DNA from: Halichondria panicea
Lineage: Eukaryota; Porifera; Demospongiae; Suberitida; Halichondriidae
Length of the DNA: 64,000 nt
Assembly (NCBI RefSeq): GCF_963675165.1
Contig: NC_087380.1
Coordinates: 1,603,803 to 1,667,802, forward strand
Direction: 5' to 3'
The notes below the pieces were generated by a model, which was given only the letters and a program-made list of their open reading frames with translations, did no database searches and was not told the origin of the DNA. The translations under genes were made by a program, and so were the position numbers. Positions 1 to 64,000 of this stretch are shown here, one piece after another. Position 1 is the stretch's first letter. Every line of letters begins with the position of its first letter.

Positions 1-350
1 CCAACTTACTACAGTTTCCAGCTAGATGCAACTGACAATAATATTATAATAGCTTATTATTTTATGCTGTAAGACTATAATCCCAGAAGATCACAGAAAG
101 AGAGAGAAGTTCCATGGGTAGTTATACAGAAGCATGAGCTTAGTTGTAGATATTTAGCTTCAATGATGTCTCCTACTAGATCTATACCTAAAACCAGCAT
201 TCTATATTCAAGTGGCAGTACTGCAAACAAGATTTGATTTGCATCTTTTGCTTTGAGAACTGAATCCATGCCATTGAGAACCTTGAAACTCAAACATAGC
301 ATGCCTAGTTTAAGCTCAGTCTAGGTCTTTCTAGTGACTCTGAGTAGTTG
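1..350. repeat. Dispersed repeat, copy 1
   Basis: The first ~300 bases (cagtttccagctaga..., then cccagaagatcacagaaag and gttccatgggtagt) recur with small indels at about 55590-55890 in the same orientation. No coding potential is visible. The rest of the stretch up to the first gene at 637 shows nothing recognisable except a short motif near 508-605 (ctccagacac...aatcggggctggtgcgag) that is also present near 31765-31812. Confidence 0.6.
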
Positions 351-636
351 CTATAGTATAGCCTCTCTCCTTCTTGCATGTGTAGATCCATCCTGATTTA
401 AGCACTGAGCACCGAGGACTCTCAGTCTCAACTACATAATTTATTTGCAGAACTCTGGTTTTCACATTATTGTAACCACACTGTGGTCATCAACCATGAA
501 TAATATTATTTGTGACCACTATTTACTATCACCCTCATCTTGCCCTCACGATAGGAAGTTCTCCAGACACAATTTTTAATCGGGGCTGGTGCGAGACTAG
601 TGTTCAGTGTTTTCTCTTTTGGCCTATTAACAAAAG

Positions 637-3600
637 ATGTCACTAAAAGCGGCCATTGTGATACTGGTAGTTCTGCTGGTGACCTTGTCAAGTGGTGAGT
701 GGTTGGTGACATACAGCATATCAAATGCGATAAACACTTATACATGTCGATGCAGTCTGTGTATCAAGCTTTAGAGTGTTAAAGGCGTCTCCTACACTGT
801 ACACACACACACAATAAACATTGACACCCCACCTCCCACACACACGCTAGGAGCGGGGCTGGTTCTAAACCTGGACGAGCCCACTCAAGCAATACCGGGC
901 AGTGTGCGACTGAACGTGAACGGATCTCGTACTATAAGCTTGGTGGGGGGAAGCTCGTACGTCATTAGTTGTCAACTCCCCTCTGGCGGCTTCCAACAAT
1001 CACAGGTACGTAAATAGGTGGAGTTTTATATCGTCAGAGTTAGTTAAAGGCACATCATTTCTGATTACGGTGTCTTACATTACACATCACCAGGAGTGTA
1101 TGAAGAGGAGTATGCGACTCCCACGCACATTCCATTCTACATCTAGGACTGATAAATGTGGGCTGGAGGTACAAACCACAACAGACCATGTGCATGATGC
1201 TGATACCACTACACCTACGCACCCACTTAAGATGCGGTTTGATAGTGACGTGGTATGACATACTCATACCGTAACCTGGTTTACACTACAACTGCTACAA
1301 TTGGATACTCCTCTTCATACACTCCTGACATCACATAACACTTCACTGTGGTGTACAAAGCAAATTTCTCATCAGTTTACAACAATTGTTTCCATGTACT
1401 GTAATTTTTTGTACAGAGATCGAAGGAAAATCTATGCTAACAAATGTCATAACTCAGAGGAGGTACGACACGCGTGCCTCGATTAGGCTAATTGCCTCTG
1501 CAATAACGTTGAGCGTGGGCGTAATTATGCCTCGATTATCTACCCACGCTCAACGTTATTGCAGAGGCAATTACAGTAGAACCTCGATTATCCGGCCCTC
1601 CATTATCCGGAACCTCGATTATCCGGCTTGGCAGTTTTCTTTTTAATCAGATTAAATAAAAAAAATGAAAAAAAATGGGCGTGTCCCTCAAATGCGCATG
1701 CGCGTTGCAGCTGTTACCATGGAGACATGCCTGCTTATCTTCTGCGCATGCGCAGACAACCATATGGCACTGCTGTTTATCAATAAAGTGGGTGGATCAA
1801 GGCGTGGTTTGTCTATTCGATTATCCGGCATATTCACTTATCCGGCCTGCTTCTGGAACCAAGGTGTCCGGATAATCGAGGTTCTACTGTAGCTTAATCG
1901 AGGCACGCGTGTCGTACCTCCTCTGGTGAGGATCTACAACTGTAGTAACTACAGACAGTTTTATTCTTGCAACTGTAATGTCCAGAGCTATTCTTGCAAC
2001 TGTGGTGTTATTCTTGCAACTGTAATGTCCAGAGCTATTCTTGCAACTGTGGTGTTATTCTTGCAACTCAATGTCTAGAGCGGAAGTACCTGTCATGTGA
2101 ACAATTACTAACAAGATTCTGGCCCAATTAAACAAATAACCACTAATTGATCTCATTGGTCAACAGCTGTATAGAAAAATATCATACAGCACCAGGCATG
2201 CACAGTTTTCAAATTTTTTGTTTGTTTTTTCATTTGTTCAAGAAAGTAAGTAAAGAGAAAAGAGCCACTCAAAGCAATGACAGAAACACAAAGCTGCTCT
2301 CCAACAAGCTAAGATAGCTAAGCTCCATGGGCGTGGTTTAGATACATTTTATCCAAGAAGAGCTTGCAACTCCAGTAAGGGGCGTCGAATGGTCCCAAGG
2401 AAGCTCTTGAGCATCTGTAGGAGTCGACGTGTTGCTCAACTAGCTCTTTGACGGCTGCAAAATCCGGCATAGTCTTGTTCTTTTTGCAGTCTGCATCGTG
2501 AATTGAATTGTTGCTAGGGGGAGGTCCCTTTATAGTGCTGCGGTCACGTGGTATAAGTTAGATTATGCCACACCTCATTTGGAGGAAGTGCACCCCATAT
2601 ATCCTCTTAGGTGTGGTATATCCTATACATCTTGCAAACAAAGGCTTTGTTCTCGAGTAAGGGCTAGTTTTGCTTACCAGTACATTGAAGGCCATTGCAG
2701 TCTCTCCAGAATCAGGAATAGCAAAATATGTTTGTAATTATACTTTGCCTTGTAGTAGCTGCAAGAAGCTGCAAACTACAAACCAGTTAATGCACCGTTT
2801 TACGCGAGGCATTAACTAGTACATATACAGCTCTGGTAGGTAATCAAAACCTCAATGTTAAGGTAACCAGTGTGTCATCTATGATTGAACCAGAGATAAA
2901 GGAAAGAGAGAGATTGGAAACGGAAGTACCCTCAAATGAACATCCGCTCTTCCTCGCAGTTCAATCGAGGCTATCTTTAGCAAGCCATCTGTAAGGGGTG
3001 TGGCTTGCGAGGTAGCCAAACTGATGCCTATTTCTACACACTGTGGAGAATAAACCACTAGCAGATGTGCTTTTTCTGTACAGCCCACTGATCGATCTAT
3101 AGCTATTTTAGAAGTTACAACCAAGACGCTTATATGTTATAGCAATCAAAAACCCTAAAATATAGCACTTTGAAGCTTATAACTTGACTTGAATGTCTCC
3201 TTTTACTGGGTGTGGTCAGTCATGAGCTCTGACTATACATGGCTTACAGAATAGGCGTGTTATAAATTGCTGAAGGAGATGATGTCTCGAGGAAACACAA
3301 CTTTTTTATTTCGAGCGAGTTACCCGGCAAAAAATGGGACAAAAACGGATGGTTTTCGAGGCCTCTGTGTAGAACCAATGTTAAATTGTCACGTGCATCA
3401 CTTTCAATCTCTCATCCATGATTGACCATACACAAATACTTTACTATAATTGGAAAGCCAAGAATGCAAGCTTGGTGACGACTCTAGCATTTTTATGTTG
3501 TACAGGTTTGGTTTAGGGATGGCTCTGCTGTGGAGATCAGAGTGATGGGCAATAGGACAATGACAGCTGGCGTGTATGCTATATCGGAGAACAGCAACCG

Positions 3601-6600
3601 GTGGGATCTGGTCTTGAATGTGTTTGGCTCTAGCTCCACTGGACGGTATACTTGTCAAAGGATGGACGACCAAGTCTCCCTAGTCATTGGAATGAGTGAG
3701 TGACAACTGTTAAGGAATTAATTTCACATAATTCGCAATCAAAAGAACTGCAAAGAGAGTGAGTATGCGCATGCAATTCGAGTGTTATTCACAATCGATT
3801 AACCTCTCGCATTAATTTGAAACCCGATATATAACAACATCGTAAGTATGTGTATATTCTAGGAGATCATGCAGATAAAACTAGTATATGTAAAGTGCAT
3901 GAAAGTGTATAATTATTATTTACTTGTGTGTTTTGGCCAAAGATCAGCAGATGTTTTGATTTAGGCATATATAGTATCCTATTATCTATTACTTTGTTGT
4001 CCACCACCTCTTAGATCATGTTTGTCATAAATACTGCAATCTGATTGGTTAGAGGAAATGTTCTATCCAATTTAGAAAATCATGTACTTTAATAGAAAAT
4101 CATGTACTTCAATAGAAAATCATGTAGCAAAGATTTGATCAAGATAAGATAATAACCATAATAAAAGTACATAATAATAAGCAATACTTGATGTCAATGA
4201 GTGTTTCTTTGGTATTGTTTCCTTTCTTGCTTGTTCTACTTCTTTACTTGACTTTGGGGGAGCGAATTTCTTGCTTTCTTTGCCACTGGAGCAGTAAGTA
4301 GGTTCTCACTGGCTGTGAAGGAGAGCAAATAGTCTACGAACCTTCGTCTTGCAGGTCAGAGAGAGCAGATAGGAAGGTGGGGCTGGTTGCTGCAGCAGAT
4401 ATGGAGGTGGGGCTGGTTGCTGCAAAGACAGAGTTGGAGGTATGGCTGGTTTGGAAGGAAGCAGGGAAGGATGTGGGCTGGGTCTCAGTACATGTAGTTC
4501 GAAACCGTGTAATAGGCGACTCAAGAAAGCGTTCGGCACAGGAGGAGGCTCAGAATCCATTGTTTGTGCGTTCAAACCATTGTTGTCAGGCGTATGAGCG
4601 TTGTTGCTATGATCTAAAATGCTTAGACACTGTTTAGGAAGTTTCTACGTGATTTAGAAGCCCAAAGGGCGTTCTGTAGAACCCTGAGGACTTCTAAATC
4701 ATGTGGAAACTTCCTAAACAGTGTCTAAGCATTTTAGATCATAGCAACCATGAGTATTTAGCCAATCAGATTTGAATGTTCTTATCTAATCTTTGCTACA
4801 TGATTTTCTAAGTGAAGTACATGATTTTCTATTGAAGTACATGATTTTCTATTGAAGTACATGATTTTCTAAATGGATAGAACATTTCCTCTAACCAATC
4901 AGATTGCAGTATTTATGACAAACATGATTTGTAGTAATACTGCAATCTGATAGGTCACTGAGAGGTCCATTATTTCACTTATGGACCTGAGGTCTTCTAA
5001 GTAGGTCTATTATACTGATTATGCCTACAGGCAAGATGATGTCAAGATTAACTTGTATGGAACATGGCAACATCACACAGTTTATGTTGAAGTCATAGTA
5101 ACGATGATACAGTGCATCATTAAAAATTAATTTTTTTTAAAGTTTTGCGTTCTGCAGTGCCGCTTTGCAGCTTTTATCTCTCTCTTGCAGCTACAATAGC
5201 TAGTGCTCTAGTGCAGAGCTAACTACTATGACAATAGCAACTTTTTATTTGCAATGCGTGATTCTCAAGAAACAGAAACTGCCTTCATCAATGTGAGTTT
5301 TTTTATGTAGACTAGCCAGAGCAAAGCTTTAACGTTGCTTGAGGCTTGTAGAAACTCTTGGTTTCAGAGTCTTCTTTGTGTTAATATAGCCTAGCTTGCT
5401 TAGCACTATTCTAAACCAGTTATAGGCCTCGTCAACGGTCACTATGGAGTTTTGAGACCCTCAGGCCCTTAGTATAGCACCCTCGCTACGCTCGAGATGC
5501 TACAGCCTCGGGCCTTCAGTCTCAAAACCCCATAGAGACCTTGGACTCAGTCTATAACTATTATATGGAAATAATTATGTGTTCTGCACTGTGTGTATAC
5601 TGCATCGGGTTGTTTTGTTTGAGACACTGCGGCTGTTTTGGCAATTGTGCGTAATCAATTATGTTATTGTGTTGAGTAGTCTACATGCATGCATACGTAC
5701 CACCAAGAGTAGCTATACAATAGAGAGAGAGTATCAAACGTAGGCATACTGTGCATCATGCAGATGTATGCGGAGAGTAACGTGACTTCCGCATACATAC
5801 ATCTGATATAACCAAAATTAGTGTTTGCTACATATATAGAATAACCACAAAAACTGGCCCCCAGACAATATAGCCTGACCCAGAGCAAAGGAAGTTGCAT
5901 GGTCACATTGTCAATTAATCTTCTTGTAATTTCCAATTCCTACAGTAAATGCACAGAAACCATAGAAGGAACCCCAACCTACCCAACCCACTGACTCATT
6001 TCATTTTTGCATTCCCTAATCATTCTTGAGTGTTTATCTTAAAACTATCGTTGCTACACCTGCTACATTAAGACAGGAGTCAAAGAAACAAGGAAAGTGC
6101 AGCAACAACTTGTTTGTGGCTAATTTAGTTTTTGGCTCATTGCTCCGAGTTTGACTATTCTATTTACTTTATAGTATCACTGAGTGTTGTTAGTATCATT
6201 TCCTACTAGTATAAAAGGCTATGACCGTTTGCAGCTTTTTGGCTTAGCTATATAGGATAGCTACTTTTCTCTGCAAGTTTCCATATATCTTTTTTCTGTC
6301 TTCGTGCACACACATTCTTCCGTAAACATTTTGATATGTGACCAACTTCCTCTGCCCAGAGGAGGTTGGTCACATATATCACATGTGCTTCAGTAATTAA
6401 CAATCCATGTTTAACCCCCCCCCCCTCTGAGAGCTTTAACAGAAGCATGAACATACATGTAAAGAATAGCTAGCTTACCAACTTAAAATTGACTATGGAA
6501 ATAGGAGACTTACTATAGGTGGTTACCCAATTCTCCCAATTCTCTGGTCAGATAATTAAGGCAGTTCCTCACAATTTATTCTTTTCTTTCAACCCCTCCA

Positions 6601-6668
6601 ACACACACACACACACACGCACACACACACACACACCATACACACACACACACGCACGCACGCACACA

Positions 6669-6725
<57 letters not shown>

Positions 6726-9700
6726 CTATCTATTTAATGCCTTGTGCTAATTCTACAGTGGTTTTCCTTACCTTTGCAGGCTATACTGCAAGAGCACTGC
6801 AACCACAATGTAGTAAATATAGTATTTTGGTTGGCTTCTGTTATGATTGTTAGTAACAAGCCAACAAAATTACTTGCTATGGCCTGCAAAATGCAAACTG
6901 TAACTGGTTTTAATTTGGCAATTTCAAAACTGCCAAATTAGTGGACTTAATTGCTGTAGTAGTCTAAGACGTCAAATTAAAAATCGCCAAATTCTAATAG
7001 CTCACTCGCCAAATAATTATAATAGCCGCTAAATGTTCCAGGTGTCTCATATTTTGTCTGACTGAAGTGATGGTAGCTCTGATGGTAGCTCAGCTAACTT
7101 GTTGCTTGTTCATTGTGGCAAAATGATATGAGCTAAAACTTGTATGTATAGCTATAGGGAGCGGAGGGCCTATATTTACTAGGCTCAAAATTGGATATTT
7201 CCGAAAGCAGTTTGTTGACCTCAAGCATTATAATTATAGAAGGAGTGCTGTGAAAGTAGAGTAGTAACCCCTTGAGTTGTGTGAAAAGTCTGCAATAGCC
7301 AGTATTTTACTCATCATTGATTTTTGTGATGTGTGGTGAACTAAAATAACACAGACAGGTAATCACTACATTGTGGTTGCAGTGCTCTTGGAGTATAGCC
7401 TGCAAAGGTATGGAAAACCACTGTAAGAACCAAAATTAGAGGTTAATGATTGTTTTGTGCTTGCCACCTATAGAAGAACCACATAGACCCATCCCCATTA
7501 TCAGATACTACCACCACAAAACCTGGCCCAGACAATACCCTTATAAATTAAGCCTCCCTCAAGGTCAGATTTAGTTTACACAAGTACACAGCCATGCACA
7601 AGCTAAGTTGAAGTATTACAGCAGCCTATATATCAAGTCTAAGATAAGTTCTATACTTTATGTCAGCATTACCTCAAATGTGAATATAGCTTACAATCAG
7701 CATGGCCCCAAGTGAATAGCTTCCAATAATTATTCAGTATACTAGTTGTTCTGAATGCAACAGATGAATGGGGAGGGTTGGTGCACCGTTAAAGCATAGA
7801 TAGAAGAGGAAGGGGATTGGAAACGAATCACGTGTGCCGAACACTCCTTGTCTGCCGGAAGCATGCATAGATCGAAGAGGGAAGTGATCACTATACTTAG
7901 AAAAAATTTGCATATTCAAGCTTTGAAGTGGCCACTGCTAATGAGGTGTCTATCCAACTAAGAAACCTGCTAGCAGGTCACTATCTGAGTTAGTGACCTG
8001 CTAGCAGGGCTCTAACTAGTACCCACAGGTTTCTAACTAAAACCACAGATGCATGAAATAATTAAATTCAGACAGATTACAATCAGCACAAAATTACAAA
8101 TTGATTGTTATATTACTTCCACGCCTTCCATTCTCTTTGAGGTGGCGCTGTAACCCACAAATTAGTTGGTATAAAGTGTTAGGAGGGTAAGGTTGTTTAC
8201 ATCTTTGTTTCCTTACTTCTAAAACAAATCTTGAAAGCCAAAAATTCATTTCTGCCGAGGTGCTGAATGCGTTTTCTCCAGCTAGTAGTGCTTTATTTCT
8301 TGACATAGCCCAGTCAATCCATAACGTGACAGCCCATTGTGTACAACTCTTAGTTTTTTGCGGAATGCTGATATTTTTGTTTTTTTGGGGAAGCGTAACG
8401 AGAAACTGTAGCTGTAGTAGAGACAGCAGTGACAGCAGTGGTGGAAGTAGTACCAGTAGTGGAGTCAAAGCTTGCAGTTTGAGAACTGGTTATAGCAGCA
8501 TCAATTAAATAGTCGACTTGAGTGAGCAAATCATCACTTATCGGAGTGAAATCCAATAGATTTTCTTCAAATTGGTTTAAATACTCGTTAGTTTGTTGCG
8601 TTGACAGGGCCTTGTAGGGATCGCCCATTTGGGAGCTGGTCACTTGTATTCCACCAACGATACGGTCATCTGGTTCATCAAAAAGTGACTCCCAATTAAG
8701 TCTGATGGGGTGCTCCACTCTCCAACTACAAAAGGTGCATCCAGGACCAGTACAGTCGTGGTACAGTGAGCTAAAATCTTTGGGCTCTCTAAATTTGAAA
8801 GACATCTCTTTTTACTAGCTTGAAACTCTCTTTTTGCATGAAACTAATCTCATTATACGCATTTTCTAAGCGAGATAGACCATGTGTAGTACGGCTTCTT
8901 AGCTGGATAGTAACCCTCGGGATTAGTGGCTTCTGCAAGTCACTAATTGTCCTGGCTGCGCCTCGGGTCAATTAGTGACTTGCCTCAGCCACTACACTCC
9001 CTCAGGTTTACTATCCAGCTAAGAAACCTACTACACATGGTCTAACTAATACTTATACTTCCTCAAAATAAAAATTGTGTTCCAGCCAGCTGATTTCGAG
9101 TATATGGTTTTCTAGTTCTCAAGAATGGCTTTCTAGCTCAGGTCTACATTTGCACTGTACAATGGAAAGTATAGTGCTCCGGCTCCATTTCAGAGTAAGT
9201 GGTGTTGAACTGTTTGTTAATAATAAATAATAATTAATTACTTTCCATTTACTTTCTTTCCTTTTCATGTAAATGCAGGTAGGTTTAAGGAAGCTTTTAA
9301 GACTGTTTTGACAGAGAGTACATAGATTCAAAGCTTCATCACCAGAGGAAGCAGTTGCCTTCAACACAGCTTCTGCGTTGATAGTTTTGTTGGAGGGTTC
9401 TGAACATAGTGTGATGGTTCGGGATTTTACTGTGAAATTCTACTCAGAATTGAAGTCGTGACACTCTGCAGCATCATTTAATTATCATGCACAGTTAAAT
9501 TTATAGAATTGAACAATTATTTATCACAGTTAAGAATTGAACATGTGAACAATTGATTTCTCTATACAATATTATGCTGCCTTCTTTTGGGAAGGGGTTA
9601 TTCTCATCACCTAGCTGCAATGGTCGTCTTCTGTTGTCTTTCAGCAGTTGCCTCTAATTGTTGCACATGTGCTGTTGATCACCCGAAGAGCCTGTGTTCT

Positions 9701-12700
9701 TAGCAAATTCACTAACATTCGGGTTCTCGTTGGATTTACCCCTCTGTCTTTGTTGGCCAATTTAACGGGGTCCTGGCACAACCTGTTGCTGATGACTCCA
9801 GGTACGTATTGTGAACAGATATCTAACCATCTCCACAAATGACCTCACTGCAGGTATTGTTATAAAAGTATAGTGTGGGCAATAATCAGTACAGCATGCT
9901 TACCAGCAATCCTAAATTCATTCTTTCGTGAATGACGATTCAAAATTTTCACGGCATTTCTGTAAGTGCAAACAAAGACAATGCAAAACTTCAAATACTC
10001 CTCTAACAGTATATTAGCAGAATATATTCAACTAGCCCTTTTTAGAGATGAAAAAAGGAGACAAAAAACACTCCTGAAATACTTTATTAGTATGAAAGTT
10101 TCACTTGTATCATTCAAAAAGTAATACTTACGCAAAGCACTAGGACCCAAGTATACAGTTTGACACAAGTACAAACTGCAAATCGGCTTTACGTACATAT
10201 GTGCTAGAGGGAGACATAATTTTGACTATCACCTTACCCTACAAAACTGGCCTATTATTCTGCTTCAACTCTACTGAAGTGAGTTTCTAACTTACCAGGT
10301 ATGAATACAGTTAAGCCACGGACATCTGGCCTAACCCAGAAGTCTAAGTTAGACTCTAACAACGTCTGCAAGAACTGAGTCAGAGAAAATCTTTGTTACA
10401 ATCCCGCCAGAACGTGATTACGTAACAAGGCAAGGAGTGTTTCAACGGATATCATTGAAATTGTCGTTCGTTTCCAATCCCTCCCTTTTCTATCTATGGT
10501 TAAAGACTCTTTAACCCATCATTCTCGACTCTCAAGGTCGGGCATCTGTTTGCCTTTTCTACCTGTATGGTTTTATGCTGTTTGCTCTTTTGTTCCTTTT
10601 TTTTTCTTTTGCTCGCCTAACTAGATAGGATAATACAAGGTATCAAGGATCCACCACTATAATATTAGGACATCAGATGCCAACCTTTTTAAAGATTAAT
10701 TTAAGTGAGCATTCCGTTTGAGCTAGTAACGCAAACAGTTGACACAATTTATCCCACACAAATGATACTTTTTGTATACCCTCAAACGCACACACACACA
10801 CACACAGGCAACCCAGTGGCCATTGCTACTGTTCCCACCCTCTCCCTCACTCTTGGCAGTCAAACCCTTTTTCATGCCTTGATAACCTTTGTGTCAGGTT
10901 CCCCACATCCTACTATGGAACAGATCACATGGACAGTGAATGGAGCTCCCTCAACCGTCACTGGCCACGTCTTCCAACTGCCCCTCAATATTAACTGGGA
11001 CCACGCAGGACTGTATGTGTGTAGTGTCACCACTGCTCAAGGAGCTGCTACCGCTGAGTTCACAGTCACTGTCAATGGTAAGTCTTAGCACATAAATGAT
11101 TGTTGCCAGTGGGTGGCTTCTCTGTATGTATATAAGGAGGCGGCTGTACGATACTGTACTGGGTGCCTTATTTCTAACGTGATGCTAGCTATACAACCTC
11201 CCCTCTCAGTGCAACCCCAGGTGACCCTGTCCCCCGCGACTGTACCCCCGGTAGAGAAAGGCGGCTCCTTCACACTGACCTGTGCTGACCGTGAGGGTAC
11301 ACCCCCTCCAACCTTTGAATGGAGTAGAGACAATCAAGTCATCTCAGGTACCCTCCATCCTCCTAGCAGATCAATTTATATACTTGTACACTGTATTAGT
11401 ACACTGTATCAGTACACACAATTCTGTTGCCTCTTTTATGTAGTAAATAGGCCTAAGAGGTGGTTATTTTTTTCCCAGTGGTAGTTGTTTTTGTCTAGTA
11501 AGAGGTATTGGAACCGAACAATTTTGTGTGAAACATTCCGCGTTTTAGAGTGTGACAAAAACTATGAAGGATTATATTTATAGTCAGTATCAAGGCCCCC
11601 GTAGTGCGTCTAAAAGTATACTAGAAGGACTATACTGCAAACGTTTATAAACAGTACATAGCATGAAGCCATTCTATATAGCACTTAATAACTAAGTCGA
11701 GCGATGTCCTTGCTGTTTCGGCTTCACAGCAGGGAAAGAGAAAAGTTGACATAGTTGACAGTTCAAGCTAAGTCAACGAAAAGAGACTATTTTTAAGACA
11801 ACGGACTTAGAGCCGCTAGTACCAACCACCACTGACCAGTGTGGGGCATATCTAATTAAATGCGTGTATACCGTATAGCGAGTATATTTCGAGAGGACAC
11901 ATTTTTACAGAAAGACCATTACAGTAGAACCTCGCTAATCCGGACAAAATGGCAAACTGAAAAAGAGGAGGGGCTGTCAGTAGAATGGATTACTGCGCAT
12001 GCGCAATGTAAATTGCTTACGTGAGCTGAATCAGCAATAATTTTACTGATAAACTGTCAAGACAATGGCCACTGCAAAGAAAACGAAAAGAGAGCTCACA
12101 AGACTCACTGTATTGGAGAGAAAGTTGAGATAAAGACTATTCTAGCTAGCAGCTTCCCTTCTGGCCACAGTAATATTATAATACATGTACAAAAGTGTAT
12201 TCGTTAATGATATTCATAATCAATTAATGACATCTGTTAATCTGGAAATTTCATGTATTCGGATGGGGTCTGGTTCCGCTCTATTCGGATTAGCGAGGTT
12301 CTACTGTAGAAAAGTTTTCGTGGTTTTAATTTTCGCGGAATAGCAGCCTTTTTTGCAGCATGCATGCAATATTAAATTTGTGGGTATAAATGTTTGCGGT
12401 ACATGCTTATAAGCAAAAACTGCGAACATTTTATACCTGCTACATATACAGGAGTTATAGAAGTTACCCCTCTCCCCCTCTCCTCGTGTAGGTGATGGTT
12501 CTCGTGTGCTCGTGACTGCCTCTGTTGAAGATGTTAGCTCCACCCTCACCATAATGTCAGTAGAGCTTGGTGATGCTGGGAGCTACAGTTGCACTGGGGC
12601 CAATGGAGCCGGAGCATCCACACGGCGCACTGACGTCATTGTGTTGTGTGAGTTGCTCATCTGTAGTAGTGGTCCATCACTATCAGTGCATACAATCACG

Positions 12701-14381
12701 ATTAGATCAGCGATTTCTTTTGAGCGCCAAATTTTGTAAAATTCACTTGTCATACCGGGGGGGGGGGTTAGATTTGCACTTTATCCCCAGTATAGGGGGG
12801 AATTTGTTTGACAAGTGCATAATAATATTGTGTTTTTTCGGATTTTCGGAGCTAACTTTAAGAGGCCATAATTTATTGAGTTTGTTAAAAACTAAAGGAT
12901 GCATCTGGTAGCTCTTTGATAGCTTATTAATATTACCTCCACCACAGATGCACCTATTCTTACTCCTATCTCTACTCGCACCATCTGGGTTGTTGGGCAG
13001 ACGCTTCTGCTGGAGGCTTCGTTAGTGGGGGCTGTCCCCCGGACCATCGACAGCGTGGCCTGGACTAAAGACGGTGCTAATAGCAGGGGAACCCCCTCCA
13101 GCGAAGGGTCAAAGTACACTCTAACGGTTCCGGGGCTGACTTTGGGTGATGAGGGCATGTACGAGCTGACACTAACCAATGAGATTGGAGCAGGAATTCC
13201 GCTATCATTCAGTATCACTGTTAACTGTGAGTATAATCGTAATAAATTAACAGGGGCTCATTGGAGTATCCCCATTACCATAATGACTACTGCATTACCT
13301 AGGATACAGTGATGCAAAATAACATTGTTGTTGCATTGCTTTAGCAATCTAACAGAGTTACAATCCCCCACCCCCATAGTACCTCCTGTGTACGTCTCCA
13401 TCACCAACTATCCTGTTATGAACTCACTAGTTGCCATAGACACCATCGGAGATACCACTGAGACAGCATTGACTTGCAGAACTAACTCAACTATTTGCTG
13501 TACAGGACAAGATAATCCCAATAGTGCCAATGGATTAGGAGATTGGCTATTTCCGAATGGAACAGTTGTCACTAGGAATCAGGACATTACTGATTCAGAC
13601 ACTGATCTACTGTACAGTGTTGGAGATACAGGTGCACTCAGACTCCATCGTCGAGGGTCTGTGTCAGGTCTCACTGGCTCCTACTGCTGTGTGATTCCTG
13701 ATAACACTGGAGTAGATGTGACATTCTGTGTGCAGTTAGGTAAGTGGGTCTGTGTTCTCATCCTGTTACTGTATTATCCTGTGTTTCAGTGACTGGAGTC
13801 ATCACTATATCTCCTCCCACTACAAGTAAGTAGTACTATCATTGAGATGAGCGCAGCATGTTTTGTGTTAGTAACAACTTGTGGGTTGTCTCATGCATTC
13901 CATTACAGCCTCTACTGATGAGAGCTGTTTCTGTCAGTGTCCCCAGAGTGACAACACTGGTGCTGTGGTGGGAGGAGTGGTGGCCCTGGTAGCAGTGATT
14001 GCAGTGACTGTAGTGATGGTGACGTACCTAGTGCTCCGGTATAAGAGAGGAGGGAAAATGTGAGTAGTTGGTTTAAAGTAGTTTGTGTCAGTAGACACAC
14101 TTTGTTCAGTGTAAACAAGCTTCATATGAACTGAAAGCTTTTATTGTCATAATCACTACTAAGTAATATCATCTGTTCTCTCCACACACAGGACTGTTCC
14201 TCGAGATATCTCCCTTACGGACCAGGGTCAAAGTGCAGCCGCTACCTACGAGACCGTCCTTGCCACTTATGAGGAGATCCCAGCCTCTAGAGAGGTCAAA
14301 GGTGACTACAGCTACACACAGAACAATGCTTACTCGACTGTGAGTGGGCGTGAGGCTCCTGCTGCTGGAGGAATACAATAA
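637..14381 (+). CDS. Multi-Ig single-pass receptor with tyrosine-rich tail
   Basis: Exons: 637-694, 851-1005, 3506-3695, 10808-11077, 11210-11347, 12492-12647, 12948-13226, 13380-13739, 13790-13825, 13909-14059, 14192-14381; total 1983 nt, 660 aa, no internal stop. Residues 1-20 are a signal peptide (MSLKAAIVILVVLL). Ig1 is split over exons 2-3 (VISCQLP, VWFRDG, GRYTCQ). Ig2 (exon 4) keeps ITWTVN and LYVCSV but lacks the first cysteine. Ig3 is split over exons 5-6 (FTLTCAD, FEWSRD, GSYSCTG). Ig4 (exon 7) keeps VAWTKD but lacks both cysteines. Ig5 (exon 8) is the CC-type Ig of this cluster (CRTNSTICC, GDWLFPNG, GSYCCVIP). The helix (VVGGVVALVAVIAVTVV) is followed by RYKRGGKM and a tail with YETV, YEEI, YSYT and YSTV; it ends in GGIQ instead of the YDN of its paralogues. 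The 7.1 kb intron 3 is full of mobile elements. Role: cell-surface recognition and SH2-type signalling, inferred. Confidence 0.85.
1455..1925. mobile_element. Nested MITE: palindromic element carrying a pogo/Tigger-like MITE
   Basis: Outer inverted repeats of about 31 bp lie at 1455-1485 and 1895-1925 (CAGAGGAGGTACGACACGCG). Inside, the arms attgcctctgcaataacg at ~1490-1508 and ~1552-1570 form a hairpin. A second element at 1576-1891 (CAGTAGAACCTCGATTATCC at the left, its complement at the right) is flanked by TA on both sides, as expected of Tc1/mariner-pogo superfamily MITEs. No transposase ORF. It lies in intron 2 of the multi-Ig receptor. Confidence 0.75.
1955..2085. repeat. Short tandem repeat, ~54-60 bp unit
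   Basis: Two to three copies of a unit built from ttattcttgcaactg, taatgtccagagc and tattcttgcaactgtggtg follow each other directly in intron 2 of the multi-Ig receptor. No coding function is apparent. Confidence 0.7.
2510..2640. repeat. Dispersed repeat shared with ~44280-44400
   Basis: The core agtgctgcggtcacgtgg, followed by a ccacacct block and a ggtgtgg block ~60 bp later, is repeated with changes at 44280-44400 inside the adhesion GPCR gene. The ccacacct/aggtgtgg pair suggests a small palindromic non-autonomous element. The remaining intron sequence at 2085-3505 shows nothing else I can name. Confidence 0.45.
4014..4928. mobile_element. Long inverted-repeat element with internal hairpin
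   Basis: Arms at ~4014-4132 and ~4800-4928 are inverted copies (atactgcaatctgattgg; tagaaaatcatgtactt repeated three times in each arm). Within it, 4604-4748 forms a second hairpin (gttgctatgatctaaaatgc against its complement at 4728-4748). No transposase is visible, so this is probably a non-autonomous foldback-type element in intron 3 of the multi-Ig receptor. Confidence 0.65.
6600..6723. repeat. (CA)n microsatellite
   Basis: About 120 bp of (AC)n with scattered G and T interruptions. The His/Thr-rich reading frame across it is an artefact of the repeat. The flanks 4930-6600 and 6730-7930 show only diffuse repeat debris and no gene that I can support. Confidence 0.95.
7935..8045. repeat. 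Imperfect inverted repeat
   Basis: ctgctagcaggtcacta at ~7967-7983 pairs with tagtgacctgctagcag at ~7991-8007, inside a wider block with aagaaacct/aggtttct ends. A related palindrome occurs at 8875-9045. Possibly a foldback element. Confidence 0.4.
8094..8815 (-). pseudogene. Crypton-derived (DUF3504/KIAA1958-like) fragment
   Basis: Read on the minus strand, the first part (start 8805) has MSFKFREPKDF, CTGPGCTFC and an acidic middle, then a Thr/Ser-rich stretch. The frame then shifts at an A-rich run near 8383 into KTKSCTQWAVTLWIDW, FVLEVRKQR and YPPNTLYQLICGLQRHLKEN before a stop at 8094. The YPPxxLYQ...GLQRxLxxNG core is characteristic of the DUF3504 domain in KIAA1958/ZMYM-type proteins, derived from Crypton tyrosine-recombinase transposons. 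The catalytic C-terminal half is absent, so this is a truncated, frameshifted relic in intron 3 of the multi-Ig receptor, in antisense orientation. Confidence 0.6.
8875..9050. repeat. Palindromic element
   Basis: gaccatgtgtagtacgg at ~8878 pairs with ctactacacatggtcta at ~9029, and agtcactaatt at ~8938 pairs with aattagtgact at ~8970. It lies just 5' of the Crypton relic. The rest of the intron, 9050-10800, holds AT-rich sequence with no gene I can support. Confidence 0.55.
11922..12306. mobile_element. pogo/Tigger-like MITE
   Basis: CAGTAGAACCTCGCTAATCC at the left end is matched by its complement at the right end, ending at 12306, with TA flanking both sides (385 bp). This is the same terminal motif as the inner element at 1576-1891. 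It sits in the intron that splits Ig3 of the multi-Ig receptor and has no coding capacity. Adjacent sequence at 12309-12440 carries fragments of the cgcgaaattttcg repeat seen at 22640. Confidence 0.85.
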
Positions 14382-14640
14382 CTGAACTATCACATGACTC
14401 AAGTAGACTAGTAATTTATTTCTTGTTTACATTTCGGTTACTTTATACAGAGCACATAGATATACGTACTTCATAAGCCCCTCTCCTTTTCCTTTTTTCA
14501 CCAATATCAGCTTTTTTAGTACAACAAAGTAATATTATACAGTATAAAGCTACATGTATAGAATCAAGATTTTTGGTAAGTCTGAAAGTTTGCATCCTAA
14601 TGACAATTTATTGGCAAATCAGGTGCCTGGGAACGTTTGG

Positions 14641-14667
14641 GTGGGTAAAGATCATTAATGAAACAAT
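14641..14667 (+). promoter_or_regulatory. Conserved upstream element of the receptor cluster (copy 1)
   Basis: gtgggtaaagatcattaatg lies 76 bp upstream of the ATG at 14717. The same block precedes the units at 22899, 27357 and 30702 at a similar distance, and an inverted copy precedes 17762. Likely core promoter or transcript leader; activity is inferred. Confidence 0.5.
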
Positions 14668-14716
14668 TTCGAAACAAATAACTATGTCTCTGGAAAAGGA
14701 GAGAAGATTGCAGGCA

Positions 14717-16069
14717 ATGGAGACTCAAGGTGTTCTGCTTCTACTGCTGTTGCTGTTGTGTACTGTGTCCACCTGCTGGAGACAAGGTAATCTAGTGATA
14801 TGTATAACTAGTTTCCTGCTGTTAGTACAAATGTAGCTAGATCTATCAGAATTTTATGAAATCGTTAAAACATTTTAACTTGAATCACCTTGTATCACAA
14901 CAGTCTCACTGACACTGGAATCTGGCCCTGTCATCACTACTAACAATGTAGATATCCACTATTGGAGAGGGTGCTAGTCTCCCTTCTCTCATCTGTCACA
15001 CTGACCTCACTGCCTGTTGTAGAAGTGCTGCTGACAACAATGGTAATGGAGGACTAGGACAGTGGACGTATCCTGATGGGAGTGTGATACTGGGCAATGG
15101 TTACTCAGCGACTGCTGGACAACAATTCTACATTAATAGGAATGGTCCTCAGCTCATTGGACTGGCTCGTAGAGAGACTACCAACCCCCTCACTCCAACT
15201 GGGTCCTACTGTTGTACTGTACCAACTACTGAAGGAGATATGACCATCTGTGCTAACCTGGGTGAGTGGATAAAAGTATTATCATTGTATTATGTCAGCC
15301 AGTATGTGTTAATCTTCATGAGTTTATGAAACCATCATAACTCACTTGTATCATGCATAACCTTATCCCCCTCTTACAGTTGCACCTACTTCAGTCACAT
15401 GTTCTGATAATCTCCCGTCCATTCCTAATGGAGGCATAACCTATGCTGGTGGGTCCACTAACAACAGACCAGTGGGTGCTACAGCCAGTTACAACTGCGT
15501 CAATCCCTACTGTCTGGTTGGAGTGTCAGTGAGGACTTGTGGGAGTAATGGAGAGTGGAGCTCAACAACAGCTCCAGTGTGTCAGAGTAAGAAATGGCCG
15601 AATGTGCACGTTGAGTGTGTACCTGTTCCCATAGTGATCTGCTCTGACTTATCCTCACCGACAAATGGGGACATTGACTATGGTGGTGCTGGATCCACTA
15701 ACAGAAGATCAGTGAACACAGTGGCCACCTACACCTGTGACACTCGCTACACTCTCACTGGAGGCAGTACCACCAGGACTTGTGAGAGTGATGGAGTGTG
15801 GAGTGGGTCAGCTCCAATGTGTCAGAGTAAAGTAAATGAACTCTGTACTCTTTGTTTGTTGAGTGTATTCTCCTATACAGCTGACTGCCCTGACTTACCT
15901 TCACTGATCAACGGGATGATTATGTACAATACTGGATCTCCTGACAACAGACCTATCAATGCTGGAGCTATATACACCTGTAACACTGGCTACACTCTCA
16001 CTGGAGGGGACACTACCAGGACTTGTGTGAGTGGAGGGATCTGGAGTGGGGTACCTCCAACTTGTCAAA
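14717..16069 (+). pseudogene. Sushi/Ig receptor unit, frameshifted and 3'-truncated
   Basis: Exons: 14717-14786 (signal peptide METQGVLLLLL...STCW), 14904-15261 (B-type CC-Ig: LICHTDLTACC, GQWTYPDG, GSYCCTVP), then CCP exons 15380-15586, 15635-15826 and 15881-16069. In the Ig exon the frame entering from the signal peptide hits TAG near 14973; compared with the paralogous exon at 23041 a few bases are missing around 14958, after which the frame is intact. No CC-Ig, transmembrane or tail exon follows: the unit stops after three CCPs, 380 bp before the phosphatase fragment. It is the counterpart of the unit at 22899. It could make a secreted protein if the Ig exon is skipped, since 14786 and 15380 are both phase 1. 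Confidence 0.7.
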
Positions 16070-16448
16070 GTGAGCTAAACTCTTGTACAGTTTGTGTTTG
16101 TGAGTACAATAAACTTTTGCTATTCCGGCTCTCTGAAGTACGGCCACCTCGATATATACTGGCCATTTGGTTTCACGGATTGCTAGCTTGCACAAAACTC
16201 GCCCTGAAATGCGGTCACTCGTTATTCCGTATCTCCCAAAAAATATACACTCTCCTATTCTCAGTTTAGGTCGGTGAGTGATCACATGACGATCACATGA
16301 CAGTATGACTTACAAACTACTATCTCCTAATCTTCAGCACAGAAACAGCCAAGGTATAATTATAAGAGTTAGTTTGATTTAGATACCTGTATTGTATTAA
16401 TTGGATTACATACCTGTATTGATGTCATGTGACACACTGCATGTGTAG

Positions 16449-17395
16449 ACGCCCTCCTGGATACTGTACATGCTCGACAGTGGAGGAGGGAGTTACCAGG
16501 AGCTGGTGTATGACGATCAAATCAAATGGTGAGTCTTCACTTATAAGATAATTATGTGTTAAGATAATCTCCATCTTCGTCTAGGGTTGTGGATACGTCC
16601 AGTGAACTAACTGCCAAATATGGAGACATTCCTGCCATTGCCTTTTTCCACATTCCAAGGTACTTCTCATAATATACTGTGTTTGTTTGACCCTTCTCCC
16701 CATCTTTGTGTGTACCAACTGTCCCTACCCTCTCCTCCTCCTTGCAGCACTGGATACCAGAAGGTCTACTCCCCTAACTTGTGTCAAGGCACTGCCAACG
16801 ATACCGTCTCTCCACAGACTCAGGCAAACAGTGAGTGTGTTGAGACAGTTCCTACCTCTAGTCTCGTCCCCACACCCAATATCCGCTCTTATTAACTGCT
16901 TATAGAGCCCTGTGTTGGAGACTAACAAATACTGGCTTTATTCCCTCCTCCACACACACACACACCCATTGCAGAGTTGATATCGACTCTGTTTGCTCAG
17001 GCCAATGTACGCATGACTGTGGTGGGTCATAACCATGGCAACAATTGGTGCTGTCCCGTCCTAGGCTCTGATCACATAATCTGCTACGCCAGACACACTG
17101 GCTATGGGGGCTATGGAACGTGAGTGCATAGTAGTACAACTATGATCAATCTCTGCATGTGTACATCACTTTGACCCAAAAATTACGCCCTTTTGGAAAA
17201 CCTCATTTCAATTTCACTTCTGTTTATCATACTGGGCTGGCCCTGCCCTGTTGGTGTGATATAATAGGCATAATAGATTACCTCACACCCTCCCCCCCCC
17301 CCTCTAGGTGGATGAGGGGATCGCGCGTGTTGATACTCAAGGAGCAGGGACAGTACAGCACTTACGTCAGAATGGAAGATGGGAGGATCATCTGA
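16449..17395 (+). CDS. Purple acid phosphatase-like 3' fragment (copy 1)
   Basis: Exons: 16449-16528, 16585-16659, 16748-16830, 16975-17119, 17308-17395; 471 nt open to a TGA. The 156 residues match the C-terminal half of PAP29/DCR2-type calcineurin-like phosphoesterases: LYMLDSGGG, DDQIKWV, PAIAFFHIP, VVGHNHGNNWCC (the terminal GHxH metal-binding motif), CYARHTGYGGYG, WMRGSRVLIL. The N-terminal half with the DxH, GDxxD and GNH(D/E) ligands is missing, and no signal peptide or start codon is seen, so the fragment cannot be catalytic alone. Its splice sites and frame are nevertheless intact. It was carried along when the receptor block duplicated (compare 26123-27134). Confidence 0.7.
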
Positions 17396-17640
17396 TTCAT
17401 ATGGACTAATACATGACTGTTAGCATTATATTTTAGGTATAATTATGTACACTGATCAATTTTCTTAGAATCTGCGATGACGATTCAATTATATTCTCAA
17501 CTCTCATATTTGGCTATAATTATTTATTTCTTCCGTTAATTAATTACAAAATCGTTCAATTATTAAATTAACAGTCTGTTTTTAGGTAGCCTCCCCTTCA
17601 CCGGCCTTCCTTCCAGACACAGTTATCTGTTTCCATTATT

Positions 17641-17677
17641 AAAGATCATTAATGGCATTAATGATCTTTACCCACCC
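17641..17677 (-). promoter_or_regulatory. Conserved upstream element, inverted and palindromic (copy 2)
   Basis: aaagatcattaat is followed after a few bases by attaatgatctttacccacc, so the element of the other units is present here mainly in reverse orientation and forms a near-perfect palindrome 85-120 bp upstream of the ATG at 17762. Confidence 0.45.
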
Positions 17678-17761
17678 AAAATTAGCACCCTAAAAACTAG
17701 CCTCGATCCCAGGCCGCACTTCCCACTTCTCTTAGCGAAGTGGCTAGCTAGACTGCATGCA

Positions 17762-20700
17762 ATGGAGACTCAAAGTGTTCTACTTCTGCTACTGTGTGCT
17801 GTGTCCACCTGCTGGGGACAGCAAGGTAATCCTGTGATAATAATTGCTATTGGTAGATCTAGACTAGTAGGTGCTAACCTGAGTGAGTGGATTGTACAAT
17901 GGTTACCATATCCATATCACCTTCTCACAGTGGTGTGTTTGTTCCTCCCTACCCCCACCAATGGAGTGATCTTCTACTCTGATACAATACTGGGTGATGG
18001 TACTGTGGCCACTTACACCTGTGACACTGGCTACACTCTCAATGGAGGTAGTACCAGGACTTGTGGGAGTAATGGAATGTGGAGTGGGTTTGCTCCATCT
18101 TGTCAGCGTAAGTGGAATGGACTTTGTACTGTTTGTTTGTTGAGTGTATTGTCTCCCATACAGCTAACTGCCCTGAATTACCTACACTGGCCAATGGGAT
18201 GATTATGTACAGTGCTGGATCCACTCACAGCAGACCGATCAGCTCTAGTGCTACACACTCCTGTAACACTGGCTACACTCTCACTGGAGATGCCACCAGG
18301 ATATGTGTGAGTGGCGTGTGGAGTGGGTCACCTCCAGTGTGTCAGCGTAAGTGGAATGGACTTTGTACGTGCAGTTGAAACTGTTCACTATTTCAGGAAC
18401 TTGTTCTGATTTACCACCACTAATGGAGCTTCACCTTGTTTTATACAGTGAACACAGGACCCACTGAACCACCCACCACCTGTCCTTACCTCACTGTACC
18501 AGCCAATGGAAGGATAAACTACAATATGGGGACAGCTAGTCCGAAACCAGTGGACACTGTGGCCACCTACACCTGTAACACTGGATACACTCTTGATGAA
18601 GGCACTACCAGGACTTGTGGGAGTGATGGAGTGTGGAGTGGGTCAGCTCCAACTTGTAGACGTAAGTGAAATGGAGGACTCTGTATAATTATACTGTTCA
18701 TTTGTTTAGTGTGTATCATCTCCCATACAGCTAACTGCCCTGACTTATCACTGATCAATGGAATGATTATGTACAGTGCTGGATTCACTAACAACAGACC
18801 TTTCAGCTCTAGTGCTGTGCACTCCTGCAACCCTGGCTACACTCTCACTGGAGGTACCTTTAGGGTCTGTGTGACTGGAAGGAGATGGACTGGGTTACCT
18901 CCAACTTGTCAGCAGCGTAAGTATAGAATTGAATTTGTACTGTTGAATGTATAATGTTCACTATTTCAGAACTTTGTTCTGATTTACCACCACTAATGAA
19001 TGGAGGCATTATCTACATTGGTGGACTCACTGACAGCAGACCTGTTAATACCGTTGCTATCTACACTTGTGACACTGGATACACTCTCAATGGAGGTACT
19101 TCAAGGGTCTGTGTGACTGGTGGAATGTGGAGTGGGTCACCTCCTGTGTGTCAGCGTAAGTTATGAAATGTATAGACTATTCTTTTGTTGAAGTGTGCCT
19201 GTTTTTCCAGGTATCTGCTCAAACTTACCCCCACTGACCAATGGGATGATCTCCTATAGTGGTGAATCCCCTGACGTGGCCACCTACACTTGTGACACTG
19301 GCTACACTCTCAATGATGGAGACGCTACCAGGACTTGTGGGAATGGAGGAGTGTGGAGTGGGTCATATCCAGTGTGTCAGCGTAAGTTGAATGGACTTTG
19401 TACTGTTGTGTAGCTAGATCTTACCATGGCTAGGTCTACATGCAAGTATACCATAATTATGAGACTAAAATGTTTTGCGAGCATCCAACATAAGCAAATT
19501 TTGAGAGCAGTATTTGTATAGCAACACACTCCTTGCCAGAACGTAATAGTTGGATCACAAAGTGTCACATTTTCTTGATTTGTCTCATTCGCAATGGTTT
19601 TACACCAGCAAAATATTCTATAGTAATACGGTATTCTAGCAGTTAGTTCCGGTTCAGTGTGTTTATTGTTGAGTTTACCTGTATTGTATCCCATACAGCT
19701 GACTGCCCTGACTTACTCCCACTGATCAATGGGATGATTATGTACAGTGCTGGATCCACTAACAACAGACCTCTCAGCTCTAGTGCTGTGCACTCCTGCA
19801 ACCCTGGCTACACTCTCACTGGAGTGAGCACGATCAGGTTCTGTGTGACTGGAGGGAGATGGAATGGGTTAGCTCCAATTTGTCAGCGTAACCGTAAGTG
19901 TCTGTACTGTTGAATGTATAATTTTTACTATTTCAGAGTTCCACTACATCTTAACAGTTACTTCACCTTTCTTGATACAGTGAACACAGGACCCACTGAA
20001 CCACCCACCACCTGTCCTGACCTCACTGTACCAACCAATGGAATGATCAGCTACAATATGGGGGCTGTTAGTCTGAGACCAGTGAACACTGTGGCCACCT
20101 ACACCTGTGTCACTGGCTTCACTCTCAGTGGAGGTACTTCAAGGGTCTGTGTGACTGGAGGAGTGTGGAGTGGGTCAGCTCCAGTGTGTCAGCGTAAGTG
20201 GAATGGACTTTGTACTGTTGTGTAGCTAGATCTTACCATGGCTAGATCTACATGCATGTATACCATAATTATGAGACTAAAATGTTTTGCGAGCATCCAA
20301 CATAAGTAAATTTTGAGAGCAGTATTTGTATAACAACACACTCCTTGCCAGAACGTAATAGTTGGATCACAAAGTGTCACATTTTCTTGATTTGTCTCAT
20401 TCGCAATGGTTTTACACCAGCAAAATATTCTATAGTAATATGGTATTCGTTCCGGTTCAGTGTGTTTATTGTTGAGTTTACCTGTATTGTCTCTCATACA
20501 GCTAACTGCCCTGACTTACCCACACTGACCAATGGGATGATTATGTACAATACTGGATCCCCTGGCAACAGACCTTTCATATCTACAGCTACACACTTCT
20601 GCAACACTGGCTACACTCTCACTGGAGGTACCACCAGGGTCTGTGTGAGTGGAGGGAGATGGAATGGGTCAGCTCCAACTTGTCAGCGTGAGTTCTGTAA

Positions 20701-22477
20701 CTCTTGTACAGTTTGTGTTTGTGAGTTATAGGTACATAAACCCAAGGAAGATTGCATAGGTGGAATTGCTGTTGTAATATTTATGTTCACTATTTCAGGA
20801 GCTTGTTTTGATTTACCACCACTAATGGATGGAGGCATTGCCTACACTGGTGGACTTGTTGACAGCAGACCTATTAATACCATTGCTATCGTCACTTGTG
20901 ACAATGGCTACACTCTCACTACTGGAGGTGGAGGGAGTTTCAGAGCTTGTCAGAATGATGGGACCTGGGATGGAACTACTCCAACCTGTCAATGTGAGTT
21001 CCACTACATCTTAACAGTTACTTTACCTTTCTTGATACAGTAAACAAAGTAACCACTGAACCACCCACCACCTGTCCTGACCTCACTGTACCAGCCAATG
21101 GAGTGATCAGCTACAATATTGGGACTGCTAGTCCGAGACCAGTGGGCACTGTGGCCACCTACACCTGTGTCACTGGCTACACTCTCAATGGAGGCAGCAC
21201 CAGGACTTGTGGGAGTGATGGAGTGTGGAGTGGGTCAACTCCAGCTTGTCAAGGTAAGGAGTACTAATCTAAATGGTTAATAGATTGTGCTGTCTCCACA
21301 GCCACCTGTCCTGACCTTACTCCACCAACCAATGGAGTGATCATCTACAGCTCTAGTACCTCACCACACCCTCAGGGAACCGTGGCTAAACAGATCTGCT
21401 TGAATGGATACGTACCCTCCACTACCAGCACTGCTACCAGAGTGTGTGGAGCTGACAGATTGTGGAGTGGATCAGCTCTCACTTGTCAATGTAAACTAGT
21501 ACAATGAACTACCAGAGTTACAATCCTCCACCCCCACAGTACCTCCTGTTTACGTCTCCATGGGAACCACCAACTATGCTGCTATGAACTCACAGGTTGC
21601 CATAGACACCATCGGAGATACCACTGAGACAGCATTGACTTGCAGAAATGACTCAACTATTTGCTGTACAGGACAAGATAATCCCAATAGTGCCAATGGA
21701 TTAGGAGATTGGCTGTTTCCGAATGGAACAGTTGTCACTAGGAGTCAGGACATTACTGATTCAGACACTGATCTACTGTACATTGTTGGAGATACAGGTG
21801 CACTCAGACTCCATCGTCGAGGGTCTGTGTCAGGCCCCACTGGCTTCTACTGCTGTGTGATTCCTGGAAATACTGGAGTAGATATGACATTCTGTGTGCA
21901 GTTAGGTAAGTGGGTCTGTGTTATGCATTAATTGATTGTTGAGATGAGCGCAGCATGTATTGTGGTACTTGTCATACACTCCATTACAGCCTCTACTGAT
22001 GAGAGCTCTCTCTGTCAGAGTGACAACACTGGTGCTGTGGTGGGAGGAGTGGTGGCCCTGGTAGCAGTGATTGCAGTGACTGTAGTGATGGTGACCTACC
22101 TAGTGCTCCGGTACAAGAGAGGAGGGAAAATGTGAGTTTGAGTTATTTAAGTGGTTTGTGTCATTAGTTTTAAGTAGACACACTTTATCGTGTGCAAACA
22201 AGCTTCATATGGACTAAACAAACTGAAAGCTTTTATTGTTATAATTACTAACTAAGTAATATCTGTTCTCTCCACACACAGGACTGTTCCTCGAGATATC
22301 TCCCTTACTGATCAGGGTCAAAGTGCAGCCGCTACCTACGAGACCGTCACTGCCACTTATGAGGAGATCCCAGCCTCCAGAGAGGTCAAAAGTGACTACA
22401 GCTACACACAGAACAATGCCTACTCGACTGTGAGTGGGCGTGAGGCTCCAGCTGCTGAAGGAATATACGATAACTGA
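17762..22477 (+). CDS. Sushi/Ig receptor with 12 CCPs and tyrosine-rich tail
   Basis: Exons: 17762-17825, 17931-18107, 18164-18346, 18449-18661, 18731-18916, 18970-19155, 19211-19381, 19699-19893, 19981-20193, 20502-20687, 20799-20993, 21041-21253, 21302-21490, 21540-21905, 21990-22131, 22282-22477; 3075 nt, 1024 aa, open throughout. Signal peptide METQSVLLLL...CW; twelve CCP modules, one per exon (typical YTCDTGYTL...TRTC...WSGSAPxCQ); one A-type CC-Ig (CRNDSTICC, GDWLFPNG, GFYCCVIP); GG-rich helix; tail with YETV, YEEI, YSYT, YSTV and terminal YDN. All ectodomain exons are phase 1-1. A collapsed CCP relic (gttctgatttaccaccac) sits in the intron at ~18394-18430. The short Pro/Thr exon found before the helix in sister genes is absent. 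Likely a cell-surface recognition receptor signalling through SH2 proteins (inference). Confidence 0.85.
19382..20501. repeat. Duplicated intron with MITE-like insert inside the receptor gene
   Basis: The introns 19382-19698 and 20194-20501 are nearly identical (for example tagctagatcttaccatgg and ccttgccagaacgtaatag in both), each with the same ~200 bp insert related to the elements at 41262 and 56491. A block of CCP exons plus intron was therefore duplicated in tandem after the insertion. Confidence 0.75.
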
Positions 22478-22638
22478 ACTATCACATGACTCATCGTTTA
22501 ATTTGTATTTCTAGTTGATGCAGAGCATGTAGATATTATAATTATTATACGTGCTTCATCAGCCCACTATGTTCGTTTTCTTTTAGTAAACGTTATTTTA
22601 TAAAAATTGATAAAGCATAAACACTATATAAATTGTAC

Positions 22639-22820
22639 TACCGTGTAGCACGAAATTTTCGAGGCCCTTATATTTCGTGGAATGGCCTCTAAAAGCATTT
22701 CGTTGCAGTGGAATGACTGCTTTCCGGAAAAGCTACACATTTTAAACTTCAATTTTCGTATATACTAACCCACAAAATCCGCGAAAATTAAGCCCCTCGA
22801 AAATTTCGCGCTATAGGGTA
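22639..22820. mobile_element. Short palindromic MITE
   Basis: Left end taccgtgtagcacgaaattt and right end aaatttcgcgctatagggta are inverted copies with ~180 bp between the outer ends. Fragments of the same family occur at 47880-47950 and around 12310-12440. It ends only ~15 bp before the conserved upstream element of the next unit. The rest of 22478-22640 shows nothing else. Confidence 0.7.
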
Positions 22821-22834
22821 TGTTAACAGGCATG

Positions 22835-22860
22835 GGGTGGGTAAAGATCATTAATGGAAC
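22835..22860 (+). promoter_or_regulatory. Conserved upstream element (copy 3)
   Basis: gggtgggtaaagatcattaa followed by tggaac, 64 bp upstream of the ATG at 22899, matching copies at 14641, 27293 and 30637. Inferred promoter or leader element. Confidence 0.5.
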
Positions 22861-22898
22861 AACTTCCAAAGATTACTGTGTGTAAGAGGTTGCATGCA

Positions 22899-25454
22899 AT
22901 GAAGACTCAAGGTGTTCTGCTGTTATTGCTGTGTGCTGTGTCCACCTGCTGGGGACAGCAAGGTAAATCCTGTGATAATGATTGGTAGTAGGTATGAGCT
23001 ATGACTATGAACTTGGTTTGAACCTTGTATCACTCAACAGTTTCCCTCACTCTGGGATCTGGTCCTGTCATCACCACTAACAACACGGAGATCTTTATCA
23101 CTGATATTGGAGAGGATGCTGTTGGTGGTCTGCCTTCTCTCACCTGTCACACTGACCTCACTACCTGCTGTAGGAGTAACGCTGACAACAATGGCATGGG
23201 GTCACTAGGACAGTGGACGTTTCCTGATGGGAGTGTGATGCTGGGAAATGGTGCCTCAATGACTACTGGACAGCAGTTCTACTTCGTAAGGAATGAACCT
23301 CAGGTCATCAAACTGTCTCGTAGAGATAACGTCAATCCCCTCACTCCAACCGGATCATACTGTACCAACTATTGGAGGAAATATGACCCTCTGTGTTAAC
23401 CTGGGTGGGTGAGTGGATTGCACAATCGTCAGTAACCTGTACACAGTGGTGTGTATGTCCCTTCCTCCCCCTACCAATGGAGTAATCTCGTACTCTGACC
23501 CTACAATGGGTCTGAACACTGTGGCCACCTACACCTGTAACATTGGCTATGCTCTCACTGGAGACACCATCAGGTCTTGTTGGAGTGATGGAGTGTGGAG
23601 TGGATCAGCTCCAACTTGTCAAGGTGTTAAAATTGGATCGAGATACATCAGTGTGCTTACATGGGAAATTATTTTCATGCTATAATTTGATACTTTATCC
23701 CCCCACAGTCGCCACTGTCACCTGCTCTGATGATCTCCCAACCATCTCTAATGGAGGCATAACCTATATGTTTGGGTTCACTAACAGCAGACCTGTGGGT
23801 GCTACAGCCACTTACATTTGTTTTAGTGGCTACCGTCTGACTGGAGTGTCAGTAAGAACTTGTGGGAGTGATGGATTGTGGAGCTCAATAACAGCTCCAG
23901 TGTGTGAGGGTAAGGAATGAATAATGTGTACGTTGAGTGTATCTGTTCCCATATAGTGATAACCTGCTTTGACCTATCTTCACTGGTAAATGGAAACGTC
24001 CACTATGGTGGTGCTGGATCCCCTGGCAGTAGACCAGTAGACACTGTGGTCACATACAACTGTAACACTGGCTTCACTCTCACTGGAGGCAGCACCAGGA
24101 CTTGTGGGAGTGATGGAATGTGGAGTGGGTCAGCTCCAACTTGTCAGCGTAAGTGGAATGTGTTTGTTTGTCGTGTGAATCTGTTTCCATTCAGAAATCA
24201 CGTGCACTGATCTGCTCTCACCGCCTAATAATGGAGCTATTTCCTATAATGGTGGATCCACTGACATCAGACCTATCAACACCATAGCTACACACAGCTG
24301 CAACACTGGCTACACTCTCAATGGAGAGTGTGTCAGAAGGACAGAACATGGAATGGTTCACCTCCAACTTGTCAAGGTGAGGACAAATAGTTACCAATAG
24401 TTGTTAGTGGACTCCTTGTTGACAGTTTCCTGTGGCCCCCCTCCCTCTATTACCAACGGATATCCCGGACAACCAACCAGCACAATGATCGGAGGAGAGG
24501 CGATCTACACCTGTGACACTGGATTCATTCTTATTGGCTTTGAAACCATCATGTGTTTGAGTACTGGTAACTGGAGCACCTCACCGTCCTGTCAGAGTAA
24601 GTGCGGCAGTTTTTTTATTTTATTATTACCACCGCCCTATAGCCCCTCCCCCTGTGTACTTGTCCCTCTCCTCCACCAACTATTTGTCTGGGCTCTCTGA
24701 GATCCCCCTGTCCTCCATGGGAGAGGGGAGTGGCCTCGTCTGTCATACTGACCTTGCTGGCTGCTGTGAGGGGAACACAGGAGATTGGTACTATCCTAAC
24801 GGTTCTGTTGTTATGGAGGATGGAGCGTTGTATGTTAGCAGAGGTCAGATGAGTGTCAGTCTGATGATGAGTGGAACAGCTACTGCTCCTGGTGGTGTCT
24901 ACTGCTGTGTGGTGCCTACCAGTGGAGGGATGAGCACAGCATGCAATGTGTTAGGTTAGTGCTGACAATAATTACACTGTTGGGTTGTCATTGTCCCATA
25001 TTCCATTACAGCCTCTACTGATGATCATGAGAGCTCTGAGTCTCCCTCTAGATCTGACAACACTGGTGCTGTGGTGGGAGGAGTGGTGGCCCTGGTAGCG
25101 GTGGTGGTGATTGCAGTGACTGTAGTGATGGTGACCTACCTAGTGCTCCGGTACAAGAGAGGAGGGAAAATGTGAGTTTGTTTAAAGTGGTTTGTGGTTT
25201 GTGTAACTTACGGACTAAACAAAAGGAAAGCCATAACTACTTCACTTATTTCTACACACAGGACTGTTACTCAAGATATCCCCCTTACTGAGCAGGGTCA
25301 AAGTGCAGCCGCTACCTACGAGACCGTCCACGCCACTTATAAGGAGATCCCAGCCTCCAGAGAGGTCAAAGGTGACTACAGCTACACACAGAACAATTCC
25401 TACTTGACTGTGAGTGGGCACGACAACACAGAGACTCCAGCTGTGGAAATATAA
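22899..25454 (+). pseudogene. Sushi/Ig receptor with two frameshifted exons
   Basis: Exons: 22899-22962 (signal peptide), 23041-23404 (B-type CC-Ig), CCPs 23447-23623, 23709-23909, 23957-24148, 24195-24376 and 24426-24596, 24643-24954 (C-type CC-Ig: CHTDLAGCC, GDWYYPNG, GVYCCVVP), 25012-25171 (helix), 25262-25454 (tail). Two exons are off frame: the first Ig lost 8 bases between repeats of tactg near 23360, destroying YCC and giving a stop at 23397-23399; the CCP at 24195 lost material near 24328. All other exons are open and phase-compatible, so skipping both damaged exons would restore a full frame. The tail differs from the others: YETV, YKEI instead of YEEI, YLTV, and it ends PAVEI without YDN. 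It may be a pseudogene, an allele, or a gene using alternative splicing. Confidence 0.75.
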
Positions 25455-25643
25455 ATTATGATAACTGAACTTCATTATGTTTTTAGCTCATGCAGATGTG
25501 AATATAGTTTCAGTGTACAATATTTAGCTACTGTAGGAGCTCCTCCCCTCATCCTCCTTCTCACAAATGATGCATGTTTAGACAACATTTTCAATGAAAG
25601 TGGTTTCACGATAAGTTCAAAGTCACATGACTACACAGCTGGA

Positions 25644-25762
25644 TCATAGACTTGCCTGTTGAGGTCGTAGTGTCATTCCAGCACTGGAGGCTCCCTTGTT
25701 GGACCCGTACTGAAGACTGGTCACCATGTTCCCCTCTTGAATCACCTCAGACGAGAAGTCCC
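25644..25762 (-). pseudogene. Calponin/transgelin-like C-terminal exon
   Basis: On the minus strand an exon-like stretch encodes DFSSEVIQEGNMVTSLQYGS followed directly by NKGASSAGMTLRPQQASL and a stop. The xxLQxGxNKGASxAGM core is the calponin-family repeat found near the C-terminus of transgelins and calponins (actin binding). An AG acceptor precedes it. I find no upstream calponin-homology exons in the ~350 bp to the phosphatase relic, so it looks like an isolated fragment. Confidence 0.55.
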
Positions 25763-26122
25763 TCTCATTCTCTCAGCTTCTTTTAGCCGAAAAACATTCT
25801 TACGAGCAGTATACGGCTCAAGGCTATGATCCCAAACAGCACCTTCATATTAGTGTGTGTGCATGTTGACATTAAATGCATTTCTCTACAGTGGACACTA
25901 TATACAGCCATTTCCTGAACAGTGGACTCTAATCTTTGATCTTTGATAATTACATTTGCCTGGTATTGTGGTAAGAGGTAATTAATTATTTTATGTGTCA
26001 TTCACCATCACTATTGCTGCACAATCCTTATAAGAAATAATTATAATTATAATCAGAAATAGCCAAGGTATATATATATAGATGTGCATACCTGTATTGT
26101 TGTCATGTGACACACTGCATAG
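25763..26122. other. Intergenic, no gene seen
   Basis: AT-rich sequence between the calponin-like exon and phosphatase copy 2. The 3' part (~26060-26120) resembles the sequence before phosphatase copy 1 (ttgatgtcatgtgacacactgcat type), marking the edge of the duplicated block. Confidence 0.4.
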
Positions 26123-27134
26123 ACGCCCTCCTAAATACTGTACATGCTCGACAGTGGAGGAGGGACTGCATGAGTTACCATGCAGGAGCTTAGTGGTGTA
26201 TGATGATCAAATCAAATGGTGAGCCATTCACACAGTCTGTGTTGAGATAATCATTTCTTCCTTTAGGGTTGTGGATACGTCCAAGGAACTAACTGCCAAA
26301 GTAATTCCTGCTATTGCTTTTTTCACATTCCAAGGTAATCATATAATTATTACCATTACCTTATAGTGTTCTCATAATATCTGTGTGTTTTGTTTGACCC
26401 CTTCCCCCTACCTGTGTACTGTACCAGCTGTCACTACCCCCTCCCCCCACTCCTTGCAGCACTGGATACTAGAAGGTCTACTCCCCTAACTTGTGTCAAG
26501 GCACTGCCAATGATACCGTCTCTCCACAGACACAGGGCAAACAATGAGTGTGTTCCTACCTCTAGTCTCATCCCCACACCCAATATCCGCTCTCATTAAC
26601 TGCTTAGAGGTCTGTGTAGGAGGCTAACAAAATACTGGCTTCAAAATGTGTATATAATAAGTCTATTTATTCCCTCCTCCCCCCCCCCGCACACACACAC
26701 ACACACACGCACACACACATTGTAGAGTTGATATCGACTCTGTTTGCTCAGGCCAATGTACGCATGACTGTGGTGGGTCATAACCATGGCAACAATTGGT
26801 GCTGTCCCATCCTAGGCTCTGATCACATGATCTGCTACGCTAGACACACTGGCTATGGGGGCTATGGAACGTGAGTGCATAGCAGACTAGTACAACTATG
26901 GTACACACTTTGACCCAAAATTATGCCATTTTTTCACTATTTGGGCTGGCCCTGCCCTGTTGTTGTGATATGCACAACTAAGAGTTTTCGGTAAAAATGT
27001 ATTACATGACTACATAAGTCTGAATACCTTACACCCCCCCCTCTAGTTGGATGAGGGGATCGCGTGTGTTGGTACTCAAGGAGCAGGGACAGTACAGCAC
27101 TTACGTCAGAATGGAAGATGGCAGGGTCATCTGA
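26123..27134 (+). pseudogene. Purple acid phosphatase-like 3' fragment (copy 2, broken)
   Basis: Copy of the fragment at 16449, same exon order: 26123-26218, 26267-26334, from 26460, then through GHNHGNNWCC and GYGGYG to a stop at 27132-27134. The first exon carries ~16 extra bases and an in-frame TAG (stop near 26190), the second lacks several bases, and the third has TAG where copy 1 has CAG (GY*KVYSP). It is therefore non-functional and more decayed than copy 1. Confidence 0.75.
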
Positions 27135-27292
27135 TTCATAATGACTGTTAGCATTTATAGCTACACTGATCAATTTTCTGTTAAAAAGTACATAATCTGC
27201 AATGACATTCAAATATTAAATCTACATTCTCAACTCAGCGGTTAGGGTGGGAAAAGTGTGTGTGTTTGAGTGGCTAAGGTTGCTGGCCATGT

Positions 27293-27318
27293 GGGTGGGT
27301 AAAGATCATTACTGGAAA
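27293..27318 (+). promoter_or_regulatory. Conserved upstream element (copy 4)
   Basis: gtgggtaaagatcattactg, 64 bp upstream of the ATG at 27357; one base differs from copies 1 and 3 in the last positions. Confidence 0.5.
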
Positions 27319-27356
27319 ATAACTGTTTTGGATGTGTCTCATACAAGATGCAAAGA

Positions 27357-30300
27357 ATGGAGACTCAAGGTGTTCTGCTTCAGCTACTTTTGTTGTGTGC
27401 TGTGTCTACCTGCTGGGGACAGCAAGGTAATCCTGTGGTAATGATTTGTTATGGTAGTAGGTGCACAATAATCCTATCACTTTCTCACAGTGATCTGCTT
27501 GTCCCTCTCTCCCCCCACCAATGGAGTCATCTCCTACTCTGATACAACACTGGGCAATGGTACTGTGGCCACCTACATATGTACCACTGGCTACACTCTC
27601 ATTGAAGATACCACCAGGACTTGTGGGAGTGATGGAATGTGGAGTGGGTTTGCTCCAACTTGTCAGCGTAAGTGGAATGAACTTTGTACTGTTTGTTTGT
27701 TGAGTGTATCGTCTCCCATACAGCTAACTGCCGTGACTTACCCTCACTGACCAACGGGATGATTATGTACAGTGCTGGATCCACTGACAACAGACCTTTC
27801 AGCTCTACAGCTGTGCACTCCTGCAACCCTGGCTACACTCTCACTGGAGGTATCAGCAGGGTCTGTGTGAGTGGAGGGAGATGGAGTGGGTCAGCTCCAA
27901 TTTGTCAGCGTATACGTAAAGTGGAATTGAATTTGTACTGTTGAATGTATAATTTATGTTCACTATTTCAGGACCTTGTTTTGATTTACCACAACTAATG
28001 AATGGAGGCATTACCTACACTGATGGACTTGCTGACAGCAGACCTATTAATACCGTTGCTACCTACACTTGTGACAATGGCTACACTCTCACTACTGGAG
28101 GGAGTTTCAGACAATGTCAGAATGATGGCACCTGGAGTGGGTCAGCTCCAACCTGTCAATGTTAGTTCCACTACATCTTAACAGTTGCTTCACCTTTCTT
28201 GATACAGTGAACACAGTACCCACTGAACCACCAACCACCTGTCCTGACCTCACTGTACCAGGCAATGGAATGATCAGCTACAATATGGGGACTTTTAGTC
28301 CGAGACCAGTGGACACTGTGGCCACCTACACCTGTACCACTGGCTACACTCTCAATGGAGGCAGCACCAGGACTTGTGGGAGTAATGGGACCTGGAGTGG
28401 GTTTGCTCCAATATGTCAGCGTACGTGGAATGGACTTTATACTGTTTGTTTGTTGAGTGTATCGTCTCCCATGCAGCTAACTGCCCTGACTTACCCTCAC
28501 TGACCAATGGGATGATTATGTACAGTGCTGGATCCACTGACAACATACCTTTCCTCTCTAGTGCTACACACTCCTGCAACCCTGGCTACACTCTCACTGG
28601 AGGTACCATCAGGGCTTGTGTGAGTGGAGGGATCTGGACTGGGTCAGCTCCAACTTGTCAACGTAAGTGGAATTGAATTTGTACTGTATAATTTATGTTC
28701 ACTATTATTTTCAGGAGCTTGTTTTGATTTACCACCACTAATGAATGGAGGCATTACCTACGCTGGTGGACTTGTTGACAGCAGACCTATTAATACCATT
28801 GCTACCTTCACTTGTGACAATGGCTACACTCTCACTGGAGGGGGTTTCAAAACTTGTCAGAAAGATGGGACCTGGAGTGGATCAGCTGTAAGCTGTCAAT
28901 GTGAGTTTCCACTACATCTTAATAGTTGCTTTACATTTATTGATACAGTGAACACAGGACCCACTGAACCATCCACCACCTGTTCTGACCTCACTGTACC
29001 AGCCAATGGAATGATTGGCTACAATATGGGGACTGCTAGTCTGAGACCAGTGGGCACTGTGGCCACCTACACCTGTAACACTGGCTACACACTCAATGGA
29101 GACGTCACCAGGACTTGTGGGAGTGATGGAGTGTGGAGTGGGTCAGCTCCAACTTGTCAAGGTAAGGAGAACAAGATAATCTAAATGGTTAATAGATGGT
29201 GCTGTCTCCACAGCCACCTGTCTTGACCTCACTGTACCAGTCAATGGAGTGATCATCTACAGCTCTAGTACCTCACCACACCCTCAGGGAACCATGGCTA
29301 CACAGAGCTGCTTGAATGGATACGTACCCTCCACTACCAGCACTGCTACCAGAGTGTGTAGAGCTGACAGATTGTGGAGTGGATCAGCTCTCACTTGTCA
29401 ATGTAAGCTAGTACAATGTACACTAACAGACTTACAATCCCCCACCCCCACAGTACCTCCTGTTTACGTCTCCGTGGGATCCACCAACTATCTTGCTATG
29501 AACTCACAGGTTGCCATAAATACCATCGGAGATACCACTGAGACAGCACTGACTTGCAGAACTGACTCAACTATTTGCTGTACAGCACAAGATAATTCAG
29601 GAGATTGGCTACTACCAAATGGAACAGTTGTCACTAGGAGTCAGGACATTACTGATTCAGACACTGATCTACTGTACAGTGTTGGAGATACAGGTGCACT
29701 CAGACTCCATCGTCGAGGGTCTGTGTCAGGCCCCACTGGCTCCTACTGCTGTGTGATTCCTGACAATACTGGAGCAGAACTGGCATTCTGTGTGCAGTTA
29801 GGTAAGTGGGTCTGTGTTCATCCATTAATTTAATGATTATGCCATGTTTCAGTGACTGAAGTCATCACTACCTCTCCTCTCACTACAAGTAAGTGGCACT
29901 ATCATTGAGATGAGCACAGCATTTATTGTGTTAGGTTGGTTCTGAGTTGTCTCATACATTCCATTACAGCCTCTACTGATGAGAGCTCTCTTTGTCAGAG
30001 TGACAACACTGGTGCTGTGGTGGGAGGAGTGGTGGCCCTGGTAGCAATGGTGGTGATTGCAGTGACTGTAGTGATGGTGACCTACCTAGTGCTCCGGTAC
30101 AAGAGAGGAGAGAAAATGTGAGTTTAAGTAGTTTGTGTCATTAGTTTAAGTAGACACACTTTGTTCAGTGTAAACAAGCTTCGTATGAACTAAACAAACT
30201 GAAAGCGTTATTGTCATTTACTAAGTAATATCATCTGTTCTCTCCACACACAGGACTGTTCCTCGAGATATCTCCCTTACTGACCAGGGTCAAAGTGCAG

Positions 30301-30449
30301 CCGCTACCTACGAGACCGTCCCTGCCACTTATGAGGAGATCCCATCCTCCAGAGAGGTCAAAGGTGACTACAGCTACACACAGAACAATGCCTACTCGAC
30401 TGTGAGTGGGCGTGAGGCTCCTGCTGCTAGAGGAATATACGATAACTGA
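27357..30449 (+). CDS. Sushi/Ig receptor with 8 CCPs and tyrosine-rich tail
   Basis: Exons: 27357-27426, 27491-27667, 27724-27915, 27972-28160, 28208-28420, 28477-28662, 28715-28900, 28949-29161, 29214-29402, 29454-29801, 29853-29888, 29970-30117, 30254-30449; 2343 nt, 780 aa, open throughout. The ATG at 27357 aligns with the family start METQGVLL; an in-frame ATG at 27348 would add three residues. Order: signal peptide, eight one-exon CCPs, A-type CC-Ig (CRTDSTICC, GDWLLPNG, GSYCCVIP; eight residues shorter in the loop than at 21540), a 12-residue Thr/Pro exon, helix (VVGGVVALVAMVVIAVTVV), tail with YETV, YEEI, YSYT, YSTV and terminal YDN. Closest relative is the gene at 17762. Confidence 0.85.
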
Positions 30450-30636
30450 ACTATCACATGACTCAAGTAGAAAACATTTGTTTAGTTTATTTTTATTTGA
30501 TACAGATATACGTACTTTACCTCTCCTTTTCACCCACAAAAATGTTATGGCACAAAACAATAATAATGTAGAATAAATTTATGATGGCTTTTAAAATAAT
30601 GATAGAATAGAAAATTGATTAACAAGGAAAACTATG

Positions 30637-30666
30637 TGTGTAGGTAAAGATCGTTAATGGAACAAC
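30637..30666 (+). promoter_or_regulatory. Conserved upstream element (copy 5)
   Basis: taggtaaagatcgttaatgg and aacaac precede the relic signal-peptide exon at 30702 by ~60 bp, with two changes from the other copies. Confidence 0.4.
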
Positions 30667-30701
30667 TTACAAACAGATACAATGAAGAAGTTGTGCATGC
30701 A

Positions 30702-31542
30702 ATGTAAGGTGTTCAGCTTCTGCTGCTGTTGCTGTTGTGTGCTGTGTCCACCTGCTGGGGACAGCAAGGTAATTAAGTAGATATATTCTAGCAGTCAGTT
30801 CCATAGAGTTCTCGTCTGTGTGTTCCTGTTGAGTACCATAATCTCATATCTCGATCATATGTTGTTGAGTGTAAAAAGTGGGATTAAGTCATTAATTTCA
30901 GCAGCGAAATAACAAACTTTAGCACACAAAATGTGGTTTCAACATTGATTTAACTAACATACTACCATGTAAAATGTGGGCGTGTTTTGAGCTAATCACA
31001 TGTGCAACTCAATGAATATCATTAAACTATTTTCACAGTCCCTATTATTCAAATTGTAAAAAAGACTGCCTATAAAAAATTATTCCGGAATATTTGGCAC
31101 AGGCCTACCCACTCACTGATCAACAGGATACAGTGCTGGATCCACTAGCAACAGATCTTTCCTCTCTAGTGCTATGCACACCTGCAACATTGGCTAATAG
31201 TATATAATCTCACTGGAACTAGATCTACTTTCAATGCAGGCACCAGGTTCTGTGTGAGTGGAGGAATCTGGGATCAACACCATAGCTATGCATAGCTGCA
31301 ACACTGGCTACATTCTCAATGGATACAGTGGAATAGCTCACCTCCAATTTGTCAAGGTGAGGACAAAATTACAGTAAATACCCAGTTTCCTGTGGCCCCC
31401 CTCCCACTATTACCAATGGATCTCCTGGACAACCAACCAGCACAATAATTGGAGGAGAGAGGCGACCTACACCTGTGACACTGGATTCAGTTTGCATGAG
31501 TTCTGGCAACTGGAGGCTGAGCTGCTCACCGTCATTGTCAGA
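30702..31542 (+). pseudogene. Relic of a sushi/Ig receptor unit
   Basis: 30702-30768 is a signal-peptide exon with the family sequence (ctgtgtccacctgctgggg) but a deletion after the ATG gives ATG-TAA. Decayed CCP pieces follow at ~31105-31200, ~31235-31357 and 31386-31542 (tttcctgtggcccccctccc, gtgacactggattcag), with stops and deletions. The CC-Ig, helix and tail exons that should follow are missing. The segment order resembles the unit at 22899. Confidence 0.75.
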
Positions 31543-32052
31543 GTAAGTCCCTCTCTAGTGTTGTCTCAAGTGTTGCCACGGCCACTATAGTACTAGTTGG
31601 GCGGATCTATGGGCGGATCTAGCAGAACGTGTGTAGTATAAAGGATTCAAGATTCATTGTCCGACCTCCTCTGGAATTTATGTGGCTTTCATGCACACAA
31701 TGTAATCACCAACCTATGAATTAAATTATTTGTCACTGATTTAATAGATGATTTTGATATAGAATTAAGTTCTCCAGACCCTATTTTTAATCGAGGCTGC
31801 ATGGTGCGAGAGACTATAGACCTCTAACACTATGACATCGTAGCTTGTCCAGATGTAATATGACATTCAACTGAACTGCAATAATTATAGGATTGAATTT
31901 CATGTGCACATTTCCTTTTCACTTCCTTATCAATGACTTCTATTAGTCTACAATTTGATATACCTGTGTGCATATGAATTTATTAAAAAAAAATATATAT
32001 CTAAGCAATATCATCTACAAGCTATTAGCTAGGTAATACTATTACCAGTATA
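31543..32052. other. Intergenic, repeat debris
   Basis: Contains a piece shared with ~508-605 (ttctccagaccctatttt...) near 31765. No coding sequence recognised. Confidence 0.4.
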
Positions 32053-35000
32053 ATGAGAATGTTCCCCTCAAGGTTATTAGTTTGCTGTCTGCTGGGAAGT
32101 GTTTCCCTAGTGTATGGACAGCAGACTTTAATAGGTGAGTTGATATAGGAAGTGCAGCTATAGCTATATGTGAGTTGATATATACAGTGCATTTAAATAT
32201 ATAACAGCAAAATTTTATCCTAGATCTATAGATTTACTGGTACGGTCCTATAGTAGCCGGTACATATTTGGTATCAGAAAGTGTATTAATGGTGCAGTGC
32301 AACTGGCAGACCCCTCCTGGGGCTCTAGCATTAACCACACTGAGGGAGATATCATCTCATTCTCTGATATTGGATCAGGAGATGGCAATATATCAAGACC
32401 CCTTGATCTGCTCTTTGAGTACCTATTATGGTGTAGATCTAGTGAGGTGGCAGTTTCCTAAATGTGACAGGCTCTGGGAAAACCTGACATTTGGAGCAGA
32501 ATTTGGTATTGAGCTATAGCTAAATTTGTGCCTACAGTGTAAAATCTAAAATAAAATGTTATTGGTGTATAAGTATCTATAGTCCTTCTACTACCTCTCT
32601 GTAAAATCTGATGCTCTAAATCCAAATCTTTCCATCGAAGCGCCTCATCCAAACTTTCACTATTACCTTACTTTTCCTAATTGAGCAATCTTTGAGAGGC
32701 GTTTTTCTTGATACTACATTTTACAGCTTCAAGTTTCTAACGCGCATAACTCGGGTATGAAACTAGGTATGTGAACACTAAGCATATCATTATGTAGGCA
32801 ATGCTCTGCTCTATCACTTGGTACATTAATCAACGAAATTTTAGTCTGCTCCAAATGTCAGATTTTCCCAGAGCCTGTCACAAATAGTCAAACATCATTA
32901 ATTTTAATTCATGAACAAGTTACGCAATTAAGGTACGATCGCTCTCAAATACTGTTCAACTACTGAAATAGTTGCCGATATTTTTACTGAACGTCTCAGT
33001 CGCGAAACTTTGCAAAATCCGGAGTGGTAGAACCAAGTAAAGTGAGGAGAAGTGTTGAATGCACCCGTAATTAACACTAATTAGAGTGCCTTTCTGCTCA
33101 TTGTTATCCTGAAACTCTGTGCAATTCATCGTTTGCTAGCTAGATATAGCTCAAACTGTTGTGCGCATCAGCCAATACATCTGCACAGTATAATTATAGT
33201 ATAGCTATCATTAAAATAACTGAGTGTACATCTGTCCGTAGTTTTGTAGATGCTCACCACAGATATCCAGCGGGTTCTTCTGAAGCAAGTCTTTCAAAAT
33301 AGCTAAAGCATGGTAAAAAGCAGAAAAAGGGTTACTTCCATGGTCATGCAGCTGCTGCATGCAACATATTCAGAGTCTATAGCTAGATAGTCTAGCTATT
33401 TCATACTAATTTATTGGCTTGTTCATTCTGTCATTGTGGAGCATGCATGCATGAACAGAGTTCTATAGCTGTCAGCTTTTATTGTAAATAATACAGTGCA
33501 TCCAGCTTAGAGAGTAGATTACCACAAATGTGTGAGTATAGTTGTAAATGTTTGGAACCTTTGGTGCATTAACACTGAAAAACTACACCTTTTTGATACA
33601 GTGAACACAGGACCCACTGAACCACCCACCACCTGTCCTGACCTCACTGTACCAGCCAATGGAGTGATCAGCTACAATTTGGGGACTGCTAGTCTGAGAC
33701 CAGTGGACACTGTGGCCACCTATACCTGTGTCACTGGCTACACTCTCGATGGAGTCACCACCAGAACTTGTGGGAGTGATGGAGTGTGGAGTAGTTTTTT
33801 CGAAATTTTTTTTTTGAGTGGGAGTGGGAGTGGTAGTGGGTCACCTCCCAATAATTGTTATGGTAAGTGGAATGAACTTTGTACTGCTTATTTGTTGAGT
33901 GTATCGTCTTCCAATAACACTGAAAAACTACACCTTTCTTGATACAGTGAACACAGGACCCACTGAAACACCCACCACCTGTCCTGACCTCACTGTACCA
34001 ACCAATGGAGTGATCAGCTACAATATGGGGACTGCTAATCTGAGACCAGTGGACACTGTGGCCACCTACACCTGTGTCACTGGCTACACTCTCGATGGAG
34101 ACACCACCAGAACTTGTGGGAGTGATGGAGTGTGGAGTAGTTTTTCCGAAAATCTTTTTTTTTTGAGTGGGAGTGGGAGTGGTAGTGGGTCACCTCCCAA
34201 TAATTGTTATGGTAAGTGGAATGAACTTTGTACTGCTTGTTTGTTGAGTGTATCGTCTCCCAACATAACACTGAAAAACTAACGATTTTCTACTGTTTTG
34301 ATGACATCGGCAGCCGCTATCAACCGCAAGTTTAACTAGTGTTCAAGCTGGCGCTGTGCTAATGCCTCTCGCCATGATTTGCTTTCGCTTAAAAGTATAG
34401 AAGAGAAAGTATAGAAGAGGAAAAAGTGTATAAAATAATCTGTCTAAAACTGACTTGCAATTGTATAATTATGGTATCATTGTTGTGTTTTGTGGCTGCT
34501 TATACCAGGACCTCAAGGATCTAGGAAGCAACAAAGAAGAAGATTTTGTTTTCAATTAATTATAAGCGGAAGTGCATAATTATTTCATAAAGTTAGCTTA
34601 TCTATATAAAGTCACTGAGAAGAAAAGACTTATTACATGCATCTATTGTTGTATTATGTGGCTTTAATACCAGGACCTCAAGAAAGAAGAAAATTGGATC
34701 TGTAGTTCATGCAGTGTATAATTATAATATTTAAGAAGAAAAGACTTGTGTACATACATATTGTTATCTATAGTAGTGTTTTGTAGCTTACCAGGCCCTC
34801 AAGAAAAATATGATTCTGCCAGGAGGATCTGGATCTGGGGAATGAGCGCGCATGCGCATTACATCCATAGGAATAATTAAAGGGTGTGTCCAAAGAGATC
34901 AATTTCACAAATGGCTACTGCTAGCTAGCTGTTTTAACAGGTATTTTCTGAGTCTTGTAGCTAACAAAAAGCTAGCGCTTTAGTGCAAGGCTAACTCATA

Positions 35001-38000
35001 TGTTGAATAGAAAGTTTGTGCGGACAGATGATGCTATGAAAGATTCTGAAGAGACTGCAACAGCCTTCAATGTGAGTCAAACTAGCCATAACTCGAGAAA
35101 GAAGCTTTAGTTTGCTAATCCACGAATAAAAATCCAAGAGAACGTGGCTAGAAGCCTATAGAAGCTGTTAGTTTTCGTCGCATTGCAACCGTTGAGCAGT
35201 TACAGCTGGAACAGACACACAGACACACAGACACACACACACACACACAGTCAGCTTTACCGTATCCCTCTTGCGGCTACGCCTCGAGGCATAATTAAGA
35301 GTGGGTATACAGCTATCGTACACCCACTTCTGTGGCAGCAGCATATATAGGATGTTTTTTTGGTATCAAAATGTAGCCCGTAAACTTACTACAGAAATTT
35401 GCAAGCTAAGCTATTAATTTTTGCAGAAAACTTGCAGCTCAGTGTTCAAGTGAGGAACTTTAATTTAGCTGACAAGGCAATAATTATTTATGGCTCGTTG
35501 TATTACAGGCTGCAGTATCCTTCTATTTTTTCTAAGAACTCTGAGGTCTTTCTTGCATCCTAAAATAGTTATAGCTAGATATACATATGTAGTCAAGCTA
35601 GATAAATTTCTTTATATCACATCTCTGAGCCATGTGGTTGTCAGCCACTTAGATATTCATACTCTGCCTCAAGTACCAGTGGAACAAAAACGTGTATTGT
35701 CATGATACCCAACCACTCGCAGAGGGTTGGACTACATGCTACTGCCATCCAAAACTAATTTCTGTATGCCATAATAAGTATAGCTGTAAGATAGGGGAGG
35801 GGGACCGCCAACACTATGACACCGCGGCGCCACTGAATTACTTTTTTGTTTTCATGATCCCATTCTTATACCTATAGTTATTGACTGTGGCGACCTCTTT
35901 GACCCCTCCAATGGAGCAGTGAACACATCCTCCGGAACAACCTTCATGATGACTGCTACCTACACCTGTAACACTGGATACAATCTGACTGGTGATATGA
36001 CCAGGACTTGTGGGGCAAATGGAACTTGGAGTTGGACTGCTCTAACATGTGATCGTACGTTAAATTGTTTTCATGATCTCATTATTATACCTACGTATAT
36101 AGCTGTTGACTGTGGCTCCCTCTCTGACCCTGGGAATGGAATTGTTGATGCATCCAATACCACCTTAATGAACACTGCTACCTACACCTGTAACACTGGA
36201 TACAATCTGACTGGTGATACGACCAGGACTTGTCAGGCTAATGGAACTTGGAGTGGGACTGCCGCTTGTACTCGTAAGTTAATTGTTTTCATGATCTCAT
36301 TATTATACCTACGTATATAGCTGTTGACTGTGGCTCCCTCTCTGACCCTGGGAATGGAATTGTTGATGCATCCAATACCACCTTCATGAACACTGCTACC
36401 TACAACTGTAATACTGGATACAATCTGACTGGTGATACAACCAGGACTTGTCAGGCTAATGGAACTTGGAGTGGGACTGCCGCTTGTACTCGTAAGTTAA
36501 TTGTTTTCATGATCTCATTATTATACCTACGTATATAGCTGTTGACTGTGGCTCCCTCTCTGACCCTGGGAATGGAATTGTTGATGCATCCAATACCACC
36601 TTCATGAACACTGCTACCTACAACTGTAATACTGGATACAATCTGACTGGTGATACAACCAGGACTTGTCAGGCTAATGGAACTTGGAGTGGGACTGCCG
36701 CTTGTACTCGTAAGTCTTCATTGTTTTCATGATCCCATTATTATACCTATGTAGCTGTTGACTGTGGCTCCCTATCTGACCCTGGGAATGGAATTGTTGA
36801 TGCATCCAATACCACCTTCATGAACACTGCTACCTACACCTGTAACACTGGATACAATCTGACTGGTGATACAACCAGGACTTGTCAGGCTAATGGAACT
36901 TGGAGTGGGACTGCCGCTTGTACTCGTAAGTCTTCATTGTTTTCATGATCCCATTATTATACCTACGTATATAGCTGTTGACTGTGGCTCCCTCTCTGAT
37001 CCTGGGAATGGAATTGTTGATGCATCCAATACCACCTTCATGAACACTGCTACCTACACCTGTAACACTGGATACAACCTGACTGGTGATACAACTAGGA
37101 CTTGTCAGGCTAATGGAACTTGGAGTGGGACTGCCGCTTGTACTCGTAAGTCTTCATTGTTTTCATGATCTCATTATTATACCTACGTATATAGCTGTTG
37201 ACTGTGGCTCCCTCTCTGACCCTGGGAATGGAATTGTTGATGCATCCAATACCACCTTCATGAACACTGCTACCTACAACTGTAACACTGGATACAATCT
37301 GACTGGTGATACGACCAGGACTTGTCAGGCTAATGGAACTTGGAGTGGGACTTCCGCTTGTGCTCGTAAGTTAATTGTTTTCATGATCCCATTATTATGC
37401 TTATATATATAGCTGTTGACTGTGGCTTCCTCTCTGACCCTGAGAATGGAATTGTTGATGCATCCAATACCACCTTCATGAACACTGCTACCTACACCTG
37501 TAACACTGGCTACAATCTGACTGGTGATACGACCAGGACTTGTCAGGCTAATAGAACTTGGAGTGGGACTGCCGCTTGTACTCGTAAGTTAATTGTTTTC
37601 ATGATCCCATTAATATATCTATATATAGCTGTTGACTGTGGCTCCCTCTCTGATCCTGGGAATGGAATTGTTGATGCATCCAATACCACCTTCATGAACA
37701 CTGCTACCTACACCTGTAACACTGGCTACAATCTGACTGGTGATACGACCAGGACTTGTCAGGCTAATGGAACTTGGAGTGGGACTGCCGCTTGTACTCG
37801 TAAGTCTTCATTGTTTTCATGATCCCATTATTATACCTACGTATATAGCTGTTGACTGTGGCTCCCTCTCTGATCCTGGGAATGGAATTGTTGATGCATC
37901 CAATACCACCTTCATGAACACTGCTACCTACACCTGTAACACTGGATACAACCTGACTGGTGATACAACTAGGACTTGTCAGGCTAATGGAACTTGGAGT

Positions 38001-41000
38001 GGGACTGCCGCTTGTACTCGTAAGTCTTCATTGTTTTCATGATCTCATTATTATACCTACGTATATAGCTGTTGACTGTGGCTCCCTCTCTGACCCTGGG
38101 AATGGAATTGTTGATGCATCCAATACCACCGTCATGAACACTGCTACCTACAACTGTAACACTGGATACAATCTGACTGGTGATACGACCAGGACTTGTC
38201 AGGCTAATGGAACTTGGAGTGGGACTGCCGCTTGTGCTCGTAAGTTAATTGTTTTCATGATCCCATTATTATGCTTATATATATAGCTGTTGACTGTGGC
38301 TTCCTCTCTGACCCTGAGAATGGAATTGTTGATGCATCCAATACCACCTTCATGAACACTGCTACCTACACCTGTAACACTGGCTACAATCTGACTGGTG
38401 ATACGACCAGGACTTGTCAGGCTAATAGAACTTGGAGTGGGACTGCCGCTTGTACTCGTAAGTTAATTGTTTTCATGATCCCATTAATATATCTATATAT
38501 AGCTGTTGACTGTGGCTCCCTCTCTGATCCTGGGAATGGAATTGTTGATGCATCCAATACCACCTTCATGAACACTGCTACCTACACCTGTAACACTGGC
38601 TACAATCTGACTGGTGATACGACCAGGACTTGTCAGGCTAATGGAACTTGGAGTGGGACTGCCGCTTGTACTCGTAAGTCTTCATTGTTTTCATGATCCC
38701 ATTATTATACCTACGTATATAGCTGTTGACTGTGGCTCCCTCTCTGACCCTGGGAATGGAATTGTTGATGCATCCAATACCACCTTCATGAACACTGCTA
38801 CCTACATCTGTAACACTGGCTACAATCTGACTGGTGATACGACCAGGACTTGTCAGGCTAATGGAACTTGGAGTGGGACTGCCGCTTGTACTCGTAAGTC
38901 TTCATTGTTTTCATGATCCCATTATTATACCTACGTATATAGCTGTTGACTGTGGCTCCCTCTCTGACCCTGGGAATGGAATTGTTGATGCATCCAATAC
39001 CACCTTCATGAACACTGCTACCTACACCTGTAACACTGGATACAATCTGACTGGTGATACAACCAGGACTTGTCAGGCTAATGGAACTTGGAGTGGGACT
39101 GCCGCTTGTACTCGTAAGTCTTCATTGTTTTCATGATCTCATTATTATACCTACGTATATAGCTGTTGACTGTGGCTCCCTCTTTGACCCTGGGAATGGA
39201 ATTGTTGATGCATCCAATACCACCTTCATGAACACTGCTACCTACAACTGTAACACTGGCTACAATCTGACTGATGATACGACCAGGACTTGTCAGGCTA
39301 ATGGAACTTGGAGTGGAACTGCCGCTTGTACTCGTAAGTTAATTGTTTTCATGATCCCATTAATATATCTATATATAGCTGTTGACTGTGGCTCCCTCTC
39401 TGACCCTGGGAATGGAATTGTTGATGCATCCAATACCACCTTCACGAACACTGCTACCTACACCTGTAACACTGGCTACAATCTGACTGGTGATACGACC
39501 AGGACTTGTCAGGCTAATGGAACTTGGAGTGGGACTGCCGCTTGTACTCGTAAGTTAATTGTTTTCATGATCTCATTATTATACCTACGTAGCTGTTGAC
39601 TGTGGCTCCCTCTCCCACCCTGGGAATGGAATTGTTGATGCATCCAATACCACCTTCATGAACACTGCTACCTACACCTGTAACATTGGCTACAATCTGA
39701 CTGGTGATACGACCAGGACTTGTCAGGCTAATGGAACTTGGAGTGGGACTGCCGCTTGTACTCGTAAGTCAAAATTACTTCATTGTTTTCATGATCCCAT
39801 TATTATGCTTATATATAGCTGTTGACTGTGGCTCCCTCTCTGACCCTGGGAATGGAATTGTTGATGCATCCAATACCACCTTCATGAACACTGCTACCTA
39901 CACCTGTAACACTGGATACAATCTGGCTAGTGATACGACCAGGACTTGTCAGGCTAATGGAACTTGGAGTGGGACTGTTCCAACATGTGATCGTAAGTCT
40001 ATTACCAGTAAATAAGACTCTTCGTACTTGGAAAATGCATTAAAATCACTTGCGAATAATTATATGCATGGCTCTACTTTATTGTGCCATTCTTATACCC
40101 TGTAGCTGTCAACTGTGGTGACCTCACTGACCCCTCCAATGGAGCAGTGAACACATCCTCCGGAACGACTTTTAATATGAACGCTACCTACACCTGTAAC
40201 ACTGGCTACAATCTGATTGGAATTACGCCCAGGACTTGTCAGGCTAATGAAACTTGGAGTGGCAGTGAACCAACTTGTAATCGTAAGTTTTATATATCTC
40301 TTGATCATTGCGTACACTGCTGCTGTGGTACGTCCTTGTCTTCTCTGCAGTTGTCACCTGTCAAATCCTCTCTGCTCCCACCAATGGAATGGTTGATGAA
40401 CCTAGAAACACCTTTGGAAGCAATGCCACCTACACCTGTAACACTGGCTACACTCTTAATGGAGACACTACCAGGACTTGTGGAAGTGATGGAGTGTGGA
40501 GTGGCAGTGAACCAACTTGTAATCGTAAGTTAGAACTCATTAGGCTGTGTCATTGATCAATTTTTGTCCGATCTTTGCATATAATTTCAAGCGCATAGCT
40601 CCTGATCCATGAAAATATATAAGTGTACAGTCATATATATTATATTATACATACCGTATATCTTCTAATTTATCGGACGGCAAAAAATTATTATTTTGGA
40701 AATTGTCCGGGTATAATTGGAACAGATTTTTATAGAGCATGCGAAGTGTCCGGAATAATTAGCAGCTGCATGCGAGCTAGATAAGTTTAATAGAACAGGG
40801 TACGACTGAATAGTTGTACTAGCTATCTAAAACTAGCTACTCAAAGCTATCTAACTGAAGCACTCTAAGTCTTACTTGCGGTATACCTTACTTGCCATCT
40901 ATGAATGGTAACTCAACTTTTCAAGGTATTGTCCGGATATTTAGAACAAACGTAACATTAAAGTACTGGAGTGTCCGTTGTATTAGAACAACGAAAATTG

Positions 41001-44000
41001 CCCAAAAGAGTGTCCGGGGTAATTAGAAGTGTCCGATAAATTAGAAGATATACGGTACTTATATTATTCAATCAGATGAATGTGTTTACTGAATATCTGA
41101 ACATCCATTGTGTCTGATTATCGGTGCCTTGCTCTACCCAGTTAAATATTTCGGATTCTAAAATATTCGTACAGCTCAGAATATAGTGATTGAAAAATAC
41201 AAAAAAATTTCCACCATAAGTATGAAAATAAACCCGCTAGCTAACTGCAGCATGTACGTACTGTATTACTAACATTTGTGAATGAACCAAATCAGCAGAA
41301 AAATTGACCCTCTGTGATCTAGCTATTGCGTTCTGGCAAGAATCGTGTGTATTTACTAGTACTATAATTTAGGTGTTGCGATTTTATTGTTGCGAATTGA
41401 TCAACCCTAGCAAAGCTTGCATATGTTCATAATAATACGATATAGATCTATCATCCTGATTCTCTAGTTGTTGACTGTGGAACCCCTCCCACTATTTCTG
41501 ATGGCAGTAGGACAATAGCTGGTACAACATTTGGAGAGATGGCCACCTACACCTGTACCAGTAGTGGGTTCAGTATCTCTGGATCAGCCACCATAACTTG
41601 TCAGGCTAATGGGAGCTGGGAACCTGAGCCAGCCTGTACTATGGATTGTGAGTTATTGTCTGAGTGTATTAGGCTGGTCCAGTTACGTACTCTGTTCTGT
41701 GCAGCCATTGATTGTGGCCCACCTCCCTCTGTTTCTAATGGCTCTCCTGGAGCACCCTCACCTGACACAAAGCTCGATGGAGTGGTGACCTACACCTGTG
41801 ATACTGGGTATGAGGTCTCCACTGGAGTCACCACAGCAATGGCTACCTGTATGGCCAACAGGGTGTGGGAGCCTGTACCAACTTGTCAACGTCGTAAGTT
41901 ATATAATTATGTTTAGAATTCCATTACGTACGGCATTTATTTTTTCGATATACACTGCCACTCGTACAAAAATGGCGTAAACTATCATGTACTTCCTTCA
42001 TGTACGTGCTCATGCATATGTGTAAAGCACTCGCATGCACTATTAGTTCTTCCTGCATGCAAGTAATGTCAGTGCATGAACGGTAGAATAGTGCGAAAAT
42101 TCTCTCATGGTTGAAGTGAGGATTTTTTAATATAATTATTCTGCTGAGATATCTGAATCCGCTTTAGTGGATAATTGATGGGAACTGATCGTCCCGACAA
42201 CCTTACCCTCACAAATGACATTACTGGTGGAAAAGAGCAAATTTGTTTGAGCCTGATACTCGTAAACACATTAGACTTTGAGACAACTCATTGACAGTAA
42301 GAGCTCCTGATAATGTCACCCTCTCAGCTTTTGCAAGCATCAGAGTGAACATGCTCAATTAATGATAAAGACAATGCTCCATCCATGGCTGCATATTTCA
42401 CAACTATACCAAAAAACCCACTCAGCACTTGTGCTATATGTGTCAGTGCTGTACACAATGGTTCATTGATTGATTGTTCTGGTTGTAACTAATGAGTTCA
42501 GAGTTCAGAGTGGACAGTTCGGATGCAATCTTTACACAGGCGAGACTGCCGGACTTCAAGATTGCATCCTCACATGCACTCGTTCACATGCAGTCATAGC
42601 ATCTGGCGTTAATCTGAATATAGAAAAAAATTTTCTCTATAGGCGTGGTTTGTGAAGCTGAACAGGATTCTGTATGGGAGCTAGTCTTCCCTACCACTTT
42701 GGCTGGCTTTTCTTATTCGCAGCAATGCCCACAAAATGGAAATGGAACAACTTTAGGTATGTAACACCATGCATGCATGGAACCAATAAATGGTCCACTG
42801 CTGCATGTAACACCTTATGAATGTTGTTTCACCATTGAGCATATACGATCAAGCATTCCCATGTGACTGTGTGTGTGCGTTGATGTGCATGTATAATTAT
42901 TAGGTACTGCGACTCGTTTCTGTACACTGGGTGGTGTATGGGAAGCAGTGAACACAGATAACTGCACTAGAGAAGTAATCATCTCACTTAATAACACGGT
43001 AAGTCTTTGCTGTTACTGTAGTACTTTACACGAACATGCACTGTCATAAAAAGTACTGTAACTGTTCATGACAATTTTTGACGATCTTTCACCCAGCTAT
43101 ATAGTTTTCTATACTCTCCATTCAGGCAAATGAACTATTTGCATCTCAGAACAATGCATCTCAGAACGAAGTTGATAACCTTCTTGTTTCTCTTGTGGAG
43201 GCTACTAGTGTAAATGCAACTGGAGACTTCACCATATTCCCCCAAGACCTCAGTACTACTAATACGATCGTTCAGTCAAGTGTGAATTACCTCATTCAAA
43301 ACGTAGAGATTGCTAGCCCCATGTCTTCTCTCAATTTAGTGAAGTAAGCTAATTATATTAGTGAAGCACTTTTAAATAATTGTGTCTTGTAGGAAGTTAT
43401 GAACGTTCTCAACAATGTTCTGGATGAGAGGAATACAGAAGGATGGGAAAGATTACAAATGGTATAATAATAGCGATATAGATCATTAACTAACAATAAA
43501 ACTACTTCAGGATTCTGCTGCTGAGAGTCAGCAATTGCTGTTGAATGCAGAGTTATATGGTCAGTATGTGTCATTGGCACTAAGGAGTGAAGCTGTGGAT
43601 ACAGGCAATGTGACGGAGATCACACTTGTGAGACAGAACATCGGTATGTGTGTATACTTCACCATTTGCTATATGTATTCGTATAGTGAATGATTGGCTA
43701 TGCAATATGCTACCACATGCATCCTGATACCGGTATGATATCAATATCAGCTGTATATGTACTGGAACTATCATACTCCATAAAGCATGATCTTTCCAGT
43801 ATCATAATCAAGGAGCATTCCACATGCTCTACTGTTGTCTTTCATTGTTGTGAAGCCGTCTTTTTTCTCAACTGGCCTGGTGTCTCTCACTCGCTCTTGC
43901 TCGCACAAAGTCAATTTATGTTGCTATGTATCCAGACCTGACCTTTTATCACACCTCGCGGATTCGCAAATGAAGTCCAAGTTAGATAAACCACACCCAC

Positions 44001-47000
44001 TCGTAGAGTATGCGTCTTAGTAACCACCTTGGTTACGGTAGATTCCCTCGGCTTTGTTTCGTAAGCAGAAAGTGCACTAACTCTGTTATTATGCCTCAAG
44101 GCGTAGCCGCGCGAGGGATACGGCAAAGCTGACTGCATGTGTGTGTGTGTGTGTGTGTGTGTGTTCCAGTTGTAACTGCTCAACAGTTGCAATGCGACAA
44201 AAACTTACATCTGGTCATCGAATGCACAAGCTACAAAATCCGACGTTAGTCTCACTCTTTTTGGTAAATGCAATTTTGATGCTATAGGGGGAGATTTTTG
44301 TAAGTGCTGCGGTCCCGTGGCATCAGTCTGATAATACCACACCTATACTCGAAGGATATGCACCCTGTATATAATTATATCCTCGGAGTAGGTGTGGTGT
44401 TATAATTATGCATTTACTACATGTCCAGTGCTAGCTGCAATGGAAGTTGACACCACTAGTTTGGATGACATTATCTTTCCTGAAGTTGTTAAAGTCAGTG
44501 AAGAAACAGGCTCAGCTCAAACTGTGATACCAGCTACTCTTCTTGCAGAGAGAGGCGCTCTGCAAGGTATTAAACTTTCGTGTAACCATTGATTGTATTT
44601 TATCGATGTCTGTCTCAATTTTCAGAGGGGGGTGTTACAGCAGTCAACATTCTATTCTCCAACTTGGAGGATTTTCTTCCGAAAACCAACCTTGAAATGT
44701 ACAGTACTAAGTCATGTTCTGCTCAGTCTCATTGTATATGCTTACACAGGAACACGACCAGACCAGTATCACAGGTTATTTCTAGTCAAGTCTTCTCCAA
44801 TGTGAAGTTAAATAACTCCCAGACAAAGGCAACCTTCAGATTCACCACCCAGAAGGTAATTTATTTATACAGTTGGAATTACGAGTGACACTAATTGATA
44901 TGCGTGCAGTTTTCTGAAGATGAAGTAGCCGAAAATGCCAAATGTGTATTTTGGAGTGTTTCTAGGTGAGCTCTCTCTTTCATTCTAATATGTACATATT
45001 GTTGGTCACATGACCACAATTATTATATATTAATTTTGTAAAATAGCAGGTGGTCCATGGAAGGTGTGACTACAGTCAGTGTGGATGAAGACGAGCAGAT
45101 GAGAGTATATAATATTGTCTGTGAGAGCAGTCATTTCACAGCATTTGCTGTTCTAATGGATGTCACTGGAGCACTGAATGTGAGCCTTATATGTTAATTT
45201 TTACTTGGATCAGTCTTTATAATTATAATGCTTCGTCCTTGGTCTTTTGTAGGACACAACTTCAGAGATCAGGTTTGCTCTATCGCTGGTGACTTATGTT
45301 GGTTGTTCCATCTCCATCTTCTTTCTTCTGTTGTCTATCGTCTATTTCTTGACATTGAGGTAATTATAGGACTAGATATAGCTTTGATAAACCTTACCAT
45401 GCTGTTAATGTTTAGAAAGGAACTGCTGATCAAGGTTCATAGCTTCATCCATCTCAACCTGTGTATTTCTTTGCTCCTTGGTTACTTGGTGTTCCTGTCA
45501 GGAGTAGAGACTGCTGTGGCCAACAAGGTATACTTGAGTTTTATATAATGTATGCATTCATTGTGCAGTATTTTAGCTTGTGCAGTTTATACACGAACAA
45601 TAAGAAATGATCGGTATATCGAGGTCACTATAATTAATTCAGAGTGCCGGATTAATAATTAATAATTATGTCTACTGTAATTATGACTTGCAGGTAGCGT
45701 GTGTGTTTGTGGCTGCTCTCCTTCACTACCTGTTCACGGCTGTGTTCTTTTGGATGCTGTGTGAGGGAATCATGCTCTATCTCATGTTGGTAGTTGTCTT
45801 CAGCCAAATATCCAAGAAATGGTGGATATTCTTTATTATTGGATGGGGTAAATTATTTCATAATAGTACACTAATTAAGTCTTAAATCTTAAAAGCTACG
45901 AATGCACATAATTATATAAATATACCGTATACCTTCTAATTTATCGAACACTTTTCTGGGAAATTTTTGTTACAGCGGACATGCACTCTGGTCCTTTAAT
46001 ATATTACTGGTCGATAAGATACATTCCAAGCAACGTATAGCTTTATTAGTTTGCATGAGGATTAGCTAGTGCAACTGTTCAGTCGCACATGCATGCACTG
46101 TACTATTAGCTCGCATGCAGTTGTAGTATGCCTGTTCTGACAGCTCACGTGTACAATAAAGATCTGTTCCAGTTATACCCGGACAATTTTCTGTTGTAGA
46201 AAAATGTATACGGTATATATATAGTCGTATATACTGCATGCAGCTATATAAAAGTTTGCTTTCCTTGTGACTGTTGGCCCTTGATCACAATGAAAAGACC
46301 TCTCTACAAAATTTACGGAGCCAGTGAATTACTTATATACCCGGAGGGTTCATCCATTTCAGTAAAATTATGCATGTGCGGTGAACGCCGGTGATGATAA
46401 TTATAGTATTGCATTAAGTATATGTTTCTTGCAGTTGTTCCAGTGATACCAGTGGCTATATCTGCTGGATTTATTCATGACCAGTATGGCACAGAAGAGT
46501 AGTAAGTTTCTATTGTAAATGGGAAACTCAACTCTAAATTCTATAAACAACTACAGCGTTTCCCCCAATAATTTTCCAATAGAATGCGTGTAATTATTTT
46601 ACACCTAACAACTGACAATCCTTTTATATATTCAGTTGTTGGATTGCTGTTGGTGCCGGTGATAAAGGAGCCATATGGGCATTTGTTGTACCAATGCTAC
46701 TAGTTGTTCTGGTGAGATCTCTAGCTTGCAATACCATTTGTACGCATGTCCTTTCAAATAACAGTAGCTGTTTTTAAGAGTACATCTGTGTGGAATAAAC
46801 GAACTGTATATCATGTAGTATAGTGTATTCTAGAATGTTCTGGTAGATTGTCTTGTACTAGATGCTAGTTGTTATTAGAACCTTCTATAGTAGCTGTTTT
46901 GGAATTTTGTATGAATACTCTGTGTTGTTACAATATGAGAGGTCTTTAACTAAAAGTCACAACGATTCTACATGCACGATTCTATATACAATCTGCATGT

Positions 47001-47608
47001 ATTCATTTTTAAGTTGACTGAAATGTACCTTATGACGACTACCCGCATACATACAGGTGAATATATTCTTCCTCTTGGCTGCTTTGCGCAGTGTCTATAG
47101 ACAGAGAAAGTCAACCATGCAACGAAGTGCTGGAAAAAAGGAATCTTTACAGTTATTCTCGTGAGTGTGTCAACTCTCATGCATCAAGGCATTATAGAAG
47201 AATATAGGGCATGCATGCAACTCACTATCAGACTGCCTGAGTTAATTGCATGTCCTATTCTCTTTATAAGCCTGGTAAAATGTTGATCCTAATGCTTTGT
47301 ATACTTGCATGCACATGCAGACAACTCTTCAAGGCCACCGTAATTCTCCTTCCATTACTGGGGCTCACTTGGGTGTTTGGTCTACTCTCAGTCAACAGCA
47401 GCACTATTGTGTTTGCATGGTTGTTCTCTATCTTTAACTCACTGCAAGGCCTGTTCGTATTCATCTTCCATGTGCTCAGGAGTGAAAAGGTGCTGTGTTA
47501 TACACATATATATACATTGTGATTTAGCATTGTTATGTTTCTTCTAATTTTTAGGTCACAACCTTCGTAAAGCAGTCATTGTACAGAAACAAAATTAGTA
47601 TTGCATAA
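32053..47608 (+). CDS. Adhesion GPCR with 25 CCP domains
   Basis: Exons: 32053-32134 (signal peptide [14 protein letters not shown]), CCPs 33602-33862 and 33948-34211, 35878-36054, seventeen 171-nt CCP exons from 36103 to 39763, 39819-39992, 40106-40282, 40351-40524, 41468-41647, 41705-41893; 42643-42756 and 42904-42998 (HRM-like, Cys/Trp rich); GAIN region 43126-43338, 43393-43461, 43511-43643, 44429-44566, 44626-44855, 44910-44965, 45050-45179 ending [13 protein letters not shown] (GPS); helices in 45253-45359, 45416-45527, 45694-45847, 46435-46501, 46636-46711, 47057-47160, 47321-47489; tail 47555-47608. Total 6606 nt, 2201 aa, in frame. Family B2 marks: [46 protein letters not shown]. Linking the signal peptide exon to 33602 rests on matching phase 1 only. 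A 51-nt in-frame segment at 44700-44750 may be an intron. Signals from the surface through G proteins; ligand unknown. The cytoplasmic tail is very short. Confidence 0.85.
32238..32462 (+). pseudogene. Possible Ig-domain remnant cut by a MITE
   Basis: One frame reads [20 protein letters not shown], resembling the cysteine and WxFP strands of the CC-Ig exons, and stops exactly where the inverted-repeat element at 32463 begins. No continuation is visible beyond the element at 32883. Low-confidence reading. Confidence 0.3.
32463..32882. mobile_element. Inverted-repeat element (MITE-like)
   Basis: tgtgacaggctctgggaaaa at the left end is repeated in inverse at the right end (ttttcccagagcctgtcaca), with ~38 bp arms, ~420 bp overall. 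No ORF. Lies in the first intron of the adhesion GPCR model. Confidence 0.75.
34340..35300 (+). repeat. Dispersed repeat family R, copy A (empty site)
   Basis: Starts gtgttcaagctggcgctgtg, includes tgagcgcgcatgcgcattac, agctagcgctttagtgcaag and ccataactcgagaaagaagc, then an (CA)n run, and ends near tacgcctcgaggcata. Copies: 53450-54926 (+), 55915-56925 (-), 3' pieces at ~44085-44230 (-) and ~50200-50300 (+). No ORF. Probably a ~1 kb non-autonomous element. It lies in the adhesion GPCR intron between the 34211 and 35878 exons; 35300-35870 shows nothing else that I can name. Confidence 0.75.
35878..39992 (+). repeat. Tandem exon+intron array encoding 19 CCPs, ~218 bp unit
   Basis: Nineteen CCP exons start at 35878, 36103, 36321, 36539, 36755, 36975, 37195, 37413, 37629, 37849, 38069, 38287, 38503, 38723, 38943, 39163, 39379, 39593 and 39819. 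Spacing is 214-226 bp, so exon (171 nt, 57 aa) and 43-55 bp intron amplified together. Exons starting at 36755-37629 recur exactly 874 bp later as 37629-38503, and the rare variants match (for example AATAGAAC at 37549 and 38423), showing a four-unit higher-order duplication. Each module has [18 protein letters not shown] and SNTT, giving three N-glycosylation sequons. Confidence 0.95.
40653..41057. mobile_element. MITE with accgtatatcttctaattta ends
   Basis: The left end accgtatatcttctaattta (then tcggac) is mirrored at 41031-41057 (gtccgataaattagaagata...). Internal sequence repeats the tgtccgg motif. A related, more decayed copy lies at ~45925-46215. Located in an intron of the adhesion GPCR. 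Confidence 0.8.
41262..41445. mobile_element. MITE, gtattact...agtaatac family (copy)
   Basis: Begins ctgtattactaacatttgtg and ends with aataatacgatat. Shares internal blocks such as cgaattgatcaaccc (inverse of gggttgatcaattcg) with the element at 56491-56697, and is related to the inserts at 19430-19650 and 20240-20450. Confidence 0.55.
41894..42642. other. Intron of the adhesion GPCR, no exon supported
   Basis: Between the last CCP exon and the HRM-like exon. Stretches such as 42190-42330 have short open segments but with stops and no clear splice sites; I could not match them to a domain. Confidence 0.35.
45925..46215. mobile_element. Decayed MITE related to 40653-41057
   Basis: Begins taccgtataccttctaattt and ends aaaatgtatacggtatat, with internal tataccc-ggacaatt as in the 40653 copy. 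In an adhesion GPCR intron between the TM4-encoding exons. Confidence 0.6.
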
Positions 47609-48603
47609 ACTTCTGCCTCAGGAAAAACAATCTGGTATAAATAGACTTATTAATTTTACTGATTCAGTCTATATATCCTAGGGATGTCCAGTAATTAATT
47701 ACTTCCCCCAGGCACTATTCTTAAAATCTACTTACTCAGCAGAATTGAATTGATATGATGCATCTTGACAAAATTTGGTACATGCACGCAATAAAATTCA
47801 AAAATGTTGTGTAGTAAGCTTGACAGTATTGAGCTAGCTACCTAGATGGGCGTGGCTTCCGATAAGCAGTCAATCCACGAACATTGTGGAACGAAAGGCT
47901 TTTAGAGGCCATTCCACGAAATATAAGTGCCTCGAAAATTTCGCGCTATACAATAGTAGTTTTTGGCTGCTTTATAAATAGGGGTGCTTATACATGGCCG
48001 CATGCATGCATGGGAGTCCAAGGTGTATTTTTTTGTACACACCTCTAAGCATGCATGTGTGTGTGTGTGTGTATCATCATTATAGCAACCGATGCTTCTG
48101 CAATTCATTATAGCAATAATTTATTGGTGCCAGACTGTGCATGAAATACATGTATATAGTCATGCAGAGTAAAAATCCGACGAGTGTTATTCAGCTCAAG
48201 CCAATTGCAAGTCACTCTAGATTCAGCAAACACGATTCTACAAGACAAAGCCATTGAGACTGTATCTGAGTCTTGCTCAGAGATGTCATACATTGCTGGA
48301 TATTGGAAAATTCAAAACTGGCATACAAATTTAATCTTTAATGATCATCAGATGAATGATGCCATACTCACAGGAAAACCTTGAAGCACGGCTACTTGCA
48401 TAAATATACTAACTGTTTTTTCACTTAGTGCCGCTATATACTATACTAGCGAAATGATAATACGAAGTCCATACTCATTGTACATAATTTAATAAGACTT
48501 GTAGTTATAGTCACCTTTTTATTTTTGGTTCGTTGAAAACACGATGCCAGGAATTCAAGTGTAGATATTTTCTTTATATAAACTTAGCTACGTACTACCA
48601 GTA
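47609..48603. other. Intergenic with repeat fragments
   Basis: Contains a partial copy (47880-47950) of the MITE at 22639, a (TG)n run at ~48057-48073, and otherwise AT-rich DNA. An open stretch at 48184-48384 (+) shows no recognisable domain and I do not call it a gene. Confidence 0.45.
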
Positions 48604-48929
48604 TAGTCGGGCACCGCCGCCTCTACTGTTGCCCGGAAGGAGGTCGGGAATCACAGTTTTGTTCTGTTGGTGGAATTCCACCAACCCAATCAGATTGCAG
48701 TATCTCAAGTGGATTGATCACACCCACTCAAATTTACCACGTGTGAATTTTGCACACGTTGGATTGACTGAGAGGCGTGGCCAACACCCACTTTAATAAA
48801 TGATATTCATCGCTATTGGCTAGCACCCACATAGAATAAATGATATTCATGATACTATTGCGTAACAGGCCAGAACAAAACTGTGGATTATTCCCGACCT
48901 CCTTCAGGGAGGGCGGCGGCGCACGACTA
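48604..48929. mobile_element. MITE with 9-10 bp target-site duplication
   Basis: Ends TAGTCGGGCACCGCCGCC and GGCGGCGGCGCACGACTA are inverted copies, with ~65 bp arms (aggaggtcgggaat). The host sequence ctaccagta occurs immediately on both sides (48595-48603 and 48930-48938), a fresh 9-10 bp duplication typical of Mutator or hAT-type elements. No ORF. Confidence 0.85.
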
Positions 48930-49239
48930 CTACCAGTACATGCAGTGAGTTGATAGCTAGCTCTAGATTCTAGTCTTCAAGCTTGTCATCAAGGAGGGGG
49001 GTGCTCAAGCCCCCAAAGCTTCCCACTGGATCCGTTACTGCGTGACTGAATAGTGTTATTAGTGCCATCTGTTTTGTGTAGAACTTTCTGTCATTTTTTG
49101 TGAGCTATTCATTGATGGGAAAGGAATGATAATAAACCAGCCCAACCCCCATGAGCTGGTGTGCTTGTGATAGTCAAATCACACTGAGCTAGATTATCTT
49201 TAGATCTGAGTGGCTATTCTCTAGACTCCTGCCAGTACA

Positions 49240-49933
49240 ATGGAGCTTTTGCTTCTAGCATTAGGTGAGATTTGCTGACCTTTAGATATCTGTGCTGCTA
49301 CATTAAAAGGTCTATAATTATGCACACTGCTTATCTTTTGAAAGTCTGTTTTTTGTCTGTATAGTTTTCTGTTCTTTGTCAAAAAGTCAGGCTCAAACCT
49401 GTGGTGATATTGGGACCAATGTTGAGGGGTTCACTGAAAGCAGAGAACAGAAGTTCTTCCTCAACACTCAAGCTCCCGCTCCATGTGACGGGACAATCGA
49501 TCAGTTTGAGTACTGCTATTACGTAACTGATCAGCAATTAGGAGGTTATCTGTTCACATTTGCTGTCTATAGGGAAACATACCCAGGGAGTAACGCATAC
49601 ACTCCAATTTCTGATCCATTCAACACTGGTACATCTTTTTTCAACCAAGGAGGGGACAGTTTTACATGCAAAACATTTCAAGCTGATCAGACTATCAAAG
49701 TTCAAGCTGGTGATATGATTGGTGCTTGCATATATGACCCTCCAAATGAGAGTGGCTTTCTTGGTAGTAGAACGCAACTTGACGTAGTTGGACAACAAGC
49801 TGGTTCCGATCGATTCCTGATGTGTCAGCAACTGATAACTCAGGATGTAGTAACTCAGCTGTTCCTGATTTCGTTAGTGGTCTCAGTAGAGCGAACTCGT
49901 TCGTTATGCACATCTATGCAATTATATTTGTAA
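49240..49933 (+). CDS. Small secreted protein, unknown family (frame break near 3' end)
   Basis: Exon 1 49240-49264 and exon 2 from 49365 join in phase 1 to give a signal peptide (MELLLLALVFCSLSKSQAQ) and a mature protein with CGDIGTN, CDGTIDQFEYCYYVTDQ, YLFTFAVYR, FTCKTFQAD, QAGDMIGACIYDPP and LDVVGQQ. From ~49806 the frame that looks protein-like changes: the +1 frame reads SGCSNSAVPDFVSGLSRANS and HIYAIIF and ends at a GTAAGT donor at 49930, whereas the original frame stops at 49933. A single indel, or a sequencing error, near 49806 is the simplest reading; further exons could follow. A beta-rich Cys-containing extracellular domain is all I can infer. It is not related to the flanking receptors. 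Confidence 0.55.
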
Positions 49934-50316
49934 GTCCTTCAAAATAGAACTATTCATTCATATTGTAATAATGATTCGTTCTCGAGTTTATATGGCTTAC
50001 TTTAAAGGACATTGCAGACTCTTCAAATTTGTGTGCAGCAACATCAGTGGATATAACTTAGCTATTCTATACTTAGTTAGCTCTGCATGTGCTAGCTATT
50101 GATAGCTGCAAGGGTAAGAATAGAGCTGCAAAGCCACACTGGTTCAGAGCTTGCAGCCATGCACTAATAATTATAGATCTTGAACTTTTGGCATCTCTTT
50201 CAGTAGGCATAACTCGAGAACGAAGCATTGTTTTGTAAATCCACGAAAGAAAACATGGCTAGAAGCCTATAGAAACTCTTACTTGCACTTCATTGATCAT
50301 TGAGCAGCTGTAGCAG

Positions 50317-50318
<2 letters not shown>

Positions 50319-50402
<84 letters not shown>
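50319..50402. repeat. (CA)n microsatellite
   Basis: About 40 uninterrupted AC units, joined upstream (50200-50318) to a 3' piece of dispersed family R. A perfect hairpin (cgtcgcccggtttc / gaaaccgggcgacg) follows at 50506-50543. Confidence 0.95.
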
Positions 50403-50406
<4 letters not shown>

Positions 50407-50597
50407 TGTAGTGATTTGTGCACGCATGTCAGACCTCCTCCGCATATTTAGTGCATGCCATGGCAGCAAGCAGAGGCGGGTGACTCCTATCGGCCAGTTG
50501 GAGCGTCGCCCGGTTTCTTAAATTTCACGGAAACCGGGCGACGACCCAGCCCACCAAACTGAACTATTTTCTTGAGATCAAGGTTGATCAAAAGACA

Positions 50598-52617
50598 CAG
50601 GACTTGTGGGAGTGATGGAGTGTGGAGTGGGTCAGCTCCAACTAGCTTGTGTGCGTAAGTGGAATGGACTTTGTACTGTTTCTTAATTGCTTGAATTATG
50701 TTCACTATTTCAGGACCATGTTATGATTTACCATTGCCTATACTCATGGACTTGCTGACAGCAGACCTATTAATACCTTTGCTACCCACACTTGCGACAA
50801 TGGCTACACTCTCACTGGAGGGAGTTTCAGAGTTTGTCAGAGTGATGGGACCTGGAGTGGATCAGTTCCAACCTGTCAACATGAGAACAAACAAAATTAA
50901 TAATAAATATCTTTGTTAGTTTCCTGTGGCCCTCCTCCCTCAATTGACAATGGATCTCCTGGGACACCAACCAGCATAATGATCAGAGGAGAAGCGACCT
51001 ACACCTGTGACATTGGATTCATTTTGATTGGCTCTAAAACCATCACATGTTTGAGTACTGGAAACTGGAGCAGCTCACCATCCTGTCAGAGTAAGCGGTC
51101 ATTTTTGCATATATAATTTTTATCCCAACCCCTCATAGCCCCTCCCCCTGTGTACTTGTCCTTCTCCTTCACCAACTACTTGTCTGGGCTCTCTGAGATT
51201 CCCCTGTCCTCCGTGGGAGAGGGGAGTAGCCTCGTCTGTCATACTGACCTTGCTGGCTGCTGTGAGGGGAACACTGGAGATTGGTACTATCCTAATGGCT
51301 CTGTTGTTACGGAGGATGGAGTGTTGTATGTTAGCAGAGGTCAGATGAGTGTCAGTCTGATGATGAGTGGAACTGCTACTGCTCTCGGTGGCCTCTACTG
51401 TTGTGTGGTGCCTACCAGTGGAGGGAGGGACACAGCGTGCATTGTGTTACGTTAGTGACATAGTGTGGATTGTTATTGCAGTTCATACATTCCATGACAG
51501 CCTCTACTGATGCATGAGAGCTCTGTGGATGCTCCATCTACTGATGATAGCTCTATGGGTGCTCAGAGTGACAACACTGGTGCTGTGGTGAGAGGAGTGG
51601 TGGCCCTGGTAGCAGTGATTGCAGTGACTGTAGTGATGGTGACCTACCTAGTGCTCCGGTACAAGAGAGGAAGGAAAATGTGAGTTTGACGGTTTAAAGT
51701 GGTTTATGTGGTTTGTGTCATTAGTTTAAGTAGACACACTTTGTTCACTACCAAATGGAACAGTTGTCACTAGGAGCCAGGACATTACTGAATCAGACAC
51801 TGATCTACTGTACAGTGTTGGAGATACAGGTGCACTCAGACTCCATCGTCGAGGGTCTGTGTCAGGCCCCACTGGCTCCTACTGCTGTGTGATTCCTGAT
51901 AATACTGGAGTAGAACTGGCATTCTGTGTGCAGTTAGGTGAGTGGGTCTGTGTTCATGCATTAATTATTGATTATGCCACGTTTCAGTGACTGAAGTCAT
52001 CACTACCTCTCCTCCCACTACAAGTCAGTGGCACTATTATTGAGATGAGCGCAGCATGTATTGTGTTAGGTTGGTACTGACAGCTTGTGGGTTGTCTCAT
52101 GCATTCTATTACAGCCTCTACTGATGAGAGCTCTCTCTGTCCCCCGAGTGACAACACTGGTGCTATGGTGGGTGGAGTGGTGGCCCTGGTAGCAATGGTG
52201 GTGATCGCAGTGACTGTAGTGATGGTGACCTACCTAGTGCTCCGGTACAAGAGAGGAGAGAAAATGTGAGTTTGCCACGGTTTAAAGTGGTTTGTGTAGA
52301 GTCAGTGTCATTAGTTTAAGTAGACACACTTTGTCGTGTGTAAACAAGCTTCATGTGAACTAAACAAACTGATTGTCATAATTATACTACTAAGTAATAT
52401 CATCTGTTCTCTCACACACAGGACTGTTCCTCGAGATATCCCCCTTACTGATCAGGGTCAAAGTGCAGCCGCTACCTACGAGACCGTCACTGCCACTTAT
52501 GAGGAGATCCCAGCTTCCAGAGAGGTCAAAGGTGACTACAGCTACACACAGAACAATGCCTACTCGACTGTGAGTGGGCGTGAGGCTCCTGCTGCTAGAG
52601 GAATATACGATAACTGA
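50598..52617 (+). pseudogene. Chimeric, 5'-truncated sushi/Ig receptor unit with two helix exons
   Basis: Starts inside a CCP (50598-50654), with no signal peptide. Then a CCP with a deletion and a lost donor (50714-50880; cat instead of a gt after TGTCAA), CCP 50920-51090, C-type CC-Ig 51139-51450 (CHTDLAGCC, GDWYYPNG, YCCVVP), helix exon 51501-51679 with a 2-base deletion giving GAT-GCA-TGA. In the next intron, at ~51751, the sequence jumps into the middle of an A-type CC-Ig (PNGTVVTRSQ-like to YCCVIPDN, ending 51937), followed by Thr/Pro exon 51988-52023, an intact helix exon 52115-52265 and an intact tail 52422-52617 (YETV, YEEI, YSTV, YDN). It is a recombinant of a 22899-like and a 27357-like gene. 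Confidence 0.8.
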
Positions 52618-52949
52618 ACTATCACATTCTTCATAATGTCTCAAGTTTTGAATTGTATTTTAGTTCATACAGAGCACATGCAATATCAGCTCTTCTCACA
52701 TAACGTTTACACCACACTCTGCCTGTTTTCCTCTCATTGTAATTGAAAGAAAAAAAGGGAAATAGGTGGAGTGTTTTCAGAGGTTCAACATGATCATGTA
52801 ATATTCCCATGTACATATTATGTTTCTTGATCAGAATGAAATCATGCTACAAAACTAATAATTTGGCTCTAGACCTCATGATAAGTCAATAGGTATAGGG
52901 AAGATATTCACTATTAAGGTGTGTGACTGTGTTCAGCCATAGTATCTAG

Positions 52950-53395
52950 TGTTCAGCTGCCTTGGAGAAAGTTCAGAGGAGAGCAGCCCACTGGATCTGT
53001 TCCAAGTGGGACAAACATAATTACAGCTGGACAAAATCGTACGACCAAGCCCGGACTGAGCTCCAATGGCCAACACTATCGCAAAGGCATGCAATACAAG
53101 ATCCTAAACTCTCTGGACTGCATCAATTTCGAGAAATATTTCAGACTAACTACCACAAACACAAACACAATTCAAGGCATCACCACCTCACACTATTTTG
53201 TGAACAATCGAGAATAAACTGTTACAGGCATTCGTATTTCATGATCTAGGATTGGTTACATGGAGAAACAACCATTTCATTAATGCCCCCAAGACTCTTG
53301 CCCGAACTTATGGAACAATCTTCCAGAAGACATTGCAAGCTCAACTTCCTTAAAGTTATTCAAAACTAAGCTACATGACTTTTCAATTCATTAGA
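52950..53395 (+). pseudogene. 3' end of a CR1/Jockey-type LINE ORF2, frameshifted
   Basis: LEKVQRRAAHWICSKWD, SYDQARTELQWPTLSQR match the region after the reverse transcriptase palm in CR1/Jockey-group LINEs. After frame breaks around 53215-53300 the canonical end WNNLPEDIASST...LKLFKTKLHDF is still readable in another frame to a stop at ~53395. A dead, 5'-truncated copy. Confidence 0.75.
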
Positions 53396-53449
53396 AAATG
53401 TACATTAGTATGTGTTTGTTTGTGTTCTCAGGGAGTACCTTAGTAAACT

Positions 53450-54926
53450 AGTGTTCAAGCTGGCGCTGTGCTAATGCCTCTCGCCATGTTTTTGCTTTCG
53501 CTCTAAAGTATTAGAGTGTTATTAGTTTCTATAATGAATTTTATATTAAAGTTAGCTTATCTATATAAAGTCACTGAGAAGAAATGACTTATTTACATAC
53601 ATCTATTGTTGTTATTTATTGTATTATGTAGCTTACCAGGACCTCAAGAAAGAAGAAAATTGATTCTTCCAGGATCTGTAGTTCAGTGTATATAATATCT
53701 AAGAAGAAAAGACCTGTGTACATGCATATTGTTATCTATATTGTTATATGGTAGTGTTTTGTGGTTTACCAGGCCCTCAAGACAAAAATGATTCTGCCAG
53801 GAGGATCTGGATCTTGGATATTATTTTCTCACACGTGGGGAATCTGCACTAGTCACACAATACGTCAAGATGACAGACACATGCACAAATCTCCCTATCT
53901 CATCCCTCCCCGCCCTTCTAGGTCGCCCTTCGATGCTATGGTCATGCTGTCAGCTGGATCGTTCTATGCATGGCCCCTCAAATTTCAGAATCAGGCTCCT
54001 AGTGGGCTGTGACGGGCTCGAGCTGGATGCGTCCAGGTTTAGATATCGCAACAGAGGAAATATCTCTCCCGGTGATGCATCGTGCAAACTATGCAACACT
54101 GAAGAAGAATCACCTTCACACTTTTTAGTAAGTTGCCCTGCTCTCTCAATGCGCAGACTTGCTCTCCTGCAGGATGCCCCATCCTGCATCAGTGTTCACC
54201 TCCCCCACGACTCAAGGGCACTACATGACACCCTCTACAATCTCCTGCAAGGCCTTGTCTGGCTGAAAGCTGCCCATGCGCAAGAGTGGCTCTTGCTCTT
54301 CATCAAAGATCTAAGGCAAACCCGCGCTGATCTCCTTCTCACAAGCACATTGGTTTAAAGCTCCACCCTCTTACTGCGTGTTATAATAATACCCATTTTC
54401 AATATTCTTTTTTGTCTGCCCAATGGGCTACTCTTCATTATTTGGAGGCTACAAAGAAGAAGAAGAAGAAGGGGAATGAGCGCGCATGCGCATTACATCC
54501 ATAGGAATAATTAAAGGGTGTGTCCAAAGAGATCAATTTCACAAATGGCTACTGCTAGCTAGCTGTTTTAACAGATATTTTCTGAGTATTGTAGCTAACA
54601 AAAAGCTAGCGCTTTAGTGCAAGGCTAACTCATATGTTGAATAGAAAGTTTGTGCGGACAGATGATGCTATGAAAGATTCTGAAGAGACTGCAACAGCCT
54701 TCAATGTGAGTCAAACTAGCCATAACTCGAGAAAGAAGCTTTAGTTTGCTAATCCACGAATCAAAATCCAAGAGAAGGTGGCTAGAAGCCTATAGAAGCT
54801 GTTAGTTTTCGTCGCATTGTAACCGTTGAGCAGTTATAGCTGGAATACACACACACACAGACAGACAGACACACACACAGTCAGCATTACCGTATCCCTC
54901 GTGCGGCTACGCCTCGAGGCATAACA
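53450..54926 (+). repeat. Dispersed repeat family R, copy B (interrupted by a LINE)
   Basis: Closely follows copy A (34340-35300) from gtgttcaagctggcgctgtg to gcggctacgcctcgaggcat, but is split by the LINE insertion at 53815-54470. Confidence 0.8.
53815..54470 (+). mobile_element. 5'-truncated LINE insertion with (GAA)n tail
   Basis: Copy A reads ggatct|ggggaatgagcg without a gap, whereas here ~656 bp sit between ggatct and ggggaatgag. The insert encodes the end of a LINE ORF2 with a zinc-knuckle-like CKLCNTEEESPSHFLVSC motif, stop at 54358, a short 3' UTR and a terminal (GAA)n run at ~54455-54470. The 5' part with endonuclease and reverse transcriptase is absent, typical of incomplete target-primed reverse transcription. 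Confidence 0.8.
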
Positions 54927-55589
54927 ACCTTAAAGGGCGACTTGGATTCGAAGCTAAGTAAGTGTCTACTTGGAATAGCTAGCTAGCTAGTAAAGCTAAC
55001 CTCGTGCATAGATACTATAAATTACTGTAATTTATAGTATCTATGCCTCGTGCCTGACTGACCTAGTACCTCGTACGTGCAGCCGGCTATTATAGTGTAC
55101 AAAACTTTCTGTACTATTGATAATCAACACCAAACACAGAAACTAGACAAAGTGACAACAAATAATGGCACAGTCACTCCATCATGGATATGAAACACTT
55201 CAACATCCGTCTATGCCTAGCGCCTACACTGTACTGTACGGCCGAGGATAAAGCTGCTCAAGATATAAGTGGTGAGTGTAATGCTTGTGCATATGTTGGG
55301 GGACTACTGAGCGTTGTACATATTAGGCGTACCCTAGGTACGTTTAAGGTACGGTATTAAAACTGTTTGCTCATTAATTATTCATGAGCTAGATCTAGCA
55401 GCTAGCTAGAGTGTTAGTCTCGCGCACCAGCCCCGAATATTTTCTATTTGAACGCTAGGTCGATAACATGGGTCTGGTGAACTTAAATTAATATCAACAA
55501 GTTGTGTTGACACGCCAAAAATTTCTTGGCGTGTTAACCGCTGCGGTCAATTAGAGGGGAAAAGAAGTTATGCCAAGCAGCCTCTTGTT
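54927..55589. other. Intergenic, repeat debris
   Basis: Has a hairpin at ~55008-55045 (tagatactataaattact and its inverse). No gene recognised. Confidence 0.4.
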
Positions 55590-55905
55590 GCCCAACTTGC
55601 TTACAGTTTCCAGCTAGAGACAATAATGGCTTATTTATGCTCTAAGACTATCCCAGAAGATCACAGAAAGAGAGAGAAGTTCCATGGGTAGTAGTTGCAC
55701 AGAAGCAAGAGCTGAGTTGTAGCTTCAAGGATGTCTCCTTGGCTACTATCTCTATATAATAGATCTATACCAAACCAGCAATCCATATATTCAAGTGTCA
55801 GTACTGCATAAGATTTGATTTGCATCTTTTGCTCTGAGAACTGAATCCATTCTCTATTAAAACATAACTGCCTGGTTTCAGCTCAGTCTAGATCTTTCTA
55901 GTGAC
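55590..55905. repeat. Dispersed repeat, copy 2 of the 1-350 element
   Basis: cagtttccagctaga, cccagaagatcacagaaag and gttccatgggtagt recur in the same order as at 1-350, with small indels. Confidence 0.6.
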
Positions 55906-55914
55906 TCTAGTAGT

Positions 55915-56925
55915 TATGCCTCGAGGCGTAGCCGCACGAGGGATACGGTAAAGCTGACTGTGTGTCTGTGTGTCTGTTCCAACTGTAACTGCTCAACGGT
56001 TGCAATGCGACGAAAAATAACAGCTTCTATAGGCTTCTAGCCACGTTCTCTTGGATTTTGATTCGTGGATTAGCAAACTAAAGCTTCTTTCTCGAGTTAT
56101 GGCTAGTTTGACTCACATTGATGGCTGTTGCAGTCTCTTCAGAATCTTTCATAGCATCATCTGTTCGCACAAACTTTCTATTCAACACATGAGTTAGCCT
56201 TGCACTAAAGCGCTAGCTTTTTATTAGCTACAAGAGTCAGAAAAGATCTGTTAAAACAGCTAGCTATAGTAGCCATTGTGAACTTGATCTCTTTGGACAG
56301 ACTTTTTAATTATTCCTGTGGATGCAATGCGCATGCGCGTTCCTCCCCACATGTTGGAGAATCCAGTGGCAGAATCAACTTACTTCTTCATGTTCTTTTT
56401 CTTGAGGTCCTGGTATAGCGGTAAGCCACAATACAATATAGACTAGATAACAATAGATTCATGTACACAAGTCTTTTCTTCTCAGTATTACCGTATTACT
56501 AGCGAGCATCAAACATTTGCGAACTTTACGAGGGTTGATCAATTCGCAACAATTAAATCCGCAAAACCTAAATTATTACTAGTAAATACACATGATCCTT
56601 TCCAGAACACAATAGTTAGATCGCAAAGGGTCAAATTTTCTGCTGATTTAGCTCATTCGCAAAGGTTTTTCACTCGCAAAATATTCTAGTAATACGATAG
56701 ATACACACTTTCTGCTTGTTTATATACTATACTGTCTGTGCTTAATTCTCTCTTACTTTGTGCCTTTGACAAACTCACAGTATGCACTATTAACTGTGGA
56801 CACCCCTTTCTTATGAAACAATCAAAGCACATTGCAAATTATTTACCTCTTCTATAACACTCTGAGCGAAAGCAAAAACATGGCGAGAGGCATTGGCAAG
56901 CGCACGCTTGCAACACTTGTTGCTA
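55915..56925 (-). repeat. Dispersed repeat family R, copy C, with nested MITE
   Basis: Reverse-orientation copy: tatgcctcgaggcgtagccg at the left, atggcgagaggcattggcaa at the right. It carries a nested MITE at 56491-56697 (ccgtattactagcgag ... ctagtaatacg). The open stretch at 56832-57059 is repeat-derived and not called as a gene. Confidence 0.7.
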
Positions 56926-57589
56926 TAGCTTCTCTCCTATTCTTGCATGGCAAACACGTATTTTTGTTTTGTGAGAGTTTCCTGGCCTGGAACGAAAAAA
57001 CGCTTCGTGTAGCCCTCCAAAAGTATCCTATAAGAGCAAGAACACAGATCGAGCTATAGAAGTTTTTTTGGAAGTATAAAATTAGTTTTGTTGTTTCTAG
57101 TAACTTTATGATTCGCTCAGAGCTTCCACTGATGTTTTGAAGATTGATACTGCCATACAGATTGATACACCGATATATTTATCATGTATGTGCTTTCTAT
57201 CATGGTTTCACAAAAATCATGGTTTCACAAAAATCATGAATATTCATGAGTAAACTGTTTACCATAACTTTCAGAGTGTGTAGCTAGTACTGATATAGTC
57301 AGAATTGTGTACATGCAACTAACATGAAGCTGTGTACAGTATGCTGTAGCTAGCTAGAGTGTGTAAGAAACCGTTGTTGGTATTCAGTGTTCCATATGAT
57401 TAATGTCCCAAGCTACGTTAATGTCAATCTTTACATATTAGGGCTAGGCTGCCGTTGTGTGTGTGGGTGTTATCACAGTGTGGCTTGTGTGAGCCTCGAA
57501 TCCAGGCCGATTAAAATCGCACGCGTTAGTTTATCCTCCAGAATCTGGGGAATCCCCTTTTTTTTCATCAGCTTAGCTCTCTATTGCGT

Positions 57590-57812
57590 TGTTCCAGAAG
57601 GCTTTCACACTAGTCTGAAGCCAGAAGAGGCTCTCATCTACCTCTATAACGGTTGTATGGTCAGGATGTCTTACTTTGGATCTATACAGGCTATGGGAAG
57701 TGTATGGTGCCTCAAACTGCTACTTGTGAAGACAATCCGGCTATAAGACCATCGTAGACGTAGATGAGAGCCTTTTCTGGCTTCAGACTAGTTTTCAAGC
57801 CTTCTAGACCAA
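57590..57812. repeat. Inverted repeat
   Basis: cagaaggctttcacactagtctgaagccagaagaggctctcatcta-type block at 57596-57641 is repeated in inverse at ~57757-57805 (agatgagagccttttctggc). A small foldback element; 57060-57590 otherwise shows nothing I can name. Confidence 0.6.
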
Positions 57813-57922
57813 TGCAATAAATGTAAACACTGTATATGCATGTGACTGATGCACATGTCCCGTGTGTGTAGTCAGTCAGTACTGTGATTGTGATGCTACA
57901 CATGTTTCTATTAATGCAGCCA

Positions 57923-60900
57923 ATGGAGAGTTTGTTGACTGGTCTCCTCTTGTTTCTCTCCACTCACTGTCTCTTGGTGGATGCTCAAGGTGGGTGGTGT
58001 GTGTGGGTGTGTGGGTTCAAAGAAGCAAGGACATGTATGCGTGTAAGGTACTAATCTAGTAATGAGCAAAGGTGCAAATTCTAAGTTAAACAAAAGAGCA
58101 CATGCGGTAATAAAAGATAAAGAAAGTTAGTCCAGTTAATTAGGGGTACAAGGTGTGCCTCGGCCGACACCAGGTCCACTGTAGGAATGGTCGTCCTGAT
58201 AGCACGGCCCCGGGAGGACCGGTAGCCTCGCACACACTGTATGGTCGATCTTAGTAGACTGTACGATAATGAGCATCTTAGCTAGTTTATGACCTGGTGG
58301 TACGGTTGGTCCCATTTCTCCGCTAGGAGGGAAGCCAGTCTCTTGTAAAAATTAGCAGCTGATAGCCCACACTCACCACCCCCCTCACACACACTCACCA
58401 CCCCCCCACACACTCACCACCCCCCCACACACACACACACCCACTCACACACACACACACACAGGAGAGCCTATTGTGACTAGCCTCACATACAACGCCC
58501 CCACACTCACCCTAACCTGTTTGTCCAGTGGGGGGCCGGCCACTACTGTCGTGTGGCGTAGGAACTGCTCCCCCCTCACAATAGGCACACCCTCACAGAA
58601 CCTCACAGACAGTATTGCGGGGGCGTACACCTCCACCCTCACACTCCCCACACCAGCTGATGATGGTGTCTACAGCTGTACAGTGGAGAATAGGCGAGGG
58701 AGATCCAGTAGCACAGTCACTGTCGGAGGTATAGGGTGGGGTCAGGGGGTACAATTTTGACCAGCGTATTATTATCGTTGCTTCCTCAGATGATGTTGCC
58801 TTTGATGTCACCATCACTCCTAGTGAAGCCACACCCATTGCTGGTCGACCTTTGACCCTCACCTGCAGCCACAACAGTAGTGATGATCTCACCTCCGTCA
58901 GCTTCCAATGGTTGGACACACAGGGGACATCTGTCAGTAATAACTCCACTTTGACCTTTGACACTCTGAGAGAAAGTCAGCGAGAGTACTATTGTGTGGT
59001 TACCGTGGGAACTGAAGTCGGCTGTGTCGAGTATTATAGCAATGTACAAGGTGAGAGTACATGGACTATTATAGTAATATAACGTACGTATGATACTAAT
59101 AATATTATTTCTGCCCCTTTGTCTAGTTCCTGTGTTTGGTGTTAATATCAGTGATGTTTCTGGAACTGTTGGTATGGCAACAACGCTCAGCTGTACCCTC
59201 TCTGACTCCCCTGTTACCATGGCAATGTATCGTTTCTTCAAAGGGGGTGTTTCCATTGGTACTAGCTCCACCCACATGTATACCATCCCCATGGCTCAGT
59301 TGTCTGATGCTGGGAATGACTACACATGTGAGGTGGTCATATCTCTTGATTACCTTGACCTCTCCAGTCCCCTCACTCTGAGCAGCAACCAACAGGCCAC
59401 CATATCACTAACCAGTGAGTTTATTTAGGCTTAGTTTATACCTAGATGTGTCAACTTTTCTGTTAGTTTTTTTATACTATATAAGTACGTAAAAAACAAC
59501 AACACCATATATAGCGCACTAATAATTGACTGGCTATACTAATGTTAGCTATACTTATTAAGATGTTGTACATAATTATACTAATTTGCACCTTACTCTT
59601 TCTACAGTACCGGACCCCAGTATGTTCATCAGTGTGACCCCCTCCACCATGGACACCACCCCCTTCACTCCCTACACTAGCGTGGATGCCATTATTAACT
59701 GTGCTACCACAACCGTTCTCATACCTGGTGTGGATGCTATCATTGTATTACTAAGAGTGGAGAACGGTGTAGAATCAGAGGTGGTCAGCACAGCAAGGAT
59801 AACAGCAGGTCCAGTTGTGAATACATTGAATGTCTTTTTCCTACGATCGTACTCCCACTCTCCTGCTAGTAGGATGGCAGACTCTGGTAGCTATGTGTGT
59901 GAGGGAACCATCATTCCTGAAGATGCTGGACTGAGGCCCTTTATCACTGATGGTACTAGCAGGTCCACCCTAACAGCCATTGATGTTCTTGGTGAGTGCA
60001 TGTACCTTCAGCCCAATTGTGTGTTCTATCAAAACTTGTGCAAACACACACAATAGCACTGTCAATCCTATATAATTATGTACAACCTAGCTACTGGTTG
60101 TACTAATACATAAGGCTATGTAGCCCACGGTTTTTTGTCAACATAGGCTGTTTTTCGTCCCTCCGGTCCCATAACTTTGATCTGAGCATGTCATGTGATA
60201 GGGTTTGTCTAGAGATCTCATTGTTGAGCTTTCTAGTTATGGCCTAGGTTGCTGTTTTTCAGACAATTAATACATGCGGCTATATACATGTATAGCCGAT
60301 GTGGTCTTTTCAGGACTACATGTATGTATTTCACTCTTCTCTGTACAGATCCGATACTGGACATTGCTGTCACCATGGTAACTGGTCGTATACTAGACAT
60401 ACCTCCGTACAACACCTATGCTATCACTTGTACGGCTTCATCAAGAGTTCAAAGTACACCCACGGCCATCACCAAGACGATAGAGTGGAGTGTATCCTTT
60501 AACAGTGGAGCAGTTACCATGGTAACAGAGGGGGTGGTGACTAATCACCTCGCCATGGCTACTAGTTCCAGCGTCTTGAGTATAATGACAAGTGTATCTG
60601 GAGAGTATGAATACAGGTGTGGTAGCCAACTAGAGCTGGTGGGTGTGGCTGACAGTGTGGAGGGGGCGGTCACATCAAGTGTCACTGTGTATGGTAAGCA
60701 CACACACACACACACATACATACTGCCGCCCACTCCACAGGCCCCTCCTCTCCCACCATGCCCACGTCACTGACTGTATCCATGGTGAACCATGAGTCGG
60801 CCAGCTTCGAGTGGGTGGTGATGACTGTTGCCTATGACAACGAGAGTTACATAGTGACATATGGCCTCGACTCTAATGACCTCACCAACAGCAGTGCCAC

Positions 60901-60942
60901 TCAACCTGGCTCCAGTGACATCAGCCTCACCAATAGTGTAAG

Positions 60943-60980
<38 letters not shown>

Positions 60981-61147
60981 GGTGCGTGCGTGTGCTCGTG
61001 ATACACTATATACCCCTACCTTGCAGGTGTACAGTATATCTGTGGGAGGTCTACAAATGAAGACAAGGTATTATTATCGTGTGGTGTCCACCAACTCAGC
61101 AGGCAGTACCCAATCAGAGCTGGCCACCTTCAACACCACTGGTGTTG

Positions 61148-61182
<35 letters not shown>

Positions 61183-64000
61183 TGTGTGGGTGTGTGGGTG
61201 TGTGGGTGTGTGTGTAGTAGATTCCTAACAAGCACCAAGTCTCACTCCCTGGTAGTGTGTGTGTGTACATGTGCCTACTGTAGCACTGTTGTGTATGCTG
61301 CTTTGACCACTATACACTGCAGGTCCGAGTGCTCCCCTCTCCCTGAGCTACATTATGACCACACCCACTAACCACACCTTCTCATGGCTTCCTCCTAACA
61401 ATACTGACATTGCTGTAACCCAGTACACACTCACCTGCCAGGGAACACTCAGGTACACATTATTATGAATAATATGCTAATTTATAATTTTGCTGACAGG
61501 ATTGGGGACCCTCTGGATTCTATCGCCATAGTAACCGTCATGACCTGTGTGAACGCTGACCTCGTCCCTTGGGCCAACTACACATGCTTCGTGGTTGCCA
61601 ATAACAACAATGGCTCCTCCCCTAGTAGCAACGAGATCAGTTTCATTACTCCTGAAACAGGTATTCAATAACCTTAGCAACCAGCAATAACCCCTAGCTC
61701 ACGCACACATCACACTCACATTCCCTACCCCCCACAGCTCCTAGTGGACCCCCTGGTAACTTTTTTGCTGGCTTAAATCCTACCGGAGGGATAGTACCAT
61801 TCACCTGGACTTCACCACCTTCTAACCAAAGGAATGGATTCATCATTGCATACTCTCTGGAGTGTAGTGCAGGACCAACAGATACCGTTGTCACAGTGTT
61901 CCCGCCATCTCCTAACAACCAGTACACGGCCATCAACTACTCTGCCCTCACTACCTACACTTGTAGTGTACGAGCTAGGAACAGTAAGGGGGAGGGGCCA
62001 CCAGCCACACTGGACGTTACCACAGCAGAGGATGGTACATATCATGCATGTGATAGGTTCGTGACCATGTATTGACCTTTCACCCTGTAGTTCCTGGAGC
62101 TCCTCCGATGTCGTTCACTGCCACCGCTCGTACTAACGGGACAGTGCTCTTTAATTGGAGTCCACCCCCCTCTGCACAACAAAATGGCGTCCTCACTGAC
62201 TACACTTTGACCTGTGCCCCGCCACTTTCCTTCAACTATGGTCCTAATGAGGTGGGCGGGACTGGTGAGGGGTTTTCCCCTGCCACACGCTACACATGTA
62301 CACTCACTGCCAGCACAGCAATTGGAGCTGGTCCATCAGCCAGCGTAACCATAGTAACATGTAAGTATATTATTATTCCTAGAAGTTATATAATGACTGT
62401 GGCTCCTCCCACTTCCTGTAGTTCCGTCAGTACCAGCTGTGAGTGTCATCTCTCTATCAAGTACTCAGCTGGGGGTCAACTGGACCACACCCGTTAATGC
62501 AATCATCACAGAGCATGTTATATATCTGGATGGGGCGGAGTTTGGCCGCTCCCAGGGGTCAGAGTTCATTATCAGTGGTCTACGTCCATACACAGAGTAC
62601 AATGTGGGGGTCAGTGCTAGTAACGAGGCAGGAGAGGGATCAGTCAGCGAGGGACAGATTATCAGGACACTAGAGGATTGTGAGTGCACGGGTATCAGTG
62701 TGTGTATTAGGAGCCTTTGTGGATCATAATAATTATATAGCGTTCTTTATTTTATTTGAGTATTTCTTTTAGTGCTGCTCTAAGAAAACAATTAATTACT
62801 ATCGTTAGTTTGTGGAGCCTTTTATTGATCCATCATTATTACAGCCATCGTGTAGTTGTAGGGTTAGCAGCTTTCTTCTCCACCATCATAACTGTATAGC
62901 TGTTGAATCACCATCCCTATTACCCCCCACAGTGCCTGGGCGTGTGGAGTGTGCCCCTCGCTGGGTGTCTAGCTCCTTCACTTCTGTCACTGTACGTTGG
63001 GCCCCGCCTACTCAAGAGAACGGCATCACCCTCGCTTACCACATCCGATTGGTTCGTTATGGAAGCTCTGACTCCACCCCCCTGGCCGAGGCTAACGTGA
63101 CTAGCTCTGATAGGGAGGTGACACTGACCCCCAGTGATGACTTGGTGGGGGGTATCCCCTACACTGTCCAGGTGGTGGCTGAGAATAGCATCGGACGTAG
63201 CACTGAGATATGCCAATCCATTGACTTCATTGCTCAGCTTGGTGAGTTGAAATTGACTAGTAATAATTATCATAATTATGATATCTACCTAATCTAGTTT
63301 TGAAATTAAAACTATCGACAATAGTTACCCCTAGTCGTTGTGAAATGTCTCATTTTAAGAAAAAATGCGTGCTATAGCCTTCTTGTTTAATATCCCCCCC
63401 ACAGAGCCCCCGCCCCCTTCTGGCCTGGGGGTCTCACGTACTCCTGATACTATAACACTGTCCTGGGACGTGCCTACTCTACTGGAGGCTAGAGGCTACG
63501 TTAGCTACACAGTGACCTTTGGACCCAGTGTGGGAGCACGCAAGAGACGACAGACATCTGATGAATGTAGCGTGTCACCTTGTAATGTCCCCGTGGAGAG
63601 AGGGGGTGTGGTCATCAGCGGCTTGGACCCTGGAACGAACTATGACCTCACAGTTACACCGTCCAATGAGGAAAACATTACTGGAATGGCTGCCACGGCA
63701 ACAGCTCCAAGTAAATGAAAACACTTAATAATATCTTGTGCCGGTATAAATGCAATGTGCAGGATGGTGGTATTTTGCACATTATAGACAGCAGTCTTAC
63801 TACCTGTGTTCCTTGCCCCCCCCCCCCCCGTACAGCATTATTGTGTGCTCACCTATACAGTTTGTGACAGCTGTTCCATTTGACAACAGCTGTCACAACT
63901 ACATTGTACCAGTGCCGGGAGGGATGAGCACAGCATGTATTGTGTTAGGTTGGTGCAAACAATGATAGTCTCATGCATCCATTATACAGCCTCTACTGAT
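57923..64000 (+). CDS. Ig/FN3 receptor (5 Ig, 7 FN3), 3' end beyond window
   Basis: Exons: 57923-57989 (signal peptide MESLLTGLLLFLS...VDAQ); Ig exons 58465-58728, 58790-59050, 59127-59414, 59608-59991, 60349-60693; FN3: 60741-60937+61027-61147, 61323-61452+61500-61660, 61738-62034, 62091-62360, 62422-62679, 62933-63241, 63405-63710. Ig1 and Ig2 have the full C-W-YxC set (LTCLSS, VVWRRN, VYSCTV; LTCSHN, FQWLD, YYCVV); Ig3 lacks the tryptophan. FN3 exons show xSW/NWxxP and YxxxVxAxN motifs. FN3-7 contains GARKRRQT, a furin-type R-K-R-R site. A possible short exon 63871-63948 (VPGGMSTACIVL) equals the end of the cluster's C-type Ig, and the last bases (from 63990, ASTD) are the start of the shared helix exon. 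All junctions checked are in frame. Predicted cell-surface receptor with the cluster's tail. Confidence 0.8.
58380..58463. repeat. (CA)n-rich tract before an Ig exon
   Basis: cactcaccacccccc and (AC)n repeats run directly into the acceptor at 58463-58464. Similar (TG)n tracts flank the split FN3 exons at 60946-60977 and 61150-61216. Confidence 0.9.

Follow-up and report, generated by a model that had tools for sequence, protein, structure and literature searches.

Sponges distinguish self from non-self. None of the literature passages that we examined names a receptor family for this process, and the titles and abstracts searched, in which coverage of subscription papers was thin, nowhere describe a family with the features reported here. 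A 64,000-nucleotide stretch of the Halichondria panicea genome (the window) holds tandem receptor-like genes and raises the question of what kind of system such genes would build. A sequence-only reading of this DNA had proposed one signalling module, a helix exon followed by a tail exon, beneath ectodomains that are interchangeable and differ radically, the genes being arranged in tandem among dead copies.

Exon organization of the window

Gene models, which were our own and combined splice sites with HMMs, gave the following features (SP, signal peptide):

10898-11077, 11210-11347, 12492-12647 and 12948-13226, + strand: first gene, classical Ig exons (exon models, phase 1-1)
13380-13739, + strand: Ma, membrane-proximal CC-Ig exon of the first gene (custom HMM, E 4e-52; no Pfam match)
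13790-13825, + strand: small stalk exon, TGVITISPPTT, phase 1-1 (score 46/60 against the phosphatase-gene stalk)
13846-13870, + strand: intronic fossil, an Mb exon end of 25 nt
13909-14059, + strand: helix (TM) exon, phase 1-2
14192-14381, + strand: tail exon with YETV, YEEI, YSYT and YSTV
14714-16069, + strand: gene fragment with SP, 5'-truncated N-Ig (14968-15261) and CCP groups 6, 5 and 12
17759-22477, + strand: receptor with SP, 12 CCP, Ma (21540-21905), helix (21990-22131) and tail (22282-22477); every strict check passed
21943-21967, + strand: intronic fossil of the Mb exon end (identity 22/25), without a stalk exon
22896-25454, + strand: receptor with SP, N-Ig, 5 CCP, Mb (24643-24954), helix (25012-25171) and tail (25262-25454)
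27357-30449, + strand: receptor with SP, 8 CCP, Ma (29454-29801), helix (29970-30117) and tail (30254-30449); every strict check passed
29853 and 29909-29933, + strand: stalk exon and Mb fossil, respectively, in an intron of the preceding receptor
50733-52617, + strand: damaged tandem composite; 5' part with CCP, CCP7, Mb (51139-51450) and an out-of-phase helix (51501-51679)
the same composite, + strand: 3' part with partial Ma (51734-51937), stalk (51988), Mb fossil (52044-52068), helix (52115-52265) and tail (52422-52617)
58465-63710, + strand: last gene, five Ig-like and seven FN3-like exons (exon models; the last FN3-like exon ends at 63710)
63908-63947, + strand: fossil of the Mb exon end in the intron between FN3 and helix; intron sequence of Mb type comes next
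63990-64000, + strand: first bases of a helix exon that ends at 64125, outside the window

The ectodomains described earlier as 12 CCP plus Ig, Ig-CCP-Ig and 8 CCP plus Ig matched our models, each of which also begins with a shared signal-peptide exon, and the description of the last gene as five Ig plus seven FN3 agreed as well. The first gene had been read as five Ig; we modelled four, i.e., the classical exons at 10898-13226 (four exons in three groups) together with the Ma Ig, whose acceptor lies at 13356 or 13380. Pfam matches in the classical exons were I-set (5.3e-6 and 1.6e-5, above the cut-off) and Ig_2 (1.3e-3, below it). Of the last-gene ORFs tested, two were Ig-like, one of which gave a weak Ig match that fell short of the curated cut-off (8.4e-5), and two were FN3-like, one of which matched fn3 (2.5e-8); the stretch 61268-63852 of this gene is 85% identical in DNA to contig C4 at ~1577.3-1579.9 kb. 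In the fragment at 14714-16069 the next SP follows with no intervening helix or tail. The receptor at 22896-25454 has one CCP without a good donor, and its N-Ig, which likewise has no good donor, is probably damaged. Scanning the window for Rfam families and tRNAs returned no matches. Two silicatein-type active-site motifs were found within peptidase C1 matches, which supports assigning the DNA to a sponge; in a Bcl-2 search made for taxonomic placement, all names among the 60 of 194 matches listed were of vertebrate type. An adhesion-GPCR-like gene lies within the receptor cluster.

Distribution of the helix and tail exons

Within the window, a 44-nt helix probe matched at six sites with 0-2 mismatches and at none in 100 shuffles, and the tail exon was located at 14192, 22282, 25262, 30254 and 52422. 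Five of the helix copies were in phase upon translation (13909, 21990, 25012, 29970 and 52115); the copy at 51501 was not, since its normal phase stops after STDA and only another frame is open. Past position 64000, the exon that begins at 63990 runs on in frame and is followed ~250 bp outside the window by an open tail exon (match at C4:1668055-1668249; the stop-containing exon corresponds to window coordinates 64252-64450), as the earlier reading had anticipated.

Of 82 helix/tail matches in the genome, 78 were on contig C4 and 80 lay in the receptor loci that we examined; the other two (C4:2462069 and C4:4396056) follow Mb-type Ig matches at a downstream distance of no more than ~300 bp. 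The pair is confined to receptor loci, namely three tandem, same-strand arrays on C4 and a few other places, and an Mb-exon match was also found on C1:3715626. Within the 301.5 kb examined there were 40 tail and 44 helix exon matches. Helix exons have phase 1-2, whereas the ectodomain Ig and CCP exons have phase 1-1. This confinement excludes a genome-wide repeat. We also consider it highly improbable that the exons belong to a dispersed repeat, with non-functional debris at most loci: just 11 of 46 gene segments passed all strict checks and some have clear lesions, but most of the 40 tails retain an open frame and the motif tyrosines, and the tail median dN/dS is 0.51. A single helix/tail cassette beneath differing ectodomains, in tandem with dead copies, was upheld for these loci.

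The near-identity of the cassette might be taken as a sign of constraint. However, the helix and tail show synonymous divergence of roughly the same low level as the Ig exons, and the helix median dN/dS was 0.72. In view of these results and the tail value, we rejected strong purifying selection as the reason for near-identity, which would be better accounted for by recency or gene conversion.

A shared ectodomain plan with variable CCP arrays

Most ectodomains are less different than had been supposed, being variations on SP, N-Ig, CCPs, an Ma or Mb Ig, helix and tail, from which the Ig genes and the Ig-FN3 genes depart. The same signal-peptide exon opens 40 of the 46 gene segments, and N-Ig is present in 22. 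The whole plan, with 3-10 CCPs, was found in 16, and many others lack only N-Ig. The remaining 35 segments outside the strict set are incomplete, cut at the edge of the examined stretch or failed a strict check, in some cases owing to limits of splice scoring. The putative Ig domains N, Ma and Mb show the pattern LxC...W...L...GxYCC; their best Pfam match, I-set on Mb (0.26), is below the cut-off.

Genes differ in their number of CCPs, and recombination occurs among CCP groups. We considered and rejected the idea that the receptors and the GPCR-like gene have exchanged CCPs: with groups defined at a 30% clustering threshold, groups 3, 13, 14, 16, 23 and 24 were found only in two array C stretches. 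Diversifying selection was not seen, because dN/dS was <1 in every set (0.33-0.72); pN/pS of the receptor CCP groups was 0.37-0.90.

Traces of module exchange in introns

The proposed interchange of ectodomains proved real, in that introns still hold recognizable, truncated exons of the module that was replaced. Ma and Mb exons are only 51% identical, whereas the intron that follows is 82% identical and the helix and tail exons 89% each. An Mb exon end was found in 12 of 17 Ma introns before the helix, and the stalk exon in 13 of these 17 vs none of 13 Mb introns; nine of the 17 Ma-tail genes have both, with the stalk first and then the final 22-25 nt of the Mb exon. Five Ma introns have no readable Mb end and four no stalk. 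In the three intervals between Ma and a phosphatase-type helix (the phosphatase gene described below and two array A remnants), the stalk was present in all three and an Mb end scored above shuffles in none.

These results indicate that a phosphatase-type end (Ma and stalk) was joined onto an Mb-tail gene through a break within the Mb exon, and that the last bases of the broken exon remained in the intron of Ma-tail genes. In the last gene of the window, CCPs and Mb were lost through another break; the source arrangement is still found nearby. A fossil at the Ig-to-Ma join of the first gene was sought and rejected (score 22, below the null of 25). Locus S, with Ma and Mb in one gene, was dismissed as the arrangement from which the Ma-tail intron directly descends, because its own Ma intron mismatches.

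Plain tandem duplication, in which ectodomains diverged without exchange while selection conserved the ends, would fit the arrangement of the arrays and the low synonymous divergence of cassette and Ig exons. It is at odds with the step from 51% to 82-89% identity and is already contradicted by the intronic fossils, the same introns holding truncated Mb exons and phosphatase-type stalk exons; we therefore give it hardly any weight. The tail tree, poorly resolved with 2 of 27 inner branches starred, also argues for exchange: it requires 7 M-type changes vs 1 for the M tree. Shuffling gave a mean of 10.1 changes, and 15-18 of 500 shuffles required as few.

The ectodomain on a receptor tyrosine phosphatase

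The claim of one signalling module did not hold, since the N-Ig/CCP/Ma ectodomain also occurs, in the one gene that we read, on a receptor tyrosine phosphatase. This gene (C4:425367-431.4 kb) has N-Ig, 8 CCP (nearest groups 6-5-1-4-2-1-11-4), Ma, a different helix of the same phase (1-2) as in the tail class, an I-set Ig (2.8e-13) and a PTP domain (2.2e-67, exons joined by us) with WPD and HCSAGVGRTG; it was read through the first PTP domain. The modelled exon order puts the I-set Ig beyond the helix, on its cytoplasmic side. No signal peptide of the shared type was found in the 366 bp before N-Ig. With a helix and a PTP domain carrying the WPD loop and HCxxGxxR(S/T), the gene is predicted to encode a receptor protein tyrosine phosphatase.

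The PTP signature was found 63 times in the genome, 53 of them on C4, vs 0 in the reversed control. Among the matches listed, at least 36 of the 53 had a CC-Ig exon on the same strand within 9 kb upstream and 17 had none, and an opposite-strand CC-Ig was near 1; the N search scored 150 of 308 candidates and the Mb search 150 of 274. Uniform random placement, a control that leaves clustering outside its model, gave a mean of 8.1 and a maximum of 19 in 2000. Proximity thus suggests that 35 more signatures may belong to phosphatase receptors with such ectodomains.

Ig/FN3 receptor phosphatases commonly serve as adhesion receptors, and the GPCR-like adhesion gene shares the cluster, so the genes might be ordinary Ig/CCP/FN3 adhesion molecules and receptor phosphatases of development or tissue adhesion, duplicated by chance. 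Scores of alike tandem copies, many of them damaged, with shuffled CCP arrays would be unusual for adhesion genes of fixed role, and we consider this explanation improbable.

Tyrosine motifs of the tails

At least one Yxx(I/L/V) was present in 39 of 40 tails and three sites in 27; YEEI was found in 35 tails and YDEI in 2. The ITAM pattern (YxxL/I-x6-12-YxxL/I) occurred in none of the 40, the ITIM pattern (S/I/V/L)xYxx(I/L/V) in 8 but not in 32, and the ITSM pattern in 3, which excludes an ITAM tail or a general ITIM tail. A Src-type SH2 domain docks on pYEEI, and because ITAMs are absent and canonical ITIMs so few, it is on this property that our proposal of docking rests. There were 71 SH2 exon matches in the genome, three of which share one open frame with a kinase on C2.

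Discussion

As read from the genome, a tail class in about 40 loci is established, with shared ectodomain exons and phases and with swap scars. The same ectodomain family on two signalling ends, a feature of paired receptors, is present, as judged from the one phosphatase gene read. We consider a paired recognition system of tail and phosphatase receptors to be the best explanation, and on balance a probable one. A phase 1-1 pool of Ig and CCP exons would feed type I receptors with two opposed phosphotyrosine ends: a helix (phase 1-2) with a short tail of up to three Yxx(I/L/V), YEEI leading, or a helix of the same phase, then an I-set Ig followed by a tyrosine phosphatase domain. Putative ligands of the variable CCP arrays would cluster receptors, perhaps through GxxxG helices and variable stalk cysteines; a Src-type kinase would phosphorylate the tails and its SH2 domain dock onto YEEI. 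Phosphatase receptors that carry similar ectodomains would be engaged by identical or related ligands and would erase the tail signal, and the cell would read the balance of the two.

Vertebrate paired receptors (KIR, LILR, SIRP, CEACAM) likewise place one ectodomain family on two opposed ends, in tandem clusters with exon exchange. Their inhibitory end recruits a phosphatase by an ITIM, whereas the opposed end in the sponge would itself be a phosphatase. With other receptor phosphatases the sponge gene shares a single helix and a PTP domain with WPD and HCSAGVGRTG; it differs in the cytoplasmic-side I-set Ig (in the modelled order) and in the 53 signatures on one contig. An R3-type receptor phosphatase has been reported from Amphimedon (PMC5336234); as far as the available passages describe it, that type bears FN3 repeats, in contrast to the N-CC-Ig/CCP8/CC-Ig ectodomain shared here with the tyrosine-tail family.

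Compared by description, the Botryllus fester co-receptors (FcoR) of the fuhc locus agree with the sponge receptors in plan, and in plan only: type I proteins with signal sequence, Ig, sushi, Ig, helix and a tyrosine tail with YxxI/L/V core motifs and, in some, ITIMs, from 53 loci in a clustered, copy-variable region (PMC12065747). According to the passages seen, FcoR combines two C2 Ig domains with a single sushi and has fester proteins as partners, whereas the sponge has a free number of CCPs, CC-type Ig domains with no Pfam match over the cut-off and a receptor phosphatase as the opposed module. Hydractinia Alr, of the allorecognition complex, is a cluster of 41 genes of the Ig superfamily whose V-set/I-set domains are unusual, and it resembles the sponge family as such a cluster in a non-bilaterian animal (PMC11999971); the passages at hand mention neither CCP arrays nor phosphatase twins, and candidate allorecognition genes bear ITAM/ITIM motifs (PMC12065747), unlike the sponge tails with regard to ITAMs. 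Ciona vCRL1, a polymorphic complement-receptor-like gene proposed as an individuality marker, has CCP domains, but is described in the passages as a single gene rather than a two-module family (PMC5465252). Geodia has Ig-domain cell-surface proteins, an adhesion molecule and a receptor tyrosine kinase (PMC12018476, PMC11999971), for which the passages describe no CCP family with a shared helix and tail.

The system would most likely serve self/non-self or microbe recognition. Recognition of microbes or symbionts alone, by germline-encoded pattern receptors whose repertoire expanded but has no self/non-self role, would agree with variable CCP number and recombining CCP groups, as in pathogen-driven families, and with the expansion of other innate receptors in sponges, e.g., SRCR proteins (PMC10855680). 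Sequence cannot part it from allorecognition; the Ig-CCP-Ig-helix-tyrosine tail plan resembles the fester co-receptors of a histocompatibility locus, as described in part of PMC12065747, and we hold the microbe-only explanation to be rather unlikely. Returning to the paired system, we propose, tentatively and with more doubt than confidence, that ~4 Mb of one chromosome form a histocompatibility-like complex in which cells weigh tail receptors against phosphatase receptors sharing those interchangeable ectodomains and specificities recombine between the two arms.

The locus is a concrete candidate for sponge recognition with a testable mechanism, and its readable scars show how recognition modules move among signalling modules. 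Paired recognition balanced by phosphotyrosine would then be present in an animal group that branched early, and the opposing receptor would contain its phosphatase rather than recruit one. If this is true, recombination could turn one sensing module from a sender of the signal into its eraser.

Genomic extent of the helix/tail cassette

The sequence-only reading had described one helix (transmembrane) exon and one cytoplasmic tail exon, nearly identical wherever they recur under different ectodomains. The positions reported for both exons were borne out; one of the helix copies, that at 51501, is not in phase. The exon beginning at 63990 was found to lead to a tail, having a normal donor and then an open tail exon past the window end (match at C4:1668055-1668249; the window itself spans C4:1603803-1667802). 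The proposed genome search with the helix and tail exons, run over 131.5 Mb in 39 contigs, gave 82 exon matches, 78 of them on C4. Eighty of the 82 fall inside the 301.5 kb fetched for analysis, and the other two each lie just downstream of an Mb-type Ig match. Three receptor gene arrays were delimited on C4:

C4:268-328 kb, minus strand, array A
C4:1095-1155 kb, array B
C4:1530-1677.5 kb, array C

Beyond these, four further fetched places, on C4 and contigs C5 and C1, carry the cassette. Custom HMMs identified 44 helix and 40 tail exons in the fetched stretches, every one on the gene strand of its array.

Receptor architecture and CCP order

We divided the arrays into 46 gene segments, of which 40 open with a common signal peptide exon (42 matches; split into two pieces in two genes) and 22 contain the N-terminal CC-type Ig (N-Ig). 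The whole plan, i.e., signal peptide, N-Ig, 3-10 CCPs, a membrane-proximal Ig (M-Ig) of type Ma or Mb, helix and tail, is present in 16/46. All strict checks of splice sites, length and open frame are satisfied by 11 segments, including those at 17759-22477 and 27357-30449 of the window; the other 35 are incomplete, cut at a stretch edge, or fail some check. Exon phases agree with 1-1 throughout the ectodomain and are 1-2 for the helix, and the tail opens in phase 2, so that any ectodomain exon can stand before the helix.

Clustering of 250 of the 274 CCP matches at 30% distance gave 36 groups, of which 27 have several members. Their order shows a grammar: group 6 or 8 frequently leads, the pair 1-2 recurs within some genes, and 13 of the 15 genes with Mb have group 7 immediately upstream of it. 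Separately, an adhesion-GPCR-like gene at 35878-47500 has ~23 CCP exons, ~18 of them forming a 220-bp tandem array, partly 98% alike, followed by CESSHFTAF, which resembles a GPS, and by frames judged 7TM-like by eye (one ORF matches 7tm_2 at E 0.018, short of the cut-off). A second CCP stretch with the same groups lies within C4:1549 to 1568 kb, and an ORF at 53792-54355 weakly matches zf-RVT (E 0.0014, below cut-off), a possible retroelement remnant.

Mean synonymous difference was 0.137 for helix, 0.145 for tail, 0.175 for N, 0.143 for Mb and 0.257 for Ma exons, and was higher, at 0.485, for 100 sampled CCPs of mixed groups. The near-identity of the cassette is better explained by copies that are young or homogenised than by strong constraint. 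Positive selection was not demonstrated by median dN/dS in the six exon sets (helix 0.72, tail 0.51, N 0.68, Mb 0.33, Ma 0.48, CCP 0.54) or by mean pN/pS inside receptor CCP groups, which ranged from 0.37 (group 7) to 0.90 (group 1).

A phosphatase gene with a similar ectodomain, and further candidates

Merged CC-Ig searches, with 150 matches scored in each, found at least 182 distinct exons on C4 between 0.1 and 4.4 Mb, many more than the tail cassette explains. At one such place (C4:425001-431900 read), the exons of a putative gene code for an N-Ig, eight CCPs, Ma, a helix unlike that of the tail type, an I-set Ig domain (2.8e-13) and, with WPD and HCSAGVGRTG, a domain of tyrosine phosphatase type (2.2e-67); no signal peptide was found in the 366 bp searched upstream of its N-Ig. 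Its CCPs are nearest to tail-receptor groups 6-5-1-4-2-1-11-4 (71-87% identical), its Ma is 88% identical to tail-receptor Ma, and by our reading its helix exon has phase 1-2, as in the tail type. Oddly, the I-set Ig (C4:429-430 kb) is coded between the helix and phosphatase exons, apparently on the cytoplasmic side.

Of the 63 phosphatase signatures found genome-wide, 53 lie on C4; the reversed control has none. At least 36 of the 53 have a CC-Ig exon at most 9 kb upstream on the same strand, and 1/53 on the other strand among the matches listed; uniform random placement, a null that takes no account of clustering, averaged 8.1 and reached at most 19 in 2000 draws. Eighteen signatures form a plus-strand run at C4:335-483 kb that adjoins minus-strand array A. 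Two other CC-Ig places were read: in one, no helix was found in the interval that separates three CCPs from the following N-Ig, and in the other the sequence read ends inside CCPs. PF00102 gave at least 176 exon matches in the genome; most of those listed are on C4, mostly at 0.04-2.6 Mb in several runs on both strands. Away from C4, seven N-type CC-Ig matches form a small cluster at C14:2940746-2955058, with no helix in the 5.5 kb read.

Swap scars in introns

We compared 30 genes having M-Ig, helix and tail (17 Ma, 13 Mb). Between the two types the M exon is 51% identical, whereas the next intron is 82% (shuffled introns, 35-38%) and the helix and tail exons are each 89% identical. The terminal 17-25 nt of the Mb exon sit in the pre-helix intron of 12/17 Ma genes, mostly followed by Mb-type intron sequence; in one Ma intron of the 17, C_1539526, the Mb-end match was not above its shuffles. 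A 30-36 nt stalk exon, TGACTGGAGTCATCACTAC..TCTCC, which follows Ma in the phosphatase gene, occurs in the pre-helix intron of 13/17 Ma genes and 0/13 Mb genes. The stalk is present in all three intervals from Ma to a phosphatase-type helix, of which one belongs to the phosphatase gene and two to remnants in array A, and in none did an Mb end exceed the shuffle maximum. Both elements, stalk upstream, are present in 9/17 Ma-tail genes. Taken at face value, these sequences mean that the end of a phosphatase-type gene was fused to an Mb-tail gene via a break inside the Mb exon. Against this exchange, 5/17 Ma genes have no readable Mb end, 4/17 have no stalk exon, and resolution of the tail tree is poor, with 7 M-type changes versus a shuffled mean of 10.1.

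The Mb fossil encodes the last cysteine strand, common to N, Ma and Mb, and Mb precedes the helix in all four places outside the arrays; from these two features we infer that Mb is an older neighbour of the tail than Ma. Three array B genes without M-Ig retain 30-33 nt of Ma exon end plus donor (30/30, 32/32 and 33/33 identical), and two array A genes have a phosphatase-type helix exon followed by the end of a tail-type helix exon (48/56 and 41/44 identical).

The last gene of the window, an Ig-FN3 gene, is 85% identical over 61268-63852 to the FN3 part of a relative at C4 ~1577.3-1579.9 kb, a putative single gene with, in DNA order, FN3 exons, CCP groups 2, 10 and 7, Mb, helix and tail. Homology stops in the intron past the last FN3 exon, after which come a short stretch of filler that contains an inverted repeat, an Mb end, an Mb-type intron and the helix:

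63908-63947, Mb exon end, 40 nt, with a 4-nt insert, after the filler of the last gene

The last gene looks like the shortened form, produced through a second, independent Mb-exon break. The inverted repeat in the filler at this deletion joint, gacagctgtt...aacagctgtc, lies at 63865-63905. In the relative, a MITE-like insert at C4 ~1579.97-1580.3 kb, with inverted ends agactggcggcaa...ttgccgccagtct, separates the FN3 from the CCP exons.

Other genomic observations and known relatives

Two motifs of the silicatein-type active site occur, both within peptidase C1 matches on C2 (none with the reversed-pattern control), supporting a siliceous sponge. A COX1-like fragment at C1:5280527-5280718, with two TGA codons readable as Trp, is probably a nuclear copy of mitochondrial DNA. 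Bcl-2 domain exons are expanded on C3 (11/17 genome matches; C3:861789-1623158).

Among the systems compared, the Botryllus fester co-receptors have the most similar described plan (PMC12065747), and the Hydractinia Alr genes are nearest on the animal tree (PMC11999971). The terms immunoglobulin, sushi, CCP and receptor were all absent from the main text of the Amphimedon grafting transcriptome (PMC5450542), and none of the titles and abstracts listed in literature searches concerned such a sponge receptor family.

Tail motifs and proposed working

A Yxx(I/L/V) site is present in 39/40 tails, and 27 have three; YEEI occurs in 35 and YDEI in 2. No ITAM was found among the 40, while the ITIM pattern occurs in 8 and ITSM in 3. 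Phosphorylated YEEI is the classical Src-family SH2 ligand, and SH2 exon matches number 71 genome-wide; for three, on C2, the same open frame also contains a kinase. Of the 44 helix exons 40 were tested, and 38 of these have GxxxG. None of the helices matched by a crude pattern has a charged residue, but an arginine stands there in the damaged 51501 copy (GAVVRG). Stalk cysteines number 0 to 3 (33 exons counted). We infer that the tail receptors would constitute a kinase-tail arm, which a phosphatase arm with similar ectodomains would oppose.
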